A DNA stretch of 64,000 bases from Cloeon dipterum (lineage: Eukaryota; Arthropoda; Insecta; Ephemeroptera; Baetidae). The notes under the pieces are model-generated. The model saw nothing but the letters and a program-made list of their open reading frames with translations, had not been told where the DNA came from and searched no databases. The position numbers and the translations under genes are program-made. Of this stretch, positions 1 through 64,000 are shown piece by piece. Each line of letters begins with the position of its first letter. The stretch's first letter is position 1. The stretch covers positions 26,033,883 to 26,097,882 of the forward strand of contig NC_088789.1 of NCBI RefSeq assembly GCF_949628265.1, written 5' to 3'.

Positions 1-415
1 CCGGGATTTCCGTTCCCGCGACTGCATCAGAGCATGGAATTGCCGCCTATAATTCAAACCAGCCAGCCAATCAGACGTTGATCTCAATGACAGCCGGCAC
101 AGCCGCTCTCGTCCCTCTCGTCTCTCTTCTCTAAAACAATAACATCAACAACAGCTTCCCTTATTATTGCGAATCAAGTACAACTACAATCATACTTACT
201 AGGGCTACCGGCCTATTCTAGCCGCAGTTTGTGTGAATACTAATTAATTAACCGTTTCGAATCGCAGTTTATTTCAACAGACAGCCAGTGAGTTACAAAA
301 TTTAAATCAAATCCTTTTTCGTCCAGTTCTAAAATCGCACTAAATTTTCATCTTTGTTTTTTGCCAAGAAGAACTTAATATTGTATCATAATTATTAAAT
401 GCCTACATTTACAGG
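1..415 (+). other. 5' region of ash2
   Basis: No coding sequence is supported here. The bases just before the start codon read ttacag|g, a good splice acceptor, and a GTGAGT donor lies at 288-293, so a short 5' UTR intron (288 to 414) is plausible. An earlier ATG at 398 opens a five-codon frame that closes at TGA and cannot be the start. The promoter itself is not recognisable; no TATA box is evident. Confidence 0.45.
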
Positions 416-3400
416 ATGAAGGCTGCAGTAGAACCAACCAAAGATCCAGAAATGGATGCTGCTTCCAAAGTGTTGACCTCCATAAACGAGCCAGCCCCAA
501 ACACCTTGAAGCCGACAGAGCAGCGAGAAGGAAACTGCTACTGGTCTCACGCTCATAAACAAATTAAGGCGTTTGTTTAACTTAAAATTTCTTCTTGCAG
601 TGGCAAGGAACGCAATTTGAACATAGTTGAGCTGCTGTGCGCCTCATGCAGCCGCTGGTTCCACGAGTCGTGCATCGGCTACCAGCTCGGCAAACTGGTT
701 CCCTTCATGATGAACTACGTTTTCTTCTGCAAAAACTGCTCTCAGACTGGCCTGGAGAGTTTCAAGAAAAACCAGGCTCGTAAGGATTCACGCTTGTGCA
801 CTGATTTTTGAGTCTACATAAATAAAAACCCTTTCAGCGTTCCCTCACATGTGCATCACCGCCATCGCCAACCTGATGCAGGCCAGTATTAAAGAGGGGA
901 TGCCCAGGACCATGTTTTCCAAGGACCTGGATATCATTCCCTTCATGGAGAGCCACTGGGAAGGCATGACCACCATGTCTAGGAGGGTCACCCAGTCCTG
1001 GCATGCAACGGTAATGCTTCTAGCGTTTCAATTAATTAATTATGACTATATTTTTTGGCTATGAAAGTTAAAAGGCCAACAATTACTTTGGAATTTTGAA
1101 TAAAAATTGTGAATTGCTCACCTCTAGATTAGCATGCAAACTTGGGAGCCGAGGTTCTTAGAAATTAAAATAACCAAGGGAATTTTTCCTCTTTTTTAAA
1201 TTGTGATTTAAGTAAAAGTATTTTTCACAGTTTCTGTTTTGTAAAGCTTTACGGTAACTTATTGATTTTTTATTCTCTGACCACAGATCCAAAGAACATT
1301 GGCAAAGGACATTGGCGTAATTTTCACAAATGAGGAATCACCCTCTCCAGGCGGCAATCCTGCCACTCTGGGCCACCCGCTGTTTGGTCTTCTCTTGCAG
1401 GACTTGACCACCATCAAGCCCAACTACGATGCCATGGTAAAGAGCGGAGCTCTGAAAATTACTAACACTGGAGTGCAGAAAGGAGGTATTATTTATTTAT
1501 TTTCGTCAAAATATTCAGAATTTATACATTTTTCCTTTTAAAGGCAATCTGAAAGGCAGAGGAACGAAAAGAAAACTGGACACGGCCGGCCCAGGAAAGA
1601 GGAAGGGTGGAGACGGGTCAACGACCAAGCTGCCCTCGCATGGCTACCCTTTGGACCATCCCTGGAACAAGGACGGCTACAGGTACATCCTAGCCGAGCC
1701 AGACCCGCACGCTCCCTTCCGCCAGGAGTTTGACGAGAGCAGCGACTGGGCCGGCAAACCTATACCAGGCTGGTTGTACCGCACACTCAGTCCGTCCACT
1801 GTTCTGCTCGCCCTTCATGACCGGGCGCCGGTGCTGAGAATCTCTGAAGACAGACTCTCGGTCACTGGCGACAAAGGCTACTGCATGGTAAGAACACCAA
1901 CAAATCTTAAATTCAGGAAATTTAGTAGATTCAATATTTTTTCCAAGCTCTAACTATGGAGTGAAATGGCAAAGCTTTAATTTTTTATGGCAAGAGCCAT
2001 TTTCTGATATTATGGTACTTATAACCCAGTTGTTCAAAGCTGCCAATAGATGGAGGCAGCGGTTACTTTTGATTTTATAGCAATTCTGCTGCAATTTCAG
2101 ACTCAATCCAGCTGCTGTACATTGTAAACGTAAATGTTTTCTTTTGACGTTCTGAACACAGAAATTTGTTCAAGCAATCGCCATAGAAAGTCGTCAGCAA
2201 AGATTATTTTATTTTATTTTTACGAATTTGCGAGCGGCTCATCTAGGATGTATTTTTATAATAAAAAAATCGTTTTTCGCATATCTACGGTGATTAACAG
2301 GACCGATTTTTGATTCAAACAAAGTCATTAAAATAAATTTAAGTGAAAGAATGCACAGTGACAGGATTGAGTCTTGAAATCGCAGCAGAAAGTGTCTTAC
2401 AGTCAAAACTAACCGCTGGCACCATGCAGCTATCGGTGGCTACAAACACTAAGAGTTTACGCAACTGGTGAATTGATTGATTTGTAAATTTGTGTTTTTC
2501 TATCATCAGCACTCATTGCAATTAATCAACACTACTTAATAATGAAAATAATAAAATTTCAGGTTCGAGCGACTCACTCAGTATCTCGGGGCACCTGGTA
2601 TTTTGAGGTGAAGGTCACAGAAATGCCTGAAGGCTCTGCTTGCCGCGTTGGTTGGGGACAGGAATATGCCAATTTACAGGTATTCTGAATATTATTCAAA
2701 TGTTTATCCGTAACATAATATAAATAACTTGGCAGGCTCCACTTGGCTACGACAAATTCGGCTACTCTTGGCGGTCTCGCAAAGGAACCTCCTTCCACGA
2801 GAGTCGAGGTCTTCATTACGGCGAGCCTTTTGGCCTGGGAGACGTCTTGGGCTGTTTAATTATTATGCCTGAGACCGATGAAGGCGAACACTTGCCAAAA
2901 ACCTACAAGGATCGAGTAATTACTTAACAATGATTTTGAAAACCGACATCAAAGCCTAATTTATTTCAGCCGCTGGTCAAGTTCAAGAGCCACCTGTACT
3001 ACGAGGACAAAGACAAGGTGCCGGAGGCGATAAAGGCGCTGAAACCACTGTCAGGAAGCAAACTGGTTTTCTTCAAGAACGGCGTGTGCCAGGGCGTGGC
3101 GTACAAGGACGTCTACAAAGGAGCCTACTACCCCTGCATTTCGCTCTTCAGGAACATCATTGTGCAAGCAAACTTTGGTCCTGACTTCGCGTTCACTCCT
3201 AAAGACTTCAAGGATGGAACCAAGGAGCTCAAGTTTAGACCGGTATGTGCAAATTTGAAAAACGCATTTCATTAATTTTTTTGACACATTCCTCTAATAT
3301 TAATAATTTTAAACAACTTGTTTTTTTAAAGCAAAACCAAGTGGCTCTGCTTTTTAGCATTGTTTATTTGGCACAAGCAGTGTGTTGACATGTTCCACTG

Positions 3401-3511
3401 TTTCAGATGTCTGACAAGGCTGAAGAGTCGATTATTGAGCAAACGACTGCAGATCTGCTGTACCTCACTGAGAACCAGGGGAAACTACGCCTTGACACGT
3501 ACTACATGTAG
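416..3511 (+). CDS. ash2: ash2-type H3K4 methyltransferase complex subunit (PHD/winged-helix + SPRY)
   Basis: Nine coding exons join in frame: 416-543, 601-779, 838-1010, 1287-1485, 1544-1887, 2563-2679, 2736-2915, 2970-3242 and 3407-3511, giving 565 aa. Ash2/ASH2L is a core subunit of nuclear SET1/MLL/Trithorax complexes that methylate histone H3 Lys4. Visible parts in order: an N-terminal atypical zinc finger starting at CYCGKERN (about residue 41) with further Cys pairs (LLCASC, FFCKNC); a winged-helix-like segment with [19 protein letters not shown]; a basic linker near 229-249 ([15 protein letters not shown]) that looks like a nuclear localisation signal; and a SPRY domain from [20 protein letters not shown] through [21 protein letters not shown] and [12 protein letters not shown]. 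The length is close to the insect family norm. An AATAAA signal lies at 3638-3643. No lesion is seen. The identification is secure; the exact first exon is slightly less so. Confidence 0.96.
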
Positions 3512-4100
3512 CTAATGCATAACTAAATTCTAGGTGCCGCTAGAATTTAGGGTGGACTTGAGGCAGTGACACTTTGGTGAATTTTGATACAAAGTTATTG
3601 TCGTATGTATGTGCTTAGAAAGAATAGGATAAATTGAAATAAAATGCATTTGTAACAAGCAGGGCTTTTTATATATATTCTCTGATTTATCAACGTCTTG
3701 CAATTTCTGCCGGGACAACAATATTCATAATTTAACCTCAAAATTACTCTCGTTACTGAAAATATGGCACTAAACTGGCAATTTGATTTTTTTGTATCGT
3801 ACAATTGCTGAATTGTTGCTCTAAATAATCTCAAAACTCAAAATTGTTATTGGAGACTAGAAATTACAGATGGCAACACATTAAAAACAACCATACACCA
3901 AAGGAGGGGGAGAGTTGGTTCGTAAGAAAATTAAAAGTAAAATAATTTGATGGAAAGAAAGTTACAAAACAACAGCGTTGGCATAATAGAAAAGCTTCCA
4001 TCTTAGAAACGAATTATATTTCAGTAAAAATAAGAGTGTGTGCAGTGAAGCTTATTTTACAAGGACCGGGTCTCAGCAAGTGAATGCGGCCACTTGGTGG
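3512..4100. other. convergent intergenic spacer between ash2 and glycogenin
   Basis: These 589 bp separate the ash2 and glycogenin stop codons, and both 3' UTRs lie within. The ash2 poly(A) signal is at 3638-3643. I see no canonical AATAAA for the minus-strand gene, so its 3' end is unplaced. The minus-strand frames at 3530-3834 are AT-rich and unlike any protein I recognise. Confidence 0.6.
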
Positions 4101-7100
4101 TTACTTATTGCTGGGGCCCTTGTTGACCGTATCCATGATTTTGCTCCAGATGTTCTCGAAGGCGTCGGCGCCCATGAAGTCCATCGAGCCCTGCTCCCAC
4201 GCCGAGCGACGCAGGTGCTCCTGCAGCTCCATCGTGGCAGCTGGCGACGGCTCTCCCAGCTTCATTTGGGAGAAGGCGGATGCGAGACCGGCCTGAAAGA
4301 TGCAGGGTGTTTAATAAATGATGAAGACATTTTTTATTACAGTTGCTTTTGATGACACGTTTTGACAGTAGCTTGGTTAAACATGAGAGACAGATTCAAA
4401 TAAGAAATATGCTTGTTGGTAAGACTTGGGTGAAATTTAGTCGGCCAAAAATTGTAAAATTTGCCTGGAAATTTAAAAAAAAATAAATATTTAAATTAAT
4501 TTAACTAATGAATCAAATAAAACAAAGGAAAATATTGTTTATACGCTACAAAAATATAATTTTTTCAGACCTTGACGCGATAATTATAATAATAATTTTG
4601 TTGTGGAATCAAAGCTCTCACAAATTCGACATTATGTATTTATATTAATTATTTTATTTTTATGAGATAATTTAATACAGAAAATTTAAATCACCAGTGC
4701 TTGAAAAATTAAAATCGACCAAATTTCCTCAAGTCTATTGTTGATTGTGGGTTGTGACCTGCAACGTAAGATGTGGATCTAAACAGACTTTACACTTTCA
4801 ACATTTGCACCACCGATCAAAACCTGCCACCAAAAAGAGAAGCCCTTCAAGATAATATAATTATGTTCACTACTAGATATTTGTTACTACAAAGCCAAGC
4901 TCATAACTTTACACATAATACAACATTCAAAATACATGCTAATCAATTTCATGCTGAAAAATGAGTGTAAACACGTAATATATGAAATCGAATCCCTTCA
5001 ACCACAAATTTTGATGATGGACCGGTGTGTACGTGTGTGCAACATAATTGATTGACTTGAGGTTACTCACTTCACTTGGCTCCTGTGAATTTTCAACAAC
5101 AGGCTGATCGCTGTTTAATGACTGGCCAGGCTCAGGGTCAGTGGGAGTGTTAGAGGGAGTGTTAGGTGGATTTATCGTCTCGTCAGACTCGATTTTTTGG
5201 CTGTCGCTGCTGGACACGAGCAGGCAGGTGCTGCCCGACGTGTCCGGGGGCGGGCCTTTGGGGAGAATTATGTCCGGGGTGAGACTCTGCTCGCGGTCTG
5301 GCGCCGTGATCATGATCTGCGGCTGCGGGGGTGAGGCGGGAACCGGGGGTATCGGGGGTAACGGGGGTGCGGGCTCTGAGCGCTGCAGCGGGGGGTACTG
5401 CGTGTGCGGGGGGGCTTTGAAATCGTCGGGCGCGGGCAGTTGCGCGTCCGGCGGTTTTATAGGCTTTAAGCAGTGGACGCTGAAATGCCCAATGGAGTAA
5501 ATGGGTGGGATTACAGGGGCCGAAGAGGAAGGTTCTGAAGAGGAAAGGTGAAACGAGTCAGCCGTGTAAGGTGCTAGATGAGGCAAGATCCTATGGCACT
5601 GCAGAAGATTTGCATTTCAGTCTATTTTATGTACACTACATTTGCGGGAAGTAACGGGAGTCGAGACGAGAGGACGTCAATAGAAATCTCAGTAAATTTC
5701 CGCGACCTTAGATTTTCCACAGGGACACATGCGTAATTTTGTCTAAGAATAATTTTTCCAATTTGAATGATCCAAAACCCAGATTTTCTCCTAATTCATA
5801 AAAAAACAGTAAATTTTATATAAGATTAAAATATATATTATCTGAAAAGGAATAAAATTGACGACAAAAGGATGAGGACACCGCCATTAAACGCACAACA
5901 ATTACATGTAATGATGAATCTATATAAATGTTACAATTTGTTATAAATAAATTCAATCCTGAAAAAGCCGAATTACATTTAAGTTCTTCCTAAGAAGTTT
6001 CGTTATTTCTGGTGGTGTAGTTGAAACATCTGACTTAAGAAACACCTTCAAAATTTTTTTTCGAATAATAATGAAAATAAAATAACTTGTTTGATTTATT
6101 CCTAATTGTTTACCTTTTGTTAAATTTCCGTTTCATCAATCTAAACTAGCAACAATGAATCATTCCAATTAACATGAATTATTTTCAGACAAAGTATAGC
6201 GCAACCCTTGCAGTGAAGAAGGGATAGAGTCAAAAGTGCCAAAAGAGAAAACAGTGAGAGAGGAATTGTGAATTTGATTAGCAAGATTTTGTCTGTTCGA
6301 GCTTTTGGGGTGTTTCTGTTTTTGTATCGGAAGGTTAGGAAAGTACGGGGTCTCCCTATACTTTCCACAAAGTCGTCACATGCAAAAGTTAAAAAGTGTC
6401 AAACAACATGCCTAAAAAGTACAAGAAATTTTGGAGCTAAAGAACTTTCACTAAATTGTATCTACTTCTAATTATTTACACTCTACAGTGGATGCCGGAA
6501 ATTCATCAAAAAGAATTACCTCACGTTTACTATCATTAGTAATTTTTACATCAGATGCACATTGATCTGGTAGTTTAGTCGTTTCATTAAGTAATAACTT
6601 TTCTCGGTCCAAAGCCTTTTGCGGCAGCGAGTAAAAAAAAATGGGAAAACCAGATTATTAGTGACATTTTGGGGTAAATACACGAGTCAGGGACAAGGAA
6701 CGTGAACCACTCACCATGTCCGGCGAAAGGTGGGGGTGCACGTGAGCGCAGAAGAGGTCCCACCAGAATTGGAACAGGTACTTGAGGTGTCCTGCGGTGG
6801 GCGAAGGACGAACGGTCTTGGTCTCGCTGTCAAAGAACTGACTCCATGGTTTGTTTGGACCAATAAAGTGAGCAATTTTCACTCCTTCGCCAAACCTGCG
6901 ATTAAATTTCGATTTAAAACGTGTGCACACCCCGATTTCTGGTTAAAATTACTGTTTGAAAGCAGGCAGATAGGAGTAATGTGAGGGTGAACACATGTTG
7001 TAGATGAATGGAAGGTGGCGGTTGATGTCCCTCGTTGCCCAGTCGTTGAAGTATGTGTTCAGGAGGCCTTGATCTCCACCTAAAATTTTAATACACATAG

Positions 7101-10100
7101 AATATAAAGTTCTATATTTTTCTGAGGTGCAATAATGTGCAGTAAGCGTCAAATGAGCATGAGTCATGCTGAGAGGCCACACTTAAAAACCGTCTAAGAC
7201 CATCTAAAACCGTCAAAAATAGCTTTTAAGTCTCCTAATTCGGCAACAAAAAACCATCCAACGCCGTCATATTTGTTTTTATTCAATGATAGCGTCAGAG
7301 AGGCGACTGTTTTTCCGCAAACATAGCCGTCTTTTTTCACAGTCCTACAGATTTATATATAATTTTATCACTTGCTTACCTTCACCATTATTTTCTTCAT
7401 GAATATGAAGCGATAATCAACAGTAAAATGTCCAGCGCAAATAACATTGAAATCAGTAATATATTTAATTAGGTTTGGCAGCAAAAATATTTAATTACAA
7501 AGATTGAGAGGGAAAAGGTGGCTGTGTAAAAGTGTTTGTAATACTTGGAGAAACATAATCAAGATCGATACATAAAGATTATTCAACTACGCTTCAAAAT
7601 ACTTTTGAATGAATTTTGTATAAAATTTTATAAAATAATTTGTCGAGTGTGCAGATATGTGGTTTTGATAACAAGTTCATATCTTAACCAGGAAAGTATT
7701 GATTGGAAGCCAGATTAGATTATATAGCGCTAAGACAACAATTTTTTTACTGCAATACTCTTAAAATCATTTTGTAAAATTTGCTTGTGATAAAATCTAA
7801 AAAAATAGCCGATTATTTTTTTGGTCTCTATCCAGAAATAATTTAACTCGGAAATCCGCTCGAAATCGAGCGCACAAATATCGACTCACCGTCAAAACTG
7901 CCTTTGGTGAGGGCGAGTGAAATAAGGGATTTGTATGTGTCCTCATTGGGCCTGAAGACGAACACCCCTGAGTTGAAGCAGTCCGGCCAGCCGGGATCGG
8001 GAGCGGCGGAAAACTCTTCTCTGTCGAAGAGCTCGTCACACGGCTGCAACACGAGCGTGTCTGCGTCGAGGAAGACGCACTTGTTGTAGTTTGTGAGGCG
8101 CCAGCAGTGCAGTTTGGTGAAGGTGATGCCTAGGTCGGGTCTAGAAAGCAGGGCCAGATTGACGGCGTCTTTCGAGTCCAACACGTCCACCAAGTGCACC
8201 TCGTCGAAGATAGCACGTAATTGATCCCTGCAGAGAGAATGCGTTGAATTAAAATTTCATAAATTTTAACTAGAGATTTTAAAAGACGAGACTTGACTTT
8301 TCGGACTTTCTTTCTAGGATGGATATTTTTGAAGCAGGACAAGCTCTTAAATCATTTTGGACGGGTCTCAAATGATCAAATTTAAAGTGGCAGCTAGTGG
8401 TGGCCAACAAACAACACGTGTCTCGGCCGGCTATAAAATTTAGACCTCTCTGTGAAATTTTTTAGCCTCGGGTTTGTTTGAAACATGTAGTAATTGAGCC
8501 AATGCGCTTCGCCTTGACCTAATAGTGTCTGAAATTACGGAAATTGCCAATTTCTTTTATTATTTTAACGACCTAAAGCCGTTGCAAATGGTTCCCTTTT
8601 TGCAAAAGAAAAGATAGTTTTATTAAAAATTGAAGTTTATTAATTTTTAAAGAGCAACTTCACGTTTAAATAAATTTTTATTAGTTGTAACTGAAAATCA
8701 GCATTGATATAAATATAATTGAACGGAAATTTCCAAGCCACACAAAGCAAGTGTTAAAAGCTTAATTAAAATAATTATTAATTGTAATTATACTCACTGC
8801 ATAACCATAGTGACGCCACTCGTGACCATGACGACAAGCCGCCGGGTGGAGCCCACCCTCTTGAGCGAGTGTGCCAAAACGAGGGCGCCCAGGCTGTAGG
8901 AATCATTTGTGGCCAGCGTCACCCACGCTTGGCTGGACTCTGTGGACAGACGACGCAAGGGACGCATTAATATACGGGTGCACCTGCTGGAACGGCGAAT
9001 TCCGGTGCAGTTTTCGCACTTTCAGCACCAGATTAGCACGGAATGAGATTTATCTATCGCTAATGGACTGTTAAAAACTGTTTATGAAAGAAATTCACCT
9101 CATTTTTTTCAAAATTGATTTACGCAGCTGTGAAGCATAAAATGTGTGTCAAGCGTCTGAAAATAGTTTTGCCACGACACTTTGTAAGAGGGTGAGAGCC
9201 AGTTTTGTGGCGCGAGTGGCTCTGGCCGCTCTTTAGCATTTCTTAAGGCCCAAAAGCGTGTGATATGTTAATTTCGGCCATCATGCTATTAATTTAGACA
9301 CCGCTTGCAGATTGCATGGACAATTTTGGACGAATATAAAATATCTAAAATATTTTAAAATAATTGGATACATAAAATTAAAGGGTGGTTTCAGCAATAT
9401 TTTCAATTATTGAAATAAATAAATTTCAGTAAATTTTTAGTGATGTCCCAATTTAAGAAACGACCTTTATTGTAGATCCCTGAAATTTTTGCGACCCTGA
9501 TATTTTTTGTTTTTGAGATATTTCAGGATATGAAGTTAAAAAAGGGTCGTATTTCGAAATATAAAGCGAACGCGAGATCTCGGCTTCTGCTTGTCAGATA
9601 TGTAAAATTTGCATGTCGTTTAACTCGTCTTGATGTCCCCTAACGAGCCATTGAAATTTCAGGGTGGTAACCCCTACCCCTTTTCATCCCTCATCCACTT
9701 CTCACCTTATAAGAATTTATTCATTTTCGTGCGCTAATTGTACAGAAACTGACCCTGTTAATTAAAATCATCTTACAAAAAATGGTTTTAAACACCCTCT
9801 CTCACCCCTTCACAAATTACTGAGCGTCAACAATACAGGAACGTCCCAACTCCCAATTGGTAATGTAGAGCAGCAGCGAGACGAGTGTGAGAGAAAGCTA
9901 AAATCATTTGTGTCCTGCCGCTCGAACAAGTTTTAAAATATGCACGAATTTCTCAATTTTAAATGTGATGATGAATCCATAATACTTGATAAACATGCGA
10001 TATTTCAACGCTGTACCGAATATATACGCAAATAAAGTACAATTCCAATTCCAATTTGCCTTTCATTTGCTTTAATAAAAAATGAAGGGATTTATTTCTG

Positions 10101-13100
10101 GAATTTTACAAATTACGTGAAATCAAGTCTTCATTTCTTGAACAACAAAGAAATATTTTTGTTTTCCCTCAAAACTAAAGGATCAGCAAACCTCGTTCTC
10201 ACTAATGAAGCGAATAGGAAGTAAAACGATCCGTTGTTTGGAGGGCGGGTTAAATTTACATTCCTTTTATCAAACAGCAACCAAACACTCGTCTGATTGA
10301 CAAGGCTCGAAATAGTCCGGTGTTTATCAGCCCTTATGTGCTTTGGGGAAAGCGCAAAAGGCGCGGGTTGCAAAAAGCACGTGGGCCGCGCGTCGGCTGA
10401 GCAGGCTGCGAGGCAAAGGTGGCGAGCAGAAAGAGAGAGCGGCCCGAAATAGCCCATTTGCCTCGAGAGCCGTACGTTTGTGTGTCTCAAGCGCAGTGCG
10501 CGGCTGGCGCGAGCGTTAGACCGTGCCTGCCAATCTCACGTTACCACCGCGCGGCCAGGCCCCGCTGCATTTTTCCTCCATTGCCAGAGCCTCCACCGGC
10601 TTTTTATGTGCTTCATGCACTCATTGATGAGCACAAGGGCCCTGTGCCATGCATTGTTGCCTACGCGACCGATTTTGTGCTGCGCTTGCCTCTACTCAAT
10701 ACTTAATTCGATAATTCCTGTCATGTCACTTTCGTTCTCTCTTGTGCTGTTCATTTAAGCGGTAACTTCAAGCGCGCAACCCCTATAGGATTTTATTTGA
10801 TGGGAAAAGATTTTTTTCTAATTAGATATAACAAAGAAATTAATGACGCTTTCAATTTGATTGGGATCAGCAAGGGAGGTCAATTTCTCTTTCAAACACA
10901 GCGTAATGTTTGTAATTGTTTTTGTTTGGTACAGCGGAGGCCAGATGTGCGATAAAATTGGTTCCCACTGCGCAGATCCAAGATGGCGTCTGAATGGGGG
11001 AAGCAAACAGCTCTCTTTGGATTCCCGTACGAGTGTCAAGTGTTTGTTTTTACGATCCAAAAGACACAATTAGTTAAGAGTAATGCAAATTATGTCACAA
11101 TATTGACCAAATCTTTGTTCTTTTCGCGCATTTCCACGTGACCGTTTTTCGCGCCATAATCCACCGGACGCCATATCTGCGCGTCGCACAAATCTGGACC
11201 CCGCTGGTTTGGTATACAAAAAGCAAGAAAATGGCTGCGACAGTCGGATTTCCCTTTCGTTTTGAACACGGAATTTCAACGTTCTGGACCTTGTGCTTCC
11301 TCAAAAGATATCAAACCCGGAAATATGATTTGAATTTTTTGTGAGATAATTGAAACTTTTTCTCCAGAGAGAACCAAATGAAAGAAAATTTTGATCCGTG
11401 TGTTTTAAACATCATAGATAACGGATAACTTTGACCCCATTAGTATATAAAACGCTTTGTTTTAAAAAAAATACAACACCGTTGCACAATATTGGCGAGC
11501 GCCTGACAAACAGTGGCGCTACATATTGCATAAAAATTTTCGACTACGTTGCAAATCAGCAATGGGTCAATGCAAAACGGATTCCTCAACCCAGTTCGCG
11601 AGCAATGTGTCACTCACTCTGTCGATTGAAGTGACAAGAATGCAGCAGCAAATCTGAAAGAGGCAAAAACAAGTTTTGCCTGAGGCACGTGTGATGAGGC
11701 GTGGATTCGGGCTTTCCTTTTGAGTGTCTCTATTTCTCTCCTCACGTTTGCCGGTCAAATCCAATCAATCTAATGAATGGTCTATTGTTTTGGCGCTCAC
11801 CCGCGTCATAAGCGATGAGACAATCGCGGCGGCGTCTAATTACGCGCACACCTGCTCCCTTGTTATGACGGCAGCGAACTACTCAACATCCCTTCTGTGA
11901 GGCTGATCGGGTCTTGTAGCGCTGCCAGAATGAATCGCTATAATTTATTTTCTCCGTCTGATTAATTATATTACAGCTATTATTTTGATTCCCTTGATCC
12001 TTCCAATGATACTGTTTGGCATCATTTGACTGTGAATAAATAAATATATTTACAATGCTTGGGTTTCATGTCAGTTGCCAATTTTCGAATTTCTTAAATT
12101 CTTTATATAATAATTCAGGTGCAGAGCAATTTTAAAAATTGTTGTATCAAATAAGTCAAACTACGGCTTTTTACTATTTTTGAGAATGTTTTCAAGTCAG
12201 TTCTGTCAATTATTCTGGCTCAAAGTTGAGCTATGCAAAATCACCAATACTGACTTGTGTGCAATCTGCGTCACCTCAAAAAAAAATTTCAAGCGGGGTA
12301 TTATGCTAAAATTCTTATCAGCTTTCACCGCACAATGTGGTCGGATGCATACTGTATTTGTACAACGTATCACATAACATTCCCATCGTAGTAGAAGTAT
12401 TGCTACAACTGGAGTGGAAAGAAATCAGAGTAAATAATACCAGTTTGATTCATATGATTCATATTATTGTTAAGCAAACTTTCCTAACGGAACCAATCAC
12501 GCACATATTAAATCAATATTGTTTCAGTGGTCTAAAAGCATTAAAATTAAATTAAATTGAAGTATAAAATTAATTTAAACAATTGAATGTTTAGCGATGA
12601 ATTTTTTTTAAATGTGGACGGTGGACAGTTAAAAAACATTGAATCCTTAATAAATATTGAGCAATATGGGTATTCTGTCTGGTCAAAGAAAATTTAACTT
12701 AGTTGGATATTGGCTGATATTTTGACACTCACTGAAAACGGAAATAAATCTAGTAAATATTCAAACCAGTCCGTTAACTCGCATTATGACGGCTTGGAGT
12801 GCCAAAGTCAAAGCAATTTGAGATAATTGAGCATATCGGAGATTGAATATTGGCTGCCCAATGTCACAGATGGCAAAAGGTAATTAATTGAGTGACTCAA
12901 AACGCTCAAATAATTAACAGCCTGGCAGGAAGAGCTATTATGCTGGTTTTCGCAACTTTCCAGCGCCTTTAGGGACGAATATCTGGAGTTTCAATAAAAA
13001 ATCCTCGGTGCGAGGTGAAAAGATGGCCACATTGGGCCCAAACTCCTCTGTAACCACTCAGACCTCATTTTATCTCATGCTATGAGCTCTTAACCCAGAG

Positions 13101-15743
13101 GCCCTAAAAAGAAATGAATCATGAAAACGTCAGGTTAATTGAAATATGTATTTATTTACTTCTTACTTTTACAAAAATTATGCTCTTTGATTTTGCATAT
13201 TTTGTTTCATTTAAAAAAGTTTTAATCAATAAGTAAAGGGAATTATAGTATTTAATTGAATTCATGATCTCATTTTCGTCGGGCTGGTGGCAACCCGCAG
13301 GCAAACGCGGCACTAGTTGCGAATTCCGCGACTCGCATACTTCTTCGGACCGATCGGGAAAGTGTGGCAGGGCGCTATTTCGGTCCGCCATCTATCCTGC
13401 GTTTAATCCCACCGGCGTGCTCTCCGCGTTAATCGGCGCCAAGCACACGCACACACAGACACGAAGAATCAGATCAAGCCACACTCGAGGCGAGTGTGTT
13501 ATATTATAGTAAGTGGACACCACCCCCGGCTGAAGAGGAACGATTTGTCCCCGCTCGCGAGTGGCCTTCGTCAGCAGCACAAAGAAAGGATTATTTTATT
13601 TCTGCTCGGCTTGAATTGCAAGCAAGCCGGCTCTCGAGTATTTATAATAAATACGTTTTTGCACTTTTTGCTGAGTGCGTGTAAGTATAAATACGCGAGA
13701 ATTTGCAATCGTGGCACAAGGTCTCAAGGGAAGAATTTTCTAAGCTTTCCCGAAAGAATGAATTGATTAAATTGTTGAATATTCTGAAAAGCATGAACGT
13801 AAAATAGCTTCTCGGGTAATTTAGAACACTTAATTGCATGGTAAATCAACATATTATAAGATGTATTTCATTTTTATTAATAAAGCTAGAGCAAATTCAC
13901 CCAATTTGAATTTCAGTCAGGCGATTTGCACACAAAATGAATCATGAATTGAAAAACATAAAAAATGTAGACAAAAATTGAATTAAAAATATCAAACAAT
14001 TTCTAGATGCGAAGTTTTTCATATTTTACATTATATTTAATCCATTAATAAGTTGGAAACAAACAGTAGATTATGAAAAAAATATAATTGCTACTTTAAA
14101 AATAGCTTAAGTAGCCAAGAACAAAATATGTGGAGGACAATTATTAACAAAAACGATAAAATTGCTAAATTTAATATTTTCATTCTTTGAGCAATAGAGT
14201 ATATATTTTATCAGATTGATTATAGCAATTAATTTGAAAGAAACAAACCAATATGTGGAGTCGATTCATTCGATTGTTCATAAAGTGAAGGGTATAATGA
14301 GACTGTTTCATTTATAAAATTTTAATTTATTTATTATAAAATAGTTTACAAATATTAATTTCATCTGGTTCCACATGGAGTTTGTATTTCAACTTTCTTA
14401 TATGTTCTCATTTATCATTACTATAATATGCCATGTGCCATTTTGTTATGTGATAGCGCGAAAGTCAGAGCAAGTGAATCGTCAACGACGTTGCAATTCA
14501 GCTCCATTAAAATTTGATGCTTATGATGCGGGATAAGGTTACGCGAATATGAATAAATGGGTCGAGTTAAATTTAAGAGGATTTGACACTGGCTGGGTCA
14601 GCAGGCCTTGAATGAGAGTTTGACCCACGTGTCGGAGAGGGAGGCGGGCCAGAGGTCGAATGATCGCACGCACAGATAAAAAAAATCAATAGTATACACG
14701 AGAGAGTTGAAATAATTGCAATGATTTGTTGACCGTTTGCGATTATAGTAGAGAACGTTTCCTGAATTAAGAAATCACGTCAAGAATAATTAAGCTCTAA
14801 ATTTGAAGTAATTGGCCGCGACAGTTTCGTTATTTTTTTTATCAAGCCTTTGTCACGACCAAAACAAATAAACAAACAAACAAACGAGAGTAGAGCATCA
14901 TCATTTTGCAGTTGGCAATCGGGAAGGGCGAACAACAAAGGAGCTGAGATGCGTGAACGCCGCGTGGAAAGGTCCAATTAAGTAGGTTATATCATATTTA
15001 TCGCGCAGCACTCAGGAGATTGAAACCTGCGCTTCCTCCATCCTCCCACGCAATTGCATGTGCGGTGACTAAAGCGGCTCATCTCGCAATTCAAATTCAT
15101 AGAAAATGCCAGAGCATCATGAGATCGAGTTGCACGCTCAAAGGGTGCACTCGGAGGAAAATCTTAACGTCAGAGTGTGCAGTGCAGTGCAGTGAGTAAT
15201 CGGCTTGCACGAGACTTAAAATAATCCGACTTCAAAGCATATTATAAAAATTAAATAAATTTGTGCTGGTTTATAATTAAATAAATATATTCGTAAAAGT
15301 TACAAGAATTTTGCTCCCAGCTGTAAGAGGCGAAAATTGAAACATATGAAATTGGATCGTAGAAATCAGCTAAATGATCAATTAAACGGCGCCGTTTCCT
15401 ACGCGAAACCGGTTGAAAAGAGCTCAAACTATTCAAGGCTAGCCGCGTAAGCACCAAATTCGACGATAAGCCGGCGCTAATTGGGCGGCAAACATGTTTC
15501 TCCAAGTTTGACCTTTGGCCGACCTTCAAGCGTTTGGGCAGAAACCTGAATGAAAAAGGGCGCAGGCAACGTCGGGCCCGGCGCCAAAGGTGCGGTGAGA
15601 CCTCAGCGGAGGGCTCGTCGGCACGTTACAGGGTCGCGTGACGCTCAGGGGGGTGCAGGGGGTGGCGAACGCGCGCGTGCCAGGGTGCACGGAGGGCCTG
15701 ACGAGGGAAGGCGCGACCCGCTGCGTGCACACTCACCTGCCAT
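4101..15743 (-). CDS. Gyg: glycogenin, self-glucosylating primer of glycogen synthesis
   Basis: Coding exons in transcript order: 15743-15737 (ATG GCA G), 8939-8798, 8227-7890, 7079-6953, 6895-6715, 6615-6520, 5598-5071 and 4292-4101. All phases agree and give about 536 aa. Glycogenin is a GT8 glucosyltransferase that glucosylates its own tyrosine from UDP-glucose and hands the primer to glycogen synthase in the cytosol. Visible: the N-terminal strand [12 protein letters not shown]; the Mn-binding DxD in FLDADTLV (about 104-106); [16 protein letters not shown]; and HYSYLPAFK, where Tyr197 aligns with the family's acceptor tyrosine. A 200-residue proline-rich linker follows. The C-terminus [18 protein letters not shown] matches the conserved synthase-binding motif. 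The 32-codon exon at 6615-6520 is the least certain: phases fit, but there is no homology to support it. The extreme first exon rests on splice phase and an ATG in a GC-rich region. Confidence 0.92.
10021..10060 (+). repeat. LINE/SINE-like 3' tail with (ATTCC)n
   Basis: AATAAAGTAC is followed directly by iterated ATTCC units. An AATAAA signal running into a short pentamer array is typical of the 3' end of CR1/L2-type non-LTR elements or SINEs that borrow their tails. Only the tail is recognisable; no reverse transcriptase remnant is visible upstream. Confidence 0.4.
10941..11189 (+). mobile_element. 249-bp MITE-like element, copy 1
   Basis: This segment is the reverse complement of 16318-16566, and the two are exactly equal in length. 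Within each copy the ends are imperfect inverted repeats: GCGCAGAT with ATGGCGTC at one end and the same words inverted at the other. The element has no coding capacity. It carries AAGATGGCGTC, close to a YY1/Pho-type motif. This copy lies inside glycogenin intron 1. Confidence 0.75.
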
Positions 15744-16100
15744 GGTGTGCACTAGGTTGGAGGCGTCGGACGCGAGATTCGAAGTGGTTCCAGCAGCAGC
15801 TTCCGCACAACTCGCACGCCGAATTCAAAGTCGTGCCCTTCACGTCATGATTTTTACATTTATATGTGGACACACGTCGCCGCCCGCCGAGTGCCGCAGT
15901 GTCCCGCAAGGCTCGCCAGAAGACACCAGCAGTCGGCCCCGCGGATCGATGAGCCCGCGACGCCAGCACCGCCTGCCCGCCGCGGAAAGCACTCCCGCCG
16001 ATCTGCTGCTCCGACGCGCGAAACCAGAGCCGAGTATGCAACCTGCGTGACGCGCGTGTCGCCATTCTGCCTACTCTGCCTGCAAGTAGGCTGAGAATTG
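15744..16100 (-). promoter_or_regulatory. GC-rich promoter region of glycogenin
   Basis: A CpG-rich stretch surrounds the 7-nt first coding exon and extends to about 16060, in contrast to the AT-rich flanks. No TATA box is seen. Long open frames on both strands here follow from high GC and few stop codons; none resembles a known protein. It probably holds the transcription start and 5' UTR of glycogenin. Confidence 0.45.
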
Positions 16101-16317
16101 AAAAAAATGATAAAATGTCTGCCTGATGACTGATAAGAAAAAAATCTTTGTAGGAAATGACTTTCTTTGATGCAGAATATTTTCAAGTAATTTATGAAAG
16201 ATACATCGATTTTCTTAACTGTTCTTAAAGTAATAACAACAAAAAGAGTTTTATTTTAAGTGTTACATTTCTTCGTGAAAAAGATGTTTGCAGTTTTTCG
16301 CAGCGAGGGCTAGATTC

Positions 16318-16566
16318 GTGCGACGCGCAGATATGGCGTCCGGTGGATTATGGCGCGAAAAAACGGTCTCGTGAAAATGCGCGAAAAGAACCATGTTTTG
16401 GTCAATATTGTGACTTAATTTGCATTACTTGTACTAATTGTGTCTTTTGGATCGTAAAAACAAACTCTCGACACGCGTATGGCAATCCAAAGAGAGCTTT
16501 TTGTCTCCCACATTCAGACGCCATCTTGGATCTGCGCAGTGCGAACCAATTTTATCGCATATCTGG
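16318..16566 (-). mobile_element. 249-bp MITE-like element, copy 2
   Basis: This is the inverted partner of 10941-11189, lying just upstream of the glycogenin promoter. Both copies keep their terminal GCGCAGAT/ATGGCGTC words and differ by scattered substitutions, so they derive from one family and have aged separately. Confidence 0.75.
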
Positions 16567-16979
16567 CCTGATAAGAGAAAATCACTATCGGAAAGCACTT
16601 TCTTCGAAGCATAATATATTTTAATCCAAATATAAAATTCAAAAGATAATTAAAAAAGATACGTCGATTTGCTTAACTCTCTGTAAAGTAATATTATCAA
16701 CAAGAAGAGTTTTATCAATAAGTGTTACATTTCTTCGTAAAATAGATATTTGCAGTTGTTCGTATATCCAGTCAGTTAAAATAATTCCTACGCTATTGTT
16801 AAGAGTCTGCGTGCGCTCACAGATGTATATATATTAAAAATAAAACCAATTAATAATTTCTTAAATTCGCATTGCATTTTAAATAAAAAAAATTTACAGC
16901 TTTAGCAAGGTAAAGGTGGTTTTATTGAACCAATTAATCAAACTCAAGGATTAGACCTTGCCCCAACGTTAGTAATTGT

Positions 16980-17480
16980 TCAAACTTTCAATTTGTAACA
17001 ACATTGTCATCGCCTAATCCCGGGTTTGAACCATTAGAACTACAAAAACTACACAACGTTCGACTAGTCACACCCTCTCCTAGATAGCCGATGGGTTTAG
17101 TGGAGATCGATAGCTAAACCCCAAATTTTGGCTTTTTCTACATCCACAGTTAGAATTGTTATGAAATTTCTGATTGTGCCAATTAGATTTTTTATCCTTT
17201 TTGCTCTCTATAAAGGGTAAATGGTGGTAGTTTTTGGGGTAGATTTTTTATTGTTTTAAGAGATTTGTCTGAAAAAGCAAAGCGACGCGATTTTTAGCGA
17301 TACTGCAATGCATGGGGTGGAAGAGGGATGGGGGTTGAGCACCCTCAAAATTCTTTGGCTATATAGGAAAGATCGAAACGAGTTCAACAGTGTGCAGTTT
17401 TTGCAATAATTCTTACTCTTAGAACCCGAGATTTGGTGATAACAATATTTGAAAAAATGGAACAATAATTAGAGTCTCTC
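16980..17480 (+). repeat. dispersed repeat, 'GAGATTTGGTG' family
   Basis: It contains words found again near 41950-42480, 55250-55760 and, more weakly, 61730-61860: a G-run followed by TTGAGCACCCTC, then GTGTGCAG..TTTGCAATAATTCT, then AACCCGAGATTTGGTG and AT-rich sequence with AAAAAT. The copies are diverged and their boundaries unclear. No coding remnant is visible. Confidence 0.45.
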
Positions 17481-18137
17481 GTATTTTGAAAAATTGAGCT
17501 GAAAATATGTTTCTGAGCGTTTATTTGATCTAAAAATGACATATTTTTATAGAGAAAATTATGCTTGAAGACAAGTTTTATTCCTAACTGAACAAATCAA
17601 ATTATTTTAGATAGTTTTTAGCCACTTTTAGACGCTTGTGGAAGATTTAGACAATTTCATACGATTTCAAAAGTGCCTTAATAGACTTCAAATTTTCATA
17701 AAGATTTTAAGCCCATAAAATATATTCAACCGTAAAAACAGCCCAGAAATATCAATACCAGTCATGAGCCAATTTAAACTACACACAATACCGTAAATTT
17801 GTCTATCATAAAAAATAATCATTTTCGTTTGATATTTCAAGAATGTCTATTTTCTGCCAAATACACACAAGAGACATCAGTTCCGCAGTTTAAATTGCTG
17901 TATTATCAGCATGTGTTTAAAGAATTGATGAGCCTTTTGTTTATTTTAATAAAATACAAAGATTAATAGGGCTATTAATGAAAAAAAAGAGATTTTCTTT
18001 AGCTATTAATTAACTGAGAAAGTGAAGCCTCTAGCTTAGCCGTAATGTGGCAACAAACCAAGAATAAAATGCATCGCCGCCGTGTGAAGGACCGCCGTTG
18101 CCTCCTGTAAAAGTAAAAAGTTCAATCGCCAGACGTT

Positions 18138-18190
18138 TGTCCCGTGAAGCCGCTCATTGTTTGAAAGGTGCGAACCCAGCAAGGCAACAA
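18138..18190 (+). repeat. short repeat shared with 41070-41125
   Basis: GTCCCGTGAAGCCG, then GAAAGGTGC(A/G)AACC(C)AGCAAG, occurs here and inside the intron of the gene at 40791-41819. It is probably part of a dispersed element whose full extent cannot be drawn from two partial copies. Confidence 0.45.
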
Positions 18191-20670
18191 GACAAGTAGT
18201 GAGACTCATATGGACTCGCCCCGACCCAAATACACGACCAGATTTCTATCACAGTAGATTTAATGCATGTACTTGAAACAAAACAAGCCATCGGTCAAGA
18301 TACCTTTGGTATTGATCAGACAGTTAACTTGAGATAAAAAACAAAAAAAAAATATTTTTGGTAAATAATTTTTGCAGAAAAATCGTATCAATTAAACAGT
18401 GAAGAATTATACGTATTGTTCTAATTTAATTTAACAATGTATAATCATAATCAATGTGAGAAAGTAATTTCATAGTCTATTAGTGTCAGAAAATTCCTCA
18501 TTATCTAATGTTTTCCTCCAGGAAACAATTTTCGCTCATCCCTGCCTACATTAGAGTTTGTCAACCATTCTAATGGACTATTAAATTAAAAAGAAAAATA
18601 ATTAATTAAAATCAATTGAAATATTCATACAGAAAACAATTTCAATTTAACCGTGCATTTGTTTATGCTTCTGACAAGGTAAGACACTGATTGTGAGTGC
18701 ACCACTTTTTGCAAGTCACGTGTGCAGTCGAAAACGGCTTAATTGCCTTGCTCCCAATAAAAAAAGGCAGACATGTGTAATGGCGCCGAATCTGTGAAGC
18801 GTCCGACAGAGTTGAAAAGAGGGAAAACATTAACTTCAGTTATACGCGGTGGCGTGCCTTTTACTTTTCTCATTCCTTCCTTTTTTGCGGTGCAAACACG
18901 CATTCCGCGTGAGCTGGCGGATTCGTAATGGCTCGTTTCGCGGTGGCATTGGCCAATTTCGCGTTGACATTGCACCCGTTCCGCTCAGTCACTTTCATTC
19001 CAGGTTGATTGTTTCATTCTGCCTTCACAGCATCACAGATCATCCAAGACAAGGTCGTAGTTCGGCCAACGAACAAGAGAAACATGAAACTCAAGCCTTG
19101 TTTCATTTCAATCTCCGCTGTGGTTTAAAATTCTCTTTTTTTTTGTGGCATGCATTAAAGACAGGTTTGCAGTGTGAGAGGAGCATCGTGGGCAGAAAAA
19201 CATTTAGTGTTCGCGCCTAGGACTTGTTTCATTTGGATATCCAGGAAGGACTCGCTTAATCATAATTCGCAAGCCAGACGTCGTTTTTGGCATTTCAAGG
19301 CTGAATTTTAGAGCATCACTAAAAGCGTCATGCATATATTATTGCGCCTCTTCGTTTAATAACTGCGTATGCTCGCAAACCTGTCTCGTGCCATACTTTG
19401 TTTGCTATAAATATGTTGATTGTGTCATTTACATATTATTATTATGCATGATGCAATTTAATAAATATAAAATAACGAGCGTGATTGATTTGCATCTCTG
19501 TATGATTTTTATTTTAAAAGATAAAAAGGTATCTTATTCTGACCTAAAATATTTATCAAAATTTTGCATCTCATTTCCACGTTTTTAGTTCCTCTCGTCG
19601 ATGCCTGGATCGGGAGACGAATTTCTCTTTTCTGCGAATTTCATCGTGGTTCTTAAAAGGCTAAACACATTTTTGATGCTTCCTGGATTAATTCTTACTT
19701 TTACGGATTCAGCTAAGGTCGATTAATAGGAAAGAGCAAAATAATATATTGTTCAAGAAAAAATGGTTCTCATAAATCGCAGCAAAAATACTTCTCCGCG
19801 CTGGATTTCCTCTTAAAAGTGATCTTTGGTGGGGGTGTAACTCACAGGAATTTTTAAAAGGTGCGTAATTCCCAAAATTCTTGAAAAGGAGGCTCCGGGC
19901 AGGTGCAAAAACAAAGTTTTTGCCAAGATTTTATGTTGAATTACGACAAGATTAGTGATTAATTGGTTTTTTAGCAACTAATCGAATATAATCAGTATAG
20001 AAAAAGTGTCAAAATGCTTATAAACACAATCGCACTCATTGGACAGTCAGAACAAAGTTTGTTGTTTAAATTTTCAGACTATTTTATTAACAATTACAAT
20101 AACCATCCGCAAAAATTAAAATAAAAAAAAAACACAAAAATGGGATTTTGTGCTACTTAATTGATCCATTTAATATTTCACTTGTTTTGAATCTATTTAT
20201 ATCACATGAAAAACCTCTAACCTTTAAAATTCTATTACTGTAACATGTTTTGAAGTTGAATGACACAGCAAGAAGTCATTGTAACAATGAGTGCGTCTTA
20301 CAAAAAATCGTGCGGTTGCAACTTTGATTCGTTCGAGACTTTCCCGCTTCTGCTGGCAATGTCCCAACGCATCAACAATATCAGCACGCGTCCGCTGCCT
20401 TTTGGCAAAAAAACCGCATTCACTCCCTGACGGGAATTCCCAAAAATTAAAAAATGATAATTTGATAATTATTATTCCATCTCCATTTCCAACGAATGAG
20501 AAACCTCGCTTTTTTTGTTTTTGTGTGCTCTACTGAACACAATTATAATACTTTCAATTTCGCACGCACACACGTGAATCGTGCCACATAATTTTTGAGT
20601 TTTCCATCCGTCGACGCAACTGACGTCACGGATTGGAAGCCAAGTTGAAGGTTGTCGCACGCGTGATTCA

Positions 20671-20696
20671 CCGCCGTCGCCGCCGCCGCCGCCGCG
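20671..20696 (+). repeat. (CGC)n trinucleotide run
   Basis: A CCG/CGC run of about 26 bp, not in any supported coding frame. It lies just downstream of a TGACGTCA-type CRE-like octamer at about 20620. Confidence 0.7.
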
Positions 20697-22574
20697 TCTT
20701 CTTCTCGATCGTAATCTGCGCGTTTAGCATTGGCGACGGCTAATTAAACGACCTATGGACACAATTGCACAATGATCCGCGGTGTTTTACAGTCGATTCC
20801 GCGTTTCATCGTATTCCTGGTTTAGCTGCCCACGAATGGCCTCTAAATTTTTAATAATTGGCAATGCAGGGCGTCCGATTACTGCAACCCACGAACCAAA
20901 TCGATGTGCTGCCGAGATTGTTGCTGCGGTTCCGGCAGTAATTTGTGCACTTCATGCTCGTATGTAGACCTACCAGTGTAATGTTCCAAGGCCTTTACAG
21001 GAAAGAGGAGCGTCTTCAATAAATTGCACGTTTTTCATCAGAAAGGGAAATTGCTGGGTAGAGATAAATGTTGCGGCATTGCCATTTATTAAACATTGGA
21101 AGGATGGAAACCAACTACTGCAAATCACTTGGAAAATTATTAAAAAAATAAATAAAGGAGGAATGATTTATACCATCGAATTACTTAACAAGGATGCAAT
21201 AATTTTGTTTGTTCTTTTAAGCAGGAAATAAAATATATACCAGAATTTTACTTTGTTTTTGGATTGAGATTTTCTTACAACAAAATTATTTGAAATAATC
21301 AGAAGTACGTCTCTGTTCAAATGAAATCGAATAATTAATTATTTTTCATAAAAATTGCATCACCTGTTTAAGCCTGTAAAATTGACAATAATTTATTGAT
21401 TCGTTTTATAAATTTCCCTCCTGTTTATTAAGAATTTTATAAATTTTTTTCCTACTCTCTTGGCGTGGAGCATATATCAGCATTCTAATAATTTTCCATC
21501 AAATAACCAATGCCACAGTTTTTATATTGGAGCATTCATATTACAACTTAAAACACAAATACCAATTGGCATAGCTTACGTAATTTCAGACGTCACAATT
21601 CGTAGAAGTCTGGATTTAATTGCACCTTGGTTTCGTTGCACGAAAAGAATCGACCTAATTGAATGTGCAAACCATTGAAATGAGGAAAATATGATCCATT
21701 ACCAATCGCACGTGAGCCGAAAACTCGGTTCCAGAGCAAAATTTCTCCACAGTAACGCATGCAATTTCCCCTCAAATACATATATTATTTAATCGCATCA
21801 ATTATAAGTGAATCAGTGCCCAACCTTCAGGTTTTCCAGGGTTCGTAAAGACCTTATTTTGTGGTCTATGGTCGCATTTTTTTCTAATGGAGCTTGGTTT
21901 TGAGTTTTGCGGATGGATGATGGTTTTTTAACGTGTCGAGGGAAAATAAAATATTGGCGGTTACTAATTGAGATAGTACTATTTGAATAAAGTTAACTTG
22001 CTAATTAGTTTCAGAAATGATCTTTATTACGGTTCTGCAGGGCTATTTTTACCCCATACATTGCGATATCCACAAAAATAAATTGAAATATGAACAAAAT
22101 TGTTAAAATAAAGGTGATTTCGTTCGTTCAATTTCTCTTGAGGAAGTGTTCTTTTCGAAATTCTTTAAATTATGCACTTAAGTTTTCGTTCAGACACAGA
22201 TTCAGAGGGAGATCATTCCGCTTTGAACTTGAAAACTAATAAGACAATTTTATACAATATGTTTGGCGGTTCTCTAAGTTTCTGATATTGCTTTAATTGG
22301 AGCGTTTAATGTTCCTACTTTAATTTGGAGTGAATTTTAATGCAAAGCGTCTTAATGGCACATCCTGTATTGAAAAACATACATCGGATTTCCCATTTAT
22401 TTTAAAATTATTGCGTCAAAGATGTTTTGATCTCGCATTTCGCACCTCAGCCTTTCGTGATTCCCCAAAAGCTGGTGGGGCACTGGCCAGGACTCCCTCA
22501 GGGTCGGTGCGTAGCCCTCGCCGAGGGTGGGAGCGCTGCACCTTGTGTCCGGATCTGAAACACGTAACGCACCT

Positions 22575-22600
22575 GGGGATCCCCCACTACAGCTATAAAA
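22575..22600 (+). promoter_or_regulatory. kappaB-like site and TATA box of the 22.66-kb gene
   Basis: GGGGATCCCC at 22575-22584 fits the kappaB consensus GGGRNYYYCC on both strands. TATAAAA follows at 22594-22600, 56 bp before the ATG. Rel/NF-kappaB control is an inference; a palindromic match can arise by chance. Confidence 0.55.
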
Positions 22601-22655
22601 GCACCTGATCTGCAGGCGGCGGGTGCACACGACTCAATCTCACCACCGCATCGAA

Positions 22656-25353
22656 ATGAAGATCTTCTTCGCCGTTCTGGCCCTTGCGGCCGCCGCTGCT
22701 GCACAGTCAGGTAAATCTTCAATTTCATTAGACCACTAAATGAACATAAAAATAGGAATGTTCACTACATTTTTTGTGCTCCGTTATGTAAGAAAAAAAT
22801 ATTAAATTCACAAAATAGCTTTTTTATTCAAGATTTATCACATTTGAACTTTTTGTGTAGTTTAAAATTTCTATATTTTGAAAAGCCATCACAAAGTGTG
22901 CCAAACTGTGTTCTACTTATTTAAAAATTTATTTATTATTTATTTTTCATGTGCCTCCACGTGGATAATGGCAATCATAGTCTATTGTGTTGGCAATCAC
23001 ACGAGGAAACCATCGTTCCAAGTGTTAATGCTGTGCAAATTAGCTACCGATCCGTTAGGATTCAAGTTAAAGATCGCATTATTTGCGTCATGCAGACGGC
23101 AGTCACGTCCGTACGGTTTGCGCTCGCGTAAAAAATATTCAAACAAACAAGCCACTCTTGTGCGGCATACTCAGAAACAAAGCTCAAGGTCCTGCTGCAG
23201 CCGCTCGTGCGGCATGTGAGAGAGAGAGACCGGCTCTCGGTGATCTCCTCTGCAGACGATATATTTATATTAGCTCTCGCGTTAATTACCTCTGCAAAGA
23301 GAAACCTGTGGGCGTTCGTGGAAGAAATCCACTCCGTTTCGTAACCCTAGACCAAATCTAGTCAATAAACAAATAAAATAAAATGGCACGAAAATAGCTC
23401 GGGTTTCGTATAAACAAATCAGTTAGGAAGTCTTGCCTCAGGGGAAAATGCTACTTAAATAGATTATAACATAAAATGCAAATTTTATAAACAAGGCCCA
23501 ATTTTGGTGCAATTAATCGTATTTTTGTTGTGAAACGTATGCAAATAATTTTTATTATTTCAACGTAAAATGAAATCACTTTTGTAACGAATGAAAGGAA
23601 TAACAATAATTATTCCTGTGACGCACGGCTTCTGATCTAATTAAAAACGCTCGAGCTGAGAATTCGGTAGCACACAGTCAGGCGTGGGCACTTTCTCTCT
23701 CGTCGACTCGTCGACAGGGTCAAGTTCGCACGCAACATCCGGAGCGGTGCATACCTGTGTGTTTTTGTTACACCCGCTGAATCTGCAGACCTTCAAATTT
23801 TGTTTTCACATTTTTCTATTGTAACCAAGTCTATAATAACTATTAATTAAATTTGTTTTTAAGTGAAATTTTTAATTAGATCTTAGGCAATTTCGAATGC
23901 AACTAACAATAGGCAATTAGGTTTTAAATTGCTTTTGTTCAACCAGCGTTTAGTTTTTTATTTTTTATTTAGACGCTACAGTTGAATCATCAATGTTTTA
24001 ATAATTGGTTTAATTGAGTGAAGAAACGTAGACAACTTGTCTGGCGTAGCTGTTGCGCAGGTTGCATAACTACTCTTTTTGGTCCCTATTTTCCAGTTCA
24101 TTAATTCTTGGTTTAATCAGTCGGGTTATCTCTAATTTTGACTCTAATAATTGCAGTGGACACATACAGCCAGGCGGCTCTGGACGTGCAGAGCAATCAG
24201 GGCAACAGCGACCCCAACGACCACGGCCTTGCTCCTCCCCCGGCAGACCACGTTTCCCCCATCGCCCGCCACATCCTGCTCCCCAGCCCCCAGGAAGAGC
24301 TGGAACAACCTGAGCTCGTCAGGGAGAAGCGTCAGTTTGGGTACGGTCGTCGCGGGTCAGTAATTTTTCTCCATTCTTTAGCGGAATATCGATTCTTATA
24401 ACTGGAGGAGTACTGGACAAAGTACGAAGGACACAAACAGCTCTGCATGAGGTTTGCTACACTGACAATGATGGTGATCGGGTTGGTGCTGCGCTCTTGG
24501 TCCAACGATGTGCATATTTATTAATAACTTTTAATAGATACTTACTAGTAATTTAAGTATGCAAAGTGATTTAAGCTGGTATAATTGAAGGTTTTGAGAC
24601 CACTGAAATTATTTTATTAATTTCAATCGGTTCTGGTGGGTGCTGGGACAAGCGAAAAATTAGCCAAGATTAATTTCTAATCATAAATTAATGCCATAAA
24701 TCAATGTAATGACTTAACATGCGTTTAGAATTTTAAAAGAAGCAAAAAAAAATCATTTTAATAATTCAGGATCTGTACAGTGGGATGTGAGGAGTACGTA
24801 GAGGTTCAATATTTTTTTTTATTTATTTAATACACGATCTTTTATATATTTGTAATTAAAATTTTCTTAAATGCATCATTTAAGGATAAGAGATTAACCA
24901 TCCAGGTCATAAATGGCTTCAATTGGCAACGCAAGTTGCGCATCTGAATCTCTAAATTTACTTCATCATTTAGTTTACAAATCTTTTGTTAGTATGAAAA
25001 CTTTGGACGGGCACAAAATATACATTTTAATAAAAGCATTTTTTGTAATAAAATTCATATTTAATTCCCACAGTTACGGACGTCATCGTGGATTCGGCGG
25101 TCGTCACGGCGGCTACGGCGGATATGGTGGCTACCCTGGCGGCTACGGCGGATACGGCGGCTACCCTGGCGGCTACGGCGGCTACCCTGGTGGCTATGGA
25201 GGCTACCCTGGTGGCGGCTTCGGCGGCAGCAGCTCCAACGCCAACGCGCAGTCGTCCAGCTTCTCCATCGGCGGCGGATTCGGACCCTTCCAGGGCTCCA
25301 TCTCGAGCAGCCAGGCCAGCGCCAACTCTGGCTCCTTCGGCTTCGGCCGCTAA
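22656..25353 (+). CDS. secreted Gly/Tyr-rich prepropeptide with REKR site and FGFGR end
   Basis: Exons 22656-22710, 24157-24355 and 25074-25353 join to 177 aa (phases 1 and 2). Residues 1-18 are a signal peptide (MKIFFAVLALAAAAAAQS). Residues 19-77 form an acidic, proline-containing pro-segment ending in LVREKR, a furin-type site, followed by QFGYGRR. The mature part has GGYGGYPGGYGGY repeats, then SSSNANAQSSSFSIGGGFGP, a Ser/Ala stretch and the C-terminus SFGFGR. Gly-Arg before the stop is the usual substrate for carboxypeptidase trimming and amidation. TATA is at 22594 and AATAAA at 25490-25495. The three-exon layout and LVREKRQFG are shared with the last gene of the cluster (56156-57742). 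Family unrecognised; antimicrobial peptide, cuticle or silk-like protein are all possible. Confidence 0.85.
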
Positions 25354-25745
25354 CCCTGAGGAAGGTTAACTCGACCACTCGCCGAACACACATCCCGCAC
25401 TGCCGGTGCATTTCTCTCGCCAACGATTGTTCACCTGAATATTCACATCGCATTTTTGTAAAATCGAAATCTCATCTCATCTACTTCTTAATAAAACGTG
25501 ATTTTAAATTATTTAAAAATATAAATATGGCGCCTCTTCATTTTTCCACTTTATGTATTGTTTCGTCATCACTATATAGGTCAAAAGCTCCTGGTTATAG
25601 AAAATGCAATATTTATGCAACTTAAATTATGAATTCCACGAGCAAAACAAGCAAATTTCAAGTAAATATTTATATTATCTAAAAAATGTAATATTAAATT
25701 AAAAGAAAATTTGTAGACAGTTCATTTTTACCTTTATTTAATATA

Positions 25746-26115
25746 TACTATCTAAAAATCAGGAAAAAGCCAAAAATTTCCCAGGATCGCCGTTTAAACC
25801 TTGTAGGGAAAATCGGCTCAAAGGTTTGCGTGCTAATCAATTGTCTCCCTACCACGATTTATTTCACTATTTAGGGAATTTTTCGTCAAAATTCGAGCAC
25901 CGTTGGATAGATCATTGCGAGAGAAATCGAAATCAAGTGAAAAATCATTTAATTATTCTAGAAATTCGGCAACATCTGAAATTTAACTGTTCCTCATATT
26001 TGATTTCATTATTGCACATTCTTGAGATAAACTGTATCTAAATTTCAAATAAAATAGCACTCAATGGACTACTTGCTCATTTCAACCATGCAATTTTTTT
26101 AATTATCGGGCTAAA
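25746..26115 (+). repeat. diverged repeat, partner at 53687-54077
   Basis: The two segments share words in the same order: AAAAATTTCCCAGG..CGC.GTTTA, AATCGGCT.AAA, ATTTATTTCAC, GATCA..G.GAGAGAAATCGA (weaker in the other copy), AATCAAGTGAAAAAT, AACTGTTCCT and CATGCAA with a T run. Identity is roughly two thirds by eye. No coding remnant is recognised. Confidence 0.5.
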
Positions 26116-26443
26116 TAGCTCTACTCAGCAAAAAATTGTATAATTAGTAAAATACAAAATACTTATAAAAATTAAATTAATTAATTTGTTGATCTTAAAC
26201 ATTGATATAATTAATAATTTACATAAAGGGTAATCATCTAACGCTATGATAATGTTCGGTTTGATATTATACCTCAATTTTTAGAGACTGATAGCAAATT
26301 TTGCAATAAATTATACAAATCTACTAAAGTTTGATAAATATGGGTGTTATAGAAAAATTGATTTGCGGAAGTTTTTATAAACATAACTATTTATTATACT
26401 TGTAATTTTTGAAATAGGTGACCACTCGAGGTTGTGTTCATAG

Positions 26444-26541
26444 TGGAAATAAATTAAACCAGGCTCCATCCTCGTACTATAATCGAGAAATTAAAACGAC
26501 AATTTTGCAACGAGGATGAAGCCTGGTTTAATTTATTTCCA
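26444..26541. mobile_element. 98-bp palindromic element with 31-bp arms
   Basis: The arms, TGGAAATAAATTAAACCAGG and onward, are inverted repeats of 31 bp with one visible mismatch, separated by about 36 bp. The structure fits a very short MITE or a hairpin-forming foldback element. No second copy was noticed in this window. Confidence 0.7.
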
Positions 26542-27473
26542 TGATATATATACTTGTATTAGACTCTAAGAGTGGGCAACTTCCTATGAACGAGCTAGCT
26601 ATACCTGTTATCGTTGTGGGCTGAACCAGTCTAAAAATAATTGCCGACATCGGCGTTAACCTTGAGCGAAATCGCGAAAGATGCGTTGCTAAATTAAACC
26701 TGGAGTTTCCTAGAGCAAAAAATTGCCCAGCAACAGCAAGCAGTCAATGCACTTAACAAGCCCAAGCCACAGAAAGATGCGTAGTTTTTACGATAAAAAA
26801 TCGAGAACAAAAGGAATGTAAGCTGCACACAACCTTGAAAAAAGCCGTCTTATAAAATTCACCATAAAAATAGCATCCCCAAACCCTGCCTTTTAAAACA
26901 AGCGTTGAAAAAAAATTTTGATCCTCTGAAAAGACCACTTTTTGTTGGACCGTAATTCAATTTCCTTTTTACCTCCGAATAATTTACGCGCAGGTGAACG
27001 AACACGTTGGCATTGACTTTCGACTCGCACGAAAATAAATCAGCCCAATGGACCATTGAGGCAGTCGTGACACAGAGAATGTCAGGGCGAAAAGGGGGCT
27101 GCTTGAGGAAAACGACGAAAAAGGAACAAGGAAAGAGGAAATACTTTTTAAAATAATGTTCCGAGACGCGCAGATCCAAGGGTAAAGGTCGCGGATGCCG
27201 AGCGTCTTTCGATTAATGTGGGGCCGGCGAGTTGACCTTGTCCGCCACCACCAAAGAGGCTGTCTACCTTGTTGTGCTCCAGCGTCATCCTAATTTTAGC
27301 CACCTTGACCACAATTGGCTGCGAAACAACAAAAAGCTTATTTTTTGTCGAGCGTTGAAAATACTTTTGAGGAAAACGTGCATTATTTCGAAATTAAGTA
27401 AACAGATTGGCCAATTCATCTCAATGGGATTAATTTAAACAAATTGTGCCATTAGCACTGAATTTCTTGAATT

Positions 27474-27613
27474 CGTCCTGGTCCCGGCAAAATTGCGCAA
27501 CGTTCAACAAACACACAAATTTTCATTGTCGAATTGATTGTTGACCTTTTCTTGCAACAAGGAAATTCGCGTTTGGTTGTTGAAAGTTACGCAATTTTGC
27601 CGGGACCAGGACG
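27474..27613 (+). mobile_element. 140-bp MITE family, copy 1
   Basis: The ends are CGTCCTGGTCCCGGC and its inverse, extended by AAATTGCG and GTTCAAC/GTTGAA words, giving arms of roughly 35 bp. The interior has CAACAAGGAAATTCGCGTTT. The flanking AATT on both sides may be a target duplication or extra arm bases. It is non-coding. Confidence 0.8.
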
Positions 27614-27741
27614 AATTACTAACTTTAAAATGAAGCACTAATCCAGTAATTTGATCGGAACAGAAAAATTGCAAATTATGTTCTAATTAGGTCATTAAAA
27701 AGTGTTGAAAAAACAGTTACGTAATTTAAATTTATTAAAAT

Positions 27742-27881
27742 CGTCCTGGTCCCGGCAAAATTGCGTAACTTTCAACAACCAAACGCGAATTTCCTTGTTG
27801 CAACAAAAGGTCAACAATCGATTCGACATTGAAAATTTGGGTGTTTGTTGAACGTTGCGCAATTTTGCCGGGATCAGGACG
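27742..27881 (-). mobile_element. 140-bp MITE family, copy 2 (inverted relative to copy 1)
   Basis: It has the same 140-bp length and ends as copy 1, with the interior in the opposite orientation. The two copies lie 128 bp apart, so this locus as transcribed could fold into a long hairpin. The arms differ at only a few positions. Confidence 0.8.
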
Positions 27882-29127
27882 AAATGTATGTATGTTCTAG
27901 AATTTAAGTTTTTTTATATGCAAGAGGGTCCCCAAATTAAAAGAAAACACTTTAAATGAAAATTATTCAAGCAACTACATATATAAAAAGCAATTTTTTA
28001 AACAATTAAAATTGTTATTAGAAGCGAAAATGTTCTGGATCCAACACAGATTATAAAATAAATTTCCAAAATAAAAACAAATATATTTTCCTTTTCACTT
28101 TTCTCGTTATGAAATAATTTTTAATAGAAAATCAGAATTTTGACTCATGTGCCGTGTCCTTGAGACGATTGCATCGCGCTGAACAAAAGAAAAATCATGA
28201 TTATATATATGTGCTATTGACATTTGGCAGTTGGCATTCCCAAAGGCCACCGCAATTCACAGCCGCAGCTCCGAGTGCATAGAGGAACTGCGTGCAGACA
28301 CCTGAACCTGACAAGGGCAAGGCATCGTAAAAAAGCAAACAACTCCCATGCGTCAGTGAAAGAGATGCTCCCAGGATATGTAGACTACACGCACGTCACG
28401 ACAAGTGGGAATCAACAGCGGCTCGTTTCTGCGCAATACCATAAATTTGCACAAACATTAATTAGAAATAAGAGAAGCAGCGAGAAATGTTTTCAAAGAG
28501 GCCTACTTCAAAGGAAAAGGGCACTTTTGACGAGTTAAAAGCCAAGCCGCGATGTTTAAAGAGCTGAAAGTTTGAATGACTTGCAAAATGTGCGTGCTTC
28601 TTATTTGTCTACTATATTTAGGACTTACCGAACATTACGTGCTGAATTGTTTATCGTATAATTTATTCATTGATGCACATTATCGCTCTTTAAGAAATGA
28701 AGAATGGAGCAGCATTGCAAAAAGTCGAACGTGATCCTGAAACTGTAAAAGATAGACAGCGGTGCACCGTGCATCACCAACGCTCAAGAATAATTATTGT
28801 AATAACATACTTGTCTAAAATAGAGCTTTACAGACCAACAATTGAGAACGCTTTGCATTGTTGGCTTTAGCAAGATGTGGTTCATTGAGTTTATTGTTTG
28901 TGAAGTTCAGCAACAGTTTATCTCTAAAATCAAGACCGAGGAACAACTGAATTTCAGATTTTGCCAAATTTCTCGAAAAATTAAACGGTTTGTCTTTAAT
29001 TTCTTCATAAAATTGTAACTATAGGACTCATTTCAATTTGTTTAATTTTAATACTAGTCTAATTAATGATTTTATTAAACGCATAATGCGTGCAACAATT
29101 TTAAATCTACACAATTTGTCAATTTTT

Positions 29128-29345
29128 ACATATTTTTAAGCTTCCCTCAGAGTCAATTTTCTTGCCGTACACGTTTTAAAATGATATTTTTCATATGTCT
29201 CGCCACAGAAATTACATCTACAATCAATATTAGGTTCATAATGGAAAGTTGTATTATTACAGAAAGCAAAGAGATAGCCATGACAAACAAATCTTGTAAA
29301 AATATGTCTGTCGGGAAAATCTGAACCATGCTAGTTCTCATTAAT
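29128..29345 (-). repeat. repeat with inverted partner at 50840-51062
   Basis: AAGCTTCCCTCAGAG, CGCCACAGAAAT, CATAATGGAAAGTTG, GATAGCCATGACAA and CTGTCGGGAAAATCT recur in the same order on the opposite strand at 50840-51062. Read on the minus strand, one frame keeps Cys/His spacing (NFCGETYEKYHFKTC) like the zinc knuckle that ends many non-LTR reverse transcriptases. The coding origin is therefore only a guess, and the other copy is interrupted. Confidence 0.5.
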
Positions 29346-29966
29346 CATCGTTTCAGTCTCAAAGAATTCGTCACAAATAAGCAGTCTATTTGTTTTCTTA
29401 GATTCACAACAATTTTTATACACATCAGTCCCTGGTAAATTAAATCTATTAGTTTAAACTACCTATTTTGCAGTTAACGTATGCAAAATGATCTCAAAAT
29501 GAACCAAATTATTTTTAAAAATAAAACAAAAGCATTTTTTTAAAGAAACCTTATAATTAATTACACTTCTTGATGAGATGTCTTAAATAGTCTAATTATA
29601 ATGACACAGTTAAAATGTTGTATTTATTATATTTATGTGCCAATGTCCCACAAACAAAGAAACGATCAAAGTGTGTAGCAAAAATCGCTGCCTCACAGAC
29701 AAACGTGCAGGCCCGAAACAAAACACGCAAAAAACCGCAACCTCACGCATTTTCTCACTCTCTCGTGCACGCTTGACGCTGCTGTCTTTTGCACAAATCA
29801 CCGAATAAAATTGCTCTTCCGCACGTTGCGGCAATTAGCGAAAGAAGAGCGGTTCCGGCGGCCAAACAGCCTTGCCCGCCGAAAAAAGTCACGACGCACG
29901 CTTATAGTTAATCCGTTGCGCTGCCTGACTGAGAGTGCTAATCACTCCCTCACCACGCACCGAACC

Positions 29967-30046
29967 GGGGCTTTCCTCGGAGAAGTGGGGTGTGCTGCTG
30001 GTCCACTCTCGTCGGAAGGATAACCTGGCCGCGCGCGAGTATAAAG
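29967..30046 (+). promoter_or_regulatory. kappaB-like site and TATA box of the 30.1-kb gene
   Basis: GGGGCTTTCC at 29967-29976 fits GGGRNYYYCC. TATAAAG lies at 30040-30046, 52 bp before the ATG. The same site, spacing and flanks are kept in the duplicate promoter at 40669-40739. Because that copy is recent, the conservation is only weak evidence of function. Confidence 0.6.
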
Positions 30047-30097
30047 ACTCACCTGGCCGCTCAACCTGACATCATTGCAACAAACCACGGCAGCGAC

Positions 30098-31075
30098 ATG
30101 AAGGTGTTCCTTGCAGTCCTCTCCCTCGCCCTTGTGGCCTGTGCCCAGGAGTTCGACCAGCTTCCTGGTGAGCGTTCGTTCTATTTTCAATATTTGAGCT
30201 GGCTGAGAGTGTGATATTTTTTTAAATTTATAATTGAATTGGCTTGAAATTAGAATTAAATCTCTTATTCAGATTCAGGACATTGAATCTTGATAGAAAT
30301 TGACGGATGTACAAACGGCTAGAGTAAATTTCCTTTTCCGTTGCTTGCAGTATATTTATTTGTGATTTCATTGTCATTTTTTTTATTATTTTTCAAAAAG
30401 CTCCACATTTTTTTTGTAACTATAGGACTCTAACCACATTAAAGAATTAAAATAGAACTGGTTATTTACACTTTGATTTAAAAATATAGCCAATTCAAAA
30501 ATTTAATCACAAGACTAATCCACCATAGTCTCTTGTTTTATTTTTTTTTTTGATTTATTAACTTACAAAAACTCAGATTTACCGGCCTTTTGTTTCTGAG
30601 GGCTCCTAATTATCCCATTTTAAAATATTTTATTCTATTATTTGCTAATTTTGTGACTATTTCAGAGGGTCTGCCACTCGTGTACGCCCGCGTGGCCCGC
30701 TCTCCCCAATTCGGAGGCGGCTTTGGCGGTCCCGGCTTTGGCGGCGGAAGGCGTGGTGGTTTCGGCGGCAGGAGACCCGGTTTCGGCGGTGGCGGCTTCG
30801 GCGGCGGCGGCTTCGGCGGTTCGTCCTCAAACGCGAACGCCGCCTCGCAGAACTTCAACTCCGGCTTCGGAGGCTTCGGTGGCTCCGCCTCCAGCGCCAA
30901 CGCTGCCTCTCAGTCCTTCAACGCCGGCGGTGGCCGCGGCGGTGCGTCCGGCTCTGCTGCCTCTGCCAGCGCCTCCAGCCAGAACTTCAACGCCGGCGGT
31001 CTCGGTGGCGGCTTCGGCGCCAGCGCCTCCAACGCCAACGCTGCTTCGCAGAACTTCAACTTCGGACGCCGCTAA
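30098..31075 (+). CDS. secreted Gly/Ser/Asn-rich prepropeptide, RVAR site, FGRR end
   Basis: Exons 30098-30167 and 30666-31075 join in phase 1 to give 159 aa. A signal peptide (MKVFLAVLSLALVACAQ) is followed by EFDQLPEGLPLVYARVAR. R32-V-A-R35 is a minimal furin-type site, followed by SPQFGGG. The mature region begins with GGFGGPGFGGG and RRGGFGGRRPGF, then has three SxxSNANAASQ-F-N-x-G blocks separated by FGGFGGS, GRGGASGSAAS and LGGGFGAS. The protein ends NFNFGRR, so trimming of the arginines would expose Gly for amidation of Phe. It has a TATA promoter and no clear AATAAA. A direct duplicate, damaged at both ends, lies at 40791-41819. Mobile, low-complexity composition prevents a confident family assignment. 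Confidence 0.87.
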
Positions 31076-31744
31076 GCGAACCAGACTGATTATCCATTCC
31101 AACTGATCTAAGCGAATTGTGTTCGCCGAGACGTGACTCATATTGTATGATTAGTCCCTTTTCCAGTACAAGCACGCACCCGTAACTTATGAATGTACCA
31201 TCGTGAATATATGTGAGATCATTTAAATATAATGAATGCATGTTTTAAGTAAACTGCTATTGTCTTTTTATTCGCTTCCGGTCCCTTACTTGGAGCCACG
31301 AGTTTTCGAAATAATTAATTATGTAATTGAGGAAGTTGGATAAAACTGGTTTCCATAACACTGACCGCCGAAAAGTGAGATTTCATGTTCAATGCCACGA
31401 GAAAAACCTTGAGCCGGGCCAGTATATCTAACGTTGGGTCAAAGCATTCAATTCAAGTGAAAATTGTTAAATTTTGGCGGAAATTCGCAATCGAAATTGA
31501 GTTGTAGAGCTTTAAAAAATTATTTCACTTGATAGGTTACAAAAACAGTTGAAAATAAATTAATCTGAAACAGAAGAGGTTTCTTACAACAAGTATAAGA
31601 GGATTTATGCAACGAAACAATTAAATTAATTTGGATTGTCGAGTAAAATTAGCAGATTATATGACTGTTGTTGTTGTAATTTTCAGATTATTCTGAATTT
31701 CTTGAGAAATTAAAGATAATTATTAAATTATTAAATGCAGATTA

Positions 31745-32166
31745 AATGATACTGCAAAAGCCTGGAAAATGCTTGTTACCAAAATGCATAAACTCGTCCC
31801 TTAGGATTCAGTTAAAGCCTGAATTTACTTAAGAAGCAATGTAATTTTTTGAGAAAATTGGCTGGAAAGTTAGCTTTTCAAATGGTGAAGGCTGTCTCCT
31901 TACTTGAAATCCGATTTAATTTCAAAACCAAGAGTTTCCCCAATAAGTGGCATACACCGTTGGACAGATCTCGGCGAGAGGAATCGGAATATGCGAAGAA
32001 AATATGTTCAAGCACTGAAAATTTTGGAGAAAATTGGCAAAATTTGCATTTTTACTGTAGGAAGGTCCTTTTTTATTATTGAAAATTGTTGAAAAAATTG
32101 TTTATCGATCAATTGCTTATGGCATCCAACAATTCAAACAATTTTCAATTGTTGCCCAGTATCATT
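31745..32166 (+). mobile_element. about 420-bp MITE-like element, copy 1
   Basis: Direct counterpart of 54105-54513. Both begin AATGATACTG and end with its inverse, a 10-12 bp terminal inverted repeat. Shared interior words include AACTCGTCC.TTAGGATTCAG, GAAAATTGGCTGGAAAGTTA, GGCTGTCTCCTTACTTGAAA and AGTGGCATACACCGTTG. It is non-coding. Confidence 0.7.
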
Positions 32167-32727
32167 CCACTTTAAACGTTTTAATCATGATTTTGATCCC
32201 TCTCTCGTAGCGATCTATCCAGTGGTGTGCGAATTAAGAGCTAAATATTTAATTTCCCTTTAACCAAATAAACAATTATTTTCAGTTTAGAGGTAGTACT
32301 CTCAAAATTTCCACGGCAGACTGGTTAAAATTGAGCTCTTTCTTTTTGTTTAAATTATTATGTAATATTTTATTGTTATTTTTAAATTCTATTTTAATAA
32401 TACTCAATAAAGAAAATTTAACTGTCTTTTAAAATTATACAAATTGTTTTAATATTAATTAAACTTACAGAACTATAAATTAATTTATAATTGTGTTGCT
32501 TATTAACAAATTATTACAATTTTTCATATTTTTATGACTTCAGCGTGGTGATGACGATGGGCCCTTTAAGGGACTCATTTCGCTGGAATTAGTTACAACG
32601 TTATACTCAGATACATTTTACTCGGCCAATGTATTTAATACTCTATATACATCAATAAATTTAAAACCCTCATTTTATTCTCTGGCGTTGATGGAAGAAA
32701 AAAAAATGATGTCCTGCTGATGATGTC

Positions 32728-32943
32728 GGGTGACGAAAATAAGGCTCATAAGTTTAGCAAAACAGTCTCGAATATTTGATTCTAGTTTTTTCTAGAAGAG
32801 TGAATAACCTCTTCACCTCATCCCTAAACCCAGGATGTTTTGCTGGAACAAGCCACAGCCTAAGAAAAATACAATCTCGCCACTTAAGATGCAGTCGCAG
32901 ACCACTGGCGGTTTGGTTTCCGAAACGAAATATGCTATATAAA
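32728..32943 (+). promoter_or_regulatory. conserved promoter of the tandem trio, copy A
   Basis: The block starting GGGTGACGAAAATAAGG is also present at 35911-36137 and 37506-37729. Kept words include GTGAATAACC, AACCCAGGATGTTTTGCT, CACTGG.GGTTTGGTTTCCG and the TATA box TATATAAA (32936-32943). The region between TATA and ATG (CACCACCGAAAGTATAAATC) is also kept. Confidence 0.65.
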
Positions 32944-33016
32944 TGGACCGGCTCCTCTTCATCTGTATGCTTGGAGCCAGCAGAGCCAGAGCACCACCGA
33001 AAGTATAAATCCAAGC

Positions 33017-34517
33017 ATGAAGCTGTTCGTTGCCGCTGCCCTCTTGGCGCTCGTCGCCACCTGCGCTTTTGCTGAGGAGTTCGTCGATTACGAGGACGCA
33101 GTGGAAGTCGCAGATTTTGGTAAGATGCTGTTTTATATTTACTTAAAAATTATTTAAATTTAAAAGAATTATGAAGTTAGTTAAGGAACCTAAAAGAGTT
33201 GTATAACGTGACCCCTCTGTGCGCTAGCGAGCGGGGAGGAGGATCATTGTAACCGAGGCCGTCGTCTCTTGATTAAATAAATTGCTCAAAGTGTTCAGAT
33301 TGTATTAATTGTTTGAGATCACCTGAAGACAATTAGTTGACTTAAAACAATTCATTTAAGTACGTAAGCCTCCATATTTGGACACTGTCCCGTCTAACAG
33401 AGACGGAGTTCGTTGGACCACGAGATCGAACGAGGCGAGTGACCGGCCGAAAGAGTTCAAGTTCAGTTTAATCGCGGGAACCAAAACAGAACAGGCGAGA
33501 TCTGGTCGCTGGCTCTTCTAGCTGCGCCAGACAGTAACGCGAAACATATTTAACCAAAGTTCCCTAGACGCGCGTTACAAAGTCAAATTTAAGACCTTTT
33601 TTACTGAAACGAAGACTCTTAAATTTTCTAGACCCAAGCCAAAAGGGGGAAAAAGTACTTCATTAATTTTTTCCTTCAGTGTTGGAGGAGAATATAAAAT
33701 GAAAAATTGAAGTTGCAGAAAAACAAATACGCATTAATTTACAAAAAATAGTATACAATAATTTAATCTTGCAAATTAAGAGAAAAATTTAAAAAATATG
33801 ATTAGTCAGGCCATTGATGAATTATGCAAAATTGTGTAATTTAAAGCCTTGAGCAGACAGTCCACTTGATTGGGTTGATACTCTAATCAGGAATCAAAGT
33901 AAATTACGAACTAAAAAACTCCAATTGTTACAGACGGTGCTAGAGTAGTTCGGTCGCCACAGTGGGGCGGCGGCCGCCAGGGATTCAATAGAGAAGGCCA
34001 GCATGGAGGCAGGAACCCCCCCGGCGGGCAGCGGGAAGGCGGCTTTGGAGGTGGTTTCGGTGGCCACCATGGAGGCGGCTTTGGAGGTGGTGGTTTCGGT
34101 CGCCCCCAGATCAGCTCCAGCTCGTCGAACGCGAACGCCGCCTCTCAGAACTTCAACTCCGGCGGATTCGGCGGTGGCGGTCTCGGCGGTTCTGCCTCAA
34201 ACGCCAACGCAGCCAGCAACAACTTCAACAGTGGCGGACGCCGTGGTGCGTCCGGCTCATCTTCCAACGCCGGTGCCGCCTCTCAGAACTTCAACGCCGG
34301 CGGATTCGGCGGTGGCGGTCTCAGCGGCTCTGCCTCTAACGCCAACGCGGCCAGCAACACCTTCAACAGTGGCGGACGCCGTGGTGCGTCCGGCTCGTCC
34401 TCCAACGCCGGTGCCGCCTCTCAGAACTTCAACGCTGGGGGTTTTGGAGGTCTGAACGGCGGAGCATCTGCTGCCAACGCCAATGCCGGCACCAGCAACG
34501 TTGGATTCGGACGTTAA
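33017..34517 (+). CDS. secreted Gly/Ser/Asn-rich prepropeptide, tandem copy A
   Basis: Exons 33017-33119 and 33934-34517 join in phase 1 to 228 aa, the longest of three tandem paralogs. The signal peptide is MKLFVAAALLALVATCAFA, followed by the acidic pro-segment EEFVDYEDAVEVADF and DGARVVR, with R38-V-V-R41 as a minimal furin-type site before SPQW. The mature chain begins GGGRQGFNREGQHGG, then GGFGGG/GGHHGGG, then SNANAASQNFNSGG modules. A 46-residue module is exactly duplicated in tandem (138 bp each, 34161-34298 and 34299-34436). The end is SNVGFGR, an amidation-type tail, where its paralogs have FGFGR. The intron contains a 380-bp insertion absent from copies B and C. AATAAA is at 34634-34639. 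Function is not recognised. Confidence 0.87.
33200..33579. mobile_element. 380-bp insertion in intron, possible solo LTR
   Basis: Comparison with the introns of tandem copies B and C shows this GC-richer block interrupting otherwise collinear sequence. It begins TGTATAACG and ends CGCGTTACA, so it opens with TG, closes with CA and has short inverted ends, as LTRs do. An AATAAA-like word lies inside (GATTAAATAAATTG). A 4-5 bp target duplication is not clean. Confidence 0.5.
34161..34436 (+). repeat. two in-frame tandem copies of a 138-bp coding module
   Basis: Each copy encodes 46 residues running from GGFGGGGL through SASNANAASN, GGRRGASGSS and AGAASQNFNA. The copies differ by a few mostly silent changes, so the duplication is recent and frame-preserving. 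Paralogs B and C have no such duplication. Confidence 0.9.
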
Positions 34518-34954
34518 TTTCGTATATTGCCTTTTTCATTGCACTCGCAACTAACCATCCAGTCGATAACTTATTTATTTATTGTGTACCATCAAGTGAT
34601 ATTTATGTACAAACCGCATCTGTTACAACTTGAAATAAATATATTTAATTTGGCACAAAAAGAATGTTTCTCTTTTTCATAGTACATTTAAAATGATTTT
34701 CCACTCCGAGATTATTAAAAACACAATGATAATAAATGATACTTCGATAAACCATAGTGATACTCGCCATGAGAGAATAAACATAACCTATTTAGGGCCA
34801 CAGCAATCTACTGATTGAATGGATGAAACACTTAAAAATACCTTTAAGTTAAAGTTCTAGACCTTAAAATCTGAAAATTGAGAGTATTTATCTTATAGGA
34901 ATCTAACGATTTGCTCATATTATGAATTTTTTTAGATAATGCTGCGTGTTGAAG

Positions 34955-35230
34955 GACTGTTTTCATTTTATCGTTTAGGCTGTAGAGATTTTGCAGGCAG
35001 ATATGAGACAATCTGGATATAACTGGTCTGTCATCAAATAGGCTGCACTGCACGCCCACTCTAGCAGACGATATTATTTCGTTTCCCTCTTGCAAAAGGA
35101 AACCTGCGATCTACTTTAATAAAATAGTCAACACTACAAGCGTGAGTCGAAAAAAATCGCACTTTGTTGAACTCTTTATAACCGGCGAGGCAAATGACAC
35201 GGCGCCGCTGGCCAGCAAGACCGACCCTAG
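34955..35230. repeat. spacer repeat, also at 39590-39900 and 42975-43280
   Basis: It contains TTTAGGCTGTAGAGATTTTG, AGACAATCTGGATA, CTGGTCTGTC and AATAGTC.ACACTAC, all of which recur in order in the two other blocks. Minus-strand frames in all three spell versions of LLEWACSA and YPDC-, so a decayed coding sequence is possible; each is interrupted. It travels with the duplicated spacers of the cluster. Confidence 0.6.
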
Positions 35231-35289
35231 TAACAATTAAAATTTTATCAATATTTACAACAATACAATTTCATTGTTGCGAATATTGC

Positions 35290-35812
35290 TGAATATTCTA
35301 CAAAAATGCAAGAAAAGAGCTGATGACTGTCCACCAGCAGTTTAGCCTTAACGACATGACTTTCTTTAGAAAATGCCTTGATGGAGAAGCTGACATGGAC
35401 GCAATGGAGCGAATTATGGTGGGCAGGACATTGAGAAATGCGGACGGCGAGCACAGACTGATTCCTCCTCGAACGCGCACTGACCTTGGATTGAACTCGT
35501 TTTCTTTCCGAATCGCGCAGCAGTGGAACTCCCTCCCGTCCCAAATTAAATTGTGTCCAAGTTCCCAGTTTCCCAAGTATTGTAAATTGTATGTGATATC
35601 GAATGTGGTGTAGATTTAATGTAGCATAGGCTGTAGTGTGGCGAGTGTTTAAAGTAGTGGTAAATTTTGCTGCTATTTTATTCACGAGTTTCAGCGAGTT
35701 GTTCGCTAGCACTACAAATGCCTTTTTTCTCCTTTCGTGATTTTCTTGACTTAAAATGTTTGTAAAATAATATGACTTGTTTGGAGAAATAAAACGAATT
35801 GAATTGAATTTG
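35290..35812 (+). mobile_element. 3' end of a non-LTR retrotransposon (CR1/L2-like), degenerate
   Basis: A plus-strand frame (about 35323-35613) resembles the C-terminal tail of non-LTR reverse transcriptases: RTRTDLGLNSFSFRIAQQWN then SLPSQIK. The 3' end at 35790-35812 is AAATAAAACGAATTGAATTG followed by another AATT, the pentamer tail expected of CR1/L2-type elements. No catalytic domain is present, so this is a 5'-truncated dead copy. Confidence 0.7.
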
Positions 35813-35910
35813 CTACTAGGGGAGCTATAAACAAATTACGTTAATGCAGGATGATATTTTTGTATTCGAATCGTAAAAAATGGAGTTTTCGCGAAAATGT
35901 GGTGATGATG

Positions 35911-36137
35911 GGTGACGAATATAAGGCTCATAAGTTAAGCAAAACAATATCTACGATTTTGTGTCTAGTGTTTTCTAGAAAAGTGAATAACCTCTTATCC
36001 TCATCCCGAAACCACGGATGTTTTACTGGGATGAACCGCAGCCTCAGTTAGCGCTAACAAAAATACAATATCGCCACTTCAGATGCACTCGAAAACCACT
36101 GGCGGTTTGGTTTCCGAAGCGAACCCAGCTATATAAA
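35911..36137 (+). promoter_or_regulatory. conserved promoter of the tandem trio, copy B
   Basis: It is collinear with 32728-32943: GGGTGACGAATATAAGGCTC, the GTGAATAACCTCTT block, CACTGGCGGTTTGGTTTCCG and TATATAAA at 36130-36137, 74 bp before the ATG. Confidence 0.65.
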
Positions 36138-36210
36138 TGGGCCGGCTCCTCTTCATATCTATGCTTTTAGCCAGCAGAGCCAGAGCACCACCGAAAGTAT
36201 AAATCCAAGC

Positions 36211-36953
36211 ATGAAGCTGTTCGTTGCCGCTGGCCTCTTGGCGCTCGTCGCCACCTGCGCTTTTGCTGAGGAGTTCGTCGATTACGAGGACGCAGTGGAA
36301 GTCGCAGATTTTGGTAACATGCAGCTTTACATTTTATTTAAAATTATTTAAATTTAAAAGAGTTACGAGTTTGTTAAGGAACTTAAAAACACTCAAACTC
36401 AAGGCCATTATTCTGAAGCATTTTTTTATTGAAACGATGACCTTTAAATTTTCTAAAGAGCCAAAAGGGGCGAAAATTATTCATTTAAAGGTGTAAACTG
36501 CTTTGATTGAACGAATTTTTCTCAATTGTTGCAGACGGTGCAAGAGTAGCTCGGTCGCCACAGTGGGGCGGCGGCCGCCAGGGACTCTATGGAGGCAGGA
36601 ATCCCGGCGGCCACCGGGGAAACGGCTTTGTAGGTGGTTTCGGCGGCCACCGGGGAGGCGGCTTTGGAGGTGGTGGTTTCGGTGGCCCCCAGTTCAGCTC
36701 CAGCTCGTCGAACGCGAACGCCGCCTCGCAGAACTTCAACTCCGGCTTCGGAGGCTTCGGTGGCTCCGCGTCAAACGCCAACGCGGCCAGCAACACCTTC
36801 AGCAGCGGCGGCCGCGGTGGCGGGTCCGGCTCATCCGCCAACGCCGGTGCCTCCAGCCAGAACTTCAACGCTGGCGGCTTCGGAGGCCTGAACGCCGGAG
36901 GATCTGCTGCCAACGCCAATGCCGGCACCAGCAACTTTGGATTCGGACGTTAA
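36211..36953 (+). CDS. secreted Gly/Ser/Asn-rich prepropeptide, tandem copy B
   Basis: Exons 36211-36313 and 36535-36953 join in phase 1 to 173 aa. The signal peptide and the EEFVDYEDAVEVADF pro-segment are nearly identical to copy A, with one change in the signal (AAGLL for AAALL). The cleavage motif is ARVARSPQW. The mature chain has GGRNPGGHRGNGFVGGFGGH, SSSSSNANAASQNFNSGFGG, SASNANAASNTFSSGGRGGG and a last AANANAGTSNFGFGR block, so the end is an FGFGR amidation-type tail. It lacks the 46-residue duplication and the intronic insertion of copy A and is probably closest to the ancestral form. AATAAA is at 37089-37094. Confidence 0.88.
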
Positions 36954-37505
36954 TTTCGTATATTGCCTTTGTCATTGCCATCATTTCCATTCATTGAACT
37001 CACAACTAACCATGCAGTCAATAATTTATTTATTTATTGCGTACCATCAAGTGATATTTATGTACAAACCGCATCTGTTACAACATGAAATAAACATATT
37101 TAATTTGGCACGAAAAGAAAATTTCTCTTTTTCTTATTTCGGTTCAATTATTTTTAAGATCTACCGTTTCAAGATTATTAAAAACACAATAATAATAAAT
37201 GAAACTTCAATTCAGCTGAATGGAATTCGCCATGAGAGAATAAACATAACCTATTTAGGGCCACATCAAGAATTATAATCCACTGATTACTGAAAATATC
37301 TTTATAAGTTAAGCTTCTAGACCTTAAAATCTCACGATTCAGAGTATTTATCTAATAGGATTCAAAAGATTTTCTCGGGACTTCTTATATTAATAATTTT
37401 AATAGAAAATGCAGCGTATTGAAGGACTGCAGCTTCTGGTGCAGGATGACATGGTTAGGAACATGTGGTTAGGAATGGAATTATATATTAAAAAATCAGT
37501 TGATG

Positions 37506-37729
37506 GGTGACGAAAAAAATGTTAATAAGTTTAGCAAAACAATATCGAATGTTTTGATCCTAGATTTTCTAGAAAAGTGAATAACCCCTTCACCTCATCC
37601 CAAAACCCAGGATGTTTTGCTAGGACGAACCGCAGCTACAGTTAACGCTAACAAAAATACAATCGCCACTTCAGATGCGCTCGCAGAACACTGGTGGTTT
37701 GGTTTCCGAAACAAATCAGGCTATATAAA
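37506..37729 (+). promoter_or_regulatory. conserved promoter of the tandem trio, copy C
   Basis: It is collinear with copies A and B. TATATAAA lies at 37722-37729, 68 bp before the ATG. Kept blocks include GTGAATAACCCCTTCACCTC and GGTGGTTTGGTTTCCGAAAC. Confidence 0.65.
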
Positions 37730-37796
37730 TGGGCCGGCTCTTCTTCATCTGTATATTTTGAGCCAGCAGAGCACCACCGAAAGTGTAAATCCAAGC

Positions 37797-38680
37797 ATGA
37801 AGCTGTTCATTACCGCTGCCCTCTTGGCGCTCGTCACCACCTGCGCTTTTGCTGAGGAGTTTGTCGATTATGAGGGCGAAGTGGAAGTCGCAGATTTTGG
37901 TAAGATGCAGCTTTACATTTGTTTGAAAATGATTTAAATTTAAAAGAAATATGGGTTTGCTAAGAAACCTAAAAAAAATCAAATTAAAGACCATAATTCT
38001 GAGGCCTTTTTTATTGAAACGAAAACCCTTAAATTTTCTAGGTCCTAAAAGAACCCAAAGGGAAATAATTTTCTTTTAAAGGTGTAAACTGCTTTGATCG
38101 AGCGGTTTTTTCTCAAATTTAGCAACCAATTTGGTTTAGCTTGTGTAAACCCAGAAATTTTGCAGTTTGTTAAAGTAATTCATTAATTTTTTCCTTTAGT
38201 TTTGGAGAAGGACATAAAATGAAAAATCACGTTACAAAAAGACAAAAGACGCAATATTTTAAAAATAGCATGCAATAATTTTATCTTTCAAATTAAGAGC
38301 AAAATTTAAAATATATAAATAGCTCTAAATAGTAAGGCCATTGATTAATCATGCAGAAGTTATATCACTCAAAAACCTTGATGAAAATGCAGCTCTAGTC
38401 CTTTTGATTGGGTTGATACTCTGATCAGGAATCACAATAAAATACCCCAATTGTTGCAGACGGTGCTAGAGTAGCTCGGTCGCCACAGCAGTTCGGTGGC
38501 TTGGGCGGCGGCCGCCAGATCAGCTCAAGCTCGTCGAAAGTAAACGCTGGCTCTCAGAAACTCAACAGCGGCGGATTCGCCAATAACGCCGGCGGTTTCG
38601 GTGGCGGTCTCGGTTTCGGTTTCAGTGGCCCTGCTGCCAACGCCAATGCCGGCGCCAGCAGCTTTGGATTCGGACGTTAA
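37797..38680 (+). CDS. secreted Gly/Ser/Asn-rich prepropeptide, tandem copy C (short)
   Basis: Exons 37797-37899 and 38460-38680 join in phase 1 to only 107 aa. The signal peptide (MKLFITAALLALVTTCAFA), acidic pro-segment EEFVDYEGEVEVADF and ARVARSPQQFGG processing motif are intact. The mature chain is much shorter than in A and B: GGGRQISSSSSKVNAGSQKL, a FANNAGGFGGG stretch and AANANAGASSFGFGR. The SNANAASQNF block has drifted to SKVNAGSQKL, suggesting relaxed constraint or specialisation, yet the FGFGR tail is unchanged. AATAAA is at 38790-38795. Confidence 0.85.
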
Positions 38681-39109
38681 TTTCGTATTGCCATTGTCAT
38701 TGCCATCATTTCCTTTCATTGCATTCACAACTAACCACCCTGTCAATAAGTGATATTTGTATGTAAAAACCGCATCAGTTACAACATGAAATAAATATGT
38801 TTAATTTGGCACGTAAATAAAATTTCTCTTTTTCATATTGCAATTCAGTAATTTTTATGATTTTCTATTCCAAGATTATTAAAAACACAATGATAATAAA
38901 TGAAACTTCGATTCAGCTGAATGGTACTCGCCATGAGAGAATAAACATAATATATTTAGGGACACAGCAAGAACAATAATCCACTTATTGCATGGATAAA
39001 ACACTTAAAAATAACTTATGATTGAGAGTATTTATCTTATAGGAATATAATGACTTGCTCTTATATAAGGATTTTATTAGATAATGCTGCGTGTTGAAAG
39101 ACTGTGACT

Positions 39110-40290
39110 TCAGATAAACGACGACATCTGATAATGTGGCTGCATGTGTGTGTGGTTAGGAATGGAAGGAGATGGTGATGAGACTCGGCACGTTGTGATG
39201 CCGTGTGCTGTGTCGGACAGGACAGCGACGAACGCCAGACCAGGTACTTGCTCTCCCTACGAGAAGACGACAATAAATAAAAGATAGTTGTTTTCCCTCG
39301 CAAATTTGCACAGAAAATAAATAAATATATAGATATTAAAAAATCATGTTCATTTATTACTCGATATTTTCTACTTTTACTTTCTGTTGACCAGAAAATT
39401 TCTTTAAAGTGGAGAAAATTTTTATTTTATCGTATAGATTCAAATTGATTTTTTTTTGCTGATCACCAGAGCAACTATGCTCCCAACATTCAGAACACAA
39501 CATAAAAAATAACATTTTTTTTATAACAGAGGGAAATATAAAATCAGTCAAGTATGCAGCAAAAAATATTTGGCTAACTTTTTGTGTGGATGCACTAGAG
39601 TTCTCGTTTAGGCTGTAGAGATATTGCAGACAGTTATGAGACAATCTGGATATAGCTTGTCTGTCATAAAATAGGCTGCACTGCAAGCCCACTCTAGCAG
39701 ACGATAATATTTTGTTTGCCTCTTGCAAAAAACCTGCGCTCCTACATTGATAAAATAGTCCACACTACACGCGTAAGTACGCACTTTGTTGAACACTTTT
39801 AGCATTATTTGTTCCGGGTTAAGAACCGGCGTGGCAAATGACTCGGCGCCGCTGGCCAGTAATACCGACCCTAGAATCAATTAAAATTTTATCAATATTT
39901 ACAACAATGCAGTTTCATTGTTTCATGTTTGTTTATTCTAACTTAAAACACATAATTACATTATGTGTTTGTCAAAATTATCACAAAAAAATGACTTGTG
40001 AAAAGAGATAAAAAAAGAGAAAGTGCACCACTTCTGTTGCGAATATTGCTGAATATTCTACAAAATATTTTGCTACTAGGGGAGCTGTAAACACATTACG
40101 TTTAATGCGGGATGATATTTTTGTATTCGTTTCTTAAAAAAATGAGTTTTCGCAAGAGGTGGTGTCTTTTTTAACCAGGGCAAACAGTTTAATGTCATAG
40201 AAAAGGAAAAATTGCTCTGCAAATAGCGGCAATATTTGCTGTCCTAAGTCACCCAACAGGAAAAATCCTTCGTAAATAAGCTGAAATCTT
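39110..40290. repeat. spacer block directly duplicated at 42660-43490
   Basis: Shared in order: TGCATGTGTGTGTGGTTAGG, GAGACTCGGCACGT, GCAAATTTGCACAGAAA, TGTAGAGAT.TTGCAG, AGTTTTCGC, TTTAACCAGGGCAAACAG, GCGGCAATATTTGCTGTCC and AGTCACCCAACAGGAAAAAT. The two blocks flank the truncated gene at 40791-41819. Each has private indels. No coding capacity is supported. Confidence 0.75.
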
Positions 40291-40381
40291 TAAAGACCAT
40301 CTTTGACGAAGTTTCTGAGCCCACCAATCGATTCTTGAGGGTCAAATTAGGTAAAGTGGATATTTGTTCCGCCCCAAAAAA

Positions 40382-40587
40382 TCCAGCGTGACGTGCGTAG
40401 CGCACAAGTAGAACGTTTTTTACGGCCATAGTATGCACCTTATATATGCGTAAACTGCGCATGCGTCAGAGCTGGCACACGCCTCTCCTCAGCCACACCA
40501 GCTCTGACGCTTGCGCAGTTCCCGCATATAGGTTCATATCGTTTCGGCGGTAAAAAGTTCTATTTGAAACACGCACGTCGCGCTGGA
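40382..40587. mobile_element. 206-bp foldback element with ~85-bp arms
   Basis: The outer ends TCCAGCG..GACGTGCGT are inverted copies of each other, and the innermost 32 bp of each arm (40444-40475 and 40498-40529, beginning ATATGCG and ending GTCAGAGCTGG) match with three mismatches around a 22-bp loop. It is non-coding. It lies just upstream of the promoter of the 40.8-kb gene and is absent from the parental locus at 29.9 kb. Confidence 0.75.
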
Positions 40588-40668
40588 CTTTCTTTCTAGG
40601 TTGCGCTGTCGTAATCCGCCCCCCGTTGCGCTGAGAGTGCTAATCACTCCCTCAACACGCATCAAACG

Positions 40669-40739
40669 GGGGCTTTCCTCGGAGAGGTGGGGTGTGCTTT
40701 TCCACCGGAAAGATAACCTGGCCGCGCGCAAGTATAAAG
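40669..40739 (+). promoter_or_regulatory. duplicate promoter with kappaB-like site and TATA
   Basis: GGGGCTTTCC at 40669-40678 and TATAAAG at 40733-40739, in the same arrangement as at 29967-30046. The surrounding 150 bp is nearly identical apart from a few small indels. Confidence 0.6.
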
Positions 40740-40790
40740 ACTCACCTGGCCGCTCAACCTGAAGCCATTGCAACAAATCACGGCAGCGAC

Positions 40791-41819
40791 ATGAAGGTGT
40801 TCCTCGCAGTCCTCTCCCTCGCCCTTGTGGCCTGTGCCCAGGAGTTCGACCAGCTTCCTGGTGAGCGTTCGTTCTATTTTTTTTTTGCTCTTTTTATCCC
40901 TGTCCGTTAACCGGGAAGGGCGCGCACTGCACTAGCACGAATGCTGAAACCCGGGTCCTAATAACACCGCGAACGGATAACATGGGCGCACCAGGCCGCC
41001 AGCAGGGACCCAGCCCACTCAAGGGCCACATGCCTCCGCACCGTGGACATTTTTTGAAACGCTACACATTCGTCCCGTGAAGCCGAATCACGCATGCTGG
41101 AAAGGTGCAAACCAGCAAGTAGCGAGTCGCCTCCCAGCCCGTTGAGCAATTTGAGCATTTCGAGTCACTAAACTAACCACTTTTTGCCATCTCTGACATT
41201 GGGTAACCAGTATTAGATCTCCGAACAGCTCAAATACCTCCCATCGCTTTTTGACACTCCTGAGAGTGAATTAACAATGCGAGCCAACGAGCTGGTTACA
41301 TTCTTTTTTAAAAATCTGCTCAATTGTTATGTAACTATAGGACTAACCATATAATAGAATGAAAATAGTTCTCGTTATTACCACTATGATTTCAAAATAT
41401 ATCCAGTTGAAAAATTTAAACATTGGGCATTACCACCATAGTCTTGTTTCATTTTTTTTAATATGAGCCTATAAAATCTCAGATTTACCGGCCTTTTGTT
41501 TCTGAGGCCTCCTAATTATCCCAGTATAAAATATTTTATTATATTATTTGCTAAAATTGCAGGCGGCGGAAGGCGTGTTGGTTTCGGCGGCGGCGGCTTC
41601 GGCGGTTCGTCCTCAAACGCGAACGCCGCCTCGCAGAACTTCAACTCCGGCGGTGGCTTCGGAGGCTTCGGTGGCTCCGCCTCCAGCGCCAACGCTGCCT
41701 CCCAGCCCTTCAACGCCGGCGGTGGCCGCGGCGGTGCGTCCGGCTCTGCTGCCTCTGCTAGCGCCTCCAACCAGAACTTCAACGCCGGCGGTCTCGGCGG
41801 CGGCTTCGGCGCCAGCTGA
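40791..41819 (+). CDS. truncated duplicate of the 30.1-kb gene, processing signals lost
   Basis: Exons 40791-40860 and 41563-41819 join in phase 1 to 108 aa. Exon 1 encodes a signal peptide identical to the 30.1-kb gene. A deletion has removed the original splice acceptor together with the codons for the R-V-A-R site and the first Gly-rich block; a new acceptor (ATTGCAG) now joins the signal exon directly to GGGRRVGFGGG in the correct frame. At the 3' end about 90 bp has been lost, so the reading ends FGAS-stop, with TGA taken from the former 3' UTR and the FGRR tail gone. The intron also carries an unrelated insertion (about 40882-41135). It could still make a secreted protein without a pro-site or amidation, or be a pseudogene; intact frame and promoter keep both open. 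Confidence 0.6.
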
Positions 41820-41949
41820 TCTAAGCGAATTCTGTTCGCCGAGAAGTGACTCATATTATATGATTATTCCCTTTTCCAGTACAAGTATAAATTATTATAA
41901 AATTATATTTAATCATTTTTAATATAAAAATTTAACCGTTTGTTACAAG

Positions 41950-42480
41950 TTTAAAAATTGTTTCAATGTTTCTTCCACCTCCAGATTCTTGTCTCGACTT
42001 CCCTTGACCAGTTGAAGAGTTTAGGGGTGCTTAAGATTACCCTCCACCACTAATAAGTGCTACACTTTAACCCCCTGGAAAAAAGTAAATTGCTTTATAG
42101 CCTTGGATTTTTGTTTTAATTTTGAACTTAATTTAAAAAAATATATTTTTTGATCATTTTTAAAATAAGGGACGGGGTGGTAATTTAGAAGGGTTTTGGA
42201 TGATTTAAACCATGTTTATGCCCAGAAGAAGCATGTTATTTTTTTATCGAAATTGTAGCAAATGGGGATGAAAGGGGATGAGGGTAATAACCCCCTAAAC
42301 ATTTTGGCAGGTTATTTGAGGCCAAGACGAGTCTAAGGGCGGGTAGTATTTGATTTTCTGATGGTTAAAACCTGAGATTTTTAAAGAACCTGGAAAATCG
42401 AAAATGTCATATTTTTATTTTAAAATTTGGAAGAGGATTTTCTCAAAACCAAAAATAACGCCACTCAGAAATGTTTAGCC
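41950..42480 (+). repeat. dispersed repeat, same family as 16980-17480 and 55250-55760
   Basis: Begins near CTTGTCTCGACTTCCCTTGA, comparable with CTCGTCTCAACCTCCCCTGA at 55.3 kb; later has GGGTAATAACCCCC, AAGACGAGTCTAA, AACCTGAGATTT and AAAATCGAAAATGTC. It is diverged, with no coding remnant. Confidence 0.5.
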
Positions 42481-42659
42481 TGGTTGTTTGTAAACCCTGA
42501 TCGCGGGACGTAGAACGAGACCTTTTAGAGGAACTGATTGTGAGTTACTTGAGTGTCGCGCGGCCGGTCCGGTACCGGTCTGGCGGTCCACTTGGGCCGC
42601 GGCCTACCGTGGAATTGCTCCGGTGCGCCCGATGGGCTATCCGGCCCTATTCTGGTATA

Positions 42660-43490
42660 AAGGACGACATCTGATAATGTGACTGCATGTGTGTGTGGTT
42701 AGGAATGGAAGAGGAGATGGTGATGAGACTCGGCACGTGGTGATGACGTGTGTTGTGTCCGACTTCATCGGACAGTACAGAGACGAACGCCCGAGCAGGT
42801 ACCAGCTCGCTCTCCTTAAGAGAAGACGAAAATAAAAAATATATTTGTTTTCCATCGCAAATTTGCACAGAAAGGAAATAAATATATAGAGATATTAAAA
42901 AATCATTCACTTTTATTATTCAATATTTTCTACTTTTACTATAGCTGTTGACCAGAAAATTTTTTGTTAATTCGAGAACGTTTTTATTTTACCATTTAAG
43001 CTGTAGAGATTTTGCAGGCAGATATGAAACAATCTGGATAAAGCTGGTCTGTCCTAAAATGGACTGCACTGCACGCCCACTCGAGCAGACGATAATATAG
43101 ATTTGTTTGCCTCTCGCAAAAGGAAACCTGCTCTGCTTTGATAAAATAGTCCACTCCACACGCGTGAGTCGAAAGTATCGCAAGTTTGTTGAACTCTTTA
43201 GCATTATTTGTTTCGGGTGAAGAACCAGCGTGGCAAATGATTCGACGCGCCGCCGGCAAGCAATACCGAGCTGTAAACAAATTACTTTAATGCAGGATGC
43301 TATTTATGTATTCGTTTCGTTAAAAAAATTAGTTTTCGCGAGGCGGTGTCTTATTTAACCAGGGCAAACAGTCGTTTAAAGTCAATGTCATCGAAAAGGA
43401 AAAATTGCTTCGCAAATAGCGGCAATATTTGCTGTCCAAAGTCACCCAACAGGAAAAATCCTTCGTAAATAAGCTCAAAACCTTAATTAT
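42660..43490. repeat. spacer block, copy of 39110-40290
   Basis: It has the same word order as the first block but lacks the AT-rich insertion near 39400-39600. Between 42500 and 42660 lies a short GC-rich stretch (GGTCCGGTACCGGTC) not found elsewhere in the window. Confidence 0.75.
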
Positions 43491-44057
43491 GGTTTAAATT
43501 TAATTGAGAGGGAGCCCCGTTGATAAATAATTGTAAACACAGCCTTTTATAGGCTTGATTTCGATGCGTCGCATTTAATTAGTAATTCAGCTTCCTAAAA
43601 GTATAAATTATGCAATTACGTCTTTACCACCACTTGAGTTTTGACGTGAGAAAAGCGAAGATCCTGTACAAGCCTTGCCAAAAGAAGTGAGAAATACACA
43701 TCAGGGAGTTTTATGTTGGTAGATTTCCAATTTTTAGAGAGTTTAACATACTTTTTGATGAAAAACAAAATTAATTTTTTTGCGCATAAACTAACACAAG
43801 TTATTTGCAACAAAGGAGAATACTTATTTCAAAATACCCTTACACATTCAACAGTGATTATTCTGCACATTTTCTGCTTCTCTCTGGTCTTATTTCAACC
43901 CGTTTTTTGCCAAGCTCATGTGAATTATTTTTTTAGCAAGTCCTCTGATCTCACGTTCGCAAATAACTAGAAGGACGAGTCTTTGGGAGATGCGCGCGTC
44001 TCACTCAGGTCTCATCCAGGCCGACAGGCGATGTACCCACTCTGCAGGCGTGGCAGC

Positions 44058-44066
44058 TATATAAAA
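44058..44066 (+). promoter_or_regulatory. TATA box of the 44.1-kb gene
   Basis: TATATAAAA, 40 bp before the ATG. No kappaB-like decamer is seen in the preceding 200 bp. Confidence 0.65.
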
Positions 44067-44105
44067 GCAAGAAGGCAAGGGGCTCGGATTCGCAACTCAT
44101 CCACC

Positions 44106-44921
44106 ATGGGCTTCGTCTCGGCAGCTGCTCTCGTTTTGGTCGTCGCGGTCGCGGCCAACGCGCAATACGCGGTGCCTGACCCCTACACTGGCCTGGTGTT
44201 CGTCTACCCTGGCCTAGGTAAGTTGTATGCTTCGTCATTAAAGCCACAATAACCAAAAATATGGATATTTAAAATGTTTTCCATTCAAAAAAATGTTTTT
44301 TATATGATCAGCATGCTTTGTAAATTAATTTTATTTAAATTATCCAGATGATTTCTCAAACAATAGATTAAACAAAAATTAAGAACTTAATTTGTGCTTT
44401 ATTTTTAGCAGATTTAAATTAATAAAACCTATTTTTTGTTTTTTTTAGTGCCTGGCTACAATGCCCCCCTGATCCGACTTGAAAGGTCGCCTCAGAGATA
44501 CCAGGGTGGCAACAGGCCGAACAACAGACCAGGCGGTAACAGGCCCGGAAACTTCCAAGGGGGTGGTGCCAACGGATTCAACCAGGGTGGTTTCAACCAG
44601 GGTGGATTCCCTGGGGGCGCTAACGGCTTCAACCAGGGTGGCTTCAACCCCGGCGCTGGATTCCCTGCTGCGGGTGGTGCCAGCGGCAGCTCCAGCTTCG
44701 CCTCCTCGTCTAGCCAGAGCTTCAACCAGGGTGGTCCGGGCGGCACCTCCGCCTCCGCCAGCAACTCAAACGCGGGCACCAGCTCGTTCGGCTCAGGTGC
44801 TGGTCTAATCGCCGGTGCAGGCAACGCCGGAGCCTCTGGCAGCGCCGGGGGCCTCGGTGGCATCGGGGGATCCAACAGCGCCGCCAACGCCGGAACCCAG
44901 ACTGTGGCTGTCGGAAAATAA
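44106..44921 (+). CDS. secreted Gly/Asn/Gln-rich prepropeptide with RLER site
   Basis: Exons 44106-44217 and 44449-44921 join in phase 1 to 194 aa. The signal peptide is MGFVSAAALVLVVAVAANA. The pro-segment QYAVPDPYTGLVFVYPGLVP is not acidic, unlike in its neighbours. R47-L-E-R50 precedes SPQRYQGG, matching the SPQ start of the 30-38 kb genes. The mature chain has RPGGN units (GGNRPNNRPGGNRPG), NGFNQGG repeats, then a Ser/Ala-rich half with SSSFASSSSQSFNQGG and SNAGTSSFGSGAG. It ends TVAVGK; Gly-Lys before the stop is again an amidation-type end. TATA at 44058, AATAAA at 44954-44959. The RPGGN start resembles the gene at 52953-55023. Function unrecognised. Confidence 0.85.
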
Positions 44922-45913
44922 ATTGAGGTGTGCTTGCGCGAAACGAAATGAGAAATAAATTATATTTTATTACATGTGCTGAATTTTTAATTGATCCCCA
45001 TTCGAAAAAATAGGAAATTATTAAAGTGAATGGATCTAACCACCAATTAGACCAGAAATATATTTATTTCTCGCTATATGCAGCGTGGGTTTCCCTCGCT
45101 AATTTTTGCCGTTTGTTGTTGATCAGTCATGTAAACATCGCGGAAGAGCCGCGCGTTTCCCCAGCATTGTCAGCTCATTTCAAGGCCCGTGCGAATCTCG
45201 CATCGTTTGCTCGCCTGTTATTACGGCTGAGTTAATTGTCATAATGAAGATTCGATCGCGAGTCGCGCGGAGAGAGACGCTCGCGGCGCTCCTGCGGTCA
45301 ATCACCGTGACGTCACGCCTCGCCTTGACCTTAGCAAAGGTGCCAGCGTCGACGGGAGGCTTCGCAACGTGAACAAGCTTGATTTTTCTTATTTTTCCCA
45401 TTCGCTTTCTTCATATCGATACCGTATTGAACAATTACGTGATAACTGCATAGTAAAGAAACGCACGAGTGAAAATAATGTGCATGCACTTGGGGATTCC
45501 CTGTTGCCAGGTGGATTCGGTCTGCAGTCAGAGGCATAATTTATAATTTCATATTAAAGATCCATCCAGTTGGCCTTGAAAGATGGGATTTCTGTATCTC
45601 TATATACGCCTGGTGGAAAACCATTCTAGATGGTATCCATGCCGCTTATTTTTTGCTGGCGGGTTTAAGTCCTCGCAAAACATTTAATTTATTAATGTAC
45701 AAGTGACGAGCTGGAGATGCTTGTAAATATTAATTTTCACATCCTGGATGGGACATTTAAAAGCACTGGTTTGTTTTTTTAACTTTTATTTTTAACATAC
45801 ATAATGATGGTGAGTCAAGTGTTGAAAAACAAGGTAAGAAAAAATGCACGGCATAGGAACTCGAAGAAGAGTTGTATATAAGTTAAATAAATGAACAACA
45901 CGAAATTGACTTG

Positions 45914-48275
45914 TTATTTGGGGAAGGCGATCGAGTCTGCCTCGGTGGTGCCCCCGCTGGTAGAGGACAAAACGGTTCCAAACTTCTGGTTCCGATTGCC
46001 AATCAGGTCGTAGTCACCATAGTCAGTGAAGCCCGCGGGTCTCCTGTTATGTCCTCCGTTGAATCCACCGTGAGGGCCGCCGCGATGACCGCCTCCGTAC
46101 GGTCCGCCATAGCCCCCACCTCCGTAGGGTCCACCTTGGAAGCCTCCGTAGGGGCCGGGCTGCCTGCCGTAGCCTCCGTGGTGTGGACGATTGTAGCCTC
46201 CTCCGCCACCGTGGTGCGGCCGACCATATCCGCCTCCGTACTGTCCAGGTCCCAGTCCGCCGCCAAACGAAGAGCTACCCGCGTTGGCTTGGGCATTGGA
46301 GGCACCGCCGCCGCCAAAGCCGCCTCCGAAGTTGCTGGAGCCGGCGTTGGCTTGGGCGTTGGAAGCTCCGACTCCAAAGCCCCCGGGGCCTCCTCCAAAG
46401 TTGCTGGTGCCTGAACTGGCTTGAGCATTTGACGCACCAGCGTTGAGGCCTCCAAATCCGCCCCCGAAGTTGCTGGAGCCGGCGTTGGCTTGGGCGTTAG
46501 ATGCACCGCCTCCGATGCCTCCAAAGCCACCCCCGAAATTACTGGTTCCTGAAGATGCTTGAGCATTGGATGCTCCGGCCCCAAAGCCCCCAGGGCCTAC
46601 TCCAAAGTTGCTGGAGCCCGCACTGGCCTGGGCGTTGGATGCTCCGACCCCGAAGCCCCCGGGGCCTCCTCCGAAGTTGCTGGTGCCTGAACTGGCCTGA
46701 GCATTCGACGCACCAGCGTTGAGGCCTCCAAATCCGCCTCCGAAGTTGCTGGAGCCCGCACTGGCCTGAGAGTTGGAAGCCCCGCCTCCGAAGCCCCCGT
46801 TGCCGCCTCCGAAATTACTGGTTCCCGAAGATGCTTGAGCGTTGGAGGCGCCACCTCCGAAGCCACCGAGTCCACCGAGTCCACCACCGAACGAGTTAGA
46901 CCCTGCTGAAGCGCTGCTCGAGGCACCACCGCCTCCGAAGCCGCCTCCACCGGACGAGGAGGAGAACGCCAGGCTAAAGCTGGAGCCGCCTCCTCCACCT
47001 CCTCCGCCTCCTCCAAGCAGCGGCCCCACGATTCCGTTGCCGACGCCGTGGGCGATTTGGTGCAGGAGCCCCAAGCCACCGAACCGGTTGCCCAGGGTAG
47101 TGTTGGTCCCGTTCACGCCTCCGACAGGTGCGGAAGCATTCTGGGGGTTCGGGACTACGGCAGGAGCAGGAACCTTTCCACCCTGGACGCGGTTGTCGAG
47201 TGGCTTCGGGTTTTTGGTCGCTTGGGTCACGGGGGCGGCAGTGCTGGGGGCGGCAGTGGACGCTTGAATCGGTTTCGGGGCCGAGTCGGGGAAGGCGACG
47301 GCGTCAACATCTGCAAGAGCTTGAAATTATAATTTGCATTGGCATCAATGGGTTGTTTGCAATGACATTGTTGACTTTGATCGTTTTCGCTGACTCATTC
47401 ATGAATCAAAAGGTCGCCGGGGAAATCCAACGATTGTACTCCAATCACGATCAAATGCAGCCAGAATAATAATCATTGGTTTACTGTTTTATTTTAAAAT
47501 TAGCGCACCTGCTGCTTCGGTTGTTGTGGTTGTTCTGGCCGTCGTCGGTGGTCTGCGTGGTCCAGCAGGCTTTTTGGAAGCAGAGGTAACAGCTTCAGAC
47601 AGGACGGCATCTTGAAATAAAATATAATTATATAACCATCAGCTTAAATACCTAGCAAAATTTATGTAAATTAATGATAGCTTTTAAAATTTGTTTGTTT
47701 AAATTGTTGATGCTAAATAAATGCCTATTTTACACTGTGTATCAAAGGAAAATACAAATAAAACCATCTAAAAATTTCAACAATAAGCAGAAAAATACAT
47801 GACTTAATTAGAATGTTAGAAAATTTATTTTTAATCTGTTTTGCTTTCCATTGGATGTATTGTCATAGTGCGCGCCAGTGCAAAATCTTCATTATTTCTT
47901 TCACTAAATGCGCATTATTAATTAAAACCAGACTGGACTAATTAATTAAATGATTAATTGTTATCAGTAGCGAGAAACAACAGACAGAAACCTCAGCCAA
48001 ACAAAATTTGCGGCACGCCAAAACCATGCTTCCTGCAGATTAGTGGCGAACAGGCAGTAAATACAAACACATCCTTTCCAAAAAAGTCACTGACATCTGC
48101 TCCGGTCAAGCCAGATTTCAACTCAGCAATTAATTTTGTTTGCTATTCGGTAAAAGCGTAATAAACTAATGTTTGGGAGAAAAAGAGACCTACCTTGGCC
48201 GAGTGCTGAGGTTGCGAGCGCAGCAAAGAGCAGTGCGCACAGAGAGCATCGTAAAATTCGTGTTGGCCGCCGCAT
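45914..48275 (-). CDS. large secreted Gly/Ser/Asn repeat protein, the only minus-strand member
   Basis: Exons 48275-48194, 47610-47509 and 47310-45914 join (both introns phase 1) to 526 aa. MRRPTRILRCSLCALLFAAL followed by ATSALGQ is a signal peptide. Exon 2 encodes a Thr/Pro-rich segment (PRRPPTTARTTTTTEAA). After an Ala/Pro/Thr linker and an N-glycosylation-like NGTNTT comes a short hydrophobic stretch (GLGLLHQIAHGVGNGIVG), poly-Gly, and about nine 23-residue repeats of the type GASNAQASSGTSNFGGGxGG (residues about 214-415). The tail is Tyr/His/Gly-rich, then non-repetitive (DYGDYDLIGNRNQKFGTVLS) and ends IAFPK. It has neither a clear R-x-x-R pro-site nor an amidation tail, so it may be a structural relative of the small peptides. 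No TATA is seen. A likely poly(A) signal on the minus strand is at 45785-45790. Confidence 0.85.
46240..46857 (-). repeat. coding array of 69-bp repeats in 138-bp dimers
   Basis: The 23-residue units alternate between two types, SSGTSNF and (S/N)AGSSNF, so the true period is 46 residues (138 bp). The dimer from SSGTSNFGGGPGGFG to the next AGSSNF occurs twice almost unchanged, which points to array growth by unequal exchange. The last units are irregular. Confidence 0.85.
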
Positions 48276-48874
48276 TGTTGCGAGTGCGTCTGTGTGATGT
48301 ACGCGAGACCGACAGCCAGCCGCGAGCTCTTGTTCAAGCGCGCACCTTCAGGGCCAATCAACTGTAGATGTCGCTCCGATAGACCATCGCGAGGTCACCT
48401 CGCCAAATTCTGCACGGGAAGACCCAGACACGATTAATTCATCTTAATTACATAACGAGCTGCGTAATTGGAGAGTTCGCTATATTCCAAGAAAAATTTA
48501 GGAAATTTTTATATTTATTTAGAAATGGATCAAAATGTGTGTCATACTTGAGATGAATTTAAATCTATTTAATTTATTTTAGGACCTTTCCAGTCCATCT
48601 GGAATAATAGCTTAAAAAATGTCTTAATTTAACAATAATTCTTGTTTGACCACATAAATCAATTAAATTAATTTTTGATTTATTGATGCCGTAGCTAGCA
48701 AGGACGTCGGGTTCTGACCTGAAGGGTTAGTTTTACGGTCCAAATGAGTGCAAAAAACCAGGTGAAAGGGGCAATTTGAAGGCTGTTCTCGATTTTCGGA
48801 TAATCTGATCGCAAGCGAACTGTTATTTGCGTGTTGGCACTCAGCCCTGTCAGACCCTCCTGTCCAGAATCAAT
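48276..48874. other. divergent intergenic region
   Basis: 600 bp between the minus-strand repeat protein and the plus-strand gene at 48875. Neither side has a TATA box. CGGGAAGACCC near 48414 is only a partial kappaB match. Shared control of the two divergent genes is possible, but nothing here shows it. Confidence 0.4.
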
Positions 48875-49693
48875 ATGGCTCGGTTTTTTGTACCGTTTCT
48901 CGTCATCTGCGTGCTCATCGCTGCAGCTTCTGCCCAGCTGTATGCGCCGAGTGAAGGTAAAATTTTCAACTTTGGTTACAACTGGATATTTTATTCTTTG
49001 TGTTTATTAAACAATTAATTCAAATGCGTCACAAAATTCTGCAATTCATCCTGGCAGCGGAATATTGCGCAACTTTCAAGAACCAAACGCGAATTTCCTT
49101 GTTGCAAGAAAAGGGCAACATTAAATTTGACAGTGAAAATTTGGGTGTTTGTTGAACGATGTGCAATTTTACAGCGACCTCGAATTTAATTTTTAATTAT
49201 TTTTCTTCTAGAAGCAATTTTTTTAATTTTCTCTCATTCTGGTTCATGTTAATTCATTGAAATTGTGTATAGGATTTTTCTGTCAATATGAGAATATTTT
49301 TCTCCATTAAGAAACGTGGCCCGTTTGGCAATTCATAGTCAATGTTAGTAATTTCATAATCACAAGGTAAAAAAAAAATAAATTTTAGACCAGTATGTAC
49401 GTGAGCGTCGGTCACCACTGCTAAGCCTTTTCGGCGGTGGCGTGCACAAGGGAGGCGGCCACTACCAACAGCACGGCCACAGCTATAAAGAAACCTACGG
49501 CATAGGCCCCTTTTACGCCAGCTTCCAGCAATCGTCAATCAAAGGCCACGGGGCCCATTACGGCGGCGGATTCCACAAGGGACCTGCCCACCACGGCGGC
49601 TACCACGGCGGCTACGGAGGCGGCCACGGAGGCGGCTATGGAGGCGGCCACCACGGTGGCTATGGAGGCGGCTATGGAGGACTCTTCTCGTAA
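48875..49693 (+). CDS. secreted Gly/His-rich prepropeptide with RERR site
   Basis: Exons 48875-48956 and 49389-49693 join in phase 1 to 128 aa. The signal peptide is MARFFVPFLVICVLIAAASA; the pro-segment QLYAPSEDQYV is 11 residues; R32-E-R-R35 is a good furin site, at the same residue numbers as in the genes at 50174 and 52078. The mature chain starts SPLLSLFGGG and contains ETYGIGPFYASFQQSSIKG, a non-repetitive block shared with the 52.1-kb gene (TYGIGPLRATFQQANI). The rest is GGHHGGYGGGY repeats, rich in His, ending GGLFS. His/Gly-rich composition suits metal binding or antimicrobial action, but this is inference. AATAAA overlaps the stop (49692-49697), with another at 49829. A 140-bp MITE sits in the intron. 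Confidence 0.87.
49044..49185 (-). mobile_element. 140-bp MITE family, copy 3
   Basis: The same element as at 27.5 kb, orientation as copy 2, more diverged: ATTCATCCTGG at one end, CGACCTCGAAT at the other, with the interior CCAAACGCGAATTTCCTTG kept. It lies inside the intron of the 48.9-kb gene. Confidence 0.75.
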
Positions 49694-50173
49694 TAAATCA
49701 TGGCATTAAAATCGTCTTCCGCTCGCTAATGCAGTTTTCCCAATCTGATTTCAGATTCTTCTGATTCCGCGGCTCAACCTAAAACTCTCCGATTAATTTA
49801 TTTTTAGTTTAATTTCAATTATTTGCTCAATAAAATTAATTTATACATATGTGTATTGAATGGAACCAATTTTACTCCTGCGCACACGCATATGAAAGCA
49901 AAAATCCAGAGCACGCCTGTCTCGTGTGAAGCAATAACCACTTTTCGGTCGGCCGATGCATTTCTCCACGCCAAGGTCCCCTGTGTGTTTTGGTGCCCTG
50001 GCACAATTATTAAGATTCTCTCGCAATAACTAGTATTGCCGAATATTTCAGTGGAGGGACCAGTGCGTAAAGCTGCATATTTATCGAAAAAGGGCAGCAT
50101 TAGCCTACATCAGCCTACATCAGCCGTTTATTACTTTTGCGAGCGCCTGCTCAGCAGGACTGTTCCAAGAGCC

Positions 50174-51750
50174 ATGACGAAGATTTTGCTTGGATTTGTT
50201 CTGCTTTGTGCGATCGTGGCAGCTGTAAATTCGCAGAAGGTTGAACAAGAAGGTAGGCTCTTTTTATCAGTCAAATTTTAATTATAAGGATTTAAGTGTT
50301 CTGGACTGTGATACATTTTAACAAACGCGGTTTAATAATTTTATCTATATCGTATTACGTTTCACAAAATACTTCAAAAATCTTTCAATTGGAATTATTA
50401 TAATTAATAATTTAAAATTAGCAACTTTAAAATATACATAATTCTAAATTGTTTATTTCGATGTAATCCAAAATCGCACATGTACTCATTTTTTTTTTAT
50501 TAATGGAATAAAAATTATTTTGAATTGAATTGAAACACACGTCCTGGTCGCGGTGAAATTGCGCATCGTTCAACAAAAACACTCTCATTTTCACTGTCGA
50601 ATTGACTGTTGCCCTTTTTTGCAACAAGGTAATTCGCGTTTCGTAATATGAAAGTTGAGCAATTTTTCCGCTACTGTGACAGCGGCAATTGCCAGTAACA
50701 TCCGGCAAAGGGTATAATTTTAGTTGTTGTTTCGCAATACTCGAATTGTATGTGCCAATGTGTCATTACGAGCTCTTACTGGCTAATCTATTTATAACTA
50801 TATAAATAACGAAGATCATAAAATTCAATTAATGAGAACTGGCGTGGTCTAGATTTTCCCGACAGTCATATTTTTATATACTAGATTTGCTTGTCATGGC
50901 TATCACTTTGCTTTCTGTAACAATGCAACTTTCCATTATGAACGTAATATTGAATATTGACTGAAGATGTTATTTCTGTGGCGAGAAATTTAAAATTTAT
51001 CAAATTCAAACGCGTATGGCAAGAAAAGTATCTCTGAGGGAAGCTTAAAAAATACGTACAACTTGATAAATTATATAGATATAACATTGTTGCCCGAAAT
51101 GCGTTTATTAAAATTATTAATTAATAAAATTTAAGTTGTACATGTCATGACTAACAGTATTTAAATTTTAAAATAAAAATACCGACCTTATTTAATTAAT
51201 TTAAATAAAAATGAATAATTTTATTTATTTTATAAATTTTAAAAATATTCAAAAATATAATTTAATTAAATATACTGGTTCTTTTATAAATAAACAATTA
51301 AAAATTAAAAATAACGTATATTTATGCTAAATAATTTTTGTGTAATTTATTCATTTTGCTGTTTGTAATAATAGAGCAATTTTAGAGTTTCGCAGGCTAT
51401 ATCGCAACACTTTTTTATTGCACTAGTTGGTCAAAATGATGTTCTATTTCAAATTGAAATGTTGGAAAAGCCACGATAAAGCAATATTAGAAAGAAATAT
51501 TATACTTTTATCCTTAAGTAATTAGAAAAATAATAATTCTTTTCTAGAAGCTCAAGTGGTGCGAGGTCGTCGTGCTTCTGGCTCCTCTGGCTTCTTTTCT
51601 CAATTCAGAAAAATTGGCAGCCGCATTCGATCTTTTACCCGGCTCGGGACGCAGCTTTTCAGACCTCTCTTTTCTCTCGTCCCCAGAGGAGGCTCCGGAG
51701 GATTCCGGAAAAGGAGGCATGCAGTCATGACTGAGAAACTGTTCAAATGA
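50174..51750 (+). CDS. precursor of a short cationic, amphipathic peptide (RGRR site)
   Basis: Exons 50174-50252 and 51548-51750 join in phase 1 to 93 aa. The signal peptide is MTKILLGFVLLCAIVAAVNS; the pro-segment QKVEQEEAQVV is acidic; R32-G-R-R35 is a furin site. The mature part (36-93) is unlike its neighbours: little Gly at first, then SGFFSQFRKIGSRIRSFTR followed by LGTQLFRPLF, where Arg/Lys and aromatic or aliphatic residues recur at 3-4 spacing, as in an amphipathic helix of about 25 residues. A hinge-like PRGGSGGF follows, then RKRR, a second cleavage site that would release a ten-residue tail. The layout matches linear cationic antimicrobial peptides of insects in general, but no named family is recognised. 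The intron is 1.3 kb and carries a LINE tail and a MITE. No clear AATAAA; ATTAAA lies at 51791. Confidence 0.82.
50490..50533 (+). repeat. LINE-like 3' tail with (TTGAA)n
   Basis: A T run, then AATAAAAATTATTTTGAATT followed by GAATTGAA: the same kind of tail as the reverse transcriptase remnant at 35790-35812. Only the terminus is present, in an intron, immediately before MITE copy 4. Confidence 0.5.
50540..50680 (+). mobile_element. 140-bp MITE family, copy 4
   Basis: CGTCCTGGTCGCGG at the left end, CCGCTACTGTGAC at the right, with the interior TTGCAACAAGGTAATTCGCG. Orientation matches copy 1. Arms have diverged most in this copy. Confidence 0.7.
50840..51062 (+). repeat. inverted partner of 29128-29345
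   Basis: See 29128-29345. Matching words: AGATTTTCCCGACAG, TTGTCATGGCTATC, CAACTTTCCATTATGAACGT, ATTTCTGTGGCGAG and CTCTGAGGGAAGCTTAAAAA. Confidence 0.5.
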
Positions 51751-52027
51751 ACAACAAAATGATCTTGTTGTTACGATTTTATTTATGTGTATTAAATGTG
51801 TTACGAGTTTTTGATTAAAAAATTGTTTTATTTGAACCTGCGACTGTTACACAATTTTTTATATTATGCGGAAAAAAATAAATTATGTTGATTCTAACGA
51901 TGCATGCGACCTACGTATAACTTTGAACCTTTTTCCTGTACTTTGTCAAGGGCAACGACTTTTTGACTCTTGGAAGGTTCATTTCTTTACAATGATCAAA
52001 ATACCAAGTGGAGGGAAACACGGTTTT

Positions 52028-52036
52028 TATATATAA
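52028..52036 (+). promoter_or_regulatory. TATA box of the 52.1-kb gene
   Basis: TATATATAA, 42 bp before the ATG. The upstream 150 bp shows no perfect kappaB decamer; AGGGAAACAC at about 52013 is only a weak match. Confidence 0.55.
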
Positions 52037-52077
52037 TCCGCGGAAGATTCACGCACATTTTTAGAATCATCACTGCA

Positions 52078-52489
52078 ATGGATCGTCTGCTTTTTGCCTT
52101 CCTGCTAATATCCGCCGTGGCAGCGATAGTCCACTCCCAAGAGACACTGAATCGAGGTAAGGAATTGGTTTTTTAATAAATCAATGCATTCTTGGATTTT
52201 AAAATTAAATTTAATCACTATATATATTCCCAAATCTTTCCTAATTATTTCAGATAATGAACTCGTAAGAGAACGCCGATTTGTGAACCCGTTTGCCAGG
52301 ACGCAGCGGATTACGGGCAACACCCGCACCACCGGCCGCATCAACACGCAGACCTACGGGATCGGACCTTTGCGAGCCACTTTTCAGCAGGCCAACATCA
52401 GGTCCAGAGGATCTTTCACCGCAAGACAACCAGTTCGATCCAATAGAGGAGGATTATTTGGTGGACGTGGATGGGGAGGGTTCTTCTAG
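52078..52489 (+). CDS. secreted Arg-rich prepropeptide with RERR site
   Basis: Exons 52078-52156 and 52254-52489 join in phase 1 to 104 aa, the most compact gene of the cluster (intron 97 bp). The signal peptide is MDRLLFAFLLISAVAAIVHS, the pro-segment QETLNRDNELV, and the site R32-E-R-R35. The 69-residue mature peptide is strongly basic through Arg: FVNPFARTQRITGNTRTTGR, then INTQTYGIGPLRATFQQANI, then an Arg/Ser stretch and GGLFGGRGWGGFF. It shares TYGIGPxxAxFQQxxI with the His-rich neighbour at 48.9 kb, though the two otherwise differ, so this block is probably functional. AATAAA is at 52552-52557. A cationic antimicrobial role is a reasonable inference. Confidence 0.87.
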
Positions 52490-52952
52490 GTTTTTATTTT
52501 GTATATACTATATAAATTAAAAGGTATCTAGTCACAGCCTAAAATACTGTAAATAAAATCCACATTATGAAACTAAAAGTGAATTTTATATTTTATTTGC
52601 TTGTCACTTTCGTGTTGGTTATGCAAATTATCTCAACGTGCAGCTTTCTTCCCGAGTTTTTGTACCACCAAAAACTTTCCACGATCAACATAATTTGCCA
52701 ATTCATCCGTAGATTTCTAATGATAGTGATTTGTGACAAAAACGGCTAATAGCTAACTTTCACGCATTGGAAGTTCCGAATCGCGGCCGCCCAAGCTCAT
52801 GCGATTTTAATTATTAATGTGCTTTGGTGACGCTTATATTTCTTTTAAATGGAGCAATTTTTCTTAAACTCGTTCTCCCCTCCTTGTGGTTTGTGACGCA
52901 TTTTGAGTGAGAAAGATGCTCCCGTTCAAATTCGCAGTCAGTCGAGGTCGCC

Positions 52953-55023
52953 ATGTCTCAAGCGTTGTTTCTGCTCGTCCTTACAATTAGCGCCGCCTGC
53001 CTCGTCTCGGCGGCTCCCCTGACGCGCCCAGGTATTGAAACTCTTTTCTCTTTCTTCCTTAACGAGATAGGAAAACGGAAGAAGAAATTTATCACATGAT
53101 TAATTATTTTTATTTTACAATTTTTAAATTATATAATTATGTAAGAAAAACTATAATATCGTCAATTTAAGATCTAAGATAAGCCATCTGAATGTTTATT
53201 GTACGATTACTATGATCACTAATTAATTACCATCAGCTTATTCAGCACAGTTAAACTTTCAGTTTGAAAAGTCTATAGGATTTACACATATGCATGTATA
53301 TGGTAGTCGATTTGTAGGAACAACTTATACATCGTAAACCGATTTTGCTTTTGCATCATGATGGAAACTAAACGCGGCAATAAAATTTATATTTTTAACA
53401 TAAATTATTACGTTGCTTAAAAAAATTAAACAAAATCAAAATTCATTTATTACAATTTAATGGTAAAATTTTTTAATATAAAAATATTTTTATTAAAGAA
53501 AATAAAATAAGTTTTAATTTAACAAACGTACCTATAAATATTTTATAACTATTTCTTCTTAATTATGCAGATTTACTATTTTACTTCTTGCGTTTTTAAA
53601 CGTTGCATACCAATATTTTTGTCGTCTGTTTTGTAGTAAGGCTTTACAGAAAATTTGTGAAAAATCCTCTCTACCTGTGCTCAAAATACTATATAAAAAT
53701 TTGGAAAAGGCTAAAAAAATTCCCTGGTTGCGCTGTTTATATTTTTGAGAAACCGGCTTAAAAGTTAGCAAGCTTATTAAACGGCGTGCATATATTATTG
53801 TCTCATTTTTGTAAAATTCCAAATTTATTTCACAGTTTATGCAATATTTTCTCGTTATTCGCACTCCATTGGATATAAATCTTAACGTGAGTGATCAAAA
53901 TCAAGTGAAAAATAATCGGAAAACCATTCCGTTTTTCGAGAAATTAGGTGAAATCTGTAATTAAACTGTTCCTTGGTCATCATTTCATTAGGAAATGTTG
54001 CTAAATTTCACAATCGATGAACTATTACTCTTGCTATAGTCAACAATGCAACATTTTCTTAATTGTTGGCCTGTAAAGCTCCCTTTGTTTAATTGAAGAA
54101 TCGGAATGATACTGCAAAAGCCAGGAAAATGCTTGTTGCCAACGCATAAACTCGTCCTTTAGGATTCAGTTAAAGCCTAAATTGACCTAAGAAGAACTGT
54201 ATTTTTTTTAGAAAATTGGCTGGAAAGTTATCGTGCTTTTCAAATGGTAATGGCTGTCTCCTTACTTGAAATCCGATTTAATTTAAAAACCAAGAGTTTC
54301 CCAATAAGTGGCATACACCGTTGAACAGATCTCGACGAGAGGAATCGGAATATGCCAAGAAAACACGTTCAAGCACTGTAAATTTTGGAGGAAATTGGTA
54401 AATTTTGAATTTTTAATGTAGGAAGGTCCATTTTTTATTATTGCTAATTGTTGAACAAATTGTTTATGGCATCCAACAATTCAAATAATTTTTAATTGTT
54501 GCCCACTATCATTCCACTTTAAACTTGAGTCAGAGTCGTGGAGATGATAGTAAAGCAAAACAAAAAATAATCAACATTTTTTTTTATTTTGACAGGGGAA
54601 GATGAGCCATTGCTGAGGGTACGTCGTCAGTTCTACCCTGGCCGCCAGCAGTACAACCGTCCCGGCGGCAATAATTACAACCGACCGGGCGGCAGCAGAC
54701 CCGGTGGTGGCAATTTCCAGCAGCCCGGCTTCCCGTCTGGAGGCGCCAGCGCCGCGAACGCTCAGGCGCAAGGCTTCCAGTCGGGCAATTTCGGGGCTAA
54801 CCACGCCGGCACCATGACTCAAGGCTTCGCCTTTGGCCCGCAAGGCATCACGGGCTCGGCCGGACAGTCGTTTTCGCAAAACTACCAGCTGCCTGGAGGC
54901 ATTTCGGCCAGCGTTTCCGGCTCGGGCACGTTCGGCGCCGGCCCCGGAGGAATCACTCAGGGCGGCGCCAACTCCGTAACAGTCACTGGACCAAATGGAC
55001 AGAGAATTCCTGTCAGGGGATGA
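52953..55023 (+). CDS. secreted Gly-rich prepropeptide with conserved C-terminal domain (RVRR site)
   Basis: Exons 52953-53031 and 54596-55023 join in phase 1 to 168 aa. Signal peptide MSQALFLLVLTISAACLVSA, pro-segment APLTRPGEDEPLL, site R34-V-R-R37. The mature chain begins QFYPGRQQYNRPGG with RPGGN-type repeats, then a non-repetitive C-terminal region of about 90 residues: SAANAQAQGFQSGNFGANHA, MTQGFAFGPQGITGSAGQSF, a Gly/Ser strand-like stretch, and NSVTVTGPNGQRIPVRG. The same region is found in the 56.2-kb gene with high similarity. Its alternating Gly/polar pattern suggests beta structure. The 1.56-kb intron holds two repeats. No TATA is evident; AATAAA is at 55090-55095. Family not recognised. 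Confidence 0.87.
53687..54077 (+). repeat. diverged repeat, partner of 25746-26115
   Basis: It lies inside the 53.0-kb gene's intron, directly before the 420-bp MITE copy. See 25746-26115 for the shared words. Confidence 0.5.
54105..54513 (+). mobile_element. about 410-bp MITE-like element, copy 2
   Basis: Direct counterpart of 31745-32166, with GGAATGATACTG at one end and its near inverse at the other. By eye the copies are roughly 85-90 percent alike with small indels. Located in an intron, 82 bp before the acceptor. Confidence 0.7.
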
Positions 55024-55249
55024 AATAACCCCAACTCGGTGCCTTTGCTTCCTTGTTATTTATGAAAATATATACACGTAGAAAAAGTCAATAAAATAAT
55101 TAACTTGATTCTTGAATGTTGACGTTTTATTCGCTGTGATGTCTTCTTAAAATAGAAATACGTTCCTTTGAAGTAATTAAAAGCCTATTTACTTTTGTCA
55201 AGAAGACGAAGGTTTTGTATTAAACGATTTTTGCCAATATTGCCACCAA

Positions 55250-55760
55250 ATCTTGGATTCTAATCGTCAGAATTGTAAAACCTTCATACCGTTTAGCTCG
55301 TCTCAACCTCCCCTGACCAGCTGAAGGGTTTAAGAAGAGTGTTTAAAAATGGTACAAAATTTAAATGCAATAAAATTCGTCTTTCTGCTATCAAGGATTT
55401 GATTTTTTCCTTTTCCACTCTCGATATAAGGTAAAGGGTGGTAGTTTGGATTAGATTTAAAATAATTGTGAGCCGTGACGAAGCGCTCGACGTGTGATGA
55501 TTTTTGGCTCTGTGATATTGCGATACAAGGGGGGTTGGGGGTGTAACACCTTCAAAAACCATTCAGCTGGTTAGGGGAGATTAAGATGAGCATAACTGTG
55601 CATAGTCTTTGCAATTCTGAAGATTAGAACTAGAGATTTGGCGGTGTCAATGTTATGAAAAATCGAAAAATTCCTTATTTTCGTGTTTAAACCTTCGATC
55701 CCATTATCTTGATCTATTTGCCATTATGTTCTAAATCTTCAGGGCTTCAAATTTTACATA
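55250..55760 (+). repeat. dispersed repeat copy
   Basis: It shares CTCGTCTC.AC.TCCC.TGACCAG with 41950 onward, and GGGGGTTGGGGGTGTAACACC, TTTGCAATTCTGAAGATTAG and GAGATTTGGCGGTG with 17310-17450. Boundaries are uncertain. Confidence 0.5.
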
Positions 55761-56155
55761 TGTTAAAAAAATCAAACATAATATATTTTGAAAAAAAAAA
55801 CTCACAAGGAACGTGATTTATAGTTAAAAATTAACTCTAATAAATGTTCTTAAAGACCCAAGGTCGGCGCAATGCGCCGGAAACGTCTCATCGCTTCTGA
55901 ATGCGATATTTACAATTTTCGAGCAAGGTTGAATTTGAGGAACTTGCACGCATATCTACTTCCCATTTTTCGTGTGGTAACGCTCGGCTGACCCTGTGTC
56001 GAGACGAGTGGCGAAAAGTGGACTTCCCCGCCACAAACACAGCCTCTCTCTACTACCTGTAAATAATAAGACGCTCGCACTCAAGGAAGGATTCAAAGTT
56101 GCGGTCCGGAGTGTGCGAGACATTAGTCTGAGCTTGAACTTGCTCCTCGAGAAAA

Positions 56156-57742
56156 ATGCATCTCTCCGCGCTGCTGCTGCTGGTTTGCGCCACCGCATTC
56201 GTCACTGCTGCACCAGTCGATCAAAGTGAGTAGAATATATCATACTAATTAGCTTAAAATACAAATAACTTTAGCATATCTTACGTAATATAGTAAAAGA
56301 TTGAAATTTCGGTGTTTTTGCTTCTTTAAATATTTTAAAAACAGAATCAGAAACCTATTAACTTCGAGAAATAACAAGTTGGATAAAAGTTCATTTGGAT
56401 AAGACAAATTAATCTTTAATTTTAAAATTAGAAATACTGACATTCGTTTGGAGATTTCACTAGCACGCAGTTTTTAAACTGAAACAAGTGGAATTCAAAC
56501 AATTTTAAGGTTAAAATGGCAAATTGTAGAAATTAAATAAAACAGTTTTATTTTCCAAAACAAATATATTGAATAAAAATCAGACAAATCATACTTCCTG
56601 TTATATGTATTAGTGCCAATGCCAATGAAGACTAGAAATGTGTTAAAATGTAACGTTTCTTTGGCCCATAGAGAGATGCAATACATAATATTAATCCTTG
56701 TGTTTTCTATGATCTGTTGCCAGGTGTCGTAAGCGTCGCAAGTCAACCTGAGTTGAAACCTGAGCAGCTAACTGAAGATGGCGCCTCACTAGTCAGGGAA
56801 AAGCGCCAGTTTGGAGGTGGCGGTGAGTAAATTTAACAATGCCACACAGGTCTTATTTTAAGATCTAAAAAAGCGTTTTAATTATTAACACGTGTTTTTT
56901 TTTAATTGCCAACAAATATTTTTAATTGGTTTTCGAAACAAATGAGAGGTTTTATAAGAACAGAACTAGCAGGTAGATGCACTTAAATAAATTGATGCAG
57001 CTTCCTCATAATGCATTGTTTTTCAGAAATTCTTATTATTATTATTTATTATTATTATTTATTTTTAACCAATTAAAAAAAACACAAACAATTATTTGTA
57101 ATGAGCTCATAAAGTAAAACATATATGTGAATAAAATTTAATGCTAATTGCATCAAGTGCAATAAGTAAAGCATAAATTAGGTAAGAGTAAAAAACAGTA
57201 GATAACTCCCCACCTCTTTGAAAAAAATCATGGGTTTCTCATCAAGGGTAAAATAATTGTTTCACTTGACATATAAAAAAAATAAATTTACGGCAATTAA
57301 TTAACAACCCAGAAAAATTAATAAATAAAAAATACTGAAAATATTTTAAATAGCAGGAAGGAGAAACAACGGCTTCAGAGGCAGGCCAAACGGAGGAGGT
57401 TTTGGCGGCCCCGGATTCGGCGGCCCTGGATTCGGCGGTCCCGGCTTTGGAGCGCCCTCGTTCGGTTCGAGCGCCGCCAACGCCCAGGCACAGGCATTCA
57501 ACGCAGGAAACTTCGGCGCCTCGCACGCCGGCACTCAGACGCAGGGCTTCCAGGTCGGTCCGAACGGCATCACGGGCGGCTTCGGCCAGTCGGTGGCGCA
57601 GAACTACGACATCGGCGGCTACAAGATCAACGTGGCCGCGTCCGACACGCTCAGCTTCAACAACAACCAAGCGTCGAGAGGAGGCAGCAACGCGGTCACC
57701 ATCACTGGACCAAATGGCCAGAGGATTCCCTACAACGGATGA
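56156..57742 (+). CDS. secreted Gly-rich prepropeptide, paralog of the 53.0-kb gene (REKR site)
   Basis: Exons 56156-56225, 56724-56822 and 57357-57742 join (both introns phase 1) to 184 aa. Signal peptide MHLSALLLLVCATAFVTA; a 33-residue acidic pro-segment ending GASLVREKR; then QFGGGG. The pro-region and three-exon layout match the first gene of the cluster (22656-25353), while the C-terminal 90 residues match the 53.0-kb gene: SAANAQAQAFNAGNFGASHA, TQTQGFQVGPNGITGGFGQS, then VAQNYDIGGYKINVAASDTL and NAVTITGPNGQRIPYNG. It therefore links two subgroups. The middle holds GGPGFGGPGFGGPGF repeats. AATAAA is at 57814-57819. No TATA or perfect kappaB site found. Confidence 0.87.
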
Positions 57743-60666
57743 AATGTTTTCCTATCTAGCCACGACTGAAATGAGATTTATTAAATCACGTACAAATAAG
57801 TTATTTTTGTAATAATAAAAAAAATAAAGTGAAGCTCTTTACCAAGCTATTAATTTTCAGTTAAATATGGTTTGTCAATTTTATTCCGTATGAAATTTTG
57901 GTCGCTTTTTGCAATTCATTTACATGGTTAATATTTGTAGTAGAGCCTATTGGAATGTAAGGTTTTAGGCTCATTTAAGCAGCTGTACATTCAGAGCCGT
58001 TATATCGTTGTTTATTGTTCATACTTATCAAATTACAGTCAATTTAAAAACATTTCGTGACCAATGGCATAAAATGACAAGCAGTAACAAATGCATAATC
58101 GCCCGAAACAAAAAGTTTAATCCGTCGATGTCACGTGCTGTTATGTTAAATATTAATACGATCATTAAATATTTAATTTTAACACTGGGAAAGCCTAATT
58201 AAACTAGTCATTATTCTAGTAGTTTGGCTAAAATGTTATAAACCCTTCAACTGACATATTTTACTAGGGCACATGACAAGAAATCACTTTATCCTATATA
58301 GATAGGATAAAAAATTATATTTAATGGCTTTCACCAAATCCTTCAAGATGATTTTTGATTTTTTGTAATTGCAAAAAAAAGGAATTTCTTGGGTAACACA
58401 CAATCAAACCTCTTAAAGATTTAGAAATATATTTTTTCACAGGAAAATTTATATCTTGAGGTCATCGCACACTAATAATTTCGCGATTATATTAATCTAA
58501 TGTCAAACGCGGCGGGAAGGACTGTCCTAGAAACATTAAGATCTCGATATCTCGATAAGCGAGAATCAATCGGTTCTCGAGTGGCAATAGAACTCATGCC
58601 ATATATAAAACGTTGGCACAAAACAGCCATTCTCATGATAAATTTCCTCCGTCACCGTGGTTCAAGGTAGATTTTGCAAACGAGCGAGATGAGCAGTAGT
58701 TTTATGGCACTTCCTGCGCGCCGATTTCTTATTCTATGCGGCAATATTAATTTTCGTGATGCATAAATTTAGCGTTTTACCGGCTCGTGCATGTTAATTA
58801 CGGCAGGGGACGCTATATGCGTGAAAAAGCGCAAAGCCAAACCGCTCACACGCGCGCGCGCGCTTTTTATTTGACGGCTCAATTTTGAATTTTGGCTCGA
58901 AGCCAATGCGCTCTGAAGCGAGTTGGGAAATTCATTAACATGTCTAGAGGCTGCGATTTTTAGCACTTGCGCCTTGCTCTTGGCCTTATTATTTCCCATT
59001 CAAGGAACAGGATCTACAACTATTAACAAATGGATTATGATGACTGAAGGTCTCGTGCCTCATATATTGAAAATATTTTCTATTGCAACAGCAATAATGG
59101 CTCGTTGCTAATTTGTGGTGTGAAAATGCTTCATTTAATATGAAATGTTATTACCAGCTTAAAAATCTGCTCTTCGTGGTTATTTGTTGCAATAAATAAG
59201 GGCGAAAATTAGCCTTAATGTGCGCTGGTATAAAAATAAGGAAATAATGGCCAAATATAGGTTGCTAAATTTTAAAGTTGAATTATAAAATAAATTTGTG
59301 TACTATAGAGGGCAGAGAATAAACTGCAGAATATTCTGAATTATTTATAACGATGAATTATTGCACTCATTACTGTGCAACAGTTTGTGGTGTTTGTTAT
59401 CTCTTTCTGCTTGGTCTGATAAAAATTGGTCCTCGTAATCAGGCGGTTTGAAATTAGAGATCGGGTGTGCGGCTCAAATTCTACCCATAAACGAAACATT
59501 TTGCGGTTCATGAGGAACGTGTCTCAATGTCATGTTGCATGAAATTACATCTGCCAAAATTTACCGGGAAGGGATAATCACAAATTTATTATTTAACCAC
59601 AAACCGTAATGGCTGAGTAAGCGCAACATGAAGTGACGCAAATGTGCTAAATAATTTCTTTATTTTTAAGCTAATTTTAATAAATTTCAAAGAACGAAAT
59701 TCTGTTTCTTATATACGAGAAGCAGAAGTTATAACCAGTGAAAGTGCTGCCATAGAATGCTATTATTTAGTTCAAATAAAATAACATTAAAAAAATTCTT
59801 GCCTGGATTAATTGTTGATGTTGGGTAATTCGCAATACCTGCTAAAGCATTCTGCTAAAAAAAAATTGGCTGTTCGTTTGAAGCAACCTACAGATTAAAA
59901 AAAACTCCTTTTTAGTTGAAGAGAAAACCTGGCGCTATAAATCACTCCAGACCTGAAAAGTTTTCATTTTATTTATAAAAAAAAAACTACAAGTAAATCT
60001 ACTAATTGTCGTTGATATTTTAAATCTCTATAAGGGGTCCTTTACTGACCAACCATCGGTTTTTCTGGTTTTAAATCCCATTTGCCGTCATTCTAGCTTA
60101 AAAGGTCTCCAAAAATATTTTTATTCTAGAATAAACGTCACCAAAAGCTTGTGGAAATAATTATAATGAATGTTACATTTTGAAATTATTAATGTTTGTA
60201 TATTCTTCTTTTATTTTTTGTTGATAGAAAAATACAAATAACATATAAAATAACTTTGTCAGAGGAAAAGAAAGTGATAATTAGGGCACCACTTCTAGTG
60301 AACACGTGTTTAAACTTAGCTAGGGGGAGTCAAGTAGAAATGGGCACATACTCTAGTTCCTTTTCTACGTTAAATCGGTCAATTTCTAGAGGCATGAGGT
60401 CTTTCAAGGTCAAGTTTGTTGCCAAAGCAACTGCACGATTAGTCAGAAATGGCCGATTTGAGAGAATTCTATTGGAGAGCAGATTGCAATCAGCACAAAG
60501 TTGGAGCGTGTGCGCAGCGAATTCATTGAATCGCGTTGAATGAAATGGTTTTCGCGAAAAGGCGGCGGCGGCCAAGCAGGTCTCGCGGCGGGTCGCGCGG
60601 CTGCCATTGTGCCATTTCATGGCGAGACCAAGGTGACGCCGCGAGGATGACCCGGCCGCGCTGTCT

Positions 60667-60860
60667 GCACTGCCAGCTAGCCAGCCAGCAGCGAAATTTG
60701 CACTCTTGCAAGCGACGAATCAATCACGGCTCGCGCACGGTAATTTATGGGCCATTCATTCAGAGCACACGCCTTTCGTTACATTTGCGTAACGCGTGCA
60801 CAGCGAGCAGATCAATCGCGCCGACTCTCTGCACCGCGGCCAGTCTGTTGAAATGCATTC
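60667..60860 (+). repeat. GC-rich segment, diverged copy at 62335-62465
   Basis: CCAGCTAGC, then TTCATTCAGAGCACAC, ACTTTTGCGT/CATTTGCGTAACG and AGATCAATCGC.CC occur in order in both. The second copy is shorter and more AT-rich. Confidence 0.55.
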
Positions 60861-62334
60861 GAAAAAGACGCTATTCCTGGTAATAAAAGTGCCAAAAACT
60901 AGACAATAGGATGAGGAAATGGCAGCGTCTCATTCATTTTCTCCGCACGAAGAAGTGGCTAAAAATTTATGTTGTTAATTTCGGAAATTTTCATTACTTT
61001 GTTTACTTAATTAAAGATGGTAATTTTTACGATTAATTTATTAAACATCCGAAAACTACGAATATATACTAACATTAGAGACAATTAATTCTGTTTCAAC
61101 ATAAAAATGATGGGGTTGAAATGAAAAGGGGTTGATTCCTTTGACTGCTTCAGCTAACTAAGGGTGGTTGTGATGAGTCAAACGGTGTGTTATGTTTGTA
61201 AATCTGATGAGCTTATAGAAGCCGAGATTAGGTGAAAAATGCATTGTTCTTTTGGAGTCCGTAGTATTAAAATTAATACATGCTAAACAAATATAAAATT
61301 AGGTGCTATTAAACTTTTTAGTATTAAATTTATAAACAAACACATTTGAAGAGATTCTTAAATATTATTTTTATTAAAAAATGTATTATTATTTATTAAA
61401 ATTTTATATTCAATTTTGTTTATTTTGTTATATTTATTTAATATTGAGACCTACAGCTCAATAAAATTATTTTTTAAAACAAAAGTTTATATATAAATAA
61501 ATAAATATAAATATGGTGGTACCATTAAGAATGATTAGCAGTAATAAAGTATATTAGGTCGTTCGTTAATGTTAGGTATTCACATCTTATGATGCACTGG
61601 AGTTATTAAAAACGTCTAACACTCAACCCGGTTGTGTAGTGAGGTGCAAACCATATTTATTACAGTGAGAAATATAGTGCTTATTAGAGGAAAAAAGGGT
61701 AGAAGAATTGACACGCTTATAATGTTTCAACAATGTAGGGGAGGTTAGGAATAGTCTAGCTGTGTTTTGTGTTTTAAAATCTTACCATTAGAAGCTGAGA
61801 TTTGGACGTAAGAACATTTTTCTGCAAAAACCTGAGAAAACGTAATTTTCTTTGTTTTTATTTTTAATTAAAAAATAATGTGAAGATATCACTCAAGATT
61901 TTGACTTTTGGTGCTCTAAAATGGCAATGTCAAGGCTCAAAAACTTGGCAACCTATTTATTCAAATTAACTTTAAATTTAAAAACCAACTTATGTGACCA
62001 TCCGCTTGAAGTCAAAAGAAAAGTTGCTTGTATTGCTTAGACGAGTTCAAAGGTGTCGACATATTTGTTCTACAACTAATCTGAACAAATAGCGAAAATG
62101 GTTAATTTTGGGATTTCTCAATATCATGAAAAACTTAACTGTTTTCAGAGAAATTTGCTCTGCGTACGTGTGTTTAGATAAATAAAATTACAGAAGAAGC
62201 AAATAAATAGTTTTGCGTTAGCTAAACACCATTTTGATCGTGTTAGGTCAAACTGGATTTTATCTACGACAGTTCTGCTTAAAGCTGAAGTAATGCGATT
62301 CGTCACTGTTTCAAAAGTGGTGACAAGGTCTGTG

Positions 62335-62465
62335 CATGTCGGCCAGCTAGCAAAAGCACTTTTTTAATGGCTATTCATTCAGAGCACACTCTTGCGATAC
62401 TTTTGCGTCACGTATATGCTCAGATCAATCGCACCGCTTTTGAATCGCTATCAAACGCATTGACA
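62335..62465 (+). repeat. diverged copy of 60667-60860
   Basis: See 60667-60860. It lacks the CG-rich first part. Confidence 0.55.
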
Positions 62466-63110
62466 GGCTGAAATTAAAATGTGAATGGAATTAAAGAAAA
62501 AGGCTGTTAAATTGGCTCTTTTCGGACTGAGACTTGTTGATCAGTACTAATTTTTGTTAATGGATATTTTTTTTTAAATTTTCCGTTTGAAAACCAAATC
62601 AAAGATAGAGGTTTGAGATTCATGCCATAAGTGTTACCCAAGTTTCAAACAAAGTTAAAAACAAGAAAGAAAGAATCAAACATATATATAATTTTACTAA
62701 ATTAAAATATTCGAAATGGACAGTTTTTGAAAGGAAAAATTGCATACCACGTTCTCGTACTGTACAACCTGAGTAAATCCACGCAGAGCTGAGTCATTTC
62801 GTAAATAATCTTTTTTGCCAGGACCAGCTTAAGGAATACTAACTGTTGAGTAAAATGTTAAATAAATTGCGGCATTTCACAATTATTATATCATGTTAAA
62901 GGTGGTTGCAACGCGTCATTAATGTAATTACAGTCAATTTGCACTTTGTAAGAAAAAAATAAAGAGATAAAACGTGTTCTTTATGTTTGAAACGTTCAGT
63001 TTGCCTCATCTCGCACGATTAGTCATTCATATCATGCTGAGGCATCTCACGCAAATAACGCGCAGCTCCGCGATTTATTTCGAGATATCTTTGACATCCG
63101 CGTGTGTGTA

Positions 63111-63231
63111 TTACGCACGAGAAGGAGTTCCTCTCTCGTTTTATTCTCCCTTTGCTATTATTTATAGCTTTTTTAACCTGCAGTGTGCGCGCGTACATGG
63201 TTTTTCAACACCATCCGTGATCAGAATGACA
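63111..63231 (+). repeat. segment related to 63577-63700
   Basis: Both run CGCACGAGAA, GTTCCT, TTTATT, ATTATTTAT..CTTTTTTAACC, GCGCGC and GATCAGAATGA in the same order with similar spacing over about 120 bp. Confidence 0.55.
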
Positions 63232-63576
63232 CATTTCTATATGAGCATTACCATTTTATGGCTTAAACCGTTCCAATTGCGCGAGGGAGAATAATTTTTT
63301 CATTAAGATTCAATCAGCGGGCTATTCCAGAGTGTGGTATTGATTTAAACACACTTTTAGAGTTTAATCGTTTAAATTAATTAATTAGATCGTTAAAAAT
63401 AAACGCGTATCCTTATTCTGGTAGATAATCTGGAATTTGGGACCGGAAATTTGAAATTCTTCCATACACCTCGAGAACAATTGATCAATTAATCACTTCA
63501 TCTCGAATGCATAATGAGCAGCAGCTCAGACTGGTGTCGCGGATTACAAAATTTTTCCAACGGCCGCGCGTGAGAA

Positions 63577-63700
63577 ATGCGCACGAGAATCCTGTTCCTT
63601 TTGCGATTTATTTCCTCTTCAGAAATATTTATTTCTTTTTTAACCCGCTGCTGCCGAGTTCGCGCGCACATTGTATTTTTACGTGCGTGATCAGAATGAT
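63577..63700 (+). repeat. segment related to 63111-63231
   Basis: See 63111-63231. Neither copy shows a conserved reading frame. Confidence 0.55.
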
Positions 63701-64000
63701 GTTTTCTCAGCAGATTAAGAGGAAAATTGCCACACAGTTTTATTGTGTTTTTTAGTGTGTCTTGCCTCGCGGCTCGCTCTTTTCTTCTTTCGCGCGCACA
63801 TCACATTGCCTCTTGCATCTCAAACAATGCATTTGGAGCCTACTTAAATTTGGGGCGCGAACAATTAAAGGAAATGGCGTGATACGTGATCTTCAATAGT
63901 GTCTGCGCTATTTTTACCACACGGTTTAAGAAGGTTATTTTTAAACCGAGCATTGCAATTGAAACATATTTTATGAAGTAAATTTTACATTGTTTGAAAT

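Follow-up and report, generated by a model that had tools for sequence, protein, structure and literature searches.

Gene content and extent of the array

The window analysed here, a 64,000-nucleotide stretch of the Cloeon dipterum genome, holds thirteen genes at positions 22656-57742. In hand-built models all thirteen could be spliced at GT..AG borders into an open frame, with a first intron in phase 1, and exon 1 of each encodes a hydrophobic stretch at the N-terminus, the signal-like exons being called from simple hydropathy and by eye. The preliminary description of thirteen genes, each with a signal-peptide exon and a phase-1 intron, is confirmed, as is its count of eleven genes with R-x-x-R in the early part of exon 2 (the exceptions are G6 and G8). 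It had also spoken of small precursors clustered within 35 kb; G8, at 526 aa, is therefore not small, and the array runs on beyond the window to about C4:26,200,128, reaching a total of ~144 kb. This extension adds at least five His/Gly-rich precursors, at least five Tyr-rich ones and at least one further Gly-rich precursor, and all 36 genome matches of six array proteins (self-matches counted) fall inside the array.

Of the thirteen genes, all except G8 lie on the plus strand. G1 (22656..25353; exons 22656-22710, 24157-24355 and 25074-25353; 177 aa) has an acidic pro part, REKR ~56 residues into exon 2, and a Gly/Tyr-rich mature part beginning QFGYGRRG. G2 (30098..31075; exons 30098-30167 and 30666-31075; 159 aa) carries RVAR followed by SPQF and Gly/Ala/Asn/Ser repeats, and its duplicate G6 (40791..41819; exons 40791-40860 and 41563-41819; 108 aa) is a truncated copy without R-x-x-R, possibly decaying. 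Duplicates of one another are likewise G3 (33017..34517; exons 33017-33119 and 33934-34517; 228 aa), with a strongly acidic pro part and RVVR before SPQW, G4 (36211..36953; exons 36211-36313, with donor GTAACATG, and 36535-36953; 173 aa), with RVAR before SPQW, and G5 (37797..38680; exons 37797-37899 and 38460-38680; 107 aa), with RVAR before SPQQF. G7 (44106..44921; exons 44106-44217 and 44449-44921; 194 aa) has RLER and then SPQRY. On the minus strand, G8 (45914..48275; exons 48275-48194, 47610-47509 and 47310-45914) encodes Gly-rich repeats such as ASNAQASSGTSNFGGG and has no R-x-x-R in residues 1-45 of exon 2. G9 (48875..49693; exons 48875-48956 and 49389-49693; 128 aa) has RERR, then SPLLSLF and a Gly/His/Tyr-rich mature part; G10 (50174..51750; exons 50174-50252 and 51548-51750; 93 aa) has RGRR; and in G11 (52078..52489; exons 52078-52156 and 52254-52489; 104 aa) RERR precedes an Arg-rich mature part of net charge +11. 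G12 (52953..55023; exons 52953-53031 and 54596-55023; 168 aa) carries RVRR before QFYPGRQQ, and the related G13 (56156..57742; exons 56156-56225, 56724-56822 and 57357-57742; 184 aa) carries REKR, ~25 residues into exon 2, before QFGGGG. Three exons each are thus found in G1, G8 and G13.

Because G3-G5 and G2/G6 are duplicates, the thirteen proteins do not amount to thirteen independent cases. Counted by family, R-x-x-R occurs in 9 of 10, against 4.3 expected when the first exon-2 residues are shuffled (P ~0.001). Beyond exon 1, dN/dS ranged from 0.25 to 0.44 in five pairs of array genes, values that appear in line with constraint. The His- and Tyr-rich families share a common build with the others and no detectable common sequence; in a shuffle-based comparison, one gene of each kind (H4, His-rich, and Y1, Tyr-rich) showed no pre-pro likeness to the Gly-rich genes. 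Further repetitive Gly-rich frames are present within the array stretch.

Pro parts, mature parts and the G9-G11 group

In all 21 examined precursors with R-x-x-R the pro part is acidic (net charge -1 to -8) and the mature part neutral or basic (net 0 to +12). These mature parts measure 41-187 residues, and only 14 of their 1843 residues are D or E. The charges of the two parts do not correlate across genes (rho 0.10, P 0.66), and the His-rich mature parts bear no net K/R charge. Among the eleven genes in the window that have the site, Gly makes up 14-40% of the mature part.

The earlier observation that mature parts vary while the pre-pro architecture is kept is borne out by G9, G10 and G11. 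Their pre-pro parts are alike (z 10 to 15, with 0 of 300 shuffles as good), whereas the mature part of G10 resembles neither that of G9 (z 1.0; 49 of 300 shuffles as good) nor that of G11 (z 0.7; 58 of 300). G11 and G9 have TYGIGPxxAxFQQ in common. The G10 mature part, 58 aa with a net charge of +12, was assigned a 28-residue helix by structure prediction without an alignment (mean pLDDT 68.9, with block values of 75-89 across residues 11-40), and its hydrophobic moment of 0.75 was matched or exceeded by 47 of 2000 shuffles; the predicted helix may be amphipathic and cationic.

Promoter motifs and Rel factors

A kB-like site, GGGGATCCCC (22575..22584), lies 81 bases 5' of the G1 start codon, with a TATA box just downstream. 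Another, GGGGCTTTCC, precedes G2 (29967..29976, plus strand, 131 bases 5' of the start codon), G6 (40669..40678, plus strand, 122 bases 5' of the start codon) and the Tyr-rich gene Y1. Over the array, GGGRNWYYCC, from a search in which four spellings were tried, was found in 5 of 28 promoters against 0.63 expected from GC-matched regional windows, and none of 2000 draws reached 5; the reversed motif occurred in 0 of 28. The five carriers represent only three families, and 23 of the 28 promoters have no kB-like site within 250 bases. The Relish-type GGGRAYYYYY showed no enrichment, either by sites (P 0.16 to 0.23) or by genes (P 0.36 to 0.45), and neither did FtzF1 and EcRE sites in the array promoters. 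GATA sites, which usually stand next to kB sites in fat-body genes, occurred at 4 genes, below the 11.1 given by random windows, those windows being more AT-rich than the promoters. TATA boxes, usual in highly expressed tissue-specific genes, were present in 23 of 28 promoters, where 7.9 would be expected. A domain-model search placed genes with a Rel-type DNA-binding domain at three sites in the genome, under a model that covers NFAT as well.

Possible roles of the array proteins

The preliminary description recognised no named family, and likewise no Pfam family fits the 13 array proteins that were scanned (nine from the window in one scan and four, G8 and H4 among them, in another; G4-G6 and the majority of genes beyond the window lay outside both). 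Neither Attacin or another antimicrobial family nor a cuticle or chorion domain (RR, Tweedle, chorion and others), the match named earlier as telling against an immune role, was found in this set. Attacin_N and Attacin_C gave no match at E up to 1 in the nine proteins from the window and none in G8, G4-G6 being left out; a whole-genome search with Attacin_C found none, as was also the case in the control genomes. H4 scored 25.1 bits against the low-complexity GRP model, under the cut-off of 30. The array proteins may be unrecognised immune peptides or, alternatively, could be cuticle or lining proteins.

We favour, at a probability of roughly 0.45, the possibility that the array encodes defence-type peptides, made as secreted pre-pro-proteins from genes in tandem and matured by a convertase. 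A furin-like enzyme would cut after R-x-x-R within the secretory path, freeing basic Gly-, His- or Tyr-rich peptides and one cationic helical peptide (G10), which would act extracellularly as defence effectors, in haemolymph or on epithelia. Until the cut, the acidic pro part may hold the basic part inactive or unassembled. Some array genes would be under NF-kB (Rel) control; within families the array expanded by tandem duplication, and in G9-G11 the pre-pro part was retained while the mature part was altered or replaced. The immune leaning of the preliminary description, which also allowed for cuticle or silk, is partly supported: the charge pattern of the 21 precursors, the G9-G11 contrast, the predicted G10 helix, the kB-like sites and the missing Pfam cuticle, chorion or silk families in the scanned set speak for it, while the restriction of kB-like sites to three families, the Relish-type and GATA results and a composition that also fits cuticle speak against it.

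A strong rival, quite conceivable although short of probable in our view, is that these are structural secretions such as cuticle, gut-lining, eggshell, silk or cement proteins, in which the pro part would prevent intracellular assembly of sticky Gly/Tyr/His-rich chains and the convertase cut would permit assembly outside. The high Gly content with repeats such as SSNANAASQNFN, the Tyr- and His-rich members, the long repeat protein G8 with the repetitive Gly-rich frames nearby, and the frequent TATA boxes all agree with such a role. Low-complexity cuticle proteins often have no Pfam domain, so the empty scan of 13 array proteins, though unfavourable to a structural role, has to be read in that light; further against it stand mature parts nearly without D/E, G10 as a predicted short cationic helix rather than a low-complexity chain, and the enrichment of kB-like sites but not of FtzF1 or EcRE sites. 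Secretion, Gly/Tyr-richness and clustering are shared with Gly-rich cuticle proteins of the CPG/CPLC type, although, to our knowledge, the defining features of those proteins do not include an acidic pro part together with a convertase site. Tandem arrays with a kept pre-pro part and a changing mature part, as combined in G9-G11, are also usual for gland peptides; nevertheless, saliva, accessory-gland or defensive secretions with neither immune nor cuticle role seem improbable here, since nothing specific points to them and the kB-like sites would be left unexplained. Least plausible, and very much so, are neuropeptide-like precursors whose cut pieces serve as signals: Gly/Tyr-rich "neuropeptide-like" insect proteins are known, and a signal sequence with R-x-x-R would suit them, but the mature parts are long. 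With regard to the structural alternative, sawfly "hisnavicins", His-rich and AMP-like, were reported to be orthologues of cuticle proteins (PMC10542623).

Among known defence systems, attacins and diptericins share with eleven of the thirteen genes in the window the succession of signal, pro part, RVRR-type cut site and Gly-rich mature part; an RVRR furin site ahead of the Gly-rich domain is reported for DptB and attacin C (PMC6857651). Structure prediction gave the C-terminal part of G12 long antiparallel beta strands, a possible further likeness to the attacin family, whereas the nine scanned proteins from the window have no Attacin domain match and the array proteins contain low-complexity repeats; no solved relative was found. 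Like the putative effectors of the array, those of the Drosophila Bomanin cluster are small, secreted and encoded in tandem. Bomanins are Toll-dependent and were discovered through expression rather than by family search; they are short and not Gly/His/Tyr-rich, in contrast to the array proteins. Going by its name, the glynavicin of Nasonia is presumably Gly-rich. Together with hisnavicin, navitripenicin and nahelixin it would parallel the array in that His-rich, Gly-rich and one helical kind occur in a single genome (PMC4508827, PMC10542623); the wasp, however, belongs to another insect order, and the navitripenicin and nabaecin genes are reported to have a phase-0 intron, against phase 1 in all thirteen genes here.

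A 2024 review reported no member of 20 known kinds of antimicrobial peptide in the mayflies examined and asked why, while granting that such peptides may have escaped detection (PMC11011964). Should the array prove immune, it would provide the effectors missing from mayflies and open that question to direct test; should it prove structural, it would amount to a sizeable group of lining proteins, matured by a convertase, to which we could attach no name. A bolder idea, which we consider rather doubtful, is that mayflies keep their humoral or epithelial defence in a single lineage-specific array whose more than 20 Gly-, His-, Tyr-rich and helical peptides are processed by a convertase and partly NF-kB-controlled, and in which a fixed pre-pro part is joined to unrelated mature peptides. 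Whatever the role of the array, the contrast between pre-pro and mature parts in G9-G11 offers a clear case in which to study how new secreted peptides arise.

Architecture and extent of the array

Hand-built spliced models were made for the 13 array genes (G1 to G13) of the window, C4:26,033,883-26,097,882. In all 13 the first intron is phase 1, the splice borders are GT..AG and exon 1 encodes a hydrophobic N-terminus, as assessed by eye and with a simple hydropathy measure; 11 of them carry an R-x-x-R motif sited between acidic and basic stretches. The preliminary description had claimed a cluster of exactly these counts, and both the counts and the cluster hold; moreover, flank models and genome searches revealed that the array exceeds the extent described. 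The motif is absent from G6, a truncated copy of G2, and, near the exon 2 start, from G8, a minus-strand gene of three exons encoding 526 aa. When the 45 residues encoded from the start of exon 2 (70 for G1 and G13) were shuffled, composition alone gave R-x-x-R in 4.3 of 10 families, versus 9 of 10 seen (P ~0.001). The frequency exceeds chance by a modest margin because the parts are Arg-rich, and the position of the motif at the acidic/basic border would speak more strongly than its frequency.

The same architecture recurs to the right of the window (window-based coordinates throughout) in five His/Gly-rich precursors (128066-128992, 131718-132290, 144834-145740, 147506-148370 and 150222-151055), five Tyr-rich precursors (154662-155436; 156721-157487; a third with exon 2 at 159887-160105 and an exon-1 match at ~158737-158874 from the genome search; 160598-162175; 163044-164571) and one further Gly-rich gene with VRVVRSPQY (165700-166246), which brings the R-x-x-R precursors to 22 over ~144 kb, 11 in the window and 11 to its right. 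Gly/Tyr-rich exons lie at 87065 (VRSVRSPHRY) and 92407 (VRAVRSPYRY), with no signal exon found near either; a good partner was not found for a His-rich exon 1 at 134307, and the genome search gave a His-rich exon-2 match at ~142596-142790. We searched 190.1 Mb of genome (five small contigs besides five of chromosome size, at 43.2, 37.5, 37.1, 36.4 and 33.2 Mb) with G3 (9 matches), G9 (3), G10 (2), G12 (3), the Tyr-rich Y1 (9) and the His/Gly-rich H4 (10); all 36 matches, self-matches counted, fall inside the ~144-kb stretch, in a search that scores its best candidates only, so that distant copies might escape.

Other frames accompany the array. Beyond the window, a signal-bearing frame with a beta-trefoil RicinB_lectin_2 match (91050-91562, C4 ~26,124,932; 26.5 bits, cut-off 25.6) falls within the extended array. 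The region beyond the window also holds two long Gly-rich frames (103188-104174 and 106152-107174), which contain GGGGGP or NPGGG repeats and neighbour signal-like exons, and a gene present in two copies (98488-100451 and 113038-113465) that carries RTARA and repeats rich in Gly/Asn/His (HNHFHFGPNGNNGN), the second copy seemingly divided between two frames. To the left of the array are a glycosyltransferase family 8 gene piece, glycogenin-like by eye (7843-8256, minus strand; 31.7 bits, cut-off 24.3), and a sub-cut-off SPRY match, Ash2-like by eye (2488-2688, plus strand; 18.1 bits, cut-off 26.3).

Descent, charge and predicted structure

The neighbouring genes G9, G10 and G11 resemble each other in their pre-pro parts (signal plus acidic pro part) with z values of 13.1, 10.3 and 14.7, inflated because shuffling destroys the natural order of signal peptides, and none of 300 shuffles was as good. 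BLASTP is consistent with this likeness (G10-G9, E 5e-6 across residues 1-36; G11-G9, E 5e-11). The mature parts of G9 and G11 have TYGIGPxxAxFQQ in common (z 11.7), and in the shuffle test mature G10 showed no similarity to either (z 1.0 and 0.7). The pre-pro part thus appears to have been kept in these genes while the mature part changed. Many pairs among the mature Gly-rich parts of G1, G2, G3, G7, G12, G13 and the 166-kb gene are similar beyond composition. In an internal check of 66 pairs altogether, none of the 21 involving H4 or Y1 passed z 4.5; hence, descent of the His- and Tyr-rich precursors from the Gly-rich families is without sequence support.

The duplicates G3 and G4 are 99.0% identical in exon 1 and 89.4% in the remainder. 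Point estimates of dN/dS after exon 1 (G3/G4 0.37, G3/G5 0.40, G4/G5 0.44, G2/G6 0.25, and G12/G13 0.36 with dS >1) are compatible with constraint; for exon 1, the pairs that include G5 reach 0.7 to 0.9 from very few changes. The G9 and G10 introns share a repeat on opposite strands (49056-49179 and 50546-50672; 84% match over 128 bases), which a related repeat at ~27480-27880 resembles by eye; these intergenic or intronic repeats are possibly the remnant of a mobile element.

Across 21 of the 22 R-x-x-R precursors (the third Tyr-rich gene was excluded), net charge ranges from -1 to -8 in the pro parts and from 0 to +12 in the mature parts; individual values could shift, since signal cleavage was set by a simple rule. 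D and E together account for only 14 of the 1843 residues in the mature parts, and all five His-rich mature parts come out at net 0 when K and R are counted. No correlation between pro and mature charge appeared across these 21 genes (rho 0.10, P 0.66), which counts against a fine charge match. A cut after R-x-x-R would leave mature N-termini of SPQ, QF, AAD, AP or similar.

AlphaFold2 predicted five long strands for G12 exon 2 with G13 (mean pLDDT 63, pTM 0.42), the last four at block pLDDT ~70-89; solved-structure searches gave no trustworthy match. For G10 exon 2, prediction without alignment gave a helix at residues 15-42 (mean pLDDT 69), and its best 18-residue hydrophobic moment, 0.75, was equalled or exceeded by 47 of 2000 shuffles.

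Defence or structural proteins

A Pfam scan of 13 proteins drawn from the extended array, ten of them from the window (all but G4 to G6), gave no family above cut-off. In build, the precursors are nearest to attacin-type precursors (PMC6857651, in excerpt) and to the Nasonia AMP-like sets (PMC2853521; PMC4508827, both in excerpt), and we consider defence peptides the best single reading, at a probability of roughly 0.45. The probable mayfly origin of the genome matters here, since one review, which surveyed 20 known kinds of AMP, reports none of them in its Ephemeroptera and allows that they may have escaped detection (PMC11011964). That the array encodes structural proteins is a strong, somewhat less probable alternative: Gly/His/Tyr-rich clusters are easily labelled AMPs without proof, a caution that comes from the sawfly 'hisnavicins', which proved orthologous to cuticle proteins (PMC10542623, in excerpt). 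According to the Cloeon genome paper (PMC7250882), cuticle development and defence response are both enriched among genes with high expression in the aquatic phase, which does not discriminate between defence peptides and structural proteins.

Promoter motifs and further genome observations

Four kB spellings were tried first on the 13 window genes. In a set of 28 start codons (these 13 plus 15 further genes or candidates), five have GGGRNWYYCC, in either orientation, among the 250 bases that precede them: GGGGATCCCC at G1, GGGGCTTTCC at G2, G6 and Y1, and GGGATTTTCC at Y2, a Tyr-rich gene. GC-matched windows of the region gave an expectation of 0.63, and none of 2000 draws reached five; these five promoters represent three independent families only. 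The reversed motif occurs in none of the 28 promoters, and GGGRAYYYYY was enriched neither in the 13 genes nor in the wider promoter test. FtzF1 and EcRE sites showed no enrichment in the 28 promoters, GATA sites were rarer than in random windows that are more AT-rich than promoters, and TATA boxes occur in 23 of 28 versus 7.9 expected. Hence, judging by motifs, some array genes may be controlled by Rel factors, and most promoters show no sign of such control. The genome encodes Rel-type DNA-binding domains at three loci.

On contig C2, we also observed an Orco gene (29,671,556-29,672,190), three exon pieces of which are 67-70% identical to an Orco query sequence. This query matched two PDB Orco chains, presumably those of mosquito and fig wasp, at E 6e-96. 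The gene is divergent from the PDB Orco sequences listed, which suggests that the genome belongs to a lineage of winged insects outside the group that unites flies and wasps: over a 54-residue stretch, the five sequences listed, of eight PDB matches, agree mutually, and the genome differs at 9 places by our count.
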